Shown: positions 1 to 64,000 of the stretch, one piece after another
Position numbering within the stretch: the stretch's first letter is position 1
How the letters are laid out: each line of letters starts with the position of its first letter
Assembly (NCBI RefSeq): GCF_016612865.1
Contig: NZ_JAENZZ010000002.1
Location: forward strand, 1,426,001 to 1,490,000
Direction of reading: 5' to 3'
DNA length: 64,000 nucleotides
Origin: Blastococcus sp. TML/M2B
GTDB lineage: Bacteria; Actinomycetota; Actinomycetes; Mycobacteriales; Geodermatophilaceae
Notes under the pieces: model-generated
Seen by the model: only the letters and a program-made list of their open reading frames with translations
What the model was told of the DNA's origin: nothing
Database searches by the model: none
Translations under genes and position numbers: made by a program

Positions 1-320
1 GCCGGGTGGTGGCCGGCAGCCGGGGCCTGGCGTTCCCGTCGCGGTACGAGGGCTTCGGGCTGCCGCCGCTGGAGGCCCTGGCCTGCGGCCGGCCGGTGGT
101 GGTGAGCGACCTCCCGGTCATGCGCGAGGTGCTGGGCGGGCACGGGCGGTACGTGCCCGTCGGCGACGTCGACGCCCTGGCCGAGGCGCTGGCCGCGCTC
201 CCGCTCGAGGAGCCCGGCGAGGTCGCGGCGGCCCGCCGGGAGCACGCGGCCACGTTCAGCTGGGCGACCTGCGCCGACCGCACCCGGGCCGCCTACGCGC
301 TCGCCCGCTCGGCCGGCTGA
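1..320 (+). CDS. Glycosyltransferase family 4, C-terminal fragment
   Basis: This is the 3' end of a gene that begins before the window; the frame is already open at base 3. The visible residues carry the GT-B C-terminal donor-binding signature [21 protein letters not shown], including the E-x7-E pair that contacts the nucleotide-sugar in family 4 retaining glycosyltransferases. It is followed by the usual loop, [11 protein letters not shown], and a final helix. The enzyme probably adds a sugar to a surface polysaccharide on the cytoplasmic face, because the following genes make GDP-deoxysugars and export a glycan. Donor and acceptor cannot be told from this fragment. Confidence 0.85.
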
Positions 321-368
321 CCGGCCGTCGCCACTCGGGACCACGCCCGGCTGGGCTAATCTCCCCGG

Positions 369-460
369 GTGCGTCGGAACGCCGGGCGTCCCGGCAGGGC
401 ACCGCTGGACCGCGCACCCGCCGGACCACCAACGCAGCATCACGCAACGAGGGGCGACGC

Positions 461-476
<16 letters not shown>
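369..476 (+). other. Possible leaderless short upstream ORF ahead of gmd
   Basis: A TAATCT hexamer (357-362) that could serve as a -10 box sits six bases before a GTG that opens a 35-codon frame. The frame ends at a TGA 14 bases inside gmd, in another register. This geometry matches leaderless starts seen elsewhere in the window. There is no -35 match and the composition is ordinary, so it may be chance. The rest of the 140-base gap before gmd shows nothing else apart from the gmd ribosome site (GAGGGG). Confidence 0.25.
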
Positions 477-1441
<965 letters not shown>

Positions 1442-1442
1442 C

Positions 1443-2432
1443 GTGGCCACCGCTCTGGTCACCGGCCTGGCCGGTCAGGACGGCGGCTACCTCGCGGAGC
1501 AGCTCGTCGCGGCCGGCCACGTCGTCCACGGCGTCGTCTCCCCCGCGCACGACCCCGCGGGGGTGCCGGAGCACCTGCGCGCCCTCGGGGACTCCCTCGT
1601 CGTCCACGAGGCCGACCTCCGCGACCTCCCCGCGCTGACCGCGCTGGTCGACGAGGTCTCACCCGACCGGCTGTTCAACCTGGCCGGCATGTCCAGCGTC
1701 GCCGCGTCCTGGGAGGACCCGGTCGGCGCCCTGGAGGTCAACGCCCGCCCCGTCCTCGGCCTGCTGGAGCACCTGTTCCAGCGCACCGAGCGCGGCGCGG
1801 CGCCGACCCGGTTCGTGCAGGCCTCCAGCGCCGAGGTCTTCGCCGGCTCGGGCCGGACGCCGATCGACGAGGCGTGCCCGGTCTCCGCCGTGAACCCCTA
1901 CGGCGCGGCCAAGGCGTTCGCCCACCAGGCCGTGGGGATGTACCGGCAGCGCGGGCTGCACGCCAGCTCGCTGGTGCTGTTCAACCACGAGTCGCCGCGC
2001 CGCCCGCACCGCTTCGTCACCCGGAAGATCACCGCCGGGGTCGCGGCCATCGCCGCGGGCCGGGCGGACCGGCTGACGCTGGGCAACCTGGCGGTGCACC
2101 GCGACTGGGGCTGGGCGCCGGACTACACGCGGGCGATGGTGCTCGCGGCGGACGCGGAGACCCCCGACGACTACGTCGTGGCCACCGGCGAGTCGCACAG
2201 CCTGTTCGACCTCGTGGAGACCGCGTTCGCCCAGGTCGGCATCGCCGACTGGCGGCCCTACGTCGTCTCCGACGCGGCGCTGGTCCGCCCGGCCGACGCC
2301 GAGGTGCTGGTCGGCGACTCGACCCGGCTGCGGACGCGGCTGGGCTGGGCGCCGACGGTCGACTTCGCCGGGATGGTCGCCGCCATGGTCGCCGCGGACG
2401 TCGCGGAGCCGGCAGCGGACCAGCCGGCCTGA
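1443..2432 (+). CDS. GDP-mannose 4,6-dehydratase-like SDR, second tandem copy
   Basis: This 329-residue extended SDR is clearly paralogous to the gene just upstream. It has GLAGQDG at residues 6-12, catalytic Tyr153/Lys157 in [26 protein letters not shown] and the shared [12 protein letters not shown] block. It starts at GTG two bases after the gmd stop with no separate ribosome site, which implies translational coupling. It could be a second dehydratase, or it may have become the following 4-reductase (an RMD-like role producing GDP-D-rhamnose). Sequence inspection favours the dehydratase fold, and the reductase role is inference only. A strong hairpin follows it. Confidence 0.8.
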
Positions 2433-2455
2433 CGCTGCGGGCCCGGAACTGACAC

Positions 2456-2495
2456 GGCGCTCCGGCCCGCCTCCGCGGAGGAGGGCCGGAGCGCC
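2456..2495. terminator. Bidirectional hairpin terminator
   Basis: A perfect 13-base stem (GGCGCTCCGGCCC pairing with 2483-2495) encloses a 14-base loop between two convergent genes, the second dehydratase (+) and a glycosyltransferase (-). There is no T-run, as is usual for high-GC actinobacteria. It lies in the only gap where both transcripts must end. Confidence 0.75.
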
Positions 2496-2507
2496 GCGCC
2501 GGACGGG

Positions 2508-3974
2508 TCAGCTGCCGGCGGCCTCCGCGCCACGGCCGTCACGGGCCTCGACCCCACGGGTCTCGACCTCACGGACCTGGGCCGCGCGGGCCTCGGCCTC
2601 GAGGGCCCGGATCGTGGCGGCCTGGAGCTCGTTGACCCGGGCCAGCAGCGGGTCGACCTGGAACGCCGTCGCCTTGCGCAGGACCCGCTTCACCAGCCGC
2701 ACCGACCGGCGGCCGTGGTTGGTGTCCGGCGGGCCGAGGTAGGGCAGCCGGCGCAGCGGCGCCGAGCGCTGGGCGACCTCGGCGGCCGAGGAGGCGGACC
2801 CGGCGCGGGTGCCGGCCGCGCCGGACCGGGTGAGCGAGGGCCGGGTCGAGGCCCGCTCCCGCACCCGCTCCTGCAGCCCGGTGCGCAGGTCGCCGCCCTC
2901 GGGCAGCACCTCCTCGGTCCAGCTGGCGGTGGCGGGGACGTGCTCCAGCGGGAGGCGCTCGATCATCGCGGCGCGCAGCTCGGCGTCGTCGTCCACGAGC
3001 CGGACGTCCGCCCGGGCCGCCGCCTGCTCGGCCAGTCCGCCGACCCGGGTGGCGATGACCGGCCGGTCGAACAGGGCGGCCCGCTCCATGACCCCCGACG
3101 ACCAGATGGCCCGGTAGGGCAGCACCACGACGTCGGCGGCGACGATCCAGCGGTCGAAGAGCTCGTCGCTCACGTAGCCCAGGTGCACCGTGGCGCCGTC
3201 CACGCCCTCGGCGAGCTCGACGAGGTCGCTGGCGTACCGGACCATGTCCGGCTCGTCGGTCCGGACCGAGCCGACGACGTCGAGCCGGGCGCCGGCGACC
3301 GCGAGCCCGTCGAAGGCCTCGACCGCCCGGTCGAAGCCCTTGGACGGCTGGACGAAGCCGATCGCCAGGAAGACGAAGGCATCGGGCTCGATGTCCAGGG
3401 AGGCGCGGGCGGCCGCCCGATCCAGGTGCGTGTGCGGGCGGAAGTCCGCCCCGTGCGCGATCAGCTCGACCTTGGCGGGGTCCACGCCGAAGTCGGCGAT
3501 GAAGGCGTCCCGCTCGGAGGCGGTGTGCACCTTGATCGACTCCGGCAGGTGCCACAGCCGGCGGGCCACCTGGCCGTCGGGACGGCGGGGGTCGCCGAAC
3601 CGGCCGTCGATCTCGTGCACCACGACCTCGAGCCGGCGGGCGAGGGCGAAGGGCACCATCAGCGCGGCGCTCTCGACCATGCGGGCCTTCGCCCGGCCCG
3701 GCTCGGTGTAGAAGAAGTCGGGGTGGAACTGGACAATCACCCGGTCGTAGTCCCGGATCCGCTTGGCCAGCGCCAGGGCACCGCGCGGGCCGCGCAGGTC
3801 CAGGTGGTGGTGGGCGGCGCTCGGGCCGGGCGAGAGCACCTCGACGTCGAGGCCCTCGCGGCGCAGCGCGCGCACCGTCTGCAGGGCGTAGGAGGCGATG
3901 CCGTCCCGCACCGGGGGGTACGGGGAGATCATCAGCACCCGCTCGCGCGGTGCCGTCACGGCGCCGTCGTCCAT
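2508..3974 (-). CDS. Glycosyltransferase family 4 with C-terminal helical tail
   Basis: The product is 488 residues. The N-terminal GT-B half opens with RVLMISPYPPVRDGIASYALQTV, the glycine-rich acceptor loop of GT4 enzymes. The second half has FLAIGFVQPSKGFDRAVEAF and a donor site with FDRPVIATRVGGLAEQ. About 110 residues after the catalytic region are low-complexity followed by a helical stretch (QVDPLLARVNELQAATIRAL), possibly for oligomer or membrane contact. The ATG at 3974 overlaps the end of the upstream glycosyltransferase by 19 bases, so the two are co-translated. The reading frame stays open far upstream, but that part has no family resemblance and was discarded. The likely role is glycan assembly with the adjacent exporter. 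Confidence 0.85.
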   Translation of the reverse strand: MDDGAVTAPRERVLMISPYPPVRDGIASYALQTVRALRREGLDVEVLSPGPSAAHHHLDLRGPRGALALAKRIRDYDRVIVQFHPDFFYTEPGRAKARMVESAALMVPFALARRLEVVVHEIDGRFGDPRRPDGQVARRLWHLPESIKVHTASERDAFIADFGVDPAKVELIAHGADFRPHTHLDRAAARASLDIEPDAFVFLAIGFVQPSKGFDRAVEAFDGLAVAGARLDVVGSVRTDEPDMVRYASDLVELAEGVDGATVHLGYVSDELFDRWIVAADVVVLPYRAIWSSGVMERAALFDRPVIATRVGGLAEQAAARADVRLVDDDAELRAAMIERLPLEHVPATASWTEEVLPEGGDLRTGLQERVRERASTRPSLTRSGAAGTRAGSASSAAEVAQRSAPLRRLPYLGPPDTNHGRRSVRLVKRVLRKATAFQVDPLLARVNELQAATIRALEAEARAAQVREVETRGVEARDGRGAEAAGS

Positions 3975-5161
3975 TCCACGAGTCCCTTCTCGACGCCGTC
4001 GAGCATCTGCTCCCAGGTGTAGTGCTCGAGCACGTAGTCGCGCCCGCCCTTCGCCAGCCGGCGGGCCAGCTCCGGCGCCTCGGCCACCAGGCGCAGGCAC
4101 TCGACGAACTCGGCCTCGTCGTCGTAGACCAGCCCGGCTCCGGAGCGCTCGCAGTGCCAGCGCACGACGTCGCTGCCGCCGTTGGCGATGACCGGGGTGC
4201 CGGCCAGCCAGGCCTCCATGACCGTGCGCGAGAACGCCTCGTACCGGCTGGACTGGATGTAGACCTCGGCCGCGGCGAAGGCGTTGTCCCGCTCCGCGTC
4301 GGGCAGGAAGCCCAGGTCGAACACCTTGCCCTCCAGCGACGCCGGCGGGTGGACCTCGCCCGAGCCGAACGTGACCAGCGACAGCGGCAGGCCGCCCTCG
4401 ACCGCGCGGCCGAACGCGGCGAGCATGTCCTCCCAGCCCTTGGCGCCCTCGCGCCGGCCCGCGTAGAGCACGAAGCGGTCGGGCAGCCCGTACCGCTCCT
4501 TGAACCCCGCGGCGTCGTAGCTCTCCGGGATCTCCACCCCGCAGCCGACGACGGAGTGCGGCGCCAGCTTCGGCGACACCCGGTGGGCCAGCTCGTGCTC
4601 GGGCTCGGTCATGAACAGCAGCCCGGCGATGCCGGACAGGACCGGCGCGAAGAGGTCGAGGTAGGCGGCCGGCTCGTCGTGCAGGCAGGCCAGCAGCACG
4701 CTCTTGTCCGGCAGCAGCTGGCTGCCGGCGTAGGCGGGCCAGAACATGTAGGGCGCGAAGACCAGCGCCCGGTACTCGTCGCCGTGGTCGAGCAGGTGGT
4801 GGTACATCTCCGGCGAGCGCATGTTGGCGTTCATCCACCGCTGCTGCTCGACCAGCCCGAGCGGCTGACCGGTGGCGACGGCGTGGTTGAGCCAGCCGCG
4901 CTCGGCGTCGTCGTCGAAGACGGCGGGGAACCGGCGGACCGCCAGCCCCTGCTCGACCGACTCCCCCGCCGGCAGGACGTTCTCCCAGCCGAAGTGGTCC
5001 AGCGCGCAGGTGGTCAGGACCTCGACGTCCCAGCCGCGGTCACGCAGCCGCCTGCCCATCTCGGCGAGCACGATCTCGGCGCCGCCGACCATCCCCTCGC
5101 CGAACCGGGCGGGCACGAGGCCGATCCGTCCCCGGCGGTCCGGAGCCCCCGTCGAGCTCAT
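3956..5161 (-). CDS. Glycosyltransferase family 4
   Basis: This is a 401-residue GT-B enzyme. The N-terminus has GRIGLVPARFGEGMVGGAEIVLAEMGRRL, in which the GGAE motif is typical of GT4 acceptor domains. The C-terminal domain begins at RFVLYAGRREGAKGWEDML and holds the donor-binding EAFSRTVMEAWLAGTPVI with the E-x7-E pair. The ATG at 5161 was chosen because AAGGGGGA lies just upstream; a longer frame to 5293 only adds residues that overlap the exporter gene. It lies 40 bases downstream of the ABC ATPase gene and overlaps the next glycosyltransferase, which places it in the export operon. Confidence 0.85.
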   Translation of the reverse strand: MSSTGAPDRRGRIGLVPARFGEGMVGGAEIVLAEMGRRLRDRGWDVEVLTTCALDHFGWENVLPAGESVEQGLAVRRFPAVFDDDAERGWLNHAVATGQPLGLVEQQRWMNANMRSPEMYHHLLDHGDEYRALVFAPYMFWPAYAGSQLLPDKSVLLACLHDEPAAYLDLFAPVLSGIAGLLFMTEPEHELAHRVSPKLAPHSVVGCGVEIPESYDAAGFKERYGLPDRFVLYAGRREGAKGWEDMLAAFGRAVEGGLPLSLVTFGSGEVHPPASLEGKVFDLGFLPDAERDNAFAAAEVYIQSSRYEAFSRTVMEAWLAGTPVIANGGSDVVRWHCERSGAGLVYDDEAEFVECLRLVAEAPELARRLAKGGRDYVLEHYTWEQMLDGVEKGLVEWTTAP

Positions 5162-5201
5162 GTCGTCCCCCTTCGATCGGTGCTCTGCTGCGGCCGGCAC
5201 G

Positions 5202-6449
5202 TCAGCGCTCACCGGCCACGCTGTCCAGCGGCACGCCGCCCCGCGGCACGGCCCGGTCGGCGACCCGGTACCCCGGGGCCAGGTGCACCGCACCGTCCTC
5301 GTAGGCGTCGGTGACCACGCGGAACGTCGCCACCCGGTTGACCCGGTGGTAGACGGTGCGGTTCCCCGTCGAGGCCACGGCGACGCTCACCTGGTAGACG
5401 CCCTCGGACAGCGGCACCTCCGGGAACTCCACGGTGACCTCCTCGGGGCCGCCGCTCAGCTCGGGCAGGGTGAAGCCCTGCATGTCGCTGTTGGCGCCCC
5501 AGACCACCTGGCCGCCGCTGTCCTCGACCGCGACGCCGACGATCCAGTCGTCCAGCCGGCTGCCCGGGTCGACGCGGAAGCGCACCTGCAGCCCCGCGCC
5601 GGAGGGCAGCGTGCGCACCGGCCGGCCGTCGGAGTCGGCGACCGAGACCTCGGAGATCGTCACCCGGCGGGTGCCCTGGGCGGCGAGGTCGACGTTCTTC
5701 TCCTCCTCCGCCTCCTCCGCGGCCTGGTTCAGGTCGCGGAAGGCGCGGACCGCCTCGGTGGGCGTCCCGTCGACGACCTGCCGGCCGTGGTCGAGCAGGA
5801 CGGCGCGGTCGCACAGCTGGCGCACCTGGTCCAGGCTGTGGCTGACGAAGACGATCGTGCGGCCCTCGCGCTGGAAGCGCCGGATGCGGTCCAGGCACTT
5901 GCGCTGGAAGGGCTCGTCACCGACCGAGAGCACCTCGTCGACCAGCAGGATCTCCGGGTCCACGTGCACGGCCACGGCGAAGGCCAGCCGCACGTACATG
6001 CCGCTGGAGTAGAACTTCACCTGGGTGTCGATGAAGCTCTCGATCCCGGAGAAGTCGACGATCTCGTCGAAGTAGGCGTCGGTCTGCTTGCGGGTGAGCC
6101 CGAGGATCGCGGCGTTGAGGTAGACGTTCTCGCGGCCGGTGAGGTCGCCGTGGAACCCGGCGCCGAGCTCGAGCAGCGCCGCCAGCCGGCCCCGCCGCTC
6201 GACGTAGCCCGTGGTCGGCGTGAGGATCCCGCCGATGATCTTGAGCAGGGTGCTCTTGCCGGAGCCGTTGTGCCCGATCAGGCCGGTGGTGCTGCCCGAG
6301 GCGAAGGTCACGTCGATGTCGCGCAGCGCCCAGAACTCCTCGGCGTTCTCGCGGGACCGCCGCGCGTTGACGAGGCGCTCCTTGAGCGACTTGTCCTTGC
6401 GCAGCGCGAACTGCTTGGAGACGCCGCTGACGCGGATGACGTCGGTCAT
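5202..6449 (-). CDS. wzt: Polysaccharide ABC transporter ATPase with C-terminal sugar-recognition domain (Wzt-like)
   Basis: The 415-residue protein powers export of a finished polyprenol-linked glycan. The N-terminal ~250 residues are a type-2 polysaccharide exporter ATPase, with Walker A GHNGSGKST, signature YSSGMYVRL and Walker B ILLVDEVLSVGD. After an acidic linker (AAEEAEEEKN) comes a ~150-residue beta-rich domain beginning RRVTISEVSVADSDG, which matches the layout of Wzt C-terminal domains. In O-antigen systems those domains bind the non-reducing cap of the chain. Its ATG lies five bases after the stop of the permease gene, the usual Wzm-Wzt pairing. A capped glycan as cargo is inference. 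Confidence 0.85.
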   Translation of the reverse strand: MTDVIRVSGVSKQFALRKDKSLKERLVNARRSRENAEEFWALRDIDVTFASGSTTGLIGHNGSGKSTLLKIIGGILTPTTGYVERRGRLAALLELGAGFHGDLTGRENVYLNAAILGLTRKQTDAYFDEIVDFSGIESFIDTQVKFYSSGMYVRLAFAVAVHVDPEILLVDEVLSVGDEPFQRKCLDRIRRFQREGRTIVFVSHSLDQVRQLCDRAVLLDHGRQVVDGTPTEAVRAFRDLNQAAEEAEEEKNVDLAAQGTRRVTISEVSVADSDGRPVRTLPSGAGLQVRFRVDPGSRLDDWIVGVAVEDSGGQVVWGANSDMQGFTLPELSGGPEEVTVEFPEVPLSEGVYQVSVAVASTGNRTVYHRVNRVATFRVVTDAYEDGAVHLAPGYRVADRAVPRGGVPLDSVAGER

Positions 6450-6454
6450 GGGGG

Positions 6455-7435
6455 TCAGAGCTCCTGGGCGAAGTTGCCCTGGGAGCGGGCGAAGACCCGC
6501 TGGGCGAACCAGACGAAGACGGCGCCGAAGGCGATTATCACACCGAGACGCAGGTACAGGTTGCCGTCGTAGTAGAAGGCCGCTCCGGCCTCGGTCTGCC
6601 CACCGGGCCACAGCGCCCGCTGGAAGGCCAGCACGACGTTGGCCATCGGGTTGGCCAGGTAGACCTGGAACAGCCACGCGAGGTCGTTGTCGACGGTGAG
6701 CGTGGTCCGGACCTTGGTCCAGTCGTAGACGATCGGCGTCATCCAGAACCACAGCAGCAGGCCGACCTCGACCAGGTGCGTGACGTCGCGGAGGAAGACG
6801 TTGCTGGCGGCGAGCAGCAGGCCCAGGCCGACGGAGAAGAGCACCAGGGCCAGGAGCGCGAGCGGGACCAGCCCGAGGTCCCCCACGGACGGGAAGTTCC
6901 AGGTCGCGACGTAGGCGAGGACGAGGATGACCGCCTGCAGCAGCACGTTGACCAGCGCCGCACCCACGACCGCCAGCGGGAAGAGCTCGCGCGGGAAGTA
7001 CACCTTCTTCACCAGGCCCGCGTTGCCGACGATCGAGCCGGTGCAGCCGCCGATGATGTCGGTGAACAGCGTCCAGGCCAGCAGCCCGGTGAACAGGTAG
7101 ATGCCGAAGTCGGGGATGACCCGCCCCGAGCCGAGGAAGACGCCGATCGCCACCGCGTAGACCAGCAGGTACAGCAGGGGGCGCAGCAGGGTCCACAGGA
7201 AGCCCAGGACGCTGTCCTTGTACTTGACCTTCAGCTCTTTGCGGATCAGCTGGCCGAGCAGCTCCCGGTAGGCCCAGACGTCCCGGACGGTCGGGCCGAA
7301 CCCCCGCCAGAAGGAGACCGGCTGGTTCACCCGCTCCATCGGCTGGTCCTCGAGGGGCACCTCGCCGGCACCGGCGGCGGGCCCCACGGTCCGCGTTCCC
7401 GCGGGCGGGGTGGCACCCCGAAGCTGTCCTGGCAT
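6455..7435 (-). CDS. wzm: Polysaccharide ABC transporter permease (Wzm-like)
   Basis: This ABC-2 type permease has six hydrophobic segments and the family-typical start region LLGQLIRKELKVKYKDSVLGFLWTLLRP. It also has KKVYFPRELFPLAVV in the second cytoplasmic part. It forms the membrane channel with the ATPase encoded five bases downstream. Two starts are possible: ATG at 7435 (326 residues), or ATG at 7339, which has a better ribosome site (GAGGA seven bases upstream) and gives 294 residues, closer to the usual Wzm size. I list the longer form because its extra codons are mostly GC-rich in third position, but the shorter one may be correct. Confidence 0.82.
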   Translation of the reverse strand: MPGQLRGATPPAGTRTVGPAAGAGEVPLEDQPMERVNQPVSFWRGFGPTVRDVWAYRELLGQLIRKELKVKYKDSVLGFLWTLLRPLLYLLVYAVAIGVFLGSGRVIPDFGIYLFTGLLAWTLFTDIIGGCTGSIVGNAGLVKKVYFPRELFPLAVVGAALVNVLLQAVILVLAYVATWNFPSVGDLGLVPLALLALVLFSVGLGLLLAASNVFLRDVTHLVEVGLLLWFWMTPIVYDWTKVRTTLTVDNDLAWLFQVYLANPMANVVLAFQRALWPGGQTEAGAAFYYDGNLYLRLGVIIAFGAVFVWFAQRVFARSQGNFAQEL

Positions 7436-7623
7436 GGCAGCGATCGTACGTACCGGTCCCTCTCGGTTCGCCTTCCCGAGGCCGACCGCGGCGAGGTGAG
7501 GGATGCACCACGGAACAGCCCGCCCACCGTCCCCGCTCGTCCCGCGGGCCACAGCCGGCACCGGTTAGGGTTCCCCGTCGGGACGAGAAGCGGGGGACGC
7601 CCCCGGGTGCGGAGGGCGGTCAC

Positions 7624-8643
7624 GTGGACATCGTCGTGTGCGGGGCGCAGAAGCCCTTCGTCCGCGGAGGCGCCGAGCAGCACCAGGAGAACCTGGTCGC
7701 GGCCCTCGAGGCGGCCGGGCACCGCGTCGACCTCGTGCGCCTGCCGGTGGCCTGGGAGAAGGGCCGGCTCTTCGACTCCCCGCTGGCCTGGCGCATGGTC
7801 CCGATCGACGCCGACCTCGTCATCGCCACCAACTTCCCGTCCTACTTCGTGCAGCACCCGAACAAGGTCGTCTGGCTGCTGCACCAGCACCGCGGCGCCT
7901 ACGACGGGTTCGAGGCCGGCGCCTCCTGGTCGGACTTCGACTGGGACGACGTCAGCCTCGAGGAGCAGCGGCTGATGACCGAGTGGGACATCGCCGCGCT
8001 GTCCGAGGCGCAGAAGGTCTTCAGCAACTCCGGCGTCGTCAGCCGGCGGCTGGCCCGCTTCAACGGCCTGGACAGCACGCCGCTGGCCCACCCTCCGCCG
8101 CTGCACGACGTCCTGCACCCGGGCGGGTTCGGCGACTACGTGCTCTCGGTGCAGCGCCAGGAGGCCAACAAGCGCCCGCAGCTGCTGGTCGAGGCGATGA
8201 CCCGGGTGGCCGCGCCGACCCGCGCGGTCATGGCCGGCCGCGGCGAGCTGCTCGAGCAGCTGCGCGGGCAGGTCGCCGGCGCCGGGCTGTCCGGCCGGGT
8301 CGAGCTGCCCGGCTTCGTGGCCGACGACGAGCTGGTGGAGCTCTACGCCGGGGCGCTCGCCGTCGTCTACGTGCCCGAGGACGAGGACTACGGCTACACC
8401 ACGCTCCAGGCGTTCTACGCCGGCAAGCCGGTCATCTGCGCGGCCGACTCCGGCGCGGTGCTCGACTGGGTCGAGGACGGCGTCACCGGGCTGGTCTGCG
8501 ACGGCACCCCCGACGGCCTCGCCGCCGCCGTCCGGCGGCTGGCCGAGGACCCCGGGCTCGCCCAGCGGCTCGGGGCGGCGGGCCGGGAGCGCGTCGCCGG
8601 CCTGTCCTGGGCCGACGTCGTGGCCCGGCTCACGGCACCGTGA
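7624..8643 (+). CDS. Glycosyltransferase family 4
   Basis: The 339-residue GT-B protein begins MDIVVCGAQKPFVRGGAEQHQENLVAAL, where the RGGAE loop marks the acceptor domain of GT4. The donor domain carries YVPEDEDYGYTTLQAFYAGKPVI and later DGVTGLVCDG; the expected first Glu of E-x7-E is replaced within YGYTTLQAF, so the motif is variant. The GTG start at 7624 is preceded by GGAGGG. The gene diverges from the Wzm permease and opens a four-gene run whose members overlap or nearly touch. It probably extends the same exported polysaccharide. Confidence 0.8.
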   Translation: MDIVVCGAQKPFVRGGAEQHQENLVAALEAAGHRVDLVRLPVAWEKGRLFDSPLAWRMVPIDADLVIATNFPSYFVQHPNKVVWLLHQHRGAYDGFEAGASWSDFDWDDVSLEEQRLMTEWDIAALSEAQKVFSNSGVVSRRLARFNGLDSTPLAHPPPLHDVLHPGGFGDYVLSVQRQEANKRPQLLVEAMTRVAAPTRAVMAGRGELLEQLRGQVAGAGLSGRVELPGFVADDELVELYAGALAVVYVPEDEDYGYTTLQAFYAGKPVICAADSGAVLDWVEDGVTGLVCDGTPDGLAAAVRRLAEDPGLAQRLGAAGRERVAGLSWADVVARLTAP

Positions 8644-9551
8644 CCGCCCCCGTCCGCCTGGCCGTGCACATCGGCCGGGACGTGCCCGACGGCCTCAACG
8701 CGGTGCTCTCCGCGCTCCCGCCGGGCGTGCAGCCGGTGGCGGCGTCCGAGCGCGAGGCGCTGCCCGAGGGCGTGGTGGCGCACCTCTACTGCAGCGACGT
8801 CCGCCCCCGGCGGCCGGTGGCGCCGTACGCGGTCTGGTGGATGGCCGGCGAGGACGCCGCACCGGCGGCCGGAGCCGGCGTCCCGGTCCTCGCCGACGCA
8901 GGGCACGGCCGGCCCGACGACCTGCAGGTGTCCCTGCGCGCCTGGCCCGAGCACGCCCGGCCGGTCCTGCCGTTCACCCGCGCCGGCCTACGCCGGGTGC
9001 GCGAGCTGCCCGCGCGGCTGGTCGGCGAGTCCCGGTCCGACGGCGTCTCCTGGGGCGTCCCCGGGGAGCAACCGGCCGTCGCGGCGCGCGACACCTGGCC
9101 CACGCTGGCCGCACTGGCCTCCGCCGTCGTCGCCACCGGCGAGGACCTGTGGACCGCCCTGGCCTGGGCCGCCCCCGCCGTCACCGACGCCGCGAGCGCC
9201 CGCCTGCTCGGTCTCACCCCGGGCGAGGACGTGCTGGTCGACGACGACCCCGCCGTCCGGACCCGGCTCGCGGCCGGGCTCGCCGACGACGAGCTCCGGG
9301 CCGCCGGCCTCGCCCGCCGCGGTTGGCAGGCCGCCTGCTGCCGGCGCCCGGCCGCGGTGGCCGCGGAGCTGTGCCGCCGCCTCGGCGTCCGCCCGCCGGC
9401 CCACAGCACCGTGTCAGGCTTGACCGCGGCCATGGACGAGCTGGGCACCCCGCCGCACAGCCTCGTCCGCCGGCGCGCCCGGGCGGCGACCGCCGGGCTG
9501 CCGGGCGCCGTCACCTCCGGCTGGCGACCGGACCGAGAGGAGCACCCGTGA
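8640..9551 (+). CDS. Uncharacterised protein, possibly a degenerate GT-B glycosyltransferase
   Basis: I do not recognise a named family in this 303-residue product. It begins VTAPVRLAVHIGRDVPDGLNAVLSAL. Its second half (residues ~160-260) looks like the C-terminal half of a GT4 protein in layout: a helix DLWTALAWAAPAVTD where donor contacts usually sit, then PGEDVLVDDDPAVRTRLAAGLADDELRAAGLARRGW, resembling the usual 'decay' helices. The glutamates of E-x7-E are missing, so it may be non-catalytic or a partner subunit. Its GTG overlaps the upstream stop by four bases (GTGA), and its own stop overlaps the next start the same way, which argues for stoichiometric expression. Confidence 0.7.
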   Translation: MTAPVRLAVHIGRDVPDGLNAVLSALPPGVQPVAASEREALPEGVVAHLYCSDVRPRRPVAPYAVWWMAGEDAAPAAGAGVPVLADAGHGRPDDLQVSLRAWPEHARPVLPFTRAGLRRVRELPARLVGESRSDGVSWGVPGEQPAVAARDTWPTLAALASAVVATGEDLWTALAWAAPAVTDAASARLLGLTPGEDVLVDDDPAVRTRLAAGLADDELRAAGLARRGWQAACCRRPAAVAAELCRRLGVRPPAHSTVSGLTAAMDELGTPPHSLVRRRARAATAGLPGAVTSGWRPDREEHP

Positions 9552-10870
9552 GCACCCCCGACCCGACCAGTGCCGAGGCCGTCGAGCGGCTGCGCGGCGC
9601 CGGCGTCCCGGCCGAGCAGCCGGCGGCTCCCCCGGAGCCGTCCCCGGAGCCGCGCCGGTGGGGGCAGGTCGCGACCCGCGTGGCCGGCCGCGGTCGACGC
9701 GCCGCGGCCGGGCTGGCCCGGCGCGGGCTGGCTCCCGTGGTCCGCCGCGCCGAGGCCCGGGTGGGGCAGCGGGTGCACCGGATGGTCGTCGACGTCCTCG
9801 ACGGGGATCCGGCGCTGGCCCAGGTGCGGGAGGTCGCCGACCGCGGCGGGCTGGATCCGCAGCGCATCCGCGAGCGCGACGACACCGTGCACAGCGCGCA
9901 CGTGAACCTGGAGCTGCTCAAGGGCGAGCTGCGGCACGTCCAGAGCACCCTCGACGAGCTCGGCATGGCGTTCGCGCCCGGCACCGGGCTGGCCGGCGCG
10001 GGCGCCCGCTACGCCGAGCTGCGCGAGTCGGTGTACGCGCTGGAGCGCCGGCTGCGGACCGCCGGCACCACCTCTCCCCCGCCGTCGTCGCCGGGCACCG
10101 CCGCCGCGGACCTGCCGCCGCGCCCCCGGCCGGCCGACGGCGACGCCCCCGTTCTCTCCTCGACGCTGTTCGACTACGTGGGCTTCGAGCGGCGGTTCCG
10201 GGGCGACCCGGACGCCATCCTGCACACCCTGGTCGACCGCTACGCCGAGCTGCTCTCGGACCACCAGCCCGTCGTGGACGTCGGCTGCGGCCGCGGCGAG
10301 CTGCTGGGGATGCTCGCCGAACGCGGGATCGAGGTCATCGGGATCGAGCCCGACCCGGGGATGGCCGCCGAGGCGCGCGCCCGCGGCATCACCGTGCACG
10401 AGGAGCTGGCCGGCGACTGGCTGCGCTCGGTCCCGGACGGCTCGCTGGGCGCGATCATCACCACCCACGTCCTCGAGCACCTCGAGCTCGACGACATGAT
10501 CGAGCTGCTGGAGCTCGCGGTGGTGAAGCTCGGCCCCGACTCGGTCTTCATCAGCGAGACGCCCAACCCCGCCTCGCTCATCGTCCTGGGCAACTCCTAC
10601 CTGCTGGACCCGACGCACGTCCGCCCGCTGCACCCGAGCCTGCTGGCCTTCCTCTGCGAGAAGGCCGGCTTCCGGGACGTCCGGCTGCGCTTCTACAGCC
10701 CGGCGGAGGACTACCACCTGCCGATGACCGAGCTGGGCGAGGACGCCCCGGAGTGGGCCCGCGAGCTCGCCGGGTCGGTGAACAAGGGCTTCGGCGTGCT
10801 CAACGAGGTGCTCTTCGGCCCCCAGGACTACGCGGTGATCGCCCGGACGCCGCCGGCCCCGTCGAACTGA
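9548..10870 (+). CDS. SAM-dependent methyltransferase with coiled-coil N-terminus
   Basis: The 440-residue protein has an Arg/Ala-rich N-terminal region, then a helical segment (HSAHVNLELLKGELRHVQSTLDEL). From about residue 205 it has a class I methyltransferase domain: motif I VVDVGCGRGELLGML near residue 241, an acidic end of strand 2 (IGIEPD) and TTHVLEHLELDDM. It resembles O-antigen chain-terminating methyltransferases, which pair a coiled coil with a methyltransferase. Together with the Wzt carbohydrate domain in this locus, it suggests a methyl cap read by the exporter; this is inference. The GTG at 9548 overlaps the upstream stop (GTGA) behind GAGAGGAG. Confidence 0.82.
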   Translation: MSTPDPTSAEAVERLRGAGVPAEQPAAPPEPSPEPRRWGQVATRVAGRGRRAAAGLARRGLAPVVRRAEARVGQRVHRMVVDVLDGDPALAQVREVADRGGLDPQRIRERDDTVHSAHVNLELLKGELRHVQSTLDELGMAFAPGTGLAGAGARYAELRESVYALERRLRTAGTTSPPPSSPGTAAADLPPRPRPADGDAPVLSSTLFDYVGFERRFRGDPDAILHTLVDRYAELLSDHQPVVDVGCGRGELLGMLAERGIEVIGIEPDPGMAAEARARGITVHEELAGDWLRSVPDGSLGAIITTHVLEHLELDDMIELLELAVVKLGPDSVFISETPNPASLIVLGNSYLLDPTHVRPLHPSLLAFLCEKAGFRDVRLRFYSPAEDYHLPMTELGEDAPEWARELAGSVNKGFGVLNEVLFGPQDYAVIARTPPAPSN

Positions 10871-10899
10871 CCGCGCACCGCAGCGCCGAGGACGGACCC

Positions 10900-12636
10900 G
10901 TGGCTCCCGAGCGCTCGACGGCAGCCGCCGCACCGGCCCGCACCGCCGGACCGCCCCCTCGCGGGGGGCGGTCCGCGCGGTGGGCGGTCCTGGTGGCGGC
11001 GCTGGCCGTCGTCGCCGCCTTCGGCATCGGCGTCCTCCGGGTGCTGGGCGGCGTCGACGACGCGTTCCGCTTCGACGGCGACCAGGCGCTGACCGGCCTG
11101 TCGGTGCACGAGGCGAGCACCCTCGAGCGGGAGCTCGGGCCCTACTCGCGCTACGGCTGGTCGCACCCCGGCCCGCTGTGGTTCTACCTGCTGGCGCCGC
11201 CGATGCGGCTGTTCGGCGGGGACGACGTCGCGCTGATGGCCGCCGGCGTGCTGGTCAACGGGCTGCTGGCGCTCGCCGTCGTGCTCGCCGTCCACCGCCT
11301 GGGGCGGCCGCTGCTCACCCTCGCGACCGCGGGCGCCGTACTGGCCTTCGTGCTGCGCATGCCGGCCGAGATGTTCGTCGACGTGTGGAGCCCCTACGCG
11401 CTGCTGCTCGGGACGCTGCTCTTCCTCGTGCTCGCCGCCCGGGTGCACACCGGCACCTGGCCCGCCCTGCTGGCGATGCTGCTCAGCGGCAGCTTCCTCG
11501 CCCAGACGCACGTCGGGACCGCGCCGCTGGTCGGGCTCGTGGTCCTCACCGCCGGCGCCTCGTTCGTCCTCGCCCGCCGCGCCCGGCGGACGACGGCACC
11601 CGCGACCGACGTCGATGCCGATGCCGATGCCGATGCCGATGCCTCGTCCCGGGTCCGGTCCACCCGCTGGACCGTCGGCCTGGGCGCGCTCCTGGTGGCG
11701 GTGTGGGTCCCCCCGGTCCTCGAGCAGCTGACCTCGCCGCTCCGCGAGGGGAACCTCGTCCGGCTGGTCAGCTTCTTCGTCAACCACGAGGAGCCCGGCG
11801 GCCGGCCATCGCCCGCGCAGGCCCTGATCGCCGTGGGCCGCATGCTCTCGATGACGCCCTACGACCGGGACCCCGGACCGTGGGAGATGGACGTCAGCAG
11901 CCTCCCGCTGTCCGTGGCACTCGTCCTGGCCGTCCAGGTGCTGGCCGCGGTCGCCCTGGTGGTGCTGGGCCGGCGCTGGGGCTCGCCCGCCGGCACGTGG
12001 TGGGGCGCGGTCCTCTGCGCCGCCCTGGCGGCGGCCTTCCTCGCCGCCGTCACCGTCACCGGCGTCCTCTACTGGTACCTCGTCCTCTGGGTCGCGGCGC
12101 TGCCCGTGGCGACGGCGGTCGGCGCGATGCACCTGCTGCACGACCGGTTCGCCGCCCGCGGTGAAGGCGGCGCGGGCCGCCGGCTCGACCTGGCGCGCAC
12201 CTCCGTCCTGGTGCCCGTCGCCGTCGTCGTGGTGGCCGGGTCGGTGGTGGCCGGGGTGTCGCTCGGGCGGGCGGCCGTGGGGCTGCCGTCGGCCTACGGC
12301 GTCGTCGGGGCCACGGCCCTGGTCGACGACGCGCTGGAAGGCACCGGCACCCGCGCGGTGCACGTGGAGATCGCCACGCCGGAGGTGTGGCCGGTCGCGG
12401 CCGGCGTCGTCAACGGGCTGGTCGCCGAGGGCGTCGACGTCACGGTCGACCGGCGCTCGGTGGAGCTCTTCGGTGCCGACCGGGTCGGCCCCGGCGACGA
12501 GGACGTGGCCCTGGTGTTCGCGGCCACCGGGTCGCGCGAGCACGAGCAGACCCTCGGGAACGCGGGCACCACCGACCTCGGCTCCGTGGAGACGGAGGAG
12601 GGGCCGACGTCGGTCCTGCTGCGCGTCCGCGGGTAG
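10900..12636 (+). CDS. Polytopic membrane protein, GT-C-like
   Basis: This 578-residue integral membrane protein has about ten hydrophobic segments. The first loop after TM1 contains DDAFRFDGDQALTGLSVHEASTLERELGPYSRYGWSHPGPLWFYLLAPPMRL, the acidic outer loop plus HPGP pattern common to GT-C-type membrane glycosyltransferases of actinobacteria. A cytoplasmic-looking linker holds a DADADADADAD run encoded by a GATGCC repeat. About 120 soluble residues form the C-terminus. The GTG at 10900 is preceded by GAGGACG. It follows the methyltransferase by 29 bases, so it probably acts on the same glycan using a polyprenyl-phosphate sugar; the substrate is unknown. Confidence 0.72.
   Translation: MAPERSTAAAAPARTAGPPPRGGRSARWAVLVAALAVVAAFGIGVLRVLGGVDDAFRFDGDQALTGLSVHEASTLERELGPYSRYGWSHPGPLWFYLLAPPMRLFGGDDVALMAAGVLVNGLLALAVVLAVHRLGRPLLTLATAGAVLAFVLRMPAEMFVDVWSPYALLLGTLLFLVLAARVHTGTWPALLAMLLSGSFLAQTHVGTAPLVGLVVLTAGASFVLARRARRTTAPATDVDADADADADASSRVRSTRWTVGLGALLVAVWVPPVLEQLTSPLREGNLVRLVSFFVNHEEPGGRPSPAQALIAVGRMLSMTPYDRDPGPWEMDVSSLPLSVALVLAVQVLAAVALVVLGRRWGSPAGTWWGAVLCAALAAAFLAAVTVTGVLYWYLVLWVAALPVATAVGAMHLLHDRFAARGEGGAGRRLDLARTSVLVPVAVVVVAGSVVAGVSLGRAAVGLPSAYGVVGATALVDDALEGTGTRAVHVEIATPEVWPVAAGVVNGLVAEGVDVTVDRRSVELFGADRVGPGDEDVALVFAATGSREHEQTLGNAGTTDLGSVETEEGPTSVLLRVRG
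11614..11643 (+). repeat. Five tandem GATGCC hexamers inside a membrane-protein gene
   Basis: Five perfect GATGCC units encode alternating Asp-Ala in a loop between transmembrane segments. The length is a multiple of three, so copy-number changes by slippage would keep the frame and only lengthen or shorten the acidic loop. Confidence 0.95.
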
Positions 12637-12814
12637 CGGGACGGGTGGGGCGTCCGGGAACGGAGCGGTCTCGTGGGTCCGCGGCGGCGGAGGTCACATC
12701 GGCGTCACTCCCCGGTTCGGGCCGTTCCCGGACCTACCCTGGGAGGCCTGCGCCGCGGGACCTCGGCTCCCGGACAGCTCCACCCGAGCCGGCCCGCCCG
12801 ACGTGAGGACGTGC

Positions 12815-14335
12815 ATGACGGACAACGGCGACCGCCCCCTCCCCGCCCGGCTCGACCCGCGCGCGGGCGCGCCGTCGCGGCGCGAGCGCCGGGCGGACGC
12901 CCGGGCCGGGCGCGGCGGTGCCGGGCGCCGGCGCGCGGTCGTCGCGGGCCGGGTCGCCACCGCGGTGGTCTCGGCGGCGCTGCTCGCCGGCAGCGGCTGG
13001 GGCTGGTACCTCGGTCAGGTCGCCGACGCGAGCATGAACCGCACCGACGCCATCCCGGACACCGGCAACGAGGGCAACGGCGACGCGATGAACCTGCTGC
13101 TCGTCGGCAGCGACAGCCGGGCCAGCGCCAGCGAGGAGGAGCTGGCCCAGCTCAACACCGAGGCCAACGACGGCGTCAACACCGACACGATGATCCTGGT
13201 GCACGTGCCGGCCGACGGGTCGAAGGCGTCCTTCGTCTCCTTCCCGCGCGACTCGTTCGTCGAGATCCCCGGCTACGGCAAGCACAAGCTGAACTCCGCC
13301 TACGCCTACGGCTACTACCAGGAGGCCGGCGACGACGCGTCGGACGCCGAGCGCCAGGCGGCCGGGGCCCAGCTGCTGATCCAGACGATCAGCGGGGTCA
13401 CCGGGCTGTCGATCGACCACTACGCGGAGGTCGACCTGCTCGGCTTCTTCAAGCTCTCCGAGGTCGTCGGCGGCGTCGAGGTGAACCTCTGCGCCCCGGT
13501 CAAGGAGGCCAACTCCGGCGTCGACCTGCCCGCGGGTGTGCAGACGATCCAGGGCGAGCAGGCGCTCTCCTTCGTCCGGCAGCGCTACGACCTGCCCCGC
13601 GGCGACCTGGACCGGATCGTCCGCCAGCAGACCTTCATGGCCGGGATGATCCGCAAGATGCTGTCGGACAACGTGCTGCTCGACCTCGGCAAGCAGCGCC
13701 GGCTGGTCGAGGCCGCCGCCGACTCGCTCACCGTCGACGAGGACCTCAAGCTGCTCGATCTGGCCGCCCAGATGCAGTCGGTGACGCCGGACAGCATCCA
13801 GTTCCAGACGGTGCCCAACGTCGGCACCGACCGCGACCCCGAGGCGGGCTCGATCGTCCGGCTGGCCGACCAGAAGGCGCTGCGCGCGTTCTTCGCCGAC
13901 CTCTCCGCCGAGCCGGAGCCGGCGCCGGGCACCACCCCGCCGCCGCCCGCCGACGCGCCCGATCCCGTCCCGGCCTCGGAGGTCTCCGTCGCCGTCTACA
14001 ACGGTTCGGGCACCTCGGGCCTGGCCGCCTCCACCAAGACCGAGCTGGAGGAGCAGGGCTTCCCCGTCACCACCACCGGCAACGCGGACAGCCGCGACTA
14101 CGAGGCCACCGAGATCCGCTACGCCGCCGGCGACGAGCAGCTCGCCGCCACGCTGGCCGCGGCCGTCCCGGGCGCGGTCCTCGTCGCCTCCGACGAGCCC
14201 AGCCGCGGGACCGTCCACCTGGTCCTGGGCTCGGACTTCAACGGCGTCGGCGTGCCGGTGACCGCGCCGGAGCCGACCGAGGCCGCCGCGCCCGAGGACC
14301 AGCGCACCGCCGCGGACACCGGCTGCATCAACTGA
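12815..14335 (+). CDS. LytR-CpsA-Psr (LCP) family wall-polymer ligase with LytR_C domain
   Basis: LCP proteins transfer polyprenol-pyrophosphate-linked glycans (arabinogalactan or other wall polymers) onto peptidoglycan outside the membrane. The 506-residue product has a basic cytoplasmic tail and one TM near residues 45-65. The LCP domain has NLLLVGSDSR, DTMILVHV and SFPRDSFVEIPGYGKHKLNSAYAYG, with the conserved Arg/Asp residues for pyrophosphate and metal. A Pro-rich linker leads to a LytR_C domain (SVAVYNGSGTSGLAASTKTEL) near residues 390-475. The ATG is preceded by GTGAGGAC. Its place opposite the DprE operon suggests a role in attaching the arabinan-containing polymer. A TACCCT (about 12736-12741) is the only promoter-like element seen in the 178-base gap upstream. 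Confidence 0.9.
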   Translation: MTDNGDRPLPARLDPRAGAPSRRERRADARAGRGGAGRRRAVVAGRVATAVVSAALLAGSGWGWYLGQVADASMNRTDAIPDTGNEGNGDAMNLLLVGSDSRASASEEELAQLNTEANDGVNTDTMILVHVPADGSKASFVSFPRDSFVEIPGYGKHKLNSAYAYGYYQEAGDDASDAERQAAGAQLLIQTISGVTGLSIDHYAEVDLLGFFKLSEVVGGVEVNLCAPVKEANSGVDLPAGVQTIQGEQALSFVRQRYDLPRGDLDRIVRQQTFMAGMIRKMLSDNVLLDLGKQRRLVEAAADSLTVDEDLKLLDLAAQMQSVTPDSIQFQTVPNVGTDRDPEAGSIVRLADQKALRAFFADLSAEPEPAPGTTPPPPADAPDPVPASEVSVAVYNGSGTSGLAASTKTELEEQGFPVTTTGNADSRDYEATEIRYAAGDEQLAATLAAAVPGAVLVASDEPSRGTVHLVLGSDFNGVGVPVTAPEPTEAAAPEDQRTAADTGCIN

Positions 14336-14351
14336 GGCAGCCGCCGCCCGG

Positions 14352-15107
14352 CTAGAAGGGCAGCCGCCGGAAGACCGCGCGCGGGGTGTGCCGCAGCCCG
14401 CTCATGACCACGCGCATCGCGCCGGGAATCCAGACGGTGTGCCGGCCCTTCCGGACGCCGGTGACGATCGCCTCGGCGACCGCCTCCGGGGTCGTGGACA
14501 GCGGCGCGTCGGGCAGCCCCTCGGTCATCTTGGACCGGACGAAGCCCGGCCGGACGACCAGCACGGAGACGCCGGTGCCGACGAGGGAGTCGGCCAGGCC
14601 GGAGAAGAAGGCGTCGACGCCGGCCTTGGTCGAGCCGTACACGTAGTTGGACCGGCGGGCCCGCTCCCCCGCGACCGAGGACAGCGCCACGATCGCCCCG
14701 TGCCCCTGGGTGCGCATCCGGTTGGCGAGCACGGTGCCGACGACGACCGGTGCCACGTAGTTCACCCGGCCCAGCGCGGCCGCAGCGGCGGGGTCGCCGG
14801 CGAGCTGCTCCTGGTCGCCGAGCTGGCCGAAGGCGATGACGGCGACGTCGATGTCGCCGCCCGCGGCCGCGGCCGCCACCACGCGCTCGGGCGCGGCCTC
14901 GTCGTCGGCGTCGAAGTCGACGACCTCCACCTCGGCGCCCGCGGTGCGCAGCTCGTCGGCCACCGCGGCCCGGCGCGGGGTGTCCCGGGCCGCGACGACG
15001 ACGCGCAGCGGCCGCTCCTGCAGGTACCGCTTCGCGGTGGCGACGGCGATGTCGGACGTGCCACCGACGAGCAGCAGCGAGCCGGGCGAACCCAGGGCGT
15101 CGATCAC
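14352..15107 (-). CDS. dprE2: Decaprenyl-phospho-2'-keto-D-arabinose (erythro-pentofuranosid-2-ulose) 2-reductase
   Basis: The 251-residue short-chain dehydrogenase has an N-terminal VGGTSDIAVATAKRYL cofactor loop. The catalytic residues are Ser in VALSSVAGERARRSN and Tyr/Lys in YVYGSTKAG. DprE2 reduces the keto intermediate made by DprE1 to give decaprenyl-phospho-arabinose, the sole arabinose donor for wall arabinan. The start is a GTG at 15107 that overlaps the dprE1 stop by four bases (GTGA), so it is coupled to dprE1; no other in-frame start gives the Rossmann strand. It is the last gene of the PAP2-ubiA-dprE1-dprE2 operon and converges on the LCP gene with a 16-base gap. Confidence 0.93.
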   Translation of the reverse strand: MIDALGSPGSLLLVGGTSDIAVATAKRYLQERPLRVVVAARDTPRRAAVADELRTAGAEVEVVDFDADDEAAPERVVAAAAAGGDIDVAVIAFGQLGDQEQLAGDPAAAAALGRVNYVAPVVVGTVLANRMRTQGHGAIVALSSVAGERARRSNYVYGSTKAGVDAFFSGLADSLVGTGVSVLVVRPGFVRSKMTEGLPDAPLSTTPEAVAEAIVTGVRKGRHTVWIPGAMRVVMSGLRHTPRAVFRRLPF

Positions 15108-16459
15108 AGGGAGAGCCTCCTGGCCAGGTCGGACGTGAAGACGCCGTCGGGGTCGACCCGGCGGCGGACAGCGCGGAAGTCCTCGAGCCGCGGGTACATC
15201 GTCGCGAACGTCTCCGGGCGCACCCGGGAGTCCTTGGCCAGGTAGGTCCGCCCCTCGGCGGCGACGACGACCTCGTCGAGGGAGTCCAGCAGCCCGGCCA
15301 GCCCCTTCATGACGGGGATGTCCAGCGCCAGGGTCCAGCCCGGCGACGGGTAGGAGAGCATGCCGGGGTTGCCCGGGCCGAAGCGCTTGAGCACCGCGAG
15401 GAACGACGCCGTCCCGAAGGCGCTGAGCCGGTCGAGGATCTCCCGCATGGCCTCCTCCTGCCCGAACGGGACGGTGACCTGGTACTGCACGAAGCCCCGC
15501 GGGCCGTAGATGCGGTTCCAGCCCCCGACCGCGTCGAGCGGGTGGAAGAAGGTCGGGATGCTCTGCAGCTGGTCGCGCTTGCGCTTCGGGGCCTTCCGGT
15601 ACCAGACCTCGTTGAAGGCGGCGACGGTCGCGAGGTTGAGCAGCCCGGGCGGGAAGACGTCGGGGACCTTCACCTTGATCGAGCCGTGGTACTTCAGCGG
15701 GTCGGCGCGGTGCTTGGCGGGCAGCTCGTCGAGCGTGGCGAACCGGCCGCGGGTCACCACCGAGCGGCCCATCCGCTTGCCCTTGGCCAGGGTGTCGATC
15801 CAGGCCACCGAGTACTCGTAGAGGTGGTCGGTCTCGCTCAGCAGCGTCATGAGCGAATCGAGGTCGGGCGTGCGGTCGGTGTCGACCAGGCAGCGCGAGG
15901 ACTCGATCTTCTTCATCTGCACCTGCGCGCGCAGGATGACCCCGGTCAGGCCCATGCCGCCGGCGGTGGCCCAGAACAGGTCCGGGTCCTGCTCGGGGCT
16001 CACCCGGTGCACCTGGCCGTCGGCGGTGAGCAGGTCCAGCCAGCGGACGTGCTGGGCGAAGCTGCCCGCGACGTGGTGGTTCTTGCCGTGGATGTCGGCG
16101 CCGATCGCGCCGCCGACGGTCACCAACCGCGTCCCGGGTGTGACCGGGACGAAGAAGCCCTCGGGCACGAAGCGGTTCATCAGCTCGTCGAGCGAGATGC
16201 CGGCCTCGACGTCGACCAGCCCGGTCTCCGGGTCGAAGGCGAGCACCTGGTCGGCCGTGGTCATGTCGAGCACGTGCCCGCCGGCGTTCTGCGCCGCGTC
16301 GCCGTAGCTGCGCCCCAGGCCGCGCGGCACCACGCCCCGGCCGCCGGCGGCGGCCCGGGCCAGGACGGCGCGCACCTCGGCGTCGCCGTGCACCGGGGTG
16401 AGGACGGCGGGCGTGGGCGCGGTGCGCCCCCACCCGTTGAGCAGCGTCGTCTCAGACAT
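15104..16459 (-). CDS. dprE1: Decaprenylphosphoryl-beta-D-ribose 2'-oxidase
   Basis: This FAD enzyme of the VAO/oxidoreductase family oxidises C2' of decaprenyl-phospho-ribose. The 451-residue product has the FAD-binding stretch RGLGRSYGDAAQN (residues 46-58), HGKNHHVAGSFAQHVRWLDLLTADG (124-148) and the conserved Lys409 in YLAKDSR. In the mycobacterial enzyme, a Cys in the GWNICVDFP segment is the target of benzothiazinones. The equivalent here is GWTLALDIP with Ala378 (codon 15326-15328, GCG on the coding strand). Its ATG overlaps the ubiA stop by eight bases, and its stop overlaps dprE2. Confidence 0.95.
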   Translation of the reverse strand: MSETTLLNGWGRTAPTPAVLTPVHGDAEVRAVLARAAAGGRGVVPRGLGRSYGDAAQNAGGHVLDMTTADQVLAFDPETGLVDVEAGISLDELMNRFVPEGFFVPVTPGTRLVTVGGAIGADIHGKNHHVAGSFAQHVRWLDLLTADGQVHRVSPEQDPDLFWATAGGMGLTGVILRAQVQMKKIESSRCLVDTDRTPDLDSLMTLLSETDHLYEYSVAWIDTLAKGKRMGRSVVTRGRFATLDELPAKHRADPLKYHGSIKVKVPDVFPPGLLNLATVAAFNEVWYRKAPKRKRDQLQSIPTFFHPLDAVGGWNRIYGPRGFVQYQVTVPFGQEEAMREILDRLSAFGTASFLAVLKRFGPGNPGMLSYPSPGWTLALDIPVMKGLAGLLDSLDEVVVAAEGRTYLAKDSRVRPETFATMYPRLEDFRAVRRRVDPDGVFTSDLARRLSL

Positions 16460-17438
16460 CGAAGACTCCCAACGCCATGGTCACGACCCACAGCACACCG
16501 AGGAAGAGCAGGACGCGGTCGCGCAGGACGATCTCCTCGGGCGCGCCGGCGGCACCCCGGTCGACGTCCACGGCGTACCGCAGGATCGCCATCACGAACG
16601 GGGCGATCGAGATCGTCGACCACGGGACGCCGTCCTGGGTCTCCCCCATCTCGAAGGCCCACAGGCTGTAGGCGGTGACGGCCACGCCGGCGGACAGGCT
16701 CCAGACGAAGCGCAGGTAGCTGGGCGAGTACTCCTTGAGCGTCTTGCGCGTCGCGGCGGCGTCGCCGACCAGGACGAGCTCGGAGTACCGCTTGCCGGCC
16801 ACCATGAACAGCGAGCCGAAGGCGGCCACCAGCAGGAACCACTGCGAGAGCAGCAGGCCGGCCGCGACACCGCCGGCGATGCCGCGCAGCAGGAACCCCG
16901 AGGCGACGACGGCGAGGTCGATCACCGGCTGGTTCTTGAGGAACACGCAGTAGGCGAGCTGGATGACCACGTAGCTGCCCAGGACGAAGGCCAGCTCGGG
17001 GCGGGTCAGCAGCGCGGCGGCGGTCAGCGCGACGACGAGCAGCACGGCGGCCATCGCCAGCGCCAGCCAGCGCGGCACGATGCCGGCGGCGATCGGCCGG
17101 AACCGCTTGCGCGGGTGCCGCCGGTCCTCCTCGACGTCGATCGTGTCGTTGACCAGGTAGACGGCGGAGGCCGAGAGGCAGAAGAGCAGGAAGGCGACAG
17201 CGGTCGGCCGCATCACCTCGGCGTTGAAGATCTCACCGGCGGCCAGGGGCGCGGCCAGCACGAGCACGTTCTTGACCCACTGGCGGGGGCGCAGCGCCCG
17301 GACCAGCCCCCACGCGAAGGTGCCGCGGAAGCCCGGCAGGCGCGGGGCGAGCGGCGCCGGGTGCGCGGAGCCCCCGGCCGCCGGGGCCGGCGGCTCCTCG
17401 GCGGGCGGAGCGGTGCTCGACTGGGGGTGCACGGTCAT
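16452..17438 (-). CDS. ubiA: Decaprenyl-phosphate phosphoribosyltransferase (UbiA superfamily)
   Basis: This integral membrane prenyltransferase adds phosphoribose from PRPP to decaprenyl phosphate, the first committed step to the arabinose donor. The 328-residue protein has a Pro/Ala-rich N-terminal tail, then about nine TMs. The first Asp-rich motif is NDTIDVEEDRRHPRKRFRP (the UbiA NDxxDxxxD type) and the second basic/acidic loop contains GKRYSELVLVGD. RALRPRQWVKNVLVLAAPL near the start is characteristic of the DPPR synthase branch. The ATG overlaps the PAP2 gene stop (ATGA), and the end overlaps dprE1 by eight bases. Confidence 0.93.
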   Translation of the reverse strand: MTVHPQSSTAPPAEEPPAPAAGGSAHPAPLAPRLPGFRGTFAWGLVRALRPRQWVKNVLVLAAPLAAGEIFNAEVMRPTAVAFLLFCLSASAVYLVNDTIDVEEDRRHPRKRFRPIAAGIVPRWLALAMAAVLLVVALTAAALLTRPELAFVLGSYVVIQLAYCVFLKNQPVIDLAVVASGFLLRGIAGGVAAGLLLSQWFLLVAAFGSLFMVAGKRYSELVLVGDAAATRKTLKEYSPSYLRFVWSLSAGVAVTAYSLWAFEMGETQDGVPWSTISIAPFVMAILRYAVDVDRGAAGAPEEIVLRDRVLLFLGVLWVVTMALGVFDV

Positions 17439-17983
17439 GACTGCCTGCCTGCGTCTCTCTGCACGGGGTGGCGGAGCATGCGGCGCCGCACGACCGTGGC
17501 CACACCGGCCCCGAGCGCCGCGCCCGAGACCACGTCCGTCGGGTAGTGAACGCCCAGCAGCACCCGCGAGACCAGCATGACGGCGGTCACCGCCACCATC
17601 GGAGGACGGCCCACCACCGGCCCGAAGCCCACGGCGGCCGCGGCGGTGGAGCAGCTGTGCGCGCTGGGGAAGGACAGCCGGCTCGGCGTCCCGACCAGGG
17701 CCGGCACGTCCTCGAGGGAGGGGCGCACCCGGCGCACCACGCGCTTGACGACGACGCCGGCCGCGTGCGCGGCGACGACGCCCACGACGCCGGCGGCCCA
17801 CTCGTCCTGGCGGCGGCCGGAGGCCCAGCCGGCGGCGCCGAGCGCCAGCCAGCCCAGGGCGTGCTCGCCGAAGTGCGAGAGCCCGCGGGCCACCGGCACC
17901 GCGGGCGTCCCGCCCAGCGCGCGGCGGGTCGAGCGGAGCACCGCGTGGTCCATCCGGGTCAGGGCAGCGCTCGGTGCGGTCAT
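17435..17983 (-). CDS. PAP2-family phosphatase, probable decaprenyl-phosphoribose 5'-phosphatase
   Basis: The 182-residue membrane phosphatase has the three PAP2 motifs: KRVVRRVRP, PSAHS and SRVLLGVHYPTD, with the catalytic histidines in the last two. It starts the four-gene operon that ends in dprE2. In mycobacteria the orthologous gene lies next to ubiA and is assigned to removal of the 5'-phosphate from decaprenyl-phosphoribose, so the operon holds the whole PRPP-to-DPA route. A TAGAGT (17993-17998 on the minus strand) lies nine bases upstream of the ATG, giving an almost leaderless transcript; GGGAG is also present but too close. Confidence 0.88.
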   Translation of the reverse strand: MTAPSAALTRMDHAVLRSTRRALGGTPAVPVARGLSHFGEHALGWLALGAAGWASGRRQDEWAAGVVGVVAAHAAGVVVKRVVRRVRPSLEDVPALVGTPSRLSFPSAHSCSTAAAAVGFGPVVGRPPMVAVTAVMLVSRVLLGVHYPTDVVSGAALGAGVATVVRRRMLRHPVQRDAGRQS

Positions 17984-17992
17984 CGGCTCCCG

Positions 17993-17998
17993 ACTCTA
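17993..17998 (-). promoter_or_regulatory. Candidate -10 box of the dprE operon
   Basis: TAGAGT on the minus strand lies nine bases before the PAP2 start codon in the 91-base gap between divergent genes. A start site 6-7 bases downstream would leave only two or three untranslated bases. No clear -35 was found. Confidence 0.4.
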
Positions 17999-18074
17999 GA
18001 CGGGCCGCACCCCCCTCGCGGGGCGACGCCGGGGCGGACCGCCCGGTCCCCACCGCGCCTGACACCCTGGTGCC

Positions 18075-18875
18075 GTGCCCACCTCCCCGGCCGACCTGCT
18101 CGCCGCCGCGCTGCGCCGCTCCCCGGCCACGCCGCTGCTGACCGCCTACGACGACGCGACCGACGAGCGGGTGGAGCTCTCCGCCGCGACGCTGGCCAAC
18201 TGGGTGGCCAAGACGGCCAACCTGCTGCAGGACGAATGCGACGTCGGCCCCGGCGGCACCGTCGCGCTGGCGTTGCCGGTGCACTGGCAGACCGCCGCGG
18301 TGCTGCTGGCCACCTGGAGCTGCGGCGCTGCGGTGCTCGACACGGCGCTCGAGGACGAGGGCCGGGCGGTCGGCGCCGACGTGGTGCTCGCCGCGCAGGA
18401 CCGCCTCCCCGCCGTGCAGGAGGCGCTGGGCGAGGCGGCGACCGAGCTGTGGGGGCTGTCCCTGCACCCGCTCGGGCTGGGCATGACCGGCTACACCGGC
18501 CCCGCCCGCGACTTCGCGGCCGAGGTCCGGGTGCACGGCGACGTCTTCTTCCCGCACCAGCAGCCCGACCCCGACGACCCGGGGCTGCTCGTCGGCGAGG
18601 CCGCGCTGACCCTCGGCAGCCTGACCGCGGCCGCCGGGGAGCTGGCCGGCCGGCTCGGGCTCGGGGAGGGCGACCGCGTGCTGGTCGACGACCGCACCGC
18701 GGAGGAGGCCGGGCCGGTCGCCTGGCTGCTCGCGCCCCTCGCCGCGGGGGCCTCGCTGGTCCTCTGCCGCAACGCCGACCCCGACCGGCTCGCGGCGCGG
18801 GCGGCGACCGAACGGGTCACCGCAACCCTCGGGTTGCGGGTCGACGGAGTCCGGCAGCTCGGTCGCCCGGGCTGA
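18075..18875 (+). CDS. TIGR03089 family protein (AMP-binding-like)
   Basis: The 266-residue protein begins PTSPADLLAAALRRSPATPLLTAYDD and continues TDERVELSAATLANWVAKTANLL, the N-terminal hallmark of the actinobacterial TIGR03089 family. The family resembles the first part of acyl-adenylate-forming enzymes but is too short for the ATP-binding core. Its function is not established. The gene commonly lies near LCP and wall-sugar genes in actinobacteria, as here. It starts at GTG 18075 without a clear ribosome site and is divergent from the DprE operon. Confidence 0.82.
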   Translation: MPTSPADLLAAALRRSPATPLLTAYDDATDERVELSAATLANWVAKTANLLQDECDVGPGGTVALALPVHWQTAAVLLATWSCGAAVLDTALEDEGRAVGADVVLAAQDRLPAVQEALGEAATELWGLSLHPLGLGMTGYTGPARDFAAEVRVHGDVFFPHQQPDPDDPGLLVGEAALTLGSLTAAAGELAGRLGLGEGDRVLVDDRTAEEAGPVAWLLAPLAAGASLVLCRNADPDRLAARAATERVTATLGLRVDGVRQLGRPG

Positions 18876-18898
18876 CCGGGACTCCGAGGAGGAATCCC

Positions 18899-18904
18899 TA
18901 CACT
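18899..18904 (+). promoter_or_regulatory. Candidate -10 box for the emb leader transcript
   Basis: TACACT is followed by seven bases and then a GTG, the same spacing as other leaderless starts in the window. It is the best promoter candidate in the gap before emb. No -35 element at standard spacing is convincing. Confidence 0.45.
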
Positions 18905-18911
18905 CCCCCGC

Positions 18912-18953
18912 GTGACGTCCCCCGCGGCCCGGCCCCCCGCCCGCGGCGCATGA
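18912..18953 (+). CDS. Putative 13-residue leaderless leader peptide overlapping the emb start
   Basis: A GTG-initiated frame of 13 codons (VTSPAARPPARGA) begins seven bases after TACACT and ends in a TGA that overlaps the emb ATG as ATGA. The emb ATG itself lacks a usable ribosome site: only C/G-rich sequence precedes it. Reinitiation after this leader would therefore explain how emb is translated. The frame is rich in Pro, Ala and Arg, residues known to slow ribosomes. That it is translated is inference. Confidence 0.45.
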   Translation: MTSPAARPPARGA

Positions 18954-21900
18954 GCGCCTCCCCCGCGACGACGGACCCCGCTACCCCGACCGATCCGGAC
19001 GCCGGCGCGGCCGCGGGCGGCCGCCGGGACCCCCGCCGGGTGCTCGCCTGGGCGCTCGCCGCCCTCGCCCTCGTGCTCGCGGTGGCGCTGCCCCTGGCAC
19101 CGGTGCGGGTGGACACCCCCGAGGTGCAGTGGCCGCTGGACCCCGCGGATCCGCAGTCGACCGTCGCCCTGTTCATGCCCTACCGGCCGATCGACGTGCG
19201 GGCCGAGATCCCCTGCGCGGCCGTCACCGCCCTGGCCGAGCGCCAGGAGCCGGGTGCGGCGCGGGGCGTGCTGCTCGCGACGACGCTGCGCGACTCCGAG
19301 CGGGGCACCGCGCGCGGGCTGCGCGCGTCGGTCACCGGCACGAACATGCGGATCATCTCCTCGGGCGAGGAGCTGTGGAGCGGCGACGTCCCGGACTCCG
19401 CTGACTGCACGTTCGTCATCGCGGCCCTCCAGTCCGGCACCACCGTGACCCTCGAGCAGCCCGGCGCCGAGCCGGAGCTGCTCGGCGAGCGGCCGGGCCT
19501 CGGCGTCCCCGAGATCACCGCGTTCACCACCGACCTCACCGCCGCCGACGGCGCGTCGCCCTCGGTCACCGCGCACCCGGACGCCCGGTTCCAGACCTCG
19601 CCCACGACGCTGAAGACGGCGCTCGTCGTCGGGCACGTCGCCGCGCTGCTCGGCTGCCTGTGGCTGCTCTGGCGGGCCGGCCCCGCGCCGTCCCGCCGGC
19701 ACCGCGAGCCGCTGCCCCCGCTGGTCGGGCCGCCGGCCGACCGGAGCGGCCGGCTGTGGGGGCTGCTGGCCGACGCCGGCGTCGTCGTCACCCTGGTCGT
19801 GTGGACCCTCATCGGGTTCATCAACACCGACGACTACTACTACAGCGCCGAGGCGCGCACGCTGGACTCCGCGGGTTACGTCGGCAACCAGTTCCGTTTC
19901 TTCAACGTCCCCGAGATCCCCTTCGTCCTGCACCAGACCCTGCTGGCGCCGCTGACGGAGCTCTCCACCCAGCCGCTGGTGCTGCGGCTGCCCTCCCTGG
20001 CGGCGGGCCTCGCGGTGTGGTGGCTGCTCAGCCGCCAGCTCGTGCCGCTGCTGGTCGACCGGCCGCACCCCGCGCTGCGCGTCGTGGCGGGCCTGGCCCT
20101 GCTCGCCTGGTGGCTGCCCTGGAACATCGGCGCCCGGCCCGAGTTCCTCATCACCCTCGCCTGGGCGGGCACGCTGGCGCTGGCGCTGCAGGCGATCCGC
20201 CGGGAGCGGGTGTGGCTGCTCGGCGTGGCCGCGCTGATCGCCGGCACCGCGGTGACCATCACCGCCTCGGGGCTGGCGTGCGCGGCCACCCTCGTCGTGC
20301 TGCTCCCCCGCCTGTGGCCGCTGTTGCGCCGTTCGGCGCTGGGGCTGTGGGCGACGCTGGCCCTGCTGGTGGCCTCGGCGAGCGCGGCCTCGACGATCGT
20401 CTTCTCCGACGCGACCCTGGCCACCGCGACCACCGCCCTCCGGGTGCACCGCGAGGTCGGGCCGGTGCAGCCCTGGTACAAGGAGGTGCTGCGCTACTAC
20501 TACCTGACCAATGGGCCCGGAACTGGCCCAGCGGACGTTCACCCGCCAGCTGGTGGTCCTGCTGACCCTCGCCCTGCTGGTCGGTGTCACGGCGGTTCTC
20601 ACGCGGGTCACCCGCCACTCGACGAGGCGCGTCACGTGGGCGGTGCCGGCGCTGGCCTACGTCGCGGCCAACCTGACCTTCTTCCTCTCCCCCACCAAGT
20701 GGACCCACCACTTCGGTGCGCTGGCGGCCCCGGGGGCGCTGCTGCTCACCGTGGCCGTCGCGGTGCTCGTGCGCCGCCGACCCGACCGCTGGGCGTCCCT
20801 GGCGCTCACCGTCGGTCTCGCGCTGACCGTCGCGCTCGCCTTCCACGCGGGCAACCACCCGGTGGAGTACTCGGGCTACCGGGTCGTCCGGGACCTCCCG
20901 GCAGTGCTGGGGAACCCGGCGGCGTGGCTGCTCGGCGCCCTCGCCGTCGTCGGAGCCCTCTGGTGGTACCGGCGCCGCGCCGCCTCGCCCGGCGAGGTCT
21001 CCGGCAGGCCCTGGCCCGAGGCGCCGATCAGCATCGCGGTGGCGGCGCTGGCCGCGTCGGTCATGGTGCTCACGGCGAGCGGCGCGGCGGCCAACATCCT
21101 GCTGCGCAACACCTGGTCGATGGCCGGGGACACCACCTCGGCGCTGATCGGGGACCCGGGATGCGGTCTGGCCGACGACGCCGTGGCCCTGACCGGGACG
21201 GGACGGCTGCCGGTGGCCGACGTGGGCGGGCAGGCCTCACCCCCGGCCGACGACGACGCCTCCCCGGCCAACGGCTCCGGCGACCGGCTCGTGGTCCCGC
21301 AGGGCGCCGAGCGGTGGACCACCCGCGACGACGACGCGGTCGACCGGACCACGGAGGTGGTCACGCCCTGGTTCGACATCCGCGAGCTGACCCAGCGGGA
21401 GGTGCTGGGGATGGGCCTGGCCGGGCGACCGGACGACGGCACGACCGCGGTCGCCGAGTACGGGGACGCGGAGGGACGCGTCCTGCAGGGGCTCGACATC
21501 GAACTCGGCGACGAGGACGACGAGGACTCCGAGGACACCAGCGTCGGGGAGGGCAGCTGGACCCGCCGGCTGGTCGGCGCCTCGCGGGAGTTCCCCGAGG
21601 GGGCCGCGCTGGTGCGCTACCGGCTGACCGACCAGAACCTGACCGCAGGGGGCTGGCTGGCCGTGGCGGAGCCCTACCGGGTGGTGGGGCAGCCTCTGAC
21701 CGAGCTGTTCGAGGGGAAGTCGGTGGCGCTGGACTGGCCGATCGGCTTCAACATGCCCTGCGTGGAGCCGCCCCGGGTGGCCGACGGGATGGTGGAGGCG
21801 ATCGACCTGCTGGTCCTCGGGGACACATTCTCCGACGACCCGGGCCTGCTCATCGTCGACAACAAGGGCGGGGCCTACGGCACGGTGGACGAGGTCGCCG

Positions 21901-22079
21901 GGATCACCCGGTACCGCGGCTTCCTCCCCGACACCTCCGCGGACGTCACGTGGGGCGCGCTGGTCGAGCTCGACTACGACCTGCCCACCGACGCCTTCCG
22001 CGTCGTGGACGGCAGCCGCACGATCGCCGGCTGGGGCTGGTGGCCCGAGGCCGGCCCCGGCCCGTCCCCGGAGGACTGA
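18950..22079 (+). CDS. Arabinosyltransferase (Emb family), interrupted by a 1-base insertion
   Basis: Emb proteins are GT-C membrane enzymes that add arabinofuranose from decaprenyl-phospho-arabinose to wall arabinan. The repaired protein is about 1,042 residues, normal for the family. It has a TM, an N-terminal carbohydrate-binding domain and the catalytic loop INTDDYYYSAEARTLDSAGY (Asp pair near residues 294-295). About a dozen TMs follow, with VQPWYKEVLRYYYL, and a C-terminal carbohydrate-binding domain with an acidic insert. The frame breaks between 20510 and 20518 (an extra A or C around ACCAATGGGCCC). Upstream codons up to RYYYLT are in one frame and the family homology continues from ELAQRTFTRQL in another. 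A polishing error is the likely cause. Confidence 0.88.
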
Positions 22080-22139
22080 GGGCGGGTCCGCCGTCCGCGG
22101 AGCAGCTGTGCGACGGCTCACCGCGGGTGACGGTTGCAC

Positions 22140-22155
22140 ATACCCCGGGGGGTAT
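22140..22155. promoter_or_regulatory. CsoR/CstR-type operator
   Basis: ATACCCCGGGGGGTAT is a perfect 7-2-7 inverted repeat of the G-tract type bound by CsoR-family repressors. It lies immediately upstream of a possible -10 (CATGAT, 22157-22162) and 14 bases before the repressor start, where binding would block transcription. A half-site (ATACCCC, 22476-22482) recurs before the next gene. Confidence 0.75.
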
Positions 22156-22168
22156 CCATGATGGAGAT

Positions 22169-22435
22169 GTGGACATCCCCCAGGGCGAACTCGCCGACGT
22201 CGTCAAGCGGCTCAAGCGCATCGAGGGCCAGATCGGCGGCATCGTCCGCATGATCGAGGACGGCCGGGACTGCTCGGCCGTCGTCACCCAGCTGGCCGCC
22301 GCCTCCAAGGCGCTGAGCAAGGCCGGCTTCGCCGTCGTCTCCACCGGGATGCGCCACTGCTCGACCAACGAGGACGGCGAGAGCCGCGAGGTCGACCTGC
22401 GCGAGCTCGAGCGCCTGTTCCTCTCCCTCGCCTGA
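22169..22435 (+). CDS. cstR: CsoR-family repressor, CstR-like persulfide sensor
   Basis: The 88-residue all-helical protein has the family core ELADVVKRLKRIEGQIGGIVRMI. CsoR copper sensors need a Cys-His-Cys ligand set. Here both Cys are present (DGRDCSAVV and MRHCSTN, spaced as in CsoR), but the His position is Gly (STGMRHC). This is the CstR pattern, where the two thiols form sulfur bridges with persulfides. The next genes encode persulfide dioxygenase-rhodanese and a sulfite/thiosulfate-type exporter, which supports that reading. The GTG at 22169 keeps the operator outside the gene; a GTG further upstream would include it. The transcript is probably leaderless. Confidence 0.82.
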   Translation: MDIPQGELADVVKRLKRIEGQIGGIVRMIEDGRDCSAVVTQLAAASKALSKAGFAVVSTGMRHCSTNEDGESREVDLRELERLFLSLA

Positions 22436-22464
22436 CGGGCCGCCCGAGCGTCTGACGCTTTCAT

Positions 22465-22495
22465 TTGCCTCGCAGATACCCCTGCCCCGTACCGT
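22465..22495 (+). promoter_or_regulatory. Candidate promoter with CstR half-site before the dioxygenase gene
   Basis: TTGCCT (22465-22470) and TACCGT (22490-22495) are spaced by 19 bases. The spacer contains ATACCCC (22476-22482), identical to one arm of the upstream operator, followed by a poorly matching second arm. It may give the structural genes separate, weaker CstR control. AAGGAG for the next gene follows. Confidence 0.4.
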
Positions 22496-22508
22496 ACAAG
22501 GAGCCGTC

Positions 22509-23886
22509 ATGCAGATCGACATCATCGAGACCACCGGCCTCGGCGACCGCAGCTACCTGGTCAGCGACGGTGGGGTCGGCGTCGTGATCGACCCCCAGCG
22601 CGACATCGACCGCGTGCTGGCGTCGGCCGGGAAGCGCGGCGTGCGCATCGCGCTGGTCCTGGAGACCCACCTGCACAACGACTACCTGACCGGCGGCCTC
22701 GAGCTCGCCCGGACGGTCGGCGCGCGGTACGTCGTCCCCGCCGGGGACGACGTGGCGTACGAGCGCGTGCCGGCCGCCGACGGCGACGTGCTCGAGGCCG
22801 GCCCGATGCGACTGCGGGTGCTGCACACGCCGGGGCACACCCACCACCACGTCAGCTACGCGCTCGCCGACGCCGACGGCGCCGTGCAGGCCGTCTTCAC
22901 CGGCGGCTCCATGCTGTACGGCTCGACCGGACGCACCGACCTGGTCGGACCCGAGCACACCGACGAACTCACGCACGCGCAGTACCACTCGGTGCGCCGG
23001 CTGGCCGACGGAGCTGCCCGCCGGCACCCCGGTGTTCCCCAGCCACGGGTTCGGCTCGTTCTGCGCCGCCACCCCGACCAGCGGCGACTCCTCGACCGTC
23101 GGCGAGCAGGCCCGGGTGAACCCGGCGCTCACCCAGGACGAGCAGACCTTCGTCGACGAGCTGATCGCCGGGCTCACCGCGATCCCGGCCTGGTACGCGC
23201 ACATGGGTCCGGCCAACGCCGCGGGCCCGGCGCCGGTGGACCTCTCGATGCCACGGCCGGTCGACCCCGCCGAGCTGGCCGAGCGGCTGGCCGCCGGCGA
23301 GTGGGTGATCGACCTGCGCAGCCGTACCGCGTTCGCGCACCGCCACCTGCCCGGGGCGCTGAACTTCGAGCTGGCGATCGCCACCTTCGTCACCTACGTC
23401 GGCTGGCTCGTTCCGTGGGGCGCGCCGATCACGCTGATCGGGGAGACCGCGGAGCAGGTCGCCGACGCCCGCCGCGAGCTGGTCCGCATCGGCATCGACC
23501 GGCTCGCCGGCGCGGCGATCGGCAGCCCCGAGGCCCTGGCCGCCGGCCGGGAGCCGGTCTCCTACCCGGTGAGCGACTTCGCCGGGCTGGCTGCGGCGAT
23601 GGCCGCCGACCCCGACCTGGTCGTGCTCGACGCCCGCCGCACCGACGAGCGCGCAGGCGGTGGGGTCCGCGGCTCGCGGCACATCCCGATCCACGACCTG
23701 CCCGGCCGGATCGACGAGGTCCCCGACGGGGACGTGTGGGTCTACTGCGGCTCGGGCTACCGCGCCTCGATCGCCGCCTCCCTGCTCGCCCGCACCGGCC
23801 GCCGGCCCGTGCTGGTCGACGGCGGCTACGACGACCCCGGCACCGGCGCGGCCGCCGTCGGGCTGCACGACGCCTCCGCCCGCTGA
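22509..23886 (+). CDS. cstB: CstB-like persulfide dioxygenase-rhodanese fusion, interrupted by a 1-base insertion
   Basis: The repaired product is about 458 residues. It has a metallo-beta-lactamase fold with THLHNDYLTGG and PGHTHHHVSY supplying the His/Asp ligands of a mononuclear iron. A first rhodanese-like domain (VIDLRSRTAFAHRHLPGALN) lacks the catalytic Cys. A second rhodanese has an intact loop, VYCGSGYRAS. This order equals staphylococcal CstB, which oxidises low-molecular-weight persulfides to thiosulfate. The frame breaks at 23010-23011, where GACGGAGCTG should read GACGAGCTG; homology then resumes as ELPAGTPVFPSHGFGSFC. An AAGGAG site precedes the ATG. It probably acts in the cytoplasm with the repressor upstream and exporter downstream. 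Confidence 0.87.
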
Positions 23887-23921
23887 CCGGCTCCCCATCC
23901 CCCACCACGAGGAGAACCACC

Positions 23922-24089
23922 ATGTGCCGAGCAGTTCCCTGCACGACCTGCGGCAGGACCACCTGGGCCGGCTGCGGCCAGCACGTCGAGCAGGTCATGG
24001 CCCGCGTCCCCAGCGCACAGCGGTGCCCGGGGCACCCCCGCCCCGAGCGGTCCGGGAGCTGGCTGAGCAGGCTCGTCAGCCGCCGCTGA
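23922..24089 (+). CDS. Small Cys-rich zinc-ribbon-like protein
   Basis: This 55-residue protein begins MCRAVPCTTCGRTTWAGCG and has QRCPGH further on, with CxxCG followed by single cysteines and histidines that could bind zinc. A strong ribosome site (GAGGAG) precedes its ATG. It lies 35 bases after the dioxygenase-rhodanese and 31 bases before the exporter, in the same orientation, so it is most likely part of the persulfide operon. I know no assigned function; metal binding and a role as a sulfur carrier or redox adaptor are speculation. Confidence 0.75.
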   Translation: MCRAVPCTTCGRTTWAGCGQHVEQVMARVPSAQRCPGHPRPERSGSWLSRLVSRR

Positions 24090-24120
24090 TGCCCGCCCCC
24101 GCCCCCGCCGGAGCCGCCCG

Positions 24121-24897
24121 GTGATCGCCGTCCCGGCCCTCCTCGGCCTGGTCATCGGCGCTCTCGTCGGGCTGCTCGGCGGTGGTGGCTCGATCCTCGC
24201 CGTGCCGGCGCTCGTCTACCTCGCGGGCCAGGACCTGCAGCAGGCCGTCGCCACCTCGCTGGTCGTCGTCGGCACCACCGCGGTGGTCGCGCTCCTGCCC
24301 CGGCTGCGAGAGGGGCAGATCAGCTGGCGGATCGGGCTGCTGTTCGGCGCGGCCGGCGCGGCCACCGCCTTCGCCGGGGCCGCGGTCAACCGGGTGCTGC
24401 CCGACGAGCTGACCCTCGCCCTGTTCGCCGTCCTGATGGTCGGCGCCGGGGTCCGGATGCTGCAGGAGAAGCCGGCCACCGGGACCGCCTGCGCGGTCGA
24501 GGGCGGCCGGGTGAACTGGCGCCGCTGCCTGCCGCGGACGCTCGCCGGCGGTCTCGTCGTCGGCTTCCTCACCGGCCTGCTCGGCGTCGGCGGCGGGTTC
24601 CTCATCATCCCCGTGCTGGTCCTGGCCCTCGGCCTGCCGATGCCGACCGCCATCGGCACGTCCCTGGTCGTCGTGGCGGTCAACTCCGCCGCCGGGTTCG
24701 CGGCGCACGCCGGCGAGGCGACGCTCGACGTGCCGGTCACCCTCGCCTTCACCGCCGCAGCCGTCGTCGCCGCCGTCGTCGCCGCACGACTCGGCACCGG
24801 GGTGGACACCGACCGGCTCCGCCGCTGGTTCGCCCGGCTGGTGCTGGTCGTGGCAGCCGTGCTCGCCGGCGGGCTCCTCGTCGACCTGCTCGGCTGA
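24121..24897 (+). CDS. TauE/SafE family sulfite/thiosulfate exporter
   Basis: The 258-residue membrane protein has two homologous halves. Each opens with a glycine-rich motif: [21 protein letters not shown] at the start and [19 protein letters not shown] in the second half. About eight TMs are predicted by eye. TauE/SafE (DUF81) proteins export sulfite, thiosulfate or sulfoacetate, so it would remove the products of the dioxygenase. A Cys-containing central loop ([10 protein letters not shown]) is unremarkable. The GTG start has GGAG eight bases upstream. It ends four bases before the convergent acyl-CoA dehydrogenase gene. Confidence 0.85.
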
Positions 24898-24901
24898 GCG
24901 G

Positions 24902-26059
24902 CTACTTCAGGAGGCTGCGGGCGATCACCATGCGCTGGACCTGGTTGGTGCCCTCGTAGATCTGGGTGATCTTGGCGTCGCGCATCATCCGCTCGACCGG
25001 GAAGTCCTGGGTGTAGCCGGCGCCGCCGAAGAGCTGGACGGCGTCGGTGGTCACCTGCATGGCGGTGTCGGACGCGAAAGCCTTGGCCGCGGCGGACACG
25101 CGGGTCACGTCGGGGCGCCCCTGCTCCCCGGCGGCGGCCGCGACGTAGACCAGGTGGCGGGCGGCCTGGATCTTCATGTCCATGTCGGCGAGCATGAACT
25201 GCACGCCCTGGAAGTCGCCGACCGAGCGGCCGAACTGCTTGCGCTCCTTGACGTAGGCCACCGACGCGTCCAGCGCACCTTGCGCGACGCCGACGGCCTG
25301 GGCGCCGATCGTCGGGCGGGTGAAGTCCAGGGTGCGCAGCGCGGTCTTGAAGCCGGTGCCGGGCGCCCCGATGATCCGGTCGGCCGGGATGGTGCAGCCG
25401 GTGAAGTAGAGCTCGCAGGTGGGCGAGCCCTTGATGCCCATCTTCCGTTCCTTGGGCCCGACGGCGAAGCCCGGGTCGTCGCGGTGGACGGCGAACGCGG
25501 AGATGCCGTTGGCGCCCTTCCCGGGCTCGGTGACCGCCATGACCGTGTACCACTCGGAGACGCCCGAGTTGGTGATCCAGGCCTTGGTGCCGTCGAGCAC
25601 CCAGGAGTCGCCCTCGAGGCGGGCGCGAGTGCTCATGGCGGCGGCGTCGGAGCCGGCCTCCCGCTCGGAGAGGCCGTAGCTGATCATCGCCTCGCCCGAC
25701 GCGATGGACGGCAGCACCGCCCGCTTCACGTCCTCGGACCCCGACAGGATGATCGGCATCGAGCCGAGCTTGTTCACCGCGGGGATGAGCGAGGCGCTGA
25801 CGTCGACCCGCGCGACCTCCTCGATCACGATGCAGGTCGCGATGGCGTCGGCGCCCTCGCCGCCGTACTCCTCGGGGATGTGAGTGGCGTGGAAACCGGC
25901 CGCGGTCAGCGCGCGCTGCGCCTCGACCGGGTAGCGGGACTCGGCGTCGACCTCGGCCGCGTACGGCGCGATCTCGCGCTCGGCGATGTCGCGCACCGCC
26001 TCCCGGATCGCCTCGTGCTCCTCGGTCAGCGCGTACAGCCCGGCGGCGTTGTTACCCAC
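24902..26059 (-). CDS. Acyl-CoA dehydrogenase
   Basis: The 385-residue flavoprotein catalyses alpha,beta-dehydrogenation of an acyl-CoA. It shows [14 protein letters not shown] (flavin/substrate loop), [17 protein letters not shown] and [21 protein letters not shown]. The C-terminal block is [34 protein letters not shown], whose Glu in YEGT is the likely catalytic base of short/branched-chain enzymes. The GTG at 26059 (VGNNAAG) was preferred over an upstream ATG because TACGAT lies six bases before it, giving a leaderless message; the upstream codons are unlike the family. Its chain-length preference is unknown. It lies 22 bases downstream of purE but seems to have its own promoter. Confidence 0.88.
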
Positions 26060-26065
26060 GAGTAG

Positions 26066-26071
26066 ATCGTA
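26066..26071 (-). promoter_or_regulatory. Candidate -10 box, leaderless acyl-CoA dehydrogenase transcript
   Basis: TACGAT on the minus strand is six bases from the GTG start, within the 22-base gap after purE. No Shine-Dalgarno sequence is present, consistent with initiation at the first base of the message. Confidence 0.5.
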
Positions 26072-26081
26072 GGACGCGCTC

Positions 26082-26594
26082 CTACCGCTCGGAAGCGAGC
26101 CGCTCCTGCAGGGTGAGGTCACGGGCGACGACGGACTCGGCCAGCTCGGCCTGGAAGCGGGTCACCGCGGCGAGCAGCTCGGGGTCGCCGGCGGCCAGGA
26201 TGCGCACGGCGAGCAGGCCCGCGTTGCGGCCACCGCCGATGCTGACCGTCGCGACCGGGACGCCGGCGGGCATCTGCACGATGGACAGCAGGCTGTCCAG
26301 GCCGTCGAGCCGGTCCAGCGGCCGGGGCACGCCGATGACCGGCAGCGGGGTGGCGGCGGCGATCATCCCGGGCAGGTGCGCGGCACCGCCGGCACCGGCG
26401 ATGACCACCTTGAGGCCCCGCCCGGCCGCGGCCTCCGCGTAGTCGAGCATGCGGCGCGGGGTGCGGTGCGCCGAGAGCACGTGCGCCTCGTACGGGACGT
26501 CGAACTCGTCGAGCGCCTCCGCGGCCGGCTGCATCGTCGGCCAGTCGGAGTCACTGCCCATGACGATGCCGACCACGGGTTCGTCGCTGTCCAC
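26082..26594 (-). CDS. purE: N5-carboxyaminoimidazole ribonucleotide mutase
   Basis: The 170-residue enzyme moves the carboxylate from N5-CAIR to C4 of the imidazole in purine synthesis. Key elements are [14 protein letters not shown] at the N-terminus, the catalytic His in [11 protein letters not shown], and [12 protein letters not shown]; these are class I PurE signatures. The GTG start is one base after the purK stop, so PurE and PurK are co-translated, as expected for enzymes that pass on unstable N5-CAIR. Confidence 0.95.
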
Positions 26595-26595
26595 G

Positions 26596-27807
26596 TCAGT
26601 GCTCCTCTGCGAAGGCGAAGGCGGGGTCGACGACGCCGTCGGCCAGGTAGCGGGCCGCCGCGACCGCGCGGGCGCGGACCTCCTCGACGTCGTCGCCGAG
26701 CGCGGTGAGGTGGCCGAGCTTGCGGCCGGGCCGCTGGGACTTGCCGTACCAGTGCAGCTTCACGTCCGGCCAGTGCGCCATGAGGTGGTGGATGCGCTCG
26801 TCGAGGGGTGGGCCTGCCCACCCCGGCGCGGCGGCGGCCCCGCCGAGCACGTTCGCCATCACGACCACCGGCGCGGTCATCGCCGTGGAGCCCAGCGGGT
26901 AGTCGAGCACCGCCCGCAGGTGCTGCTCGAACTGGCTGGTGCGGGCGCCCTCGATCGTCCAGTGGCCGGAGTTGTGCGGCCGCATCGCCAGCTCGTTGAC
27001 CAGGACGCCGTCCTCGGTCTCGAACAGCTCGACGGCGAGCATGCCGACGACGCCCAGCCGGTCGGCGATGCGCACGGCCAGCTCCTGGGCGGCGAGCGCG
27101 CGCTCCTCGGAGAGGCCCGGGGCGGGCGCGAGCACCTCGGCGCAGACGCCGTCGCGCTGCACGGTCTCGACCACCGGCCACACGGCGACCTGGCCGAACG
27201 GCGAGCGGGCCACCTGCGCCGACAGCTCGCGCACCATGGGCACCCGCTGCTCGGCCAGCAGCGTGCCGTGCCGCTCGAGCAGCCCGGCGGCCGCGGCGGC
27301 GTCCGCGACCACGAAGACGCCCTTGCCGTCGTAGCCGCCGCGCGGGGTCTTGAGCACCACCGGCCAGCCGGTGCCGGCGGCGAACGCCTCGACGTCGGCC
27401 ACGCTCGCGACGCGCGCCCACGCGGGCTGCGGCTCCCCCGCCGCGGCCAGCGCCTCGCGCAGGACCAGCTTGTCCTGCGCGTGGACGAGCGCCGCGGGGC
27501 CGGGGGCGATGCGGTGGCCGGCCTGCTCCAGCGCGTGCAGGTGCTCGGTGGGCACGTGCTCGTGGTCGAAGGTGAGCACGGTGGCGCCGTCGGCCAGGTC
27601 GCGGAGCGCGTCCAGGTCGTCGTGGGCGCCGATCCGCACGTCCGCGGCGACCAGCGCGGCGGACTCCTCGGGGCCGGCGCTGAGCACCCGCAGCGACTGG
27701 CCGAGCGCGACGGCGGCCTGGTGCGTCATGCGCGCCAGCTGCCCCCCGCCGACCATGGCGACCACGGGGAGACCGGTGACGGCGGAGAGGGGCGCGGTAC
27801 CTGGCAT
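26596..27807 (-). CDS. purK: 5-(carboxyamino)imidazole ribonucleotide synthase
   Basis: This 403-residue ATP-grasp ligase makes N5-CAIR from AIR, bicarbonate and ATP. It begins its Rossmann part with [19 protein letters not shown]. The ATP-grasp region includes [16 protein letters not shown] and the metal-binding [26 protein letters not shown]. It precedes purE by one base. A TAGGCT (27817-27822, minus strand) lies nine bases before the ATG, so the untranslated leader is very short. It diverges from the GtrA gene across 142 bases. Confidence 0.95.
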
Positions 27808-27936
27808 GGCGCGACGAGCCTAGCGGGCCGCCGGCACCCACCGGACGCGCCGGCGGCAGGCACCGCCCCGGCGCGCGCTGCGGCACGAAGCGGGGACGTG
27901 GAACTGGCGCGGACCGGAAATCGGGAGCGCTCGGCC

Positions 27937-27942
27937 TAGAAT
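27937..27942 (+). promoter_or_regulatory. Candidate -10 box, leaderless gtrA-like gene
   Basis: TAGAAT is followed by seven bases and then the GTG at 27950. There is no ribosome-binding sequence between, which matches a leaderless start. Confidence 0.55.
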
Positions 27943-27949
27943 CCTCCGA

Positions 27950-28474
27950 GTGCGCTCCTCCTCCCCCTCTCCGGAGCCGTCCGGCAGCCGCCTGCGCCGG
28001 CGGCTGAAGGAGCTCGGCGCCTTCGGGGTCGTCGGCGGATTCGCGTTCGTCGTCGACGTCGGCCTGTTCCAGCTGCTCTACGGCTACCTCGACGTCGGCG
28101 CCGTCACCTCCAAGACGCTGGCCACGCTGGTGTCGATGACGGTGGCGTTCCTGGGGCACCGCAACTGGGCGTTCGCGCACCGCGACAAGACGACGATCCG
28201 CCGCTCGTTCACCCTCTTCACCCTCATCAACCTGGGCACTCTGGTGCTGGGCGCGGCGATCATCTGGTTCGTGCGCTACCCGCTGGACCAGGAGCGCCTG
28301 CTGATCATCCAGATCGCCAACATCGGCTCGATCGGGCTGAACAGCGTGGTGCGCTACCTGGCCTACCGCCGCTGGGTCTTCCCCGCGTTCGCCGCCGTGG
28401 ACCCGGCCGGCACCGGGGACCCCACCCCACCGGCCGACCCGGCGCTGCCGACGGGGACCCGCGGCGCCGCCTGA
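27950..28474 (+). CDS. GtrA-like family membrane protein
   Basis: The 174-residue protein has four TMs and the family opening ELGAFGVVGGFAFVVDVGLFQLLY. It also has the conserved FLGHRNWAFAHR and the closing NSVVRYLAYRRWVFP motif. GtrA-like proteins are thought to flip or bind polyprenyl-phosphate sugars in the membrane for surface glycan decoration. A Pro/Ala-rich tail of about 30 residues follows. The GTG start is probably leaderless. No glycan gene is immediately adjacent, so its partner is not evident. Confidence 0.85.
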   Translation: MRSSSPSPEPSGSRLRRRLKELGAFGVVGGFAFVVDVGLFQLLYGYLDVGAVTSKTLATLVSMTVAFLGHRNWAFAHRDKTTIRRSFTLFTLINLGTLVLGAAIIWFVRYPLDQERLLIIQIANIGSIGLNSVVRYLAYRRWVFPAFAAVDPAGTGDPTPPADPALPTGTRGAA

Positions 28475-28501
28475 GCCGCACCGCCCCCCTCCCCAGGCGG
28501 C

Positions 28502-31462
28502 TCAGCTCGCGAGCCGGGATCCGTTCCGCCCCGGGACCACCTCGAGCCGGCTGGTGATCCGGGTGCGCAGCTCCTCGACGTGGCTGATGACGCCGACCGT
28601 GCGGCCGCCGCGGCGCAGCTCGTCGAGCACGTCCATCACCGCGTCGAGCGCCATCGGGTCGAGCGTGCCGAAGCCCTCGTCGACGAACAGGCTGTCGATC
28701 TGCACGCCGCCGCTCTCGGCGGTGACGACGTCGGCCAGCCCCAGCGCGAGGGCGAGCGAGGCCATGAAGCTCTCCCCGCCGGACAGCGTCTTCGTGGGCC
28801 GGCGGGTGCCGGTGTACTCGTCGAGCACCTCGAGGCCGAGGCCGCCGCGGGCACCGTGCCGGCCCTGGGCGTCGCTGTGCAGGAACGTGTACCGCCCGCC
28901 GGACATGTCCTGCAGCCGGCGGCTGGCCACCTCGGACACCTGCTCGAGGCGCGCGGCCAGCACGAAGGACTGCAGCCGCATCTTCAGCCGGTTCGCGCCG
29001 CGGCCGGTCGCCAGGTCGGCCAGGGCCGTCACCTGCTCGGTCACGGCGCGCTGCTCGTCGAGCTCGACCTCGGCCGCGGTGAGCTCGCCGGACAGCTCGT
29101 CGAGCCGGGCCACCCGGCGGCGGGCGTGCTCCAGCGTGGCGACGGCGGCCTCCCGCGCCGCAGTCGCCTCCCGGCAGCCGCCGGTGAGCGCCTCGAGGTC
29201 GGGGCGCTCCCCCAGGTCGGCGAGCTGCGGTTCGGCGAGGACGCCGGTGACGACGGCGAGCGCCCGGTCGTGCTCCTCGACCCGGCGGCCGAGCTCCTCG
29301 GCCCGGCCGGCCGGCAGCAGCGCCCGGGCGGCCGCGTCGAGGCCGGTGAAGCCGGCGGCGGCCACGCGGGACACGGCGACCGCCAGCGCGGCCTGCTCGG
29401 CCTGCCGGGCCCGCTCGTCGGCGGCGGCCGCCTCGACCTCGGCCTCGCAGCGCTCGGCCTCGCCGGTGAGCCGGGCGATGCGGGCGGGCAGGTCGGCGTC
29501 GTCCCCGCAGGCCTCGGCCAGCTGGGCGGTGACGTCGGCGAGCGCGGACCGGGCCGCCGCGAGCGTCGCCTCCTGCCGGCTGAGCTCCTCGCGGTCGGCG
29601 GCGAGTGCCGCCGCCGCGGCGTCCTGCTGGGCCCGCGCGCGCTCGAGCTCGGCGCGGGCGGTGTCCAGCCCGTCGGCGAGCAGCTGCGCGGCGCGCTGCT
29701 CGGCCCCGAGCGCCGCGAGGTCGGCCTCCTGGTCGGGCACCGGCTCGGTGCCGGCCTGCGCCCGCCGGGTGGCCAGTTCGCGCTCGGTCTCCGCGCAGGT
29801 GTCCCGCGCCGCGGTCCAGGCGACCTCCGCCTGCTCGGCGGCGCCGCGGGCGGCGTCCTCCTCGGCCCGCGTGACGACCGGGCCGCCGGCCTCCGCGGGC
29901 GAGGGGTGCTCGACCGAGCCGCAGACCGGGCACGACGAGCCGTCGGACAGCCCGGCGGCGAGCTCGGCGGCCATGCCGTCGAGGCGCTGGGTGCGCAGGT
30001 CGTTCCAGCGCTCGCGGGCGTCCAGCCAGGCCTCGCGGGCGGAGTCGGCGGCGGCGCGCCGGCCGGTCAGCGCCGTCTCGAGCGCCCCGGCGTCGCGGGC
30101 GGCCTCCAGGGCGGTCCGGCGGGCGTCGACGGCGGCGCGCAGCCCGGGCAGCCGGGCGGCCGCCTCGGCGGCGGTGTCGACGGCGGCCTGGTGCTCCTGC
30201 ACGCGGCCCGGCCAACCGGCGAGGGCCCGCTCGCCCGCGGCGCAGCGGTCGGCCAGGGCGGCGAGGGTGCGCTCCCCCGCGGAGACGTCGCGCTCCAGGC
30301 GGGTGGCGCGGGTGACCTCGGGCAGCAGCGCGCGCAGCGCGGCCGCCTCGTCGCGGAGGGACCGGGCCAGCCCGGCGTCGGCCTCGCGCCCGTCGGCCAC
30401 GGCCGTCCACGCGGTGCGCGCGGCCGCGAGCGCGCCCGCGGCCCGCTCGGCTTCCAGCGCGGCGCGGCCGGCGGCCTCCAGCGCGTCGCGCACCGGCTCG
30501 GCCCGGCGCCCGGCGTCCAGCACCGCCCGCACCGGCTCGAGCTCCGCCGCCGCCGCGTCGAGGCGGGCCCGCTCGGCGAGCGCCCGGTCGCGGCGGGCGT
30601 GGCAGTCGGCGAGGGCCCGCGCCGCGACGAGCTCGGCCTCCCGGTCGCGTGCCCGCTCCCCCGCGGCGTCGGCCGAGGCCTGGGCGCGGGTGGCCTCCTC
30701 GGCCGCCTCGGCCCGGATGCGGCGCACCCAGGCGGTGACGGGTGACCCGGCCGTCGCGCCGACGAGTTCCGGGGCGAACTGCTCGGGGACGGTGACGTCG
30801 GCCGCGGAGGCCACCAGCGACACCAGCGTGCCGGTGCGGGCGCGGATGCGGTCCAGCGCCTCGCGGGCGGCCGTCCGCTCCCCGGCCAGCCAGTCCTCGA
30901 CCCGGGCGAACCGGCCGACGTCGAACAGCGTGCGCAGCAGCCGGCCGCGGTCCTCGGGCTCGGCGCGCAGGAACCGCGCGAAGTCGCCCTGCGGCAGCAG
31001 CACGACCTGGCAGAACTGCTCGGCGGAGAGGCCGAGCCGGGTGCGCAGGTACTCCGAGCCCTCGTCGATGCGGGTGCTCACCGGCTCCCAGGCGTCGCCG
31101 ACCCACCGCTGGAGGGTCAGCCGGGCCTGCTCGGTCGTGAACCCCTCGCCGCGGCGCTTGGGCCGCTGCTGCTCCGGGCGGCGGGTGACCCGCAGCCGCT
31201 CCCCGCCCAGCGTCAGCTCGAGCTCGACCTCGGTGCGGACGTCGTCGGCGGCGTGGTCGCTGCGCAGCCGCTTCTCCTCGCCGCGTGCACCGGGGACGGT
31301 GCCGTAGAGAGCGAAGACGACCGCGTCGAGCAGGGTGGTCTTGCCCGCGCCCGTCGGCCCCCACAGCAGGAACAGCCCGTCGCGGCCCACCTCGTCGAGG
31401 TCGACGTCGACCCGGGTGGCGAACGGCCCGAACGCGGTCAGCGCGAGCTGGTGGACCCTCAT
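28502..31462 (-). CDS. sbcC: Exonuclease subunit SbcC (SMC-like ATPase)
   Basis: The 986-residue protein has N-terminal Walker A GPTGAGKT (residues 35-42) and LPQGDFARFLRAEPEDRGRLLRTLF. Two long Ala/Arg/Glu-rich coiled-coil arms are joined by a zinc hook (SSCPVCGSVEHP, near residue 510). The C-terminal ATPase half has KTLSGGESFMASLALALGLADVV, DEGFGTLDP and ISHVEEL. With SbcD it cleaves hairpins and processes DNA ends. Its ATG overlaps the sbcD stop (ATGA). The gene converges on the GtrA-like gene. Confidence 0.95.
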   Translation of the reverse strand: MRVHQLALTAFGPFATRVDVDLDEVGRDGLFLLWGPTGAGKTTLLDAVVFALYGTVPGARGEEKRLRSDHAADDVRTEVELELTLGGERLRVTRRPEQQRPKRRGEGFTTEQARLTLQRWVGDAWEPVSTRIDEGSEYLRTRLGLSAEQFCQVVLLPQGDFARFLRAEPEDRGRLLRTLFDVGRFARVEDWLAGERTAAREALDRIRARTGTLVSLVASAADVTVPEQFAPELVGATAGSPVTAWVRRIRAEAAEEATRAQASADAAGERARDREAELVAARALADCHARRDRALAERARLDAAAAELEPVRAVLDAGRRAEPVRDALEAAGRAALEAERAAGALAAARTAWTAVADGREADAGLARSLRDEAAALRALLPEVTRATRLERDVSAGERTLAALADRCAAGERALAGWPGRVQEHQAAVDTAAEAAARLPGLRAAVDARRTALEAARDAGALETALTGRRAAADSAREAWLDARERWNDLRTQRLDGMAAELAAGLSDGSSCPVCGSVEHPSPAEAGGPVVTRAEEDAARGAAEQAEVAWTAARDTCAETERELATRRAQAGTEPVPDQEADLAALGAEQRAAQLLADGLDTARAELERARAQQDAAAAALAADREELSRQEATLAAARSALADVTAQLAEACGDDADLPARIARLTGEAERCEAEVEAAAADERARQAEQAALAVAVSRVAAAGFTGLDAAARALLPAGRAEELGRRVEEHDRALAVVTGVLAEPQLADLGERPDLEALTGGCREATAAREAAVATLEHARRRVARLDELSGELTAAEVELDEQRAVTEQVTALADLATGRGANRLKMRLQSFVLAARLEQVSEVASRRLQDMSGGRYTFLHSDAQGRHGARGGLGLEVLDEYTGTRRPTKTLSGGESFMASLALALGLADVVTAESGGVQIDSLFVDEGFGTLDPMALDAVMDVLDELRRGGRTVGVISHVEELRTRITSRLEVVPGRNGSRLAS

Positions 31463-32620
31463 GCGGCGTCCTCGCGGGCCGCTGCCGCGAGCGCGCGGCC
31501 CAGCAGCTCGCGCTCGGCGTCGCTCGGGCCGGCGCCGCGGACGTGGTCGACGAACTCCTCGGCGACCTCGAGGTCGCTGCGGCCGCGCAGCCGCTCCTGG
31601 TAGCTCCGCCCGTCGGCCCCCGCGCCGGCACCGGTCCACTCCAGGTGCACGCAGTGCGGGAAGCGCTCGCGCAGCTGCCGCATCGGGTCCCCCGGGCGGA
31701 CGGTGTCGGTCAGCCGCGCGGAGACGAAGTGCTCCTCCGCGGCCGCGTGCTCGGGCGCGGCCAGCAGCTCGGCGAGCTCACCGGTGAGGATCGAGAGCTG
31801 CCGGGGCGTCGGCAGCGGCACGGGCCGGACGTCGGCCAGGCCGGCCGCGTCGAGCTCGACCAGCCAGGCCTGCTTCTGCTGCCCCGCCTCGCCGAAGGAG
31901 TAGGCCAGCGGCGAGCCGCTGTAGCGCAGCCGCGGGGTGAGCGTCTGCGGCCGGTGCAGGTGCCCCAGCGCGACGTAGTCCACGCCGTCGAAGACGCCCG
32001 CCGGCACCAAGGTCCACGCCGCCGACGCAGATGTCCCGCTCGCTCTCGCTGGGCAGCCCACCGCCGACGAAGGCGTGCGCCAGCACCACCGACCGGGCGC
32101 CCGGGCGGAGGAAGAGATCGGCGCGGATGCGCTCCATCGCGGCGCTCAGCACGCCCTCGTGCCCCCGCACGGCGGCCTCGCCCCGGCCGGCCAGACCCAG
32201 CTCGTGCCGGGCCACCTCGGGCTCCAGGTACGGGATGCCGTAGACGGCCACCTCGCCGTGCTCGTCGGACAGCAGCACCGGCTCGTCGAGCGCCGGGGTG
32301 ACCGCCCGGACGTGCAGCCCCGCGACGGCGAGCAGCCCGGAGAAGGTGCCCAGCCGGCGGGCGGAGTCGTGGTTGCCCGGCGTCAGCACGACCTGCGCAC
32401 CCGCCGTCAGCAGCCGCCCGACCACCCGGTCGAGCACCGCCGTCGCGTCCGCCGAGGGGACCGCGCGGTCGTAGACGTCCCCGGCGACGACCACGACGTC
32501 CACCGACTCCGCGACGACCACCTCGGCCAGCCCGCCGAGCACGGCCTCCTGCTCGGCGAGCAGATCGGTGCCGTGCAGCGTCCGGCCGATGTGCCAGTCG
32601 GAGGTGTGCAGCAGTCGCAT
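31459..32620 (-). CDS. sbcD: Exonuclease subunit SbcD, interrupted by a 1-base insertion
   Basis: This Mre11-type nuclease partner of SbcC has LLHTSDWHIGRTLHG, VVVVAGDVYDRAVPS, LTPGNHDSARRLG and VLAHAFVGGGLPSESERDICVGG, which hold the metal-binding Asp/His/Asn residues. Homology continues in another frame as GVFDGVDYVALGHLHRPQTL. The break is an extra A at 32009-32010 (ACCAAGG should read ACCAGG). The repaired length is about 387 residues, normal for actinobacteria. A TAACGT seven bases before the ATG overlaps the stop codon of the upstream acyltransferase gene, so sbcD probably has its own leaderless promoter. Confidence 0.9.
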
Positions 32621-32627
32621 GCCGGCG

Positions 32628-32633
32628 ACGTTA
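32628..32633 (-). promoter_or_regulatory. Candidate -10 box of sbcD
   Basis: TAACGT on the minus strand sits seven bases before the sbcD ATG and includes the TAA stop of the preceding acyltransferase gene. No ribosome site is present in between. Confidence 0.45.
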
Positions 32634-33899
32634 GGTGGTGGGTCCGACAGTTGCCCGCGCCGCCGGGAGCGGCGGCAGCGTGCGCAGGTCCAGCCGGCCC
32701 GTGCGGTCGTCGGCAACGGTCTCGACCGGGAGCAGCCGGTCCAGGCCCCGGACGACGAGGCGCCGGCCGGGCTCCTCGACGTACCGGTGCAGGCCGGCGG
32801 CCAGGCCGAAGCAGCCGAGGACGAGGAACGGCGCCGCCAGGGCCAGGCCGGGGCCCAGCACGTTGTGCTTGGCCGGGTCCTGCCACAGGACCGTCAGCAG
32901 CACGTCGAGCACGACGAAGTGGACGAGGTAGACCGCGTAGGAGATGCGACCCCCGAACACCAGGGCGCGGCCGGACAGCGCCTGCGCGAGGCCGCGCTCG
33001 GTCAGCGCCAGGGCGGCCACCAGGACCGGGAAGAGCACGACGACCACGCCGACGTGGTCACCGCCCGCGCCCGGCATCGTGCGGCGCCAGCCGGCCCAGA
33101 GGATGCCGAGCAGCACGAGCAGCGGGATGACCCGGACGGCGCCGGCGGCGAACGGCTCCCACGCGGCACGGCGGGCCCGGCCCACCGCGAGCGCGGCGAG
33201 CGCGCCGGCGGTGAAGGCGCAGGCAATGCGCAACTCCCACGGCAGCTGCGAGTTGTAGGGGCCCTCCACGGCGGCGATCACCACGAGCGGCGACACGGCG
33301 AGCACCGACAGGACCAGCAGGACCGACGCCGGCAGCCGCCGCAGCGGCCGGAGCAGCAGGGCCAGCAGCGGGAAGGCGAGGTAGGCCGCCCACTCCACGC
33401 TGATCGACCACCCCGGCAGCACGTAGCTCGCGCCGGCCAGCTCGTCGCGGCCCCACATGTGCGTCATGGCCAGCTGGCCGAGCAGGGCCGGCGCGTCGAC
33501 GGCGGGGTGCGGGTTGACCAGGTCCGCGGCCCAGCCCGCCTCCCGGATGGCCCACAGCCACCCGGCCATGGCCAGCGTGACGGCGGCCCACGCGGGCCAC
33601 ACGCGGGCGAACCTGCCGCCGACGAACCGGACCAGCGAGCGCAGCCGCGGGCGCCCGAGCTCCTCGGCGTAGGCCCGCGTGATCACGAAGCCGCTGAGGA
33701 CGAAAAACAGCTCCACCCCCGTCCAGCCGGCAGCGGCGACCTGCCCGGCGAACGGGACGGCGGACAGGTAGGGCGCGAGCTGGTTCGTGAAGTGGAACAG
33801 CACGACCCAGGTGGCGGCGACCGCCCGGAGTCCGGTGAGCGCCCGGATCTCCGCGCGCGGGCTCTGCGGCGCGGTGCCGGCCGCGTGCCGGCCGGTCAG
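32631..33899 (-). CDS. Membrane acyltransferase, family 3 (OafA/NodX type)
   Basis: The protein of about 422 residues has ten or so TMs. It has the family signature EIRALTGLRAVAATWVVLFHF (His in TM1), LSGFVITRAYAEEL, PGWSISVEWAAYLAFP and YLVHFVVLDVLL. Such enzymes acetylate or acylate surface sugars from a cytoplasmic acyl donor. No ATG or GTG lies in frame at a sensible place. A CTG overlapping the upstream stop as CTGA (33896-33899) gives a complete N-terminus and would be used by coupling, though the start is uncertain. It is paralogous to the gene upstream. Confidence 0.8.
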   Translation of the reverse strand: MTGRHAAGTAPQSPRAEIRALTGLRAVAATWVVLFHFTNQLAPYLSAVPFAGQVAAAGWTGVELFFVLSGFVITRAYAEELGRPRLRSLVRFVGGRFARVWPAWAAVTLAMAGWLWAIREAGWAADLVNPHPAVDAPALLGQLAMTHMWGRDELAGASYVLPGWSISVEWAAYLAFPLLALLLRPLRRLPASVLLVLSVLAVSPLVVIAAVEGPYNSQLPWELRIACAFTAGALAALAVGRARRAAWEPFAAGAVRVIPLLVLLGILWAGWRRTMPGAGGDHVGVVVVLFPVLVAALALTERGLAQALSGRALVFGGRISYAVYLVHFVVLDVLLTVLWQDPAKHNVLGPGLALAAPFLVLGCFGLAAGLHRYVEEPGRRLVVRGLDRLLPVETVADDRTGRLDLRTLPPLPAARATVGPTT

Positions 33900-35249
33900 G
33901 ACCGGGGCCCGACGGTCTCCCGCGCGCTCGGCCGGAAGGGCACGGCGGGCAGGGCGCGGGTCCGCGGGCCGCCGGCCGCCGCGCCGTGCACGGCGGCACC
34001 CCGGGGCACCGGGATGACCTCCGTGCCGGACGGCACCTCGACCGCCGGTCGACGCCGGACCAGCCGGGCCACGGCGCGGGCGCGGCCCCGCAGCAGCAGG
34101 GAGCGGGCGGGCACCTCGACGCCGTGGTGCAGCGCCATGGCCAGCAGCACCGACAGGACGACGGCGAACGGCGCGAGCAGCGCCAGCCCCGGGCCGACCA
34201 CCCGCGTCGTGGGGTCCTGCCCCTGCCAGACGTAGGTGAGCAGGACGTCGAAGACCGGGTAGTGCACGAGGTAGAGGCAGTAGGAGATGCGCCCGCCGTA
34301 GACGACCAGGTCGCGGGAGAGCCAGGCGGCCGGTCCGCGGTCGGTGAGCGCGAACGCGCCGACCAGCGCCGGGAACAGGACGACGGAGATGCCCGCGTAG
34401 TCGTGCGCCGGGTCGCCGGCGCGGCGCCAGGAGGCCCAGAAGCAGAACACCACGAAGGCGACCGTGCAGGCGACGCTGACGGCGAACGCGAGCTGCTCGA
34501 CCCGCGGGGTGCGGCGCAGCCCCAGGGTGCCGATGGCGACCAGCATGCCGGCGACGAAGCTGCACGCCAGGCGGTACAGCCAGGGCACCTCGGGGTCGAG
34601 GGGGCCCTCGACGAAGGCGGTGACGGCCATGGGCGTCATGAGCAGCGTGGCCAGGCCCAGCAGCACGCCGGCGGGCAGCCGGCGCAGCGGGAGCAGCAGG
34701 ACGGCGAGCAGGGGGAAGGCCAGGTAGGCCGCCCACTCCGCGCTGATCGACCAGCCCGGCATGACGTAGCTCGGCCCGACGATCGAGGTGGCGCCCCACA
34801 TCTGGGTCATCGACAGCTGCTCGAGGTACTGCCCCGGGCTGACCACGGGGTGCGAGACCCAGACGTCGGCGTAGAGGCCCTTCCAGCGGACGGCGAGGAT
34901 CCAGCCGGCCATGAGCGTGGTGACCAGCGCCCAGACCGGCCACACGCGGGCGAAGCGGTTGAAGACGAAGGTCGCGGCCTTGCCGATCGTGAACCGGCCA
35001 CCGACCTCGCACGACGTAGCTGCGGGCGATCACGTAGCCGCTGAGGACGAAGAACACCTCGACCCCGAGCCACCCGGCGTCCAGGACCGGTCCCACCAGC
35101 GGCACCTGGTCCAGGTAGGGCATGAGGATCGGCTTGAAGTGCCCGATCACCACGACCATCGCGGCGACGAGGCGCAGGCCGGTCAGCGCGCGGATCTCCC
35201 CGCGCGGCATCGACGGCAGGTCGGCTGAGGTTCGGCTGTCCTGCGGCAT
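33896..35249 (-). CDS. Membrane acyltransferase, family 3, interrupted by a 1-base insertion
   Basis: The repaired product is about 450 residues and closely resembles the next gene downstream: EIRALTGLRLVAAMVVVIGHF, LSGYVIARSYVV, PGWSISAEWAAYLAFP, YLVHYPVFDVLL. The frame is broken at 35009-35010 (an extra G or C in CCTCGCACG). Without it the text reads SYVVEVGGRFTIGKAATFVFNRFARVWPVWALV, as in the paralogue. The ATG at 35249 has TACTTT six bases before it and no ribosome site, so it is probably leaderless; an internal ATG at 35210 is an alternative. It presumably O-acylates a surface glycan. Confidence 0.82.
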
Positions 35250-35255
35250 GGAACG

Positions 35256-35261
35256 AAAGTA
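35256..35261 (-). promoter_or_regulatory. Candidate -10 box of the acyltransferase pair
   Basis: TACTTT on the minus strand lies six bases before the ATG at 35249. The rest of the 142-base gap up to 35391 shows no gene and no clear hairpin. Confidence 0.45.
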
Positions 35262-35391
35262 ACGGCGCGATCACGCAGGGTTGAGCCGAAAAGATGACAA
35301 GTCGTTCCGCATTCTGGGCAAGGCTCGACAACGCCGTCCCAGGCGCACCACCCGCCACCGGCAGGGCGCCGAGCGGTCGACAGTGCTGCGG

Positions 35392-35958
35392 TCAGAAGTG
35401 CTGCGGCGCGGTGTCCCCCCGGCCGATGGAGTGCTCGCCGGCGTAGCGGGCGCTCTCCCGCGCCCGCCGGTCGGCGTCCTCCTCGATCATGTGGTTGAGC
35501 AGCTGCTGGGTGCCCTCGCTGTCCGGGATCTGCCGCAGCACGGTCGCCCCGCCGTCCCCCGCGGTCTCCACGGTGAGCGTGCCGGAGTTGATCAGCCGCT
35601 CCCAGAGCGTCTGCGTGTAGGAGACGTCGGTGATCCGCCCCAGCCCCAGGTCGCGGCCGCGGCGGGCCAGGATCCCCTCGCGGAACAGCAGCCGGTGGGT
35701 GGTGACGACGTAGTGCGTCGTCCGCCACCGGGCGAGCGGGACGGCGACGGTGAGGACGAGCAGCACGACGGCGACCGCCACGATCACCATCCGGTAGACG
35801 CCCTGCTGCCGGCCGTCGGGGACCAGGGCGGCACCGAAGGAGGCGGCGCCGACGATCAGCAGGAGGCGCACCACGGGCCAGAAGACGGTCAGCCAGTGCG
35901 GGTGCAGGTGGCGGACGACGTCCTCGTCCTCGGCGAGCAGCTTGTCCGGGTAGGGCAT
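35392..35958 (-). CDS. PH domain-containing membrane protein (bacterial PH / YdbS-like)
   Basis: This 188-residue protein has two adjacent TMs (VFWPVVRLLLIVGAASFGAAL and MVIVAVAVVLLVLTVAVPLA). A bacterial PH-like domain follows: WRTTHYVVTTHRLLFREGILARRGRDLGLGRITDVSYTQTLWERL. That stretch is typical of YdbS-type proteins. Its role is unknown; related proteins are membrane-associated and sometimes linked to envelope stress. The C-terminus is charged and polar. It stands alone between the acyltransferases and the birA region. Confidence 0.8.
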   Translation of the reverse strand: MPYPDKLLAEDEDVVRHLHPHWLTVFWPVVRLLLIVGAASFGAALVPDGRQQGVYRMVIVAVAVVLLVLTVAVPLARWRTTHYVVTTHRLLFREGILARRGRDLGLGRITDVSYTQTLWERLINSGTLTVETAGDGGATVLRQIPDSEGTQQLLNHMIEEDADRRARESARYAGEHSIGRGDTAPQHF

Positions 35959-36063
35959 GCCGCCAGGATGGCGCAGCCCGGGCCGCCGTCACCGGAACCG
36001 CGGTGCGGTGTCGTGAGGAGTGGGGCCCGGAGGGTCCCGCGATCGAGCGACGGAGGGCTCAGC

Positions 36064-36117
36064 TCAGCGGGGGGACGGCACGTGGCCGCGGTGCGGTCCG
36101 GAGGACCGCGATGTCAT
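36064..36117 (-). CDS. Possible 17-codon ORF coupled to birA, matching the AccE N-terminus
   Basis: An ATG overlaps the birA stop as ATGA and opens [17 protein letters not shown]. The first 12 residues differ at one position from the N-terminus of AccE (MTSRPSGPHRGH), encoded 2.5 kb away. Its DNA forms a hairpin (GCGGTCC-GGA-GGACCGC), so it may instead be a birA terminator or a dispersed repeat; a real peptide is doubtful. Confidence 0.3.
   Translation of the reverse strand: MTSRSSGPHRGHVPSPR
36081..36117 (-). repeat. 37-base repeat, copy 1 (inverted partner at 38679-38715)
   Basis: By hand alignment, 34 of 37 bases match the first 37 bases of accE in the opposite orientation. The sequence contains a 7-base stem with a GGA loop and a second small palindrome (GCGATG-T-CATCGC). 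A looser relative (GGGCCCGGAGGGTCCCGCGAT, about 36024-36044) lies in the same gap, which suggests a dispersed palindromic element. Confidence 0.75.
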
Positions 36118-36950
36118 CGCACGTGTCGGACGTCGCCGCTGGCCAGCTCCACCGTGCCGGTCGGCGTCCGGACGACGAGCCGGCCGTCCCAGTCGACGCC
36201 CTCGGCGACGCCGTCCAGCAGCGACCCGTCGGGCAGGTGCACCTGCACCGCGGTGCCGACGGTGGAGGACCAGCGCAGGTAGTCCGTCGCGAGCCCGGAG
36301 GCGATCGGGTCGCCCAGGTGCTCGATCCAGCGCAGGTAGCGCGCCTCCAGCGCCCGCAGGAAGGCCAGCAGCACCGGCGCGCGGTCGACCGTGCCGCCGG
36401 TGATGACGGCCAACGAGGTGCCGGTGTCGGGCAGCTCGGCTGCGGTGGTGGAGACGTTCAGCCCGGTGCCGACGACGACCGCCGCCGGGAGGGTGGCCGA
36501 CGGCGCCGTCTCGGCGAGGATGCCGGCGAGCTTCCGCCCGTCGCGGGCGAGCACGTCGTTGGGCCACTTGACCGAGGCCAGCACGCCGGTCGACTCCCCC
36601 ACCGCCTCGGCCAGCGCGACGCCGGTGAGCAGCGGCAGCCAGCCCTTGCGCGCCGCGGGGACGTCGGGGCGCAGCAGCACCGAGACGGTGAGCCCGGCGC
36701 GCGGCGGGGAGGTCCAGACGCGGTCGAGCCGGCCGCGGCCGGCGACCTGGTGCTCGGCGAGCAGCACGGTGCCCTCGGGGGCGTCCTGACCGGCGGCGGC
36801 CACGAGGTCGGCGTTGGTCGAGCCCGCCTCGGGCACGACCTCGAGCGCCGTCCACAGGCGGCTGCCGCGGGTCAGGGCCGCCTGGAGAGCGGCGGCGTCG
36901 AGGGGCGGACGGCCGAGATCCGACCATCGAGGTGAGGAGTCGCCGGGCAC
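36114..36950 (-). CDS. birA: Biotin-[acetyl-CoA-carboxylase] ligase
   Basis: The 278-residue ligase activates biotin as biotinyl-AMP and attaches it to the carrier domain of the acyl-CoA carboxylase. It shows [14 protein letters not shown], the biotin loop [23 protein letters not shown] and RKLAGILAE, plus a C-terminal SH3-like domain ([15 protein letters not shown]). No N-terminal helix-turn-helix is present, so it is a class I enzyme without repressor function. The GTG is preceded at six bases by TAGCGT, giving a leaderless start. It diverges from accD, whose partner AccA3 is its substrate. Confidence 0.94.
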
Positions 36951-36955
36951 TCCCC

Positions 36956-36962
36956 TACGCTA
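36956..36962. promoter_or_regulatory. Overlapping divergent -10 boxes of birA and accD
   Basis: The minus strand reads TAGCGT (36957-36962), six bases from the birA GTG. The plus strand reads TACGCT (36956-36961), pointing to accD. The two boxes share five base pairs, so one polymerase at a time could use them. The accD message would carry a leader of about 80 bases. Confidence 0.45.
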
Positions 36963-37047
36963 CGTAACCCGTGACCGGGCGCGCCCGGCCAGGGATGAGC
37001 ACGGCGGCCCCACCACCGCGGCCGAGGTGCGCCAGCGAGGAGGAAAC

Positions 37048-38676
37048 GTGAGCGCGGCTGAACTCGAGAACGCCGGGGAACAGGTCCCCGACGACATCGA
37101 CATCCACACCACCGCCGGGAAGCTGGCCGACTTCGAGCGCCGCGTCCAGGAGGCCCAGCACGCGGGCTCCGAGCGCGCGGTCGAGAAGCAGCACGCGGCG
37201 GGCAAGATGACCGCCCGCGAGCGCATCGAGGCGCTGCTGGACCCGGGCTCGTTCACCGAGTTCGACGAGTTCGCGCGCCACCGCTCCACGAACTTCGGCA
37301 TGGACGCCAAGCGCCCGTTCGGCGACGGCGTCGTGACCGGCTACGGCACGGTCGACGGCCGCCCCGTGGCGATCTTCAGCCAGGACGTGACCGTCTTCGG
37401 CGGCGCGCTCGGCGAGGTCTACGGCGAGAAGATCGTCAAGGTCCAGGACTTCGCGATCAAGAACGGCTGCCCGGTCATCGGCATCAACGAGGGCGGCGGC
37501 GCGCGCATCCAGGAGGGCGTGGTCTCCCTCGGCCTCTACGGCGAGATCTTCCAGCGCAACGTGCACGCCTCCGGCGTCATCCCGCAGATCTCGCTGATCA
37601 TGGGCCCGGCCGCCGGTGGGCACGTCTACTCCCCGGCGCTCACCGACTTCATCGTCATGGTCGACAAGACCAGCCAGATGTTCATCACCGGGCCCGACGT
37701 GGTGAAGACCGTGACCGGCGAGGAGGTCACGCTCGAGGAGCTCGGCGGCGCCCGCACGCACAACACCAAGTCCGGTGTCGCGCACTACCTGGCCGAGGAC
37801 GAGGCCGACGCGCTGGACTACGTCAAGGCGCTGCTGTCCTACCTGCCGAGCAACAACCTCGACCCGCTGCCGGCCCTGGAGGTCGCCCCGGTCGAGACCG
37901 TCCTGCCCGAGGCGCTGACCGACGAGGACCTCGAGCTCGACACGTTCATCCCGGACTCGGCGAACACCCCCTACGACATGCACGCCGTCATCGAGCACGT
38001 CCTCGACGACGGCGAGTTCCTCGAGGTGCAGCCGCTGTTCGCGCCCAACCTGCTGATCGGCTTCGGCCGCGTCGAGGGCCGCCCGGTCGGCGTCGTCGCC
38101 AACCAGCCGACCCAGTTCGCCGGCACGCTGGACATCGACGCCAGCGAGAAGGCCGCCCGCTTCGTGCGGACCTGCGACGCCTTCAACATCCCGGTGCTCA
38201 CCTTCGTCGACGTCCCGGGCTTCCTGCCCGGCACGTCGCAGGAGTGGGAGGGCATCATCCGCCGCGGCGCCAAGCTCATCTACGCCTACGCCGAGGCCAC
38301 CGTCCCCAAGGTCACCGTCATCACCCGCAAGGCCTACGGCGGCGCCTACGACGTCATGGGCTCCAAGCACCTGGGCGCCGACGTCAACCTGGCCTGGCCG
38401 ACGGCGCAGATCGCCGTCGTCGGCGCGCAGGGCGCGGTCGGCATCCTGTACCGCAAGGAGCTGGCCGCCGCCGAGGACCCCGACACCACGCGCGCGGAGC
38501 TGATCGCCGAGTACGAGGACACCCTCGCCAACCCCTACATCGCCGCCGACCGCGGGTACGTCGACGCGGTCATCCCGCCGTCGCACACCCGCGTGCAGGT
38601 GACCAAGGCGCTGCGCGTCCTCGCCAACAAGCGCCAGACCCTGCCGGCCAAGAAGCACGGCAACATCCCCCTGTGA
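37048..38676 (+). CDS. accD: Acyl-CoA carboxylase beta subunit (carboxyltransferase), propionyl-CoA type
   Basis: This 542-residue carboxyltransferase moves CO2 from biotin to acetyl- or propionyl-CoA. The N-terminal crotonase-like domain has [42 protein letters not shown] and [13 protein letters not shown]. The C-terminal domain has [42 protein letters not shown] and [12 protein letters not shown]. The order accD-accE-maf-accA3 equals the AccD5/AccE5 locus of mycobacteria, so propionyl-CoA is the likely substrate. The GTG at 37048 has a perfect AGGAGG seven bases ahead; the frame stays open upstream without homology. Confidence 0.94.
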
Positions 38677-38678
38677 CC

Positions 38679-38715
38679 ATGACATCGCGCCCCTCCGGGC
38701 CGCACCGCGGCCACG
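38679..38715 (+). repeat. 37-base repeat, copy 2, forming the start of accE
   Basis: This is the inverted partner of 36081-36117, with three mismatches. It supplies the codons for MTSRPSGPHRGH, a segment outside the conserved AccE core, and suggests the element was captured as a new 5' end. Confidence 0.75.
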
Positions 38716-38936
38716 AAGCAGCTCCCGACAGCGGAGCGCCGCTGCTGACCGTCGTGAAGGGCGAGCCCTCGGCCGAGGAGCTCGCCGCGCTGACCGTCGT
38801 CGTGGCCGCGCTCTCCCAGCGCCGGTCCCGGAAGCGCCCGACGCCGATCGGCGGCTGGGCGGCCTACGGGCGCTCCCACCGCCGCCCGGAGGCGCTCGGT
38901 CCCGGCGGCTGGCGCGCGGCCGGGAGCCCGGCATGA
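38679..38936 (+). CDS. accE: Acyl-CoA carboxylase epsilon subunit
   Basis: The 85-residue protein is disordered at the N-terminus and has the family core APLLTVVKGEPSAEELAALTVVVAALSQRR followed by a Trp-containing tail (IGGWAAYGRS). Epsilon subunits bind and stabilise the AccD hexamer of actinobacterial propionyl-CoA carboxylases. It starts at ATG two bases after the accD stop; a GTG overlapping that stop is in frame and also possible. Its stop overlaps the maf start (ATGA). Its first 12 codons lie within a 37-base repeat found inverted at the birA stop. Confidence 0.88.
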   Translation: MTSRPSGPHRGHEAAPDSGAPLLTVVKGEPSAEELAALTVVVAALSQRRSRKRPTPIGGWAAYGRSHRRPEALGPGGWRAAGSPA

Positions 38937-39542
38937 GCGTCGACCGCAGGCTCGTCCTGGCCTCGGCGTCCCCGGCGCGGCTGTCGCTGCTGCGGCAGGC
39001 GGGCCTCGCGCCCCGAGGTCGTGGTGAGCGACGTCGACGAGTCCAGCTACTCCGCGCCGCGGGTGGCCGAGCAGGTCGCCCTGCTCGCGGCGGCCAAGGC
39101 CGCCGCGGTCGCGAAGCGGGAGACCGACGCGCTGGTCATCGGCGCGGACTCGCTGCTCGAGTTCGGCGGCAAGCCGCTGGGCAAGCCGGCCGACGCCGCC
39201 GACGCGCGGGACCGGTGGCGCCGGATGTCCGGCCGCTCCGGCGTGCTGCACACCGGTCAGGCGCTGTTCGACGTCCGGGACGGCGGGGTCGCCAGCCGGG
39301 ACATCGCCGTCGCCTCGACCGCCGTCTACTTCGCCGAGCCGACGTCGTCCGAGATCGAGGCCTACCTGGCCACCGGCGAGCCGCTCGCGGTGGCCGGCGC
39401 GTTCACCCTCGACGGTCTCGGGGCACCGTTCGTCCGGCGTGTGGAGGGCGACCCGGCAGCCGTCGTCGGTCTCTCGCTCACCGTGCTGCGCACCCAGCTG
39501 GCCAAGCGCGGCCTGGCCATCACCGACCTCTGGCGTCGCTGA
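38933..39542 (+). CDS. maf: Maf family nucleotide pyrophosphatase, interrupted by a 1-base insertion
   Basis: Maf proteins hydrolyse non-canonical nucleoside triphosphates to monophosphates. The repaired product is about 202 residues. It has LVLASASPARLSLLRQAG (the Maf SASPRR-like motif), SDVDESSY, LVIGADSLLEFGGKPLGKP and EPLAVAGAFTLDGLGAPFVRRVEGDPAAVVGLSL. The frame breaks in a run of four C (39011-39014), one of which is extra; repaired, the text reads LAPEVVVSDVDE. Its ATG overlaps the accE stop. It lies between accE and accA3 as in many actinobacteria. Confidence 0.9.
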
Positions 39543-39563
39543 ACCCCCGTTCCACCCCCTGAC

Positions 39564-39569
39564 TACAGT
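39564..39569 (+). promoter_or_regulatory. Candidate -10 box of accA3
   Basis: TACAGT lies about 30 bases before the accA3 start, leaving a short leader that holds the GAAGGAGAG ribosome site. No clear -35 was found. accA3 may also be read through from maf. Confidence 0.4.
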
Positions 39570-39599
39570 CCGACCGGTCCACAGACGAAGGAGAGCCCG

Positions 39600-41360
39600 G
39601 TGCAGAAGGTCCTGATCGCCAACCGCGGTGAGATCGCGGTGCGAGTGGCGCGTGCGTGCAAGGACGCCGGTCTCACCAGCGTGGCCGTCTACGCCGAGCC
39701 GGACCGCGACGCGCTGCACGTGCGCGTCGCCGACGAGGCGTTCGCCCTGGGCGGCACGACGCCCGGGGACTCCTACCTGGTCATCGACAAGATCATCGAC
39801 GCCGCGAAGCAGTCCGGCGCCGACGCGATCCACCCCGGCTACGGGTTCCTCTCGGAGAACGCCGACTTCGCCCAGGCCGTCATCGACGCCGGGCTGACCT
39901 GGATCGGGCCGTCGCCGCAGGCGATCATCGACCTGGGTGACAAGGTCGCCGCCCGGCACATCGCCACCAAGGCCGGCGCCCCGCTGGTGCCGGGCACCAA
40001 GGACCCGGTCGGCGGCGCCGACGAGGTCATCGCCTTCGCCGAGGAGCACGGCCTCCCGATCGCCATCAAGGCGGCGTTCGGTGGCGGTGGCCGCGGGCTC
40101 AAGGTGGTCCGCGAGAAGAGCGAGATCGCCGAGCTGTTCGACTCCGCCGTCCGCGAGGCCGTCTCGGCCTTCGGCCGCGGCGAGTGCTTCGTGGAGAAGT
40201 TCCTGGACAAGCCCCGGCACGTCGAGGCCCAGGTGCTGGCCGACACCCACGGCAACGTGATCGTCGTCGGCACCCGCGACTGCTCGCTGCAGCGCCGCAA
40301 CCAGAAGCTGGTCGAGGAGGCGCCCGCGCCGTTCCTCACCGACGAGCAGCGCGCCCGGATCCACGAGTCGGCCAAGGCCATCTGCAAGGAGGCCGGCTAC
40401 CACGGCGCCGGCACCGTCGAGTACCTCGTCGGCACCGACGGCTCCATCTCCTTCCTCGAGGTCAACACCCGCCTGCAGGTCGAGCACCCGGTCTCGGAGG
40501 AGACCAGCGGCATCGACCTCGTCCGCCAGCAGTTCCGCATCGCCCAGGGCCTGCCGCTGGAGATCACCGAGGACCCGACCCCGCGCGGGCACAGCATCGA
40601 GTTCCGGATCAACGCCGAGGACGCCGGCCGCAACTTCATGCCCGCCCCCGGCCCGGTGGACCGGCTGGAGATCCCGCAGGGCCCCGGCGTGCGCTGGGAC
40701 TCCGGCGTCGAGACCGGCGGCGAGGTGGCCGGCGCGTTCGACTCGATGCTGGCCAAGCTGATCGTCACCGGCGCCACCCGCGAGGAAGCGCTGCAGCGGG
40801 CCCGCCGCGCGCTGGACGAGCTCGTGGTCGAGGGCATGCCCACGGTCATCCCCTTCCACCGCGCCGTCGTCCGCGACGAGGCGTTCACCTCCGAGCCGTT
40901 CACCGTGCACACGCGGTGGATCGAGACCGAGTGGGACAACCAGGTGCCGGCGTACTCCGCCGCGCCGTCCGAGGCCGACGAGCCGGCGGCGCGCCAGACC
41001 GTCGTCGTCGAGGTCGGCGGCCGCCGGCTCGAGGTGTCGCTGCCCGCCGGCCTGGCCGCCGGTGGCGGGGCCCCCGCGGGCGCTCCGGCCAAGCCGCGCA
41101 AGCGCGGCGGCGGCCACGGCGGGTCGGCCGCCTCGGGTGACTCCCTCACCTCGCCGATGCAGGGCACGATCGTGAAGGTCGCCGTCGAGGACGGCGCGAC
41201 CGTCGCCGCCGGCGACCTGGTCGTCGTCCTCGAGGCGATGAAGATGGAGCAGCCGATCACCGCCCACAAGGCCGGCACGATCAGCGGCCTGTCGGCCGAG
41301 GTCGGCGCCTCGGTCACCAGCGGCGCGGTCATCTGCACGATCGCCGACGACGCCGAGTAG
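39600..41360 (+). CDS. accA3: Acyl-CoA carboxylase alpha subunit: biotin carboxylase plus biotin carrier
   Basis: This 586-residue protein carboxylates its own biotin with ATP and bicarbonate. It begins [19 protein letters not shown], with [14 protein letters not shown] and the glycine-rich ATP lid [39 protein letters not shown] marks the end of the ATP-grasp core. After a Gly/Ala-rich linker the carrier domain has [10 protein letters not shown] with the biotinylated Lys548. The GTG has GAAGGAGAG upstream. It would serve several AccD partners; the one in this window is the propionyl-CoA type. A strong terminator follows. Confidence 0.96.
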
Positions 41361-41376
41361 TCCGAACACGACGCCC

Positions 41377-41412
41377 AGGAGGCCGGATCCGCGCTCGCGG
41401 ATCCGGCCTCCT
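41377..41412. terminator. Bidirectional hairpin terminator
   Basis: A perfect 16-base stem (AGGAGGCCGGATCCGC, 41377-41392, pairing with 41397-41412) encloses a GCTC loop between the convergent accA3 and metalloprotease genes. It is the strongest hairpin seen in the window. Confidence 0.9.
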
Positions 41413-41441
41413 GCCGTTCGGGGTGCCGGGTGCTGCCGGGA

Positions 41442-43139
41442 TCAGCGGGTGCGCAGCCGGCGAGCCCGGCGCACGACCAGCAGCGTCGCGCCGGCCAGCC
41501 CTGCCCCGGAGACCGCGACGAGCACCATGCCCAGGCCCGACCCGCCCGCGGCCGGCTCCAGCGTGGCCGCGGCGGGGACGAACGGAGCGGGCCCGGGCAC
41601 CTGCGGCTGGGCCGGGGCCGCGGCCGCCACGGGGGTCTCCGCCTGCGCGGCGGGCGCGGCCGCCGCGCGGCCGGCCGGGGCGCCCGGCAGCAGCCGGCCG
41701 GTGCCGGGGTCGCGGGGCGCTGCCGCCGCGGCGGGCGCCGCCGGCGGGGCCACCGGCACCACGGAGAGCGCCGCGGTGCCGTCGTCGAGCGACCGGACGG
41801 TGACGGTGAACCCACCTCCGGCGAGCTCGACCGGCACGCCGACGGGCAGCGCGCTGCGCAGGTCGGCGTCCCACCCCCCGGACGGGGACGGCGTCCCGTC
41901 GAGGAGCACCGCCGTGTCGGGGAACGCGGCTGCGCGGCGCACGAGCACGCCGGTCTCCAGCCGGTAGCGGTTCCGGTCGGGGCGGCCGAGCCAGGCGTCC
42001 CGGCCGGTCGCCGTCCGGTACTCGAGCCAGTAGGCGGTGCCGTCGGCGGCCACGAGGCGGAGCGCCTGCGTACCGGTGCGGCCGGCCACCGGCGCGAGCT
42101 CGATCTCCGCGGGCGCGTCGAGGACACCCAGCTCCCGGGTGGCGCCGGCCGGGAGCGCGCCGAGCAGCGCGGCCTGTGGGGCGCTCAGCGAGCCCAGCTC
42201 GCTCCAGGAGACGCCCATGACGTCGTAGAGGTCGCGGTAGGCGGCGGTGCGGCAGGTGCCCGCCTCGACGGTGCCGTCGCACTGCAGCGCCGAGGAGTGG
42301 CTCAGGCCGAGGTTGTGGCCCAGCTCGTGGGCCATGACCGAGGGCAGCACCTCCCGGACGTAGAGCCGGCCGCCCGACGCCGGGCCGGCGCCGACCTCGG
42401 CGAGGGCGTAGGAGCAGCCGGGCTGCGCGGCCGTCTGGCTGCTCAGCTGGAGCATCAGGTGCCGGCCGGGTCCGGGCCGGAAGCCCACGGCGGCGGCGGC
42501 CTCGTCCCACAGGGCGGTGGGGTCGGCGCACCCGGCGGTGGTGCTGATCCAGTCGTGCGCCGCGGCGACGCCGAAGCGCACCGCTCCCCCGGTCTGCTCC
42601 GACCAGAACGCGGCGACGGGCCCGTCGACGGCAGCAGCGACGTCCTGCGGTGTCACGTCCGCGTCGGGGCGGGTGCCCGCCGGCGCGACGAGGACGACGG
42701 TCACCGCGTTGGTCACCGGGCCGCGCACCGCCACCGGGGCCGGGGCGGGCGTGACCGAGTCGGTGCTCAGGACCTCCGCGGCCGGTTCCAGGCCGTGCTC
42801 GACGGCGCCCTCGTCCTGCACGTCGCCGCCGACGGTGAGCTCGACGGTGGCTCCCGCGGGCACCCCGCCCAGGTCCTCGGTCGGCACGCGGACGGCGCCG
42901 TCGGCGGTCTCGACCCAGCTCAGCGGGGCGGTCGCCGCGTGTGCCCCGTGCTGCCCGGCCGGGTCGTCCTCCGCCCACGCCTGGAGCAGCCGGCCGACGA
43001 CGGCGGTGCCCTCCGGCTCACCGGCGGAGGCGACCCCGGCGGCGGGGCCGGCGATCGCCCCGGCCGCGACGCCCGCGACGAGCAGGGCGCGCAGCAGGGC
43101 GGCGGAACGGGCACGGGCGGGAGACATCCCTCCCTGCAT
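41442..43139 (-). CDS. Exported gametolysin-like (M11) metalloprotease with C-terminal membrane segment
   Basis: The 565-residue protein has a signal peptide (ending about ASAGE), a propeptide-like region and a metzincin core. The zinc motif is MAHELGHNLGLSHSS (HExxHxxGxxH) with a Met-turn, LYDVMG, further on; this spacing resembles peptidase family M11. A beta-rich domain follows, then about 100 residues rich in Ala and Pro, one TM (GLGMVLVAVSGAGLAGATLLVV) and a basic tail, RRARRLRTR. It is therefore probably displayed on the membrane with the catalytic part outside; no LPxTG is present. It shares almost every block with the LGFP-tailed protease at 52297-54843. An ATG at 43127 is an alternative start. 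Confidence 0.82.
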   Translation of the reverse strand: MQGGMSPARARSAALLRALLVAGVAAGAIAGPAAGVASAGEPEGTAVVGRLLQAWAEDDPAGQHGAHAATAPLSWVETADGAVRVPTEDLGGVPAGATVELTVGGDVQDEGAVEHGLEPAAEVLSTDSVTPAPAPVAVRGPVTNAVTVVLVAPAGTRPDADVTPQDVAAAVDGPVAAFWSEQTGGAVRFGVAAAHDWISTTAGCADPTALWDEAAAAVGFRPGPGRHLMLQLSSQTAAQPGCSYALAEVGAGPASGGRLYVREVLPSVMAHELGHNLGLSHSSALQCDGTVEAGTCRTAAYRDLYDVMGVSWSELGSLSAPQAALLGALPAGATRELGVLDAPAEIELAPVAGRTGTQALRLVAADGTAYWLEYRTATGRDAWLGRPDRNRYRLETGVLVRRAAAFPDTAVLLDGTPSPSGGWDADLRSALPVGVPVELAGGGFTVTVRSLDDGTAALSVVPVAPPAAPAAAAAPRDPGTGRLLPGAPAGRAAAAPAAQAETPVAAAAPAQPQVPGPAPFVPAAATLEPAAGGSGLGMVLVAVSGAGLAGATLLVVRRARRLRTR

Positions 43140-43241
43140 CGGCGGGCTGCGCGCGCGTCGGCACCGATCCGGCCGAATCCAGCCGAATCCGCGCCCCAGC
43201 CGTCACAGCGGCCCCCACGCCCTCCCGGGCACCGCTCCCCC

Positions 43242-43283
43242 GGTCCGGGCGAGGTGGTCCGGGCGAGGTGGTTCAGGCGAGGT
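43242..43283. repeat. Three tandem 14-base units across the lpdA stop
   Basis: Two perfect units of GGTCCGGGCGAGGT (43242-43269) are followed by a third with two changes (43270-43283). The third unit includes the lpdA stop codon at 43273. On the coding strand the units read ACCTCGCC..., the same bases as the last lpdA codons, so the array looks like repeated duplication of the gene's end. Confidence 0.85.
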
Positions 43284-44677
43284 GGTCGGCGCCCATCAGC
43301 CGGCGCCCGGCCTCGGTGATCGATCCCGAGAGGGAGGGGTAGATCGCGAACGTCTGGGCGAGGTCGGCGACGGTCAGCCCCTTGGTCACCGCCAGCGCGA
43401 TCGGCAGGATCAGCTCGGAGGCACCCGGCGCCACCACCACGCCGCCGAGGACCACCCCGGTCGAGCGGCGGGCGAACAGCTTGACGAAGCCGTCGCGCAG
43501 GTCGCTCATCTTTGGCGCGGGCGTTGGTGGCCAGGGGCAGCCGGACGACGTCGACCTCGGTCCACTCCGGCAGGCTCTTCTCCTGCACGCCCACGGTGGC
43601 GATCTCGGGGTGGGTGAAGACGTTGGCCGCGACCGTCTTGAGCTTGATCGGGCTGACCGCCTCACCGAGCGCGTGCCACATGGCGATCCGGCCCTGCATC
43701 GCCGCGACCGAGGCGAGCTGGAAGACGCCGGTGACGTCGCCGGCGGCGTAGATGCCGGGCACCGAGGTGCGCGAGACGCGGTCGACGACGACGTGGCCGG
43801 ACTCGGTGAGCCCGACGCCGCAGAGCTCCAGGTTCAGTCCACCGGTGTTGGGCACCGTGCCGACGGTCATCAGCGCGTGCGAGCCCTCGACGGCGCGCCC
43901 GTCGGTGAGCTCGACGACGACGCCCTTCTCGGTCCGCCGCACGCCGGCGGCCCGCCCGCGCTCCAGCTTGCCGCCGCGGGACTGGAAGACCTCCTCGAGC
44001 ACCTCGGCGGCGTCGGAGTCCTCACCGGGCAGCACCCGGTCGCGGGAGGAGACCAGGGTGACCGGCACGCCGGCCTCCAGGTAGCCGGAGGCGAACTCGG
44101 CGCCGGTGACCCCGGAGCCGACGACGACGAGGTGCTCGGGCATCTCGGTGAGCTCGTAGACGTCGCGCCAGTCGAGGATCCGCTCGTGGTCGGGCTCGGC
44201 GCCGGGCAGCACCCGCGGGTCGGCACCGGTCGCGATCAGGACGACGTCGCCCTCGAGCCGCTCGGTGACCGCGCCGTCCTCGCCCAGCACCTCCACGCGG
44301 TGCGCGGCCAGGCCGCGGACCTCGTCGGCGAGCCGCCCGCGCCCGGTCACGATGCGCACGCCCTCGCCGGCCAGGCGGGCGTGGATGTCGCCGGACTGGG
44401 CCAGCGCCAGCCCCTTGACCCGCTGGTTGACCGCGGCGAGGTCCAGGCCGACCGCGGCCAGCTCGGCGCCGTGCACGCCGAGGGCGGAGGAGTCGTGCAC
44501 CGAGGTCATCGCGCCGGCGGCGGCGATGAGCGCCTTCGAGGGGACGCAGTCGGTGAGGACGCTGGCGCCCCCGATGCCGTCGCGCTCGATGACGGTGACC
44601 TCGGCACCGAGCTGCGCGGCGACCAGCGCGGCCTCGTAGCCGGCCGGTCCGCCGCCGATGATGACGATGCGGGTCAT
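43273..44677 (-). CDS. lpdA: NAD(P)H-quinone oxidoreductase of the LpdA type, interrupted by a 1-base insertion
   Basis: This flavoprotein disulfide reductase homologue has FAD motif IVIIGGGPAGYEAALVAAQLG, NAD motif LVVVGSGVTGAEFASGYLEAG, and GIYAAGDVTGVFQLASVAAMQGR. The redox-disulfide position reads GGASVLTDCVPSK, with only one of the two Cys, as in mycobacterial LpdA. That enzyme is a quinone reductase, not a lipoamide dehydrogenase. The frame breaks in TTT (43511-43513), one T too many; repaired it reads NARAKMSDLRDGFVKLF and then the dimerisation domain. The total is about 467 residues, normal for the family. AAGGACCC precedes the ATG. Confidence 0.9.
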
Positions 44678-44744
44678 GGGTCCTTCTTCGTCGGGGAGGG
44701 TTCGGGCGTCGGAGCCATTGTCCCCGCCCGGCCGCGGTCCGGCG

Positions 44745-45548
44745 TCAGCGCCGCCCGGCGCCGGTGTCCGGCCCGGCCGGCCGGGCGGAGGGCGCGGGCT
44801 CGCGACGGATGCGCCAGACCGCGGAGACCGCCTCGACGGCGATGCCGGTGTTCATCTTGGACTCGCCGAGCTCGCGGTCGCGGAAGGTGATCGGCACCTC
44901 GACCACCCGGGCGCCGGCCTGCAGCGCGCGGTGGGTCGTCTCGATCTGGTAGCCGTAGCCGTTGGCCTCGAACGAGTCGACGTCCAGCCGGGTCAGCAGG
45001 TCGGTGCGCCAGGCCTTGAACCCGCCGGTGAGGTCGCGGATGCCGGCGCGGAGCACGGTGCGGGCGTACAGGTTGCCGACCCAGGACACGGTGCGGCGGC
45101 TCCAGGGCCAGTTCGCCACCGCGCCGCCGGGCACGTAGCGGGAGCCGATCACCAGGTCGGCGTCCTCGATCGCGGCGATCAGCGCGTCGATGGCCTGCGG
45201 GTCGTGCGACCCGTCGACGTCCATCTGCACGATGACGTCCCACCGCCCGGCAGCGAGCGCGTGCGTGAAGCCGGCGACGTAGGCGGTGCCCAGGCCGAGC
45301 TTGCCGGAGCGCTCGAGCAGCTCGACCCGGCCGGGGTGCTCCGCGGCGAGCGCGCGCACGAGGTCCCCCGTCCCGTCCGGTGAGCCGTCGTCCACGATCA
45401 GGACGTCGGGCGCCACGGGGCGGGCCAGGACCGCCTCGACGTGCCGGCGGACGTTGTCCGCCTCGTTGTACGTCGGCGTCACGACCAGGACGCGCACGCT
45501 GTTCCTCTTCTCTCGCGGGTTCTCGGGCGGGGCCGGGGTGGACGTCAC
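44745..45548 (-). CDS. Polyprenol monophosphomannose synthase (GT2, Ppm1/DPM1-like)
   Basis: The 267-residue GT2 enzyme makes polyprenyl-phosphate-mannose from GDP-mannose on the inner leaflet. It shows VLVVTPTYNEADNVRRHVEAVL, VDDGSPDGTGDLV, the DxD-type MDVDGSHDP, GSRYVPGGAVANWPWSRR and GGFKAWRTDLLTRLD, all typical of DPM1 homologues. It lacks the acyltransferase domain fused in mycobacterial Ppm1. The GTG overlaps the stop of the upstream mannosyltransferase gene (GTGA), pairing donor synthesis with donor use. Confidence 0.9.
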   Translation of the reverse strand: MTSTPAPPENPREKRNSVRVLVVTPTYNEADNVRRHVEAVLARPVAPDVLIVDDGSPDGTGDLVRALAAEHPGRVELLERSGKLGLGTAYVAGFTHALAAGRWDVIVQMDVDGSHDPQAIDALIAAIEDADLVIGSRYVPGGAVANWPWSRRTVSWVGNLYARTVLRAGIRDLTGGFKAWRTDLLTRLDVDSFEANGYGYQIETTHRALQAGARVVEVPITFRDRELGESKMNTGIAVEAVSAVWRIRREPAPSARPAGPDTGAGRR

Positions 45549-47060
45549 GTGGGCACCCCTGCGGGTTGTCGCCGTCGTCGTCGCCGGCTCACCCCGACGT
45601 GCACCAGCCCGGCGACGACGGCCACCCCCAGGACGACGAGCACCAGCTGTTCCGGTCCCGGCCGCTCGTAGAGGGCGAACACGGGGTGCCCGCCCGGCAG
45701 CACGGTGAACAGCAGGGCCACCGACCACAGCACCACCACGAGGCGCTCGGCGAGGACCCCGGCGGCGGCGAAGAGCATCGTCGGCCAGATCAGGTACCAG
45801 GGCCACACGACCGAGCCGGTGAGGACGACGGTCAGCGCGATCCAGGAGGTCACGCGGACCAGCCCCCAGCTCCGCAGCCGGGTCAGGAAGAGCAGTCCCA
45901 GCACGACGGCGACGACGATCCCGGCCTGCCGCGCGCCGTCGATCGGCGGGTCGTCCACGTCGAGGGCGAAGGCCAGCGCCGTCGTGGGCGTGAGCGCCTC
46001 CAGCGCCTTGCCGGGGGTGTCGAGGTTGCCCAGGAACGACCAGCCGTAGCCGGACAGCTGCACCGACAGCGCGAACAGGCCGGCGCCCAGGCCGCCGGCC
46101 AGCACCAGCGCCCGCAGCCGGGCCGGCCAGCCCTCCTGGCGCTGCGCCCAGTCCACCCCGATCACCAGGACGACGACCAGCGCCGTGGCCTTGATGCCGG
46201 CCGCACCCACGCAGAGCACGATCCCGAGCAGCGGGCGGTCGAGCAGCGCGAGCAGCAGGCCCGGGAGCAGCAGGCCGAGCATGAGCGCGTCGTTGTGGTT
46301 GCCCGACACCAGGTGCAGCAGGACCAGCGGGTTGACCGCGCCCAGCCACACCGCGACCGACGGGCTGCCGCCCAGGTGCCGCGCGATGCGGGCCACGACG
46401 ACGGCGCACACGGCCCAGGCGGCGACGCAGAGCACCCGGAGCGCCACCAGCATCGCGAGCTCGCCCTGGTCGAGCAGCCGCGACAGGCCGCTGAGCAGCA
46501 GCACGAAGGGCGGGGCTGTACGGGGTGGGGCTGAACCGCCAGAACTCCTCGGCGCCGCGCACCGCCGCGATGTCGCCGAGGACGCCCGGCCCGTCCTCGA
46601 ACGGGTCGACGCCGAGCTGCACCGCGTTGCCGATGGCGCCGTAGAACCACGGGTCCGCGGTGAACAGCGGCGGCCCGATGACCAGCGGGACCGACCAGAC
46701 CAGCCCGACCAGCAGCAGCCACCGGGCGCGGACGCCGCGGCGCACCGCGAGCCCGGCGAGCAGCCAGGCGGCGGCCCAGACCCCGAGCGCGGCGGAGCTC
46801 CACGCCCGCGCGGTGTCGTAGCCCAGCGCGTCGGGCGTCAGCTCCGAGTGGTCGTCGAAGAACCAGAGGTCGGGCTCGTCGAGGTGCAGGCCCAGACCGT
46901 GCCCGGCCACCGCGAGGTAGGTGGTGCCGACCAGCCCGAGCAGGCCGCTGAGCACAAGGAGGGCGATGGTCGCGCCGCCGGCGCGGGGCGGACCGGGGTC
47001 GGTGGCCGTCGGCGCGGCCCCGGCTGCGGTGGACCCGGCCACGCTCGTGCTGACGGCCAT
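45545..47060 (-). CDS. mptB: MptB-like polyprenol-phosphomannose-dependent alpha-1,6-mannosyltransferase, interrupted by a 1-base insertion
   Basis: The repaired protein is about 504 residues with roughly 12 TMs, a GT-C enzyme of the MptA/MptB group that extends lipomannan backbones outside the membrane. Markers are VIGPPLFTADPWFYGAIGNAVQLGVDPFEDGP (acidic first loop), RFSPTPYSPAFVLLL, LVSGNHNDALMLGLLLPG and SVVWPWYLIWPTML. The frame breaks in GGG at 46508-46510, one G extra. It is shorter than mycobacterial MptB (about 590), so the exact linkage is inferred. The next gene supplies its donor. Confidence 0.82.
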
Positions 47061-47323
47061 CTCCTGACTGCTCCCGTGGACCGGCTGGTCGCGACACGTC
47101 GTCGGCCCGCCACGGCGATGGCAGGACGGCCGAGGGTAGCGCGCCGCCCCGGTTCCCGGTCAGCCGAAGCGGGGCGGAGCACCGGACGCCGAGCGTGTCG
47201 CTCCTGATCCCCTTAACACTGCGTGAGAACCTAGATGCTGACCGTGGTCGCGCGTGGTGTCGCCACCTGACTCCGGCGCCGCGTACGCACAGGTCGGCGT
47301 CACGATCTGACAAGGAACCGCTC

Positions 47324-47845
47324 ATGCTCTCCAGCCGACGCGCCGGCACCCTCGCCGCCTGCGCCTCCCTCGCGCTCCTGGCCGGCTGCTCCTCCTCGAC
47401 CGACGAGGCCTCCAGCGGATCGCCGCTGTCGACAGCCCCTCCCGGCACCTACGGCACCCCCCTGGACCCGTCGGCCCCCGATCCGACCGAGGTCGCCACC
47501 GACCCCGCGCCCAGCACCGTCCCGGCACCGACCGGCGGCGCACGCGCGGACGCCACCGTCCAGATCACCTACTACGGCTGGAACCCCGACAGCAGCGTCG
47601 TCGAGGTCGGCGGCTTCGTGCCCTTCCTCGTCGAGGAGGGCGGCACCTGCACGCTCACCCTGACCCAGGGCGGCGCGAGCGCGACCGCGTCGCGGGAGGC
47701 CACGCCCAACGTCACCAGCACCGCCTGCGGCGAGCTGGTCGTGCCCGGCGACCAGCTGGCGCCCGGCACCTGGGACGCCGTGCTCGCCTACGAGTCGGAG
47801 CGCTCGGCCGGCAGCACCGAGCCGGTCGAGGTGCAGGTCCCGTGA
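47324..47845 (+). CDS. Small lipoprotein
   Basis: The 173-residue protein has a lipoprotein signal MLSSRRAGTLAACASLALLAGC with lipobox LLAGC (Cys22) and a Ser/Thr/Pro-rich spacer. A compact beta-type domain follows (ATVQITYYGWNPDSSVVEVGGFV, two Cys that could form a disulfide, then GTWDAVLAYESERS). I do not recognise the family. An AAGGA site precedes the ATG, and its stop overlaps the start of the LGFP protein gene (GTGA), so the two are co-produced and may act together outside the membrane. The 263-base gap upstream, shared with the divergent mannosyltransferase, shows only a possible -10 (TAGATG, about 47232-47237). Confidence 0.8.
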   Translation: MLSSRRAGTLAACASLALLAGCSSSTDEASSGSPLSTAPPGTYGTPLDPSAPDPTEVATDPAPSTVPAPTGGARADATVQITYYGWNPDSSVVEVGGFVPFLVEEGGTCTLTLTQGGASATASREATPNVTSTACGELVVPGDQLAPGTWDAVLAYESERSAGSTEPVEVQVP

Positions 47846-49950
47846 GGGGTGCGGTCACCCGCCTGCTCGTCGTCCTCGGGCTGGTCGGGGCGGCGCTGGT
47901 CGCGCCGGTCCTCACGAGCAGCCCGGCCGCACCCGCCCAGGCCGCGGACACGCGGTACTTCGACCCGGGCAACATCATCAGCGACGCGGTCTTCTTCGAC
48001 GGGCTGGCGATGGACGCCGGCGCGATCCAGGACTTCCTGAACCTGCGCGGCGCCGGCTGCACCGTCGGCACCGACGGCTCGCCGTGCCTCAAGAACTACC
48101 GGATGAACACCACCGACCGCGCGGCCGACGCCCTGTGCGGCGGCTACCGCGGCGCCTACGACGAGACCGCCGCCCAGGTCATCGCCCGCGTGGCGGCCAC
48201 GTGCCGGGTCAACCCGCGGGTGCTGCTGGTCCTCCTCCAGAAGGAGATGGGGCTGGTCACCGCCACCAACCCCACCGCCAAGAAGTACGAGCGCGCCGCG
48301 GGCTACGCCTGCCCCGACACCGCCAACGGCGGGTGCGACCCGACCTACGCCGGGCTGCAGAACCAGCTGTACCGCTCGGCCTGGCAGTACCAGCGCTACG
48401 CGTCCTCGCCGGCCAGCTACCAGTACAAGGCCGGCCGCAACAACATCATCCAGTGGCACCCCAACTCCGGGTGCGGCACCTCGACGGTCTACATCGCCAA
48501 CCAGGCGACCGCGGGCCTCTACATCTACACCCCGTACCGCCCCAACCAGGCCGCGCTCAACGCCGGCTACGGCACCGGCGACAGCTGCTCCTCGTACGGC
48601 AACCGGAACTTCTGGAACTACTTCACCGACTGGTTCGGCTCGACGCAGTCGGCCGAGGGCTCGGCGCTCTACGCCAAGTACCAGAGCCTGGGCGGCAACG
48701 GGGGCGCGCTGGGCAGCGTCCAGTCCCCCTACCTCTGCGGGCTGGCGAACAACGGCTGCTTCCAGGTGTTCTCCAAGGGCCTCATCTACTGGACCCCGAG
48801 CACGGGTGCCTGGGCGGTCACCGGCGCGATCCTCGACAGGTACACCGGGCTGGGCCGGGAGTACGGCACGCTGGGCTACCCCCTCTCCGACGCGAACTGC
48901 GGGCTGGCCGGCAGCGGCTGCTACCAGGTCTTCGAGCGCGGGACGGTGTACTGGACCGCCGCGACCGGCGCCTACGCCGTGTACGGCCTCGTCGGCGCCA
49001 AGTGGGTGTCGACCGGCGCCGAGAACGGCGCGCTCGGCTACCCGACCGGTGACCCGTTCTGCGGGATCAAGGACGCCGGCTGCTTCCAGCCCTTCCAGCG
49101 CGGGCTCGTCTACTGGACCGCCGCGACCGGCGCGCACACCGTCTCGGGGGACATCGCCACCAAGTGGGGCGCGATCGGTCGCGAGAACGGCGCGCTCGGG
49201 TACCCGACGATGGACCGCGCCTGCGGCCTGGTCGCCGGCGGCTGCTACCAGATCTTCCAGTTCGGCACGATCTACACCGCCCCCGACGCCGGCACGCACG
49301 TCGCCAAGGGCGGCATCGGCTACACCTGGATGGGCAAGGGCGCCGAGAACGGCCCCCTCGGCTACCCGGTCGGCGACGAGGTGTGCGGCCTGGTCGGCGG
49401 CGGCTGCTCCCAGGACTTCCAGCGGGGCAGCGTCTACTGGTCCGGCGCCACCAACGCGTACACGGTGCAGGGCCTCACCCGCGCCAAGCACGACTCGGTG
49501 GGCCGCGAGCGCGGGGTGCTGGGCTACCCGACCATGGAGAAGTCCTGCGCCCTGGTCCGCGGCGGCTGCTATCAGGTGTTCCAGTACGGGACGGTGTACG
49601 AGTCCCCCGCCGGCACGTTCATCGCCAAGGGCGGCCTCGGCCACACCTGGATGCTGCTGGGCGCGGAGAACGGCTCGATGGGCTACCCGACGTCCGACGA
49701 GTACTGCGGGCTGCGCGAGAACGGCTGCTTCCAGCTGTTCGAGCACGGCTCGGTGTACTACGCCCCGGCGTTCGGCGCCTTCCCCGTCGACGGGCCCATC
49801 CGCGACGCCTGGATCTACCAGGGCGCCGAGAACGGCTGGTGGGGCTACCCCACCGGCAAGCCGCAGGGCGTGCCGGGCGGGGCCACGCAGCGCTTCGAGC
49901 GCGGGACGGCGACCTGGACCAGCGGCACAGGGGCGGTCACCTTCGGCTGA
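47842..49950 (+). CDS. Exported protein with lysozyme-like N-terminal domain and eight Cys-containing LGFP repeats
   Basis: The 702-residue protein has a signal peptide (AQA|AD). An unassigned domain of about 230 residues follows, with paired Cys, NPRVLLVLLQKEMGLVT, GYACPDTANGGCDPTY and NQLYRSAWQYQRY; its helix-with-Glu and Gln/Tyr layout recalls lysozyme/transglycosylase folds (inference). From about residue 285, eight units of about 54 residues follow the pattern LGYP-x5-CGL-x2-GGC-x-Q-x-F-x2-G. The pattern continues YW-x3-TGA-x2-V-x-G-x-I-x3-W-x3-GxENG. LGFP repeats bind the actinobacterial wall. The two Cys per unit, absent from classical LGFP units, probably form a disulfide. It is coupled to the lipoprotein gene. 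Confidence 0.85.
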   Translation: MRGAVTRLLVVLGLVGAALVAPVLTSSPAAPAQAADTRYFDPGNIISDAVFFDGLAMDAGAIQDFLNLRGAGCTVGTDGSPCLKNYRMNTTDRAADALCGGYRGAYDETAAQVIARVAATCRVNPRVLLVLLQKEMGLVTATNPTAKKYERAAGYACPDTANGGCDPTYAGLQNQLYRSAWQYQRYASSPASYQYKAGRNNIIQWHPNSGCGTSTVYIANQATAGLYIYTPYRPNQAALNAGYGTGDSCSSYGNRNFWNYFTDWFGSTQSAEGSALYAKYQSLGGNGGALGSVQSPYLCGLANNGCFQVFSKGLIYWTPSTGAWAVTGAILDRYTGLGREYGTLGYPLSDANCGLAGSGCYQVFERGTVYWTAATGAYAVYGLVGAKWVSTGAENGALGYPTGDPFCGIKDAGCFQPFQRGLVYWTAATGAHTVSGDIATKWGAIGRENGALGYPTMDRACGLVAGGCYQIFQFGTIYTAPDAGTHVAKGGIGYTWMGKGAENGPLGYPVGDEVCGLVGGGCSQDFQRGSVYWSGATNAYTVQGLTRAKHDSVGRERGVLGYPTMEKSCALVRGGCYQVFQYGTVYESPAGTFIAKGGLGHTWMLLGAENGSMGYPTSDEYCGLRENGCFQLFEHGSVYYAPAFGAFPVDGPIRDAWIYQGAENGWWGYPTGKPQGVPGGATQRFERGTATWTSGTGAVTFG

Positions 49951-49956
49951 TCCGGG

Positions 49957-49996
49957 CATCCGCACCGGCCGCCCCGGCGGGCGGCTGGTGCGGATG
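49957..49996. terminator. Hairpin terminator after the LGFP gene
   Basis: An 18-base stem (49957-49974 with 49979-49996, one G-T mismatch) with a CGGC loop starts six bases after the stop codon. It ends the lipoprotein-LGFP transcript. Confidence 0.85.
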
Positions 49997-50117
49997 TGAC
50001 GGAGCGGTCCGACGCGCGGTCGCGGTGCCGCCGGGGAGCGGCGTCGTCGTGTCACACTCGACGCACACTCCCGATCACGCACGGTGAGTGGCGCCCGCAC
50101 CGCTGCTGAGGAAGCCG

Positions 50118-52275
50118 ATGACTGCACAGACCCTGGACGAGCGCGGCCCGACGCGGATCCCCGGTCTCCCGGCAGTTCCACCCCGCCCGTCCCCGGCGGG
50201 CAGCGGGCACACCTTCCGCGCCGACATCCAGGGCCTGCGCGCGGTCGCCGTCGGCCTCGTCGTCCTGTACCACGCGGGCCTGCCCTGGCTGTCCGGCGGC
50301 TTCGTCGGCGTCGACGTCTTCTTCGTCCTCTCGGGCTTCCTCATCACCCAGGGCCTGGTCACCGAGCTGGAGCGCCGCGGCACCATCTCGCTGGCCGGCT
50401 TCTACGCCCGCCGCGCGCGCCGGATCCTCCCGGCGGCGGCCGTGGCCCTGGCCGGGACCGCGGCCCTCACCGTCCTCCTCCTGCCCCAGATGCGCTGGGC
50501 GCAGGTGGCGCAGGACCTCGTCCAGAGCTCGATCTACCTGGTCAACTGGGACCTCGCCGACCGCGCGGTGGACTACTCCGCGCGAGACCAGGCCGCGTCG
50601 CCGCTGCAGCACTTCTGGTCGCTGGCGGTGGAGGAGCAGTTCTACGTCGTCTGGCCGCTGGCGATCCTCGCCGTCGTGGGCCTGGTCCGCCTCGCCCGGA
50701 GCCGGCGCCGGAGCGACGCGCCCACCGGGATCTCCCGCCTGCACCTCGCCGTGCCGCTGCTGCTCATCGGGGTGCCCTCGCTCGCGTGGTCGATCTCCCT
50801 CTCGGCCGCCGACCCGGGCAGGGCCTACTTCGTGACGACGACCCGCATGTGGGAGCTGGCGCTCGGCGCGGCGCTCGCCGTCGTCCCCGTCGTCGCCCCG
50901 GCGAGCGCCCGGCTGAGCCGGGCCGTGGGCTGGGCCGGGCTGGCCGCGATCGTCTGGGCCGCGGTCACCTACGACGCCTCGACGGTCTTCCCGGGCTCGG
51001 CGGCGCTCCTGCCCGACCCTCGGCGCCGTCGCCGTGCTGTGGTCGGCCCTGTCCGGGGACGCCCGCCGGCAGAACCCGCTGCTGCGCACCCGCCCGATGA
51101 CCTGGGTCGGCAGCCTCTCCTACTCCCTCTACCTCTGGCACTGGCCGGTGCTGATCATCGCCACCGCCCAGACCGCCGACGGCGACCTCCGGCTCCGCTG
51201 GGGGCTGCTGCTGGTCGCGGCGTCGGTCGTCCCGGCCTGGCTGAGCCTGCGGCTGGTGGAGCGCCCGGTGCTCTCCTCCCCCGCCCTGCGCCGCTCCAGC
51301 GGTCCGGCCCTGCTCCTGGGCGCGGTCTGCACGCTGGTCGCCCTGCTGGCCGGCCTGGCGCTGAAGAACCACCAGCTCGCTGCCGCCGCGGAGACCCCCG
51401 TCGTCGTCAACTTCGACGCCTCGGTGACCCCGGGAGCCAACGCGCTGCGCTGGGATCCAGCCAACGGCACCCCGCAGGACTCGTTTCCCGTGCTCGTCCC
51501 CGACCCGGCGGTGGCGTTCGGCGACGTGCCCGTGCTCGACGGGCACGAGTGCGTCGTCGACCTGAGCTCGGTCGCGGCGAACCCCTGCTCGTTCGGCAAC
51601 CTCGCCGCCGGCACCACGATCGCCCTCGTCGGCGACTCGCACGCCGAGCAGTACCTGCCGGCCGTCGAGGCGGCGGCGGTCGAGCGCGGCTGGCGGGTCG
51701 ACGTCTACACCCGGGGCTCCTGCCCGTTCAACGCGCTGACCGTCGACCTGGACGGGGCCCCGAACACCGCGTGCGACGCGCACAACGACAACGTGACCGC
51801 CGCCCTGCTGGCCGATCCGCCGGACGCGCTGCTGGTCGCGGGCAGCCGCTACGCCGCCTCCCTCCCCGACCGCCCGGTCCCCTCGCTCGAGGAGAGCAAG
51901 CCGCTGCTGGCCGAGGGCTACCGCGAGGCGTGGGCGCCGTTCGTGGCGGCCGGCATCCCGGTGGTGTCGCTGCGCGACACCCCGCGCCCGGACGTCCTGG
52001 TGCCCGAGTGCGTCGCGGAGAACCAGGACCGCCTCAGCAGCTGCGCGATGGACCGCGACGAGATCCTCTGGGCCGACGGCCCCGAGGTCACCGCCGCCAC
52101 CGGCACGCCCGGCGTCGAGCTGCTGGACCTGACGCAGTGGATCTGCCCCGCCGACAGCTGCCCCGCCGTGATCGGCGGCGTCGTCGTCTACCGGGACGGC
52201 AACCACCTGACGGCCACCTACGCCCGCACCCTCGGCTCGATGGTCTCCGACGAGCTGGCCGCCCTGCTGGGCTGA
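50118..52275 (+). CDS. SGNH-type acyltransferase (OafA-like), interrupted by a 1-base insertion
   Basis: The repaired protein is about 718 residues. An N-terminal acyltransferase-3 domain of about ten TMs has ADIQGLRAVAVGLVVLYHAGLPWLSGGFVGVDVFFVLSGFLIT, FYARRARRILPAA and SLAVEEQFYVVWPL. It is followed by an external SGNH hydrolase-like domain (TTIALVGDSHAEQYLPA and a late DGNHLTATYA with the Asp/His pair). Such fusions move acyl groups onto surface sugars or peptidoglycan. The frame breaks at 51012-51015 (CCCGACC should lose one base); repaired it reads AALLPTLGAVAVLWSALSG. The ATG at 50118 has GAGGAAG; an upstream GTG at 50088 is less likely. Confidence 0.86.
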
Positions 52276-52296
52276 CGCCCCTCGGCCGCGCCCGGC

Positions 52297-54843
52297 TCAG
52301 GCCCGGTCGACCACCCCGGTGCCCGCGCGCCAGATCAGCGTGCCGCCCTCGAAGCGCTGCGCGCGCCCGCCGCTGACCGCGTAGTCCGACCCCAGCGGGT
52401 AGCCCAGCGACCCCGCCTCGGCTCCGGCGGCCACCCACGCGTCGCGCAGGGCACCGCCGACGATGCCCACACCGGTGGCCGGCGCCCAGTAGATCGAACC
52501 GCCCGCGAAGTGGGTGAGGCACCCGCCCGCACGCAGCCCGCACTCCTCGTCGCCCACCGGGTAGCCCAGCGCGCCGTTCTCCGCGCCGCGCACCAGCCAG
52601 GTGTAGGCGATGCCGCCCTTGATGGCGCGCGCCCCGGTGGCCGGCGACCAGTAGATCCAGCCGTGGTCGAACACCTGGAAGCAGCCGCCGCCGACCAGCC
52701 CGCAGGCGGTGTCGGTCGCCGGGTAGCCCATGTGCCCCCGCTCCTCGCCCAGCAGGCCGTACCGGTCGCGGACGGCGCCGGTCAGCAGGTGGACGCCGGA
52801 GGCCGGCGACCAGGTGATCCGGCCGTGCTGGAAGTTCTGCGCGCAACCGCCGGCCGGCAGGCCGCACTCCTCGGAGCCCACCGGGTAGCCGAAGGCGCCG
52901 TTCTCCGCGCCCCGGCCCATCCACGTGTAGCCGATGCCGCCCTTGGCCACGGCGGTGCCGGCGGCGGGCGAGTCGTACACGACGCCGTACTGGAACACCT
53001 GGAAGCAGCCGCCCGCGACCAGGCCGCAGGCGAGCTCGGCGGCCGGGTAGCCCAGACCGCCCCGCTCGCGGCCGTGGGCGGTCCACATCGCGGCCACCGC
53101 CCCGCTGACCACGCGGGCACCCGAGGCCGGGGACCAGTAGACGTCGCCGCCCTGGAAGGACTGCGCGCAGCCGCCGCCCGGCAGCCCGCACGACGGGCCG
53201 CCCGTGGGGTAGCCGAGGGCGCCGTTCTCCGCGCCGCCCTGCACCCAGCGCGCGGCGACCGAGCCCTGGACGACGTGCGCGCCGGTAGCCGGCGACCAGA
53301 AGACGCTGCCGTAGCGGAACACCTGGTAGCACCCGCCACCGGCGAGACCGCAGGCCTCCGGCGCCAGTGCCGGGCCGAGCGCGGCGGAGGACGCCTGCGC
53401 GACGAGCGCGATGGGGGTCTGCCCGTCCGCGCGGGTCCGGATGCCGACGACGGCGGAGGTCGCGGTCCGGCTCTGCACGGTGACGACGAAGTCGCCGCCG
53501 GCCACGGTCACGGCCGACCCCGGCGGCAGGGCCTGCCGGGTGTCGGTGTCCCACCCGGCCGCCGGGGACGGGGTGCCGTCGAGCAGCAGCGAGGTGTCGG
53601 ACCCGGTGCCCGTCCGCCGCAGCAGCACGCCGGCCTCCAGGCCGGGGCGGTTCGCCGTCGTGCCCAGCCAGCCGTCCATGCCGCTCGCCGTCCGCAGCTC
53701 GAGCCAGTGCTGCGCGCCGCGGGCGTCGGTGAGCCGCACGGCCCGCGTGCCGCTGCGGCCCGACACCGGAGAGAGCGTGACCGTGGCCCCGGCGCCCCCG
53801 GCGGTGAGGTCCACCCGCGCGGCCGTCGGCAGCACGCCGAGCAGCGCCGCCTGGACGACGTTCAGCGACCCGATCCGCTCCCACGACGCACCCATGACGT
53901 CGTACAGGTCGTAGTAGGCCTTGGTCCGGCAGGTGCCGGCGTCGGTGGCGCCGTCGCACTGGTGGGCCGACGAGTGCCCGAGGCCGAAGTTGTGGCCGAG
54001 CTCGTGCGCCATGATCGAGGTCTCCGAGCCGCGCACGAGCAGGTTGCCGCCGTCGGACAGGGCGCGGCCGACCTCGGCGAGGCCGTAGGCGCAGCCGGGC
54101 TGCTGCGCGGGGTAGCCGGGGACGTAGACCAGCAGGTGCCGGCCGGCGGCCTCGGCGAACCGGACGAGCGGGTGCGCCGCGACCTCGGCCCACAGCGCGA
54201 ACGGGTTGTCACAGCCGGCCGTCGTCGTCAGCCAGTCCGGCGTCGCCGCCGCACCGTGCAGCCGGACGGCGCCGTCGGTCTCGCTCTCCCAGAAGTCGGC
54301 CACCGGCCCGTTGAGCGCGTCGACCAGGCGCTGCGCGGTCATCCCGTCGGCCGTGGTGCCCGGCGGGCGGACCAGCACGACGGTCACCTCGTTGGTGAAG
54401 GGGGCCAGCGCGGGCGCCGTCGCGGGCGGTGCCTCCGGGGCCACGACCTCGGCCTCGAGCAGCTCGTGCGCGGGGGCGAGCCCGAGACCCGCGGCCGCCT
54501 CGTCGGGCACCTGGTCGCCGAGGGTCACCTCGACGGTGGCGCCCAGCGGGAGGTCCTCGACGTCCTCGGTGAGGACCCGGACGCTGTCGCCCTCGTCGGT
54601 CCGGACCCAGCTCAGCGGGCCGTGCTCGGCGCCCCCGACGGGGTCGGCGTGCTCGGGCCAGGCCTGCACCAGTTCGCCGACGACGGTGCCGCCGGCGTCC
54701 ACGACCGGGGCCTCCGCCGGCGTCGGCACCGGGGAGTCGTCACCCCGCGCCGGGGCCGCCGGGGCCGCCAGCGCCAGCACGGGCACGGCGACGGCCGCGA
54801 GGACGACGCCCCGGAGACGGGGGGACCGGGAGGTGAGCAGCAC
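52297..54843 (-). CDS. Exported gametolysin-like (M11) metalloprotease with seven LGFP repeats
   Basis: The 848-residue protein has a signal peptide (APARG), a propeptide-like region and the zinc motif MAHELGHNFGLGHSS with LYDVMG downstream. A beta-rich domain follows. It shares this whole plan with the protease at 41442-43139, but from about residue 500 it carries seven LGFP units such as LGYPTGGPSCGLPGGGCAQSF, each with the same two-Cys signature as the protein at 47842-49950 (the last unit lacks Cys). The repeats would tether the protease to the wall instead of the membrane. The GTG at 54843 was chosen because TGGAG lies eight bases upstream and the signal peptide then starts directly; the longer frame adds no homology. 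Confidence 0.86.
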   Translation of the reverse strand: MLLTSRSPRLRGVVLAAVAVPVLALAAPAAPARGDDSPVPTPAEAPVVDAGGTVVGELVQAWPEHADPVGGAEHGPLSWVRTDEGDSVRVLTEDVEDLPLGATVEVTLGDQVPDEAAAGLGLAPAHELLEAEVVAPEAPPATAPALAPFTNEVTVVLVRPPGTTADGMTAQRLVDALNGPVADFWESETDGAVRLHGAAATPDWLTTTAGCDNPFALWAEVAAHPLVRFAEAAGRHLLVYVPGYPAQQPGCAYGLAEVGRALSDGGNLLVRGSETSIMAHELGHNFGLGHSSAHQCDGATDAGTCRTKAYYDLYDVMGASWERIGSLNVVQAALLGVLPTAARVDLTAGGAGATVTLSPVSGRSGTRAVRLTDARGAQHWLELRTASGMDGWLGTTANRPGLEAGVLLRRTGTGSDTSLLLDGTPSPAAGWDTDTRQALPPGSAVTVAGGDFVVTVQSRTATSAVVGIRTRADGQTPIALVAQASSAALGPALAPEACGLAGGGCYQVFRYGSVFWSPATGAHVVQGSVAARWVQGGAENGALGYPTGGPSCGLPGGGCAQSFQGGDVYWSPASGARVVSGAVAAMWTAHGRERGGLGYPAAELACGLVAGGCFQVFQYGVVYDSPAAGTAVAKGGIGYTWMGRGAENGAFGYPVGSEECGLPAGGCAQNFQHGRITWSPASGVHLLTGAVRDRYGLLGEERGHMGYPATDTACGLVGGGCFQVFDHGWIYWSPATGARAIKGGIAYTWLVRGAENGALGYPVGDEECGLRAGGCLTHFAGGSIYWAPATGVGIVGGALRDAWVAAGAEAGSLGYPLGSDYAVSGGRAQRFEGGTLIWRAGTGVVDRA

Positions 54844-54936
54844 GGGTGGACTCCAGGCAGACGGGGAAGATCCCCCTCTGCATCGGCCCCGGGACGCCCC
54901 GACTTGAGAGCGGGCGACCCGGGTCACCCTGTCGGC

Positions 54937-56580
54937 TCAGTCCGTCCGCTCGTCCAGCTCCGCGCAGAACGGCTCGCCGTACAGGCGCTCGTAGTTCTCC
55001 TGGACGCCGTCGAAACGGACCGCCACGAGGTAGTACTCGGGCCAGCCCTGCTTGGTCATCCAGTCGAACAGCGTCCCGCAGCGCACGTCCTCGGGCACGT
55101 CGCCGTCGGCGGACTGGGACACCATCCGGGCGTTGACCGGGTAGTTGCCCTGCGTGATCTCGGCCAGGGTCATGTTGAGCGCGACCTGGCCCAGGACGAA
55201 GGCACCGGCCAGCGGCAGCACGACGGCCAGCAACCGGGCCCCGCGCCCCCGGCGCAGCGCCACGAGCACCAGCACGATCAGCGCCGCGACGGCGATCACG
55301 CCGACCGCGTAGGAGAGGTACACCTGGCCGGGCCGGGCCATCTTCTCGCTGTACTTGACGGTCATCGCGTGGGTCGCGGTGGCGACCGCCCAGAACGTGA
55401 CGAGGGCGGCGGCCGGCACGATCCAGGGGCTGCGCCACGCGGGCAGCCGCTCGGCCTCCGGGGCGACGTGCGCCCAGCTGTCGGTCCCGCTGCGGCGGAC
55501 CCAGGCGTACCCGATGACGCTGACCAACAGCACCAGAGCGGCGGCCACGGCGACCGCTCCCCCGTCGAGGGCGGGCGCGCCGGCGGACTCGCTGAGGTAG
55601 GCCCAGCCGCCCCCGGGGAGGGCGCCGAGCATCCCGTCGACCCAGGCGGAAGCCCCGGCCCGGCCGAGCGCCAGCGTCGTCCCGCCGTAACCGGACTCGT
55701 CCGACGGCACGGCCAGCAGCACCCGGCCGCCCACGAACATGACCGCGGGCAGCGCCACGGCGGTTCCCATCAGCACGAGGCAGCGGCGCCGGATCTGCGC
55801 GCGGTCGACGGCGGTGAGCGCGGTGAGCACCACGGCGACGGCGACCGCCGCGATGGCCCCGACGAGCATCTCGTAGTACCAGACCGCCATGACGCCGAGC
55901 GCCGAACAGATCACGATCGACCGCTTGTCGCGGTTGCCCGGGGCGATGGCGCGCAGCGCCCAGGCGAGCGTCCACATGCCGATCGCCGTCGAGCCCCAGC
56001 CCGCGGGGCCGTAGGAGACGACGGGGTCGTCGGACCACGGCACGTGCAGCTGCAGCGTGGCCGCCGTGACGGCCGACAGCAGGGCGAACGTGGGCCAGAA
56101 CTGCACGCGCAGCGCCGGCGACCGGCGGAGCCCCCAGACCAGCACCGACGCGGCGCCGGCCACGCCGAGGGCGATCATCGCGAGGGTGGCCAGCACGTCG
56201 TAGTACTGCGGCGAGACGCCGGCGGAGGCGCTCAGCCGGTAGGCCAGGAAGTGGTACAGCGCGCCGAGGGTCTGACCGACCGGGTTCGAGTGGCCGGCCT
56301 GCTGGCCCGCCGAGAACCCGAAGGTCAGCGCCTCCCAGAGGCTGCCGTCGGTGATCGCGTAGGTCTCCTGGAGCGCCTGGAAGTCGTCGGCGATGATCGG
56401 GACCCGGGCGGCCGGGACGTACCCGACACCGAGGACGGCGGCGCCGGACAGCGCCCAGCCCGCGTTGCGGAGCCGGCCGCGCCCGCGGGCACCCGGCTCG
56501 TCGACGACGGCCGCGGACGGCTGCTCGTCGGTGGCGTGGACCGGGTCCAGGACGGCGGTGGCGCCGGGGTGCTCAGCCAT
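54937..56580 (-). CDS. Polytopic membrane protein of unknown function, GT-C-like
   Basis: This 547-residue protein has about 11 TMs. The first external loop contains RVPIIADDFQALQETYAITDGS, where the Asp pair is in the position of the catalytic acids of GT-C glycosyltransferases. A later loop has HVPWSDDPVVSYGPAGWGS. The C-terminal ~80 residues are soluble and contain two Cys. I do not recognise a named family. Its ATG overlaps the flippase stop by eight bases, so it is the last gene of the 61,012-54,937 operon and may polymerise or modify the glycan moved by the flippase. Confidence 0.68.
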   Translation of the reverse strand: MAEHPGATAVLDPVHATDEQPSAAVVDEPGARGRGRLRNAGWALSGAAVLGVGYVPAARVPIIADDFQALQETYAITDGSLWEALTFGFSAGQQAGHSNPVGQTLGALYHFLAYRLSASAGVSPQYYDVLATLAMIALGVAGAASVLVWGLRRSPALRVQFWPTFALLSAVTAATLQLHVPWSDDPVVSYGPAGWGSTAIGMWTLAWALRAIAPGNRDKRSIVICSALGVMAVWYYEMLVGAIAAVAVAVVLTALTAVDRAQIRRRCLVLMGTAVALPAVMFVGGRVLLAVPSDESGYGGTTLALGRAGASAWVDGMLGALPGGGWAYLSESAGAPALDGGAVAVAAALVLLVSVIGYAWVRRSGTDSWAHVAPEAERLPAWRSPWIVPAAALVTFWAVATATHAMTVKYSEKMARPGQVYLSYAVGVIAVAALIVLVLVALRRGRGARLLAVVLPLAGAFVLGQVALNMTLAEITQGNYPVNARMVSQSADGDVPEDVRCGTLFDWMTKQGWPEYYLVAVRFDGVQENYERLYGEPFCAELDERTD

Positions 56581-57944
56581 GCCGGGCCTCCCGGGCGACG
56601 TCGAGGCGGTCGAGGACGAACAGCGCGCCGGCGGTCAGCGCACCGATGATCCCGATGGCCACGATCATGGCGCGCAGGTCCGGCAGCAGCATCGACGCGG
56701 CGACCCACTGCAGCACGCCGGCCACGAACAGGGCGACCACGGCGCGGGAGGACGCCCGGGCCGTGTGGCTGATCAGCAGCCCCTGGGCCAGGGCCCACGG
56801 CAGGTAGGCCACGGTCATCCAGGGCAGCAGCGCGGCCGCGGGGGCGTAGCCCGAGCCGGCGCCGAAGAGGATCGCCACGAGGGTGTCGCCGATCAGCGCG
56901 ACCACCCCGGCCAGCGCGAGGCCGCTGGCGAGCACCGTGGCCAGCACGATGTTGACCCCGAAGCGCACCGCCCCGGCGTCCGCCCCGCGGAACACGAACC
57001 GCGGCAGCAGGTAGACGCGACAGCACGGTGGGCACCAGCAGGCCCATCTTGGCGAGCACCGCGGCGGCGGCGAAGGCCCCCGAGGCGTCGTCGACGCTGT
57101 GGATGCGGACGAGCACGACGTCGATGTTGGTCAGCCAGGCGAACGAGAGCGTCAGGAGCATCAGCACGGTGCTCTTGCGCGAGAAGGCGCTGTGCCCGGT
57201 GATCAGCAGGTCCCGGGTCTGCCAGCCGGCGAGCACCGCGACGGCGACGATCGCGACGAGCACCGCGACCACGACCGAGACCGCGCCGAGGCCCGCGGCC
57301 AGGGCGGCGACGGCGAGCAGCAGCCGCAGCACCTGGGAGGCGGTGGAGTAGCCGGAGACGAGCCGGGCCTTGCCGGCGCCCTGCAGGCGACCGAGGGCGA
57401 CGCTGAACAGGAAGCTCGGGACGATGGTCAGCGCGGCGAGGTTCACCGCGAGCCGGCTGGTGTCCAGGGCGTCGGCGAGCAGCGGCGAGGCCAGCGCCAC
57501 CGCGGCGGCGAACCCGCCACCGAGCACGAGCGCCTCGACGGTCGCGCCGTCGATCCCGCGGCGCGGGCGGTCCGCCGGGGGCGAGGTGAGCGCGGCGGCG
57601 GTGACCACCGCGACGGAGTTCTGCAGCGCCGAGGCGCCGATGCTGGCGATGTTGACGATCGCGAGGAACGCGGCGAGCAGGCCGAAGCCGGCCGGGCCGA
57701 GGCCGCGGCCGGTGACGACGTGGAAGCCGGAGGTGGAGGCGATCCCGAGGGCGGCGAGCCCGCCGACCGAGATCAGCGGCCACGCGTGCCGGCGGAGGTA
57801 GCCCAGCGACATCTGGCGGGCCGAGACGGGCGCCTCGTGCGCGAGGACCTCGGTCGCGGCCGGGGCGGCGAGCTCGGCCCGGACGGCGTCGAGGGTCACG
57901 GGGGCCGGCCGCTGCGGAGCGACCTCCGGGTGCACGGTGGTCAC
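56573..57944 (-). CDS. Polysaccharide flippase (MOP superfamily, Wzx-like), interrupted by a 1-base insertion
   Basis: The repaired product is about 456 residues. After a 65-residue polar N-terminus come about 12-14 TMs, with GLAALGIASTSGFHVVTGRGLGPAGFGLLAAFLAIVNI, LGRLQGAGKARLVSGYSTASQVLRLLLAV and FLASTNIDVVLVR-like TNIDVVLVRIHS, as in polysaccharide-exporter MOP proteins. The frame breaks near 57015; dropping one A gives VLSRYLLPRFVFRGADAG, a normal family sequence. The GTG overlaps the upstream glycosyltransferase stop (GTGA). It would flip the undecaprenyl-linked unit assembled by the upstream enzymes. Confidence 0.82.
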
Positions 57945-58867
57945 CGGTTGGCCGCCTGCGGCAGCAGGTCGTCGTCGTGCTCGGAGCGGCCGCGGGGCAC
58001 CGGGAGGGGCAGCACGGCGGCGATCTGCGCGGCGGGGGCGGCCGGCGCGGCGTCCTCGACCGGCGCGAGCGGCGTGACGACGGAGAGCGCGGGAGCGGGC
58101 GCCCGGGTGGCGGTCCGGGCCGCGGTCCGCGCCGTCCGGGCCGCGGCCAGGCGGCGGGCCCGGCTGTGCGCCGCGACGGTGAGCAGGTCGCGCAGCGCCT
58201 CCCACATCGACCCGGCACCGATCCGGCTGGTGAACTCGTAGTCCAGCACCACCGGCGCCTCCTCGACGCGGGCGCCGCCCTCGACGAGCCGGCACATCAT
58301 CTCCAGGTCGAAGGCGAACCCGGTGACCCGGAGCTCGGCCATGACCGGTGCGGCGACCGACCGGCGCATCGCCTTGATGCCGGTCTGGGTGTCGCCGAGG
58401 TCCACGCCCAGCGCCAGCCGGGTGAGCCCGCGGAACGTGCGGCTGGCCACCCGCCGGACCAGCGGGTAGGTGACCGCCGACTCCGGGTGCACCTTGGACC
58501 CGACGACGACGTCGGCGACATCGGCGTCCAGCCGGTCCAGGAAGCCCGGGAGCACCGAGGGGTGCAGGTCCAGGTCGCCGTCCAGGAAGGCGACCAGCGG
58601 GTGGGCGGCGTGCGCGAAGCCGTGCCGGATCGCGTGGCCTTTGCCCTGGTTCGGGAAGTACTCCAGGACGGTGACCTGCGGGAGGCCCAGGCCGCGGGCC
58701 TGCTCGGCCGTGCCGTCGGTGCTGCCGTCGGAGACCACGAGGATCTCGTAGGTCCGGCCGGTGGCGTCGAGCACCTCGGCCAGGCGGGTCACCGCGGCGG
58801 CGATGCTGGCGGCTTCCTGGTAGGCGGGGACGACGACGGAGACCGCCGTGAGCTCAGTGGTAATCAC
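57941..58867 (-). CDS. Glycosyltransferase family 2 (dolichyl-phosphate glucosyltransferase-like)
   Basis: The 308-residue GT2 enzyme shows VSVVVPAYQEAASIAAAVTRL, VSDGSTDGTAEQARGL, GKGHAIRHGF, FLDGDLDLHPSVLPGFL (DxD) and DLGDTQTGIKAMRR. These are close to the Alg5/dolichyl-P-glucose synthase pattern. It probably charges polyprenyl phosphate with a hexose for the GT-C-like enzyme downstream. The last ~70 residues are Ala/Arg/Pro-rich and may be disordered. It overlaps the epimerase gene by 14 bases at its start and the flippase by four at its end. Confidence 0.87.
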   Translation of the reverse strand: MITTELTAVSVVVPAYQEAASIAAAVTRLAEVLDATGRTYEILVVSDGSTDGTAEQARGLGLPQVTVLEYFPNQGKGHAIRHGFAHAAHPLVAFLDGDLDLHPSVLPGFLDRLDADVADVVVGSKVHPESAVTYPLVRRVASRTFRGLTRLALGVDLGDTQTGIKAMRRSVAAPVMAELRVTGFAFDLEMMCRLVEGGARVEEAPVVLDYEFTSRIGAGSMWEALRDLLTVAAHSRARRLAAARTARTAARTATRAPAPALSVVTPLAPVEDAAPAAPAAQIAAVLPLPVPRGRSEHDDDLLPQAANR

Positions 58868-59933
58868 GGGTCATCAGGTCCTTCACGACGATGTCCGACG
58901 GTGAGGTGCGCAGGGTCTGGGGCGGGCGGCGCCGCTCGGCGGAGTGCTGCAGGAAGTGCTGGAGGGCGTCGATGTCCCAGCCGGAGAGCACGGCGTTCTC
59001 GCCGAGGCCGTCCTGCCGCTCGGTCTCCTTGCGGTGCACCAGCGTCGGGACGCCGAGCAGCGCGGCCTCCTCCTGGACGCCGCCGCTGTCGGTGACGGCG
59101 AACGAGGCGCCGGCGAGCAGGTCGGTGAACTCCGCGTGCGGGACCTTGTCGAGCACGGTGAACAGCTCGGTCGGCAGCGCGTCGAGCCGGCTGCCGAGGA
59201 CGTGGCGCGCCTGGTCGTCGGCGACCAGGACCATGCGGTGCGGCGCGTGCTCCCGCAGCGCGGCCAGCGTCCGGTCCGCGAGCCCGGAGGCGGTGAGGAA
59301 CTCGAAGCGGTGCAGCAGCACCAGGCCGTAGGGGTCGGTGTCCGACGGGCGGGCCGACGGGGCACGGTCCAGGACGGCGTCGACGACGGTGTTGGCGCCG
59401 GTGGGGACGACCCCGCGGCGGCCGGCGAGCACCGCGGTCGCGGCGTCGGACGGCGCGTAGTGGACGTCGGCGAGCCGGCCGACGATGCGCCGGTCCAGCT
59501 CCTCGGGGAACGGGTGCCGCCAGTTGCCCGACCGCAGCCCGGCCTCGACGTGCGCGCAGTCCGCGCCCAGCAGCTTGGCGAGCAGCGCGCCGACGACGCT
59601 GGTCATCGTGTCGCCGTGGACGACCAGCACGCTGCGCCGTCCCCCGCTGCGCAGCCGCCGCCGGGCGGACCAGCCGTGGCGCACCACCCAGGCGGCGATC
59701 TGGGCGAGCCAGACGAGCACGTCGGCCGGGCCGGCGAGCGGCTTGCCGCCGCGGCCGTTGGCGAGCACGTGCTCGGGCGCCGGCAGGCCCAGGCCCGGCA
59801 GCGCGCGCAGCACGGTGTCGGACTGCTGGAGGGTCAGCCACTGCTCGTAGCCGACGCCCTGGGCGGCCAGCCGGCGCGCGACCGGGGCCAGCTTGATGGC
59901 CTCGGCGGTGGTGCCGTAGACGAAGACGATCAC
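58854..59933 (-). CDS. wecB: UDP-N-acetylglucosamine 2-epimerase
   Basis: The 359-residue GT-B-fold enzyme interconverts UDP-GlcNAc and UDP-ManNAc. It has GTTAEAIKLAPVARRL at the start (the family GTRPEAIK loop, here variant), VHGDTMTSVVGALLAKLLGADCAHVEAGLRSGNWRHPFPEELDRR, and the C-terminal TDSGGVQEEAALLGVPTLVHRKETERQDG. The Arg-Pro changes in the first loop and in the TERP motif hint at an altered substrate. The GTG at 59933 overlaps the upstream glycosyltransferase stop (GTGA). It supplies a ManNAc-type sugar to this operon's glycan. Confidence 0.87.
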   Translation of the reverse strand: MIVFVYGTTAEAIKLAPVARRLAAQGVGYEQWLTLQQSDTVLRALPGLGLPAPEHVLANGRGGKPLAGPADVLVWLAQIAAWVVRHGWSARRRLRSGGRRSVLVVHGDTMTSVVGALLAKLLGADCAHVEAGLRSGNWRHPFPEELDRRIVGRLADVHYAPSDAATAVLAGRRGVVPTGANTVVDAVLDRAPSARPSDTDPYGLVLLHRFEFLTASGLADRTLAALREHAPHRMVLVADDQARHVLGSRLDALPTELFTVLDKVPHAEFTDLLAGASFAVTDSGGVQEEAALLGVPTLVHRKETERQDGLGENAVLSGWDIDALQHFLQHSAERRRPPQTLRTSPSDIVVKDLMTRDYH

Positions 59934-61012
59934 GCGGCGACCTCGGTGCGGACGGGCAGGTTGCGGGTGGTCGAGCGCAGCAGGTGGCCGTGCACGGCCA
60001 GCCCGCGCAGCAGCCCGGCCCAGTACGGGACGGCGAACACCGGCGCGTAGGTGAGGTAGGCGCGCAGCCCCTTCGCGGGGCAGCGCTTGCGGGCGGCCAG
60101 GGCGGCGGGCGCGGCGAGCGCGAGGACCGCGGCGACGGCGAGCCCGCCGAGGACCGTCCACGCCTGGGCGCCGACCAGGGCCGCGAGCACCGCCAGCCCG
60201 ATGACGGGGGCGGCGGCCAGGCCGACGAGGGCGGCGTTCCAGCCCGCCGAGGTGCCGGCGTAGCTGTCCACGAGGAACGTGCCGCGGCCGAAGCTGTGCC
60301 GGACGAAGTCGCGCACGTTGCCACGCGGGCGGTAGACGGCCACGAAACCGGGGTCCAGGCGGATCGGGACCTCGGCGGCGATGTGGCGGATCAGCTTGGT
60401 GTCGTCGCTGGCCAGGGCGGCGTCGCCGGTCGGCCAGGCGACGCGGCAGGCCTCGACGAGCAGCGCGCGCGGGGCGATGAAGACGCCGGTCCCCTTGGGG
60501 TGCTGGTTGAACGTCTCCAGGCCGAACTCGACCGGCTCCGGCGCGCCCAGGTAGCCGCCCCAGAAGACGTGGGTGAGCACCTCCCAGAAGTGGCCGACCA
60601 GCGGCGCGTCGGGGTCGGTGACGCAGTGGCCGTTCCAGACGGTCGTGCGCGGGTTCGCGGCGGTGACCGCCTCGACGTGGGCGAGGCTGCCCGGGCCGAG
60701 CAGGACGCGGCTGTCGAGGAGGAGCACCTGCTCGGCGCGGGCCTCCTGCAGGCCGGCCCAGCGGGCGAGGAACCGGCCCTTGTTCTCCTGGCGCAGGACG
60801 CGCAGGGCCGCGGGGTAGGTGGTGGCGAGCGAGGTGATGAGCTCCGCGGTGCCGTCGGTCGAGCCGTCGTCCACGACGAGGACCTCGGCGGTCCACGAGG
60901 TGGCGGCGAGCGCCCGGGCGCAGGCCTCCAGGGTGGAGGGCAGCCACTCCGCCGAGTTGTAGGACGGGATCACCACGGTGAGGTCGGGGCGCTCGCGCTC
61001 GCTCTGCTCCAC
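59930..61012 (-). CDS. Glycosyltransferase family 2 with C-terminal membrane segments
   Basis: The 360-residue protein has a GT2 domain: TVVIPSYNSAEWLPSTLEACAR, VVDDGSTDGTAELI, NKGRFLARWAGLQEARAEQVLLLDSRV in place of a classical DxD, and SDDTKLIRHIAAEVPIRLDPGFVAVYRPRGNVRDFVRH. Two to four TMs follow from residue ~255. The metal-binding DxD reads LLDSRV, which is unusual. The ATG is preceded by GAGGGGGGAC. It is the first gene of the operon that ends at 54,937 and overlaps the epimerase by four bases. Confidence 0.83.
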   Translation of the reverse strand: MEQSERERPDLTVVIPSYNSAEWLPSTLEACARALAATSWTAEVLVVDDGSTDGTAELITSLATTYPAALRVLRQENKGRFLARWAGLQEARAEQVLLLDSRVLLGPGSLAHVEAVTAANPRTTVWNGHCVTDPDAPLVGHFWEVLTHVFWGGYLGAPEPVEFGLETFNQHPKGTGVFIAPRALLVEACRVAWPTGDAALASDDTKLIRHIAAEVPIRLDPGFVAVYRPRGNVRDFVRHSFGRGTFLVDSYAGTSAGWNAALVGLAAAPVIGLAVLAALVGAQAWTVLGGLAVAAVLALAAPAALAARKRCPAKGLRAYLTYAPVFAVPYWAGLLRGLAVHGHLLRSTTRNLPVRTEVAA

Positions 61013-61331
61013 ATGTCCCCCCCTCGCCCAGCCGCAGTACCGGCAGCTGGTGTCGTTCGCGTAGCCGCACCGTCGCCCGCCGTGATCATCGCTGGACCGG
61101 ACTGACTCGTCCGCCGGACACGCGGGCGTGTGACCCGTGTGGCGACGGACCGGGAGTTCCGGTGCTGCGCAGGAAAAGGCGTTACTCAGCGCTACTTTCT
61201 GTAAGCAGAAAGTACCAGCGGCGAGACGGAACGGTCACTCTCACAACTGCGTGTCACCAGCCGGGTGCTGGGCGAAATGTGCCGAAGTGTCGACACGGGA
61301 CTCGGCTGTTCCGGACGCCTTCCTGCGGCGG
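61013..61331. other. 319-base intergenic region upstream of the second polysaccharide operon
   Basis: No gene-like frame is convincing here. The stretch is less GC-rich than its neighbours and holds a perfect inverted repeat at 61193-61214. It must contain the promoter of the leftward operon starting at 61012 and the 3' region of meaB. I see no clear -10/-35 pair and no long hairpin that would end meaB. Confidence 0.6.
61193..61214. promoter_or_regulatory. Perfect 9-4-9 inverted repeat, candidate operator
   Basis: TACTTTCTG, loop TAAG, then CAGAAAGTA. It is AT-rich in a 74% GC background and lies 180 bases before the operon at 61012. The symmetry and AT content fit a regulator site better than a terminator. 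Confidence 0.5.
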
Positions 61332-62371
61332 TCAGCCGGCGGGGCGCTGCCCCAGGAAGGTCTCCAGGATCTGGCGCGCCGCCAGGGCCGGGGTGAGCTC
61401 CTCGGCGAGCACCGCCTTCTCCAGGGTCGGCGCCACCGCGCGGACGTCGGGGTGCGCCCGGAGCGCGTGGTCCAGCCCGTCCCGCACCAGCTGCCAGGTC
61501 CAGCGGACCTGCTGGCTGCGCCGGCGCTCGTCGAACTCCCCGGAGGCCTTCATCCGGTCCTGGTGCTCGACCAGCTTGGCCCAGACCTCGTCCAGGCCGT
61601 CCCCGGTGAGGCCGGCGCAGGTGAGCACCGGCACGTCCCACGTCTCGCCGTGGCCGCGCAGCATCCGGATCGCCTGGGCGAGCTCGCGCGCGGCCTTCCG
61701 CGCACCCGGTAAGCCGTCCCCGTCGGCCTTGTTGACGGCGATGACGTCGGCGATCTCGAGGATGCCGCGCTTGATGCCCTGCAGCTGGTCGCCGGTGCGC
61801 GCCAGGGTGAGGAAGAGGAAGGAGTCGACCATCTCGGCGACGGTGATCTCCGACTGCCCGACGCCGACGGTCTCCACGAGCACGACGTCGTAGCCGGCGG
61901 CCTCGACGACGACCATCGACTCCCGCGTCGCCTGGGCGACCCCGCCGAGCGTGCCCGAGGTCGGGGAGGGCCGGATGAAGGCGTGCGGGTCCACCGACAG
62001 CCGGACCATCCGCGTCTTGTCGCCGAGGATCGAGCCGCCCGACCGCGCCGAGGACGGGTCGACGGCGAGCACCGCGACCTTCGAGCCGGCCGCGGTCAGC
62101 GTCACCCCGAGCTGGTCGATGAACGTCGACTTCCCGACGCCGGGGACGCCGCTGATGCCGACGCGGCGCGCTCCCCCGGCGTGCGGCAGCAGCTCGACCA
62201 GCAGCTCCTGCGCCCGTTCCCGGTGGTCTGCGCGCCGCGACTCGACCAGCGTGATGGCGCGCGCCATCGTCCGGCGGTCGCCCGCCAGCACGCCCTCGAC
62301 CAGCGCGGGGACGTCGACCGCCGGGCCCCGAGGGGCAGAAATGGCCATTTCTGCCCCTCCCTCCGGGCGCA

Positions 62372-62372
<1 letters not shown>
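61332..62372 (-). CDS. meaB: MeaB-type GTPase chaperone of methylmalonyl-CoA mutase
   Basis: This G3E-class GTPase guards the B12 cofactor of the mutase. The 346-residue product has Walker A GISGVPGVGKSTFID, AVDPSSARSGGSILGDKTRM, VETVGVGQSEITVAEMVD and the base-recognition NKAD. The ATG at 62372 overlaps the mutB stop (ATGA), the junction style common in this window. An ATG at 62348 has a better ribosome site (GGAGGG and GGGG upstream) and begins MAISAPRG; it lies within a 28-base perfect palindrome. Both starts leave the GTPase domain intact. The pairing with mutB fixes the function. Confidence 0.95.
62331..62358. repeat. 28-base perfect palindrome over the internal meaB start codon
   Basis: Each 14-base arm reads AGGGGCAGAAATGG, without a loop. 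It contains the ATG at 62348 and the adjacent ribosome-site bases. In RNA it could fold and hide that start. In DNA it could be a protein site or a dispersed palindromic element. Confidence 0.9.

Positions 62373-64000
<1,628 letters not shown>

Follow-up and report, generated by a model that had tools for sequence, protein, structure and literature searches.

Racon, a polisher of draft contigs, works by default with a window length of 500 bases, and its windows begin at the first base of the contig. Published passages state that the contigs are divided into non-overlapping windows (PMC11232133) and that Racon was run with a window length of 500, in one case for four iterations (PMC11117363, PMC10027117). 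CONSENT, by comparison, uses overlapping windows because the ends of a window may be left without a consensus (PMC7804095). The procedure in the cited Racon passages would fit the frame breaks described here, which we call scars, in three respects: windows on the draft contig that do not overlap, a length of 500 bases, and iterated rounds. These same passages (PMC11232133, PMC11117363, PMC10027117) contain no description of errors at the joins between windows, and we found no published account of Racon join errors or periodic frameshifts in a search that mostly did not reach subscription papers and code repositories.

Indels of the kind treated by Kastor and Homopolish are tied mainly to sequence context, for example, to homopolymers. 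In the passages describing them, these long-read indels are small, break genes, and are detectable against relatives, as are the scars reported here (Kastor, PMC12007338; Homopolish, PMC8011154). The scars differ from them in being tied to positions on a 500-base grid.

We analyzed a stretch of 64,000 positions, hereafter the window, corresponding to bases 1,426,001–1,490,000 of contig C2 in the assembly of Blastococcus sp. TML/M2B (4,114,186 bases in four contigs, C1 to C4). The AccA3-like protein of this genome has its closest named matches in strains of Blastococcus, followed by Modestobacter, and 22 further genomes were placed in its genus. The nine frame breaks of the window are, with a probability that we put at about 0.96, consensus errors left by a polisher that took each contig from base 0 in windows of 500 bases, without overlap.

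Nine frame breaks in the window

Reading frames were followed with a model (HMM) of seven states, the three frames of each strand and a non-coding state, trained on the long frames of the genome itself that have a coding-like composition, with an order 4 context in the main run. Frame steps were sorted by whether the upstream frame runs into a stop no more than 45 bases away, as it does at true gene junctions; errors mostly lack one. Segments shorter than 90 bases and gaps longer than 30 bases were excluded from the counts. Direct frame-to-frame steps alone yielded no +1 step in the window because the model path crosses short non-coding stretches; with up to 30 bases allowed between segments, all nine were recovered.

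The window contains exactly nine +1 steps without a gene end, all at the places where single-base breaks had been noted before. With training on the window alone, the model adds to these nine no further +1 step that lacks a nearby stop, and the HMM found no −1 step of this type in the window, where the claim that all breaks are insertions holds. The nine breaks are listed below with their evidence; HMM intervals in brackets are those obtained with window-only training.

20510–20523, + strand, +1 break in an emb-type arabinosyltransferase gene (about 18995–22076); HMM (20511–20523)
23010–23013, + strand, +1 break in a metallo-beta-lactamase-fold/rhodanese fusion gene (about 22500–23883); HMM (23010–23013)
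32009–32013, − strand, +1 break in sbcD (about 31465–32632); HMM (32009–32013) and DNA gaps in 10/10 relatives
35009–35013, − strand, +1 break in an acyltransferase-3 gene (about 33911–35225); HMM (35009–35011)
39007–39014, + strand, +1 break in maf (about 38933–39539); HMM (39011–39014) and DNA gaps in 10/10 relatives
43511–43516, − strand, +1 break in an lpdA-type NAD(P)H-quinone dehydrogenase gene (about 43276–44701); HMM (43511–43512) and DNA gaps in 11/11 relatives
46508–46533, − strand, +1 break in an mptB-type mannosyltransferase gene (about 45578–47063); HMM (46508–46533) and DNA gaps in 2/2 relatives
51012–51020, + strand, +1 break in an AT3-SGNH acyltransferase gene (about 50127–52272); HMM (51017–51018)
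57015–57021, − strand, +1 break in a polysaccharide flippase-type gene (about 56582–57944); HMM (57017–57021)

Because 1,426,000 is a multiple of 500, phases in the window are also phases in the contig. The nine sites fall at 10–20 modulo 500, close to the 8–18 originally given, and nine random sites would lie within some arc so narrow with p ~5e-13, the width of the arc being taken from the data.

Two kinds of comparison with relatives bear on these breaks. DNA alignments with 11 relatives, from which matches of less than 68% identity and the lesser of overlapping rows were dropped, cover 28,953 of the 64,000 positions with at least two relatives. Gap clusters with fewer than two aligned relatives or with less than 60% of the relatives shifted were discarded. 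Agreed +1 gaps were obtained at 31995–32010 (10/10 relatives), 39007–39014 (10/10), 43511–43513 (11/11), and 46512–46515 (2/2), and no other frame-changing gap on which the relatives agree lies inside a gene in the covered positions. Two further clusters, 36966–37045 and 39544–39600, passed the filter; the relatives differ there in size and sign, and one cluster spans a gene start and the other lies between two genes. Because this DNA coverage is incomplete, protein comparison was used for the five remaining sites, the two pieces of each gene being searched separately in relatives. In a comparison with further loci (L141–L145, L147–L151, and L153–L157), those matching only one piece of a gene were dropped (four of five for the flippase-type gene). 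Each of the nine genes has its two pieces in a common frame in 1 to 11 relatives.

The evidence differs in depth among the genes. Both emb pieces match the Pfam family Arabinose_trans and share a frame in G009 (68% and 49% identity) as well as, more distantly, in G011 (32% and 26%). The fusion gene encodes a Lactamase_B fold followed by Rhodanese (Pfam) and is a putative cstB, a name given to it earlier that is in use for this domain pair; its pieces share one frame in all five loci L141–L145. A close paralogue of this gene is present at 169,413–170,282 of C2, with 89% identity and an open frame of 516 aa. The sbcD pieces match Metallophos and SbcD_C (Pfam) and, above the cut-off, TIGR00619 (NCBIfam); they form one frame in 10/10 relatives with matches, as do those of maf, whose long piece matches Maf and whose 25-aa piece has no profile match. 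The lpdA-type gene, with Pyr_redox_2/Pyr_redox_dim (Pfam) and NF005883 above the cut-off, is in one frame in 11/11 relatives. No Pfam family was found for either piece of the mptB-type gene; one scores above and the other below the cut-off of NF038066 (MptB), and the gene is in one frame in 3/3 relatives with matches. In the acyltransferase-3 gene, the Acyl_transf_3 profile is matched at positions 2–60 by the short piece, with 29.9 bits (slightly below the cut-off, 31), and at 69–325 by the long one; G005 and G011 carry it in one frame, and G008 and RYN_171 match only the short piece.

The AT3-SGNH gene encodes Acyl_transf_3 and SGNH domains (Pfam). Its pieces are in one frame in five of the five loci L153–L157 and, among four weak matches in the 11 relatives, in two, the other two matching a single piece. 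The flippase-type gene shows a weak Polysacc_synt match in one piece (24.5 bits, below the 28.2 cut-off) and none in the other. No match to it was found among the 11 relatives, and of L147–L151 only L147, in genome G020, matches both pieces, in one frame and with 88% identity each. The G020 counterparts of these two genes are 88% identical and about 5 kb apart on one contig; the other matches listed among 23 genomes of the genus reach at most 56% (acyltransferase) and 35% (flippase) identity. The region 50127–57944 is perhaps a polysaccharide cluster with a patchy distribution. Tandem repeats of 162 and 324 bases are present at 48897–49260 and 52519–53355, inside long coding segments that lie on opposite strands.

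Short runs occur at some of the nine sites, as would be expected if the genes were expressed by programmed frameshifting or varied in phase at slippery runs. However, the sites have no more of such runs than other positions do: in this small sample, a homopolymer run of at least 3 lies within 16 bases of five of the nine sites, versus 48.8% of positions, and a run of at least 4 at two of the nine, versus a background of 12.5%, so that no homopolymer excess was found at the nine window sites. Moreover, the genes are unrelated, their relatives read straight through, and the breaks follow a period of 500. We regard this explanation as the least probable of all those considered here.

Phase and period across the genome

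The frame-step analysis was extended to 22 blocks, including the window, from all four contigs (849,094 bases or 20.6% of the genome). It yielded 139 +1 steps, 87 of them without a gene end. Eighty of these 87 lie at phase −30 to +50 modulo 500 (p = 3.7e-55), an arc of 80 of 500 bases (16% of the circle) that was chosen after the histogram of the full sample had been seen, so this p value is not blind. With the window excluded, 71 of 78 remain in the arc, and 20 of the 22 blocks contain at least one in-arc event. The proposed count of phases along the contigs, here over a fifth of the genome, gives frameshifts that are not evenly spread and did not refute the polishing interpretation.

A scan of the integer periods from 100 to 3000 requires no choice of an arc. 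The Rayleigh power is highest at period 500, with 73.8 of a possible 87, followed by 250, 125, and 100; the highest power beyond the harmonics of 500 is 9.4, at the neighboring period 499, and then 7.6, at 1502. Steps that meet a gene end provide an internal control. Ten of the 52 such +1 steps are in the arc, versus 8.3 expected, and 25 of 156 such −1 steps, versus 25.0 expected; ordinary gene junctions therefore show no phase enrichment in this 20.6% sample.

Real pseudogenes, or true frame mutations of the strain, might look similar in some respects: both pieces of most genes are still recognizable, as in young pseudogenes, and a few steps out of phase do exist. Yet true mutations cannot follow a 500-base grid from the contig starts with 80 of 87 in the arc, and the genes affected include the widely conserved sbcD, maf, and lpdA, with relatives in one frame. 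This origin is extremely improbable. The nine genes, which the original prediction had advised treating as intact, are on this comparison of sequences very probably intact, and no biology is involved in their breaks.

The arc leaves out only 7 of the 87 +1 steps that lack a gene end, and two of these miss it narrowly, at phases 56 and −33.5. Ordinary long-read errors are the usual residue of long-read-only assemblies and, in the part of the source that treats them, mostly concern homopolymer length (PMC8812927). Spread at random, they would give no phase, whereas the steps out of the arc are these seven and the nine sites show no homopolymer excess, making such errors as the cause of the breaks scarcely credible. 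Another two of the steps out of the arc, at C2 2,033,410 and 2,034,411, are 1,001 bases apart and share the phase −89. In the block that contains them, earlier steps have phases of about +10 and −11, and further frame steps are clustered at this place. The shared phase perhaps reflects a local change of length by polishing near the contig end.

Steps of −1 that lack a gene end number 22; half of them (11) fall within the arc (p = 2e-4), and a minority of the scars therefore seem to shift the frame by −1. That all scars are insertions, as stated for the window, does not extend to the genome. Together, the 80 and 11 in-arc steps over 1,698 joins amount to about 5% of joins, which is a lower bound because scars outside genes are invisible. 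The corresponding rate in the window is 9 of 128 joins (7%).

Grid origin, drift, and the polishing program

In the first blocks of C1, C2, C3, and C4, of 20–120 kb each, the median phases are 4.5, 2.5, 0.75, and 3.0 (9, 14, 2, and 3 in-arc events). Elsewhere block medians range from −18.5 to +37; blocks further in, with one to two events per block, reach −17.5 and +34 in C1, +37 in C2, and −18.5 in C3. The common phase of 8–18 reported for the window is thus a local value of a drifting phase and not a constant of the genome. A grid that starts from the first base of each contig and loosens inward is what is expected of windows laid on a slightly different draft. The near-zero phase at the contig starts and its wandering therefore strengthen the polishing interpretation, and the proposal of consensus polishing in 500-base windows is supported by the period, the origin, and the drift alike.

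A fixed period would also be expected from a fault of file handling, such as lines of fixed length joined with stray characters. This fault, however, should mark every line end and should not drift, whereas about one join in 20 is marked here, with a phase that shifts by tens of bases along the contigs; we consider it very unlikely, if slightly less so than pseudogenes or random homopolymer errors.

Polishing would have acted as follows. A long-read draft would be cut, from base 0 of each contig, into non-overlapping 500-base windows; a consensus would be made for each window alone, and the pieces would be butted together. At about 1 join in 20 the consensus would retain one base too many, and less often the frame would shift the other way. 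As the length of the output would change slightly, joins would drift tens of bases off the multiples of 500. Each round of polishing would clear earlier scars and make its own, leaving a net drift near zero despite the extra bases.

We considered a simpler form, in which each scar adds one base and pushes the grid by one. The slopes of phase per scar in three long blocks are −0.01±0.27, 0.56±0.40, and −0.55±0.22, not near one, and this form was rejected. With no such climb of the phase, losses of bases elsewhere must balance the gains; in its last round, polishing must have taken away roughly as many bases as it inserted. Such balanced losses may be explained, though not proved, by repeated rounds. 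From these features we infer long-read data, Racon as the program, more than one run, and no effective later correction.

The polisher was most likely Racon. Other tools use 500-base windows too, for example, CONSENT; but according to the passages cited, its windows overlap by 50, which should suppress bare joins (PMC7804095). No other tool with non-overlapping 500-base windows was met in the papers cited here. Window-based polishing by a program other than Racon is rather unlikely, though far less so than the explanations that do without polishing windows.

Consequences and other genomes

Frame breaks near the local grid phase should be distrusted anywhere in this genome. Extrapolated from the roughly 90 in-phase steps in the fifth that was sampled, the whole genome would contain some 430, and perhaps, as a rough guess, a tenth of its genes may be wrongly called broken or missing. 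The phase test of frame steps, with gene-end steps as an internal control, needs no reads and could be used to screen public assemblies.

Other genomes served as controls, with the model trained on each of them with an order 3 context; trained at order 3 on the window alone, it still gives the nine breaks. Ten genomes, five of the same genus and five of the same order (704,808 bases), contain a single +1 step without a gene end, in G012, and none was found in five more genomes of the genus (400,000 bases). The fourteen genomes apart from G012 are thus free of such steps in the 1,044,808 bases sampled. Steps of −1 without a gene end number four in the ten genomes, five in the five more, and four in an enlarged sample of G012.

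G012 is a single-contig genome of the same order as Blastococcus sp. TML/M2B. In its enlarged sample of 460,000 bases, which includes the first 60,000, two +1 steps lack a gene end. Their phases are −6 and −9, both as a grid of 500 bases would predict. G012 is possibly a second scarred genome with a much lower rate, two events being too few to claim it. We suggest tentatively, and as somewhat less probable than the contrary, that many public genomes carry position-locked polishing scars, which the phase of frame steps would reveal from the sequence alone, with neither reads nor a reference. If so, the phase of the grid would also record the history of polishing rounds. The two steps of G012 are located on contig 1 at 45493–45495 (about 5493 in locus L160) and 509481–509501 (about 9481 in locus L223).
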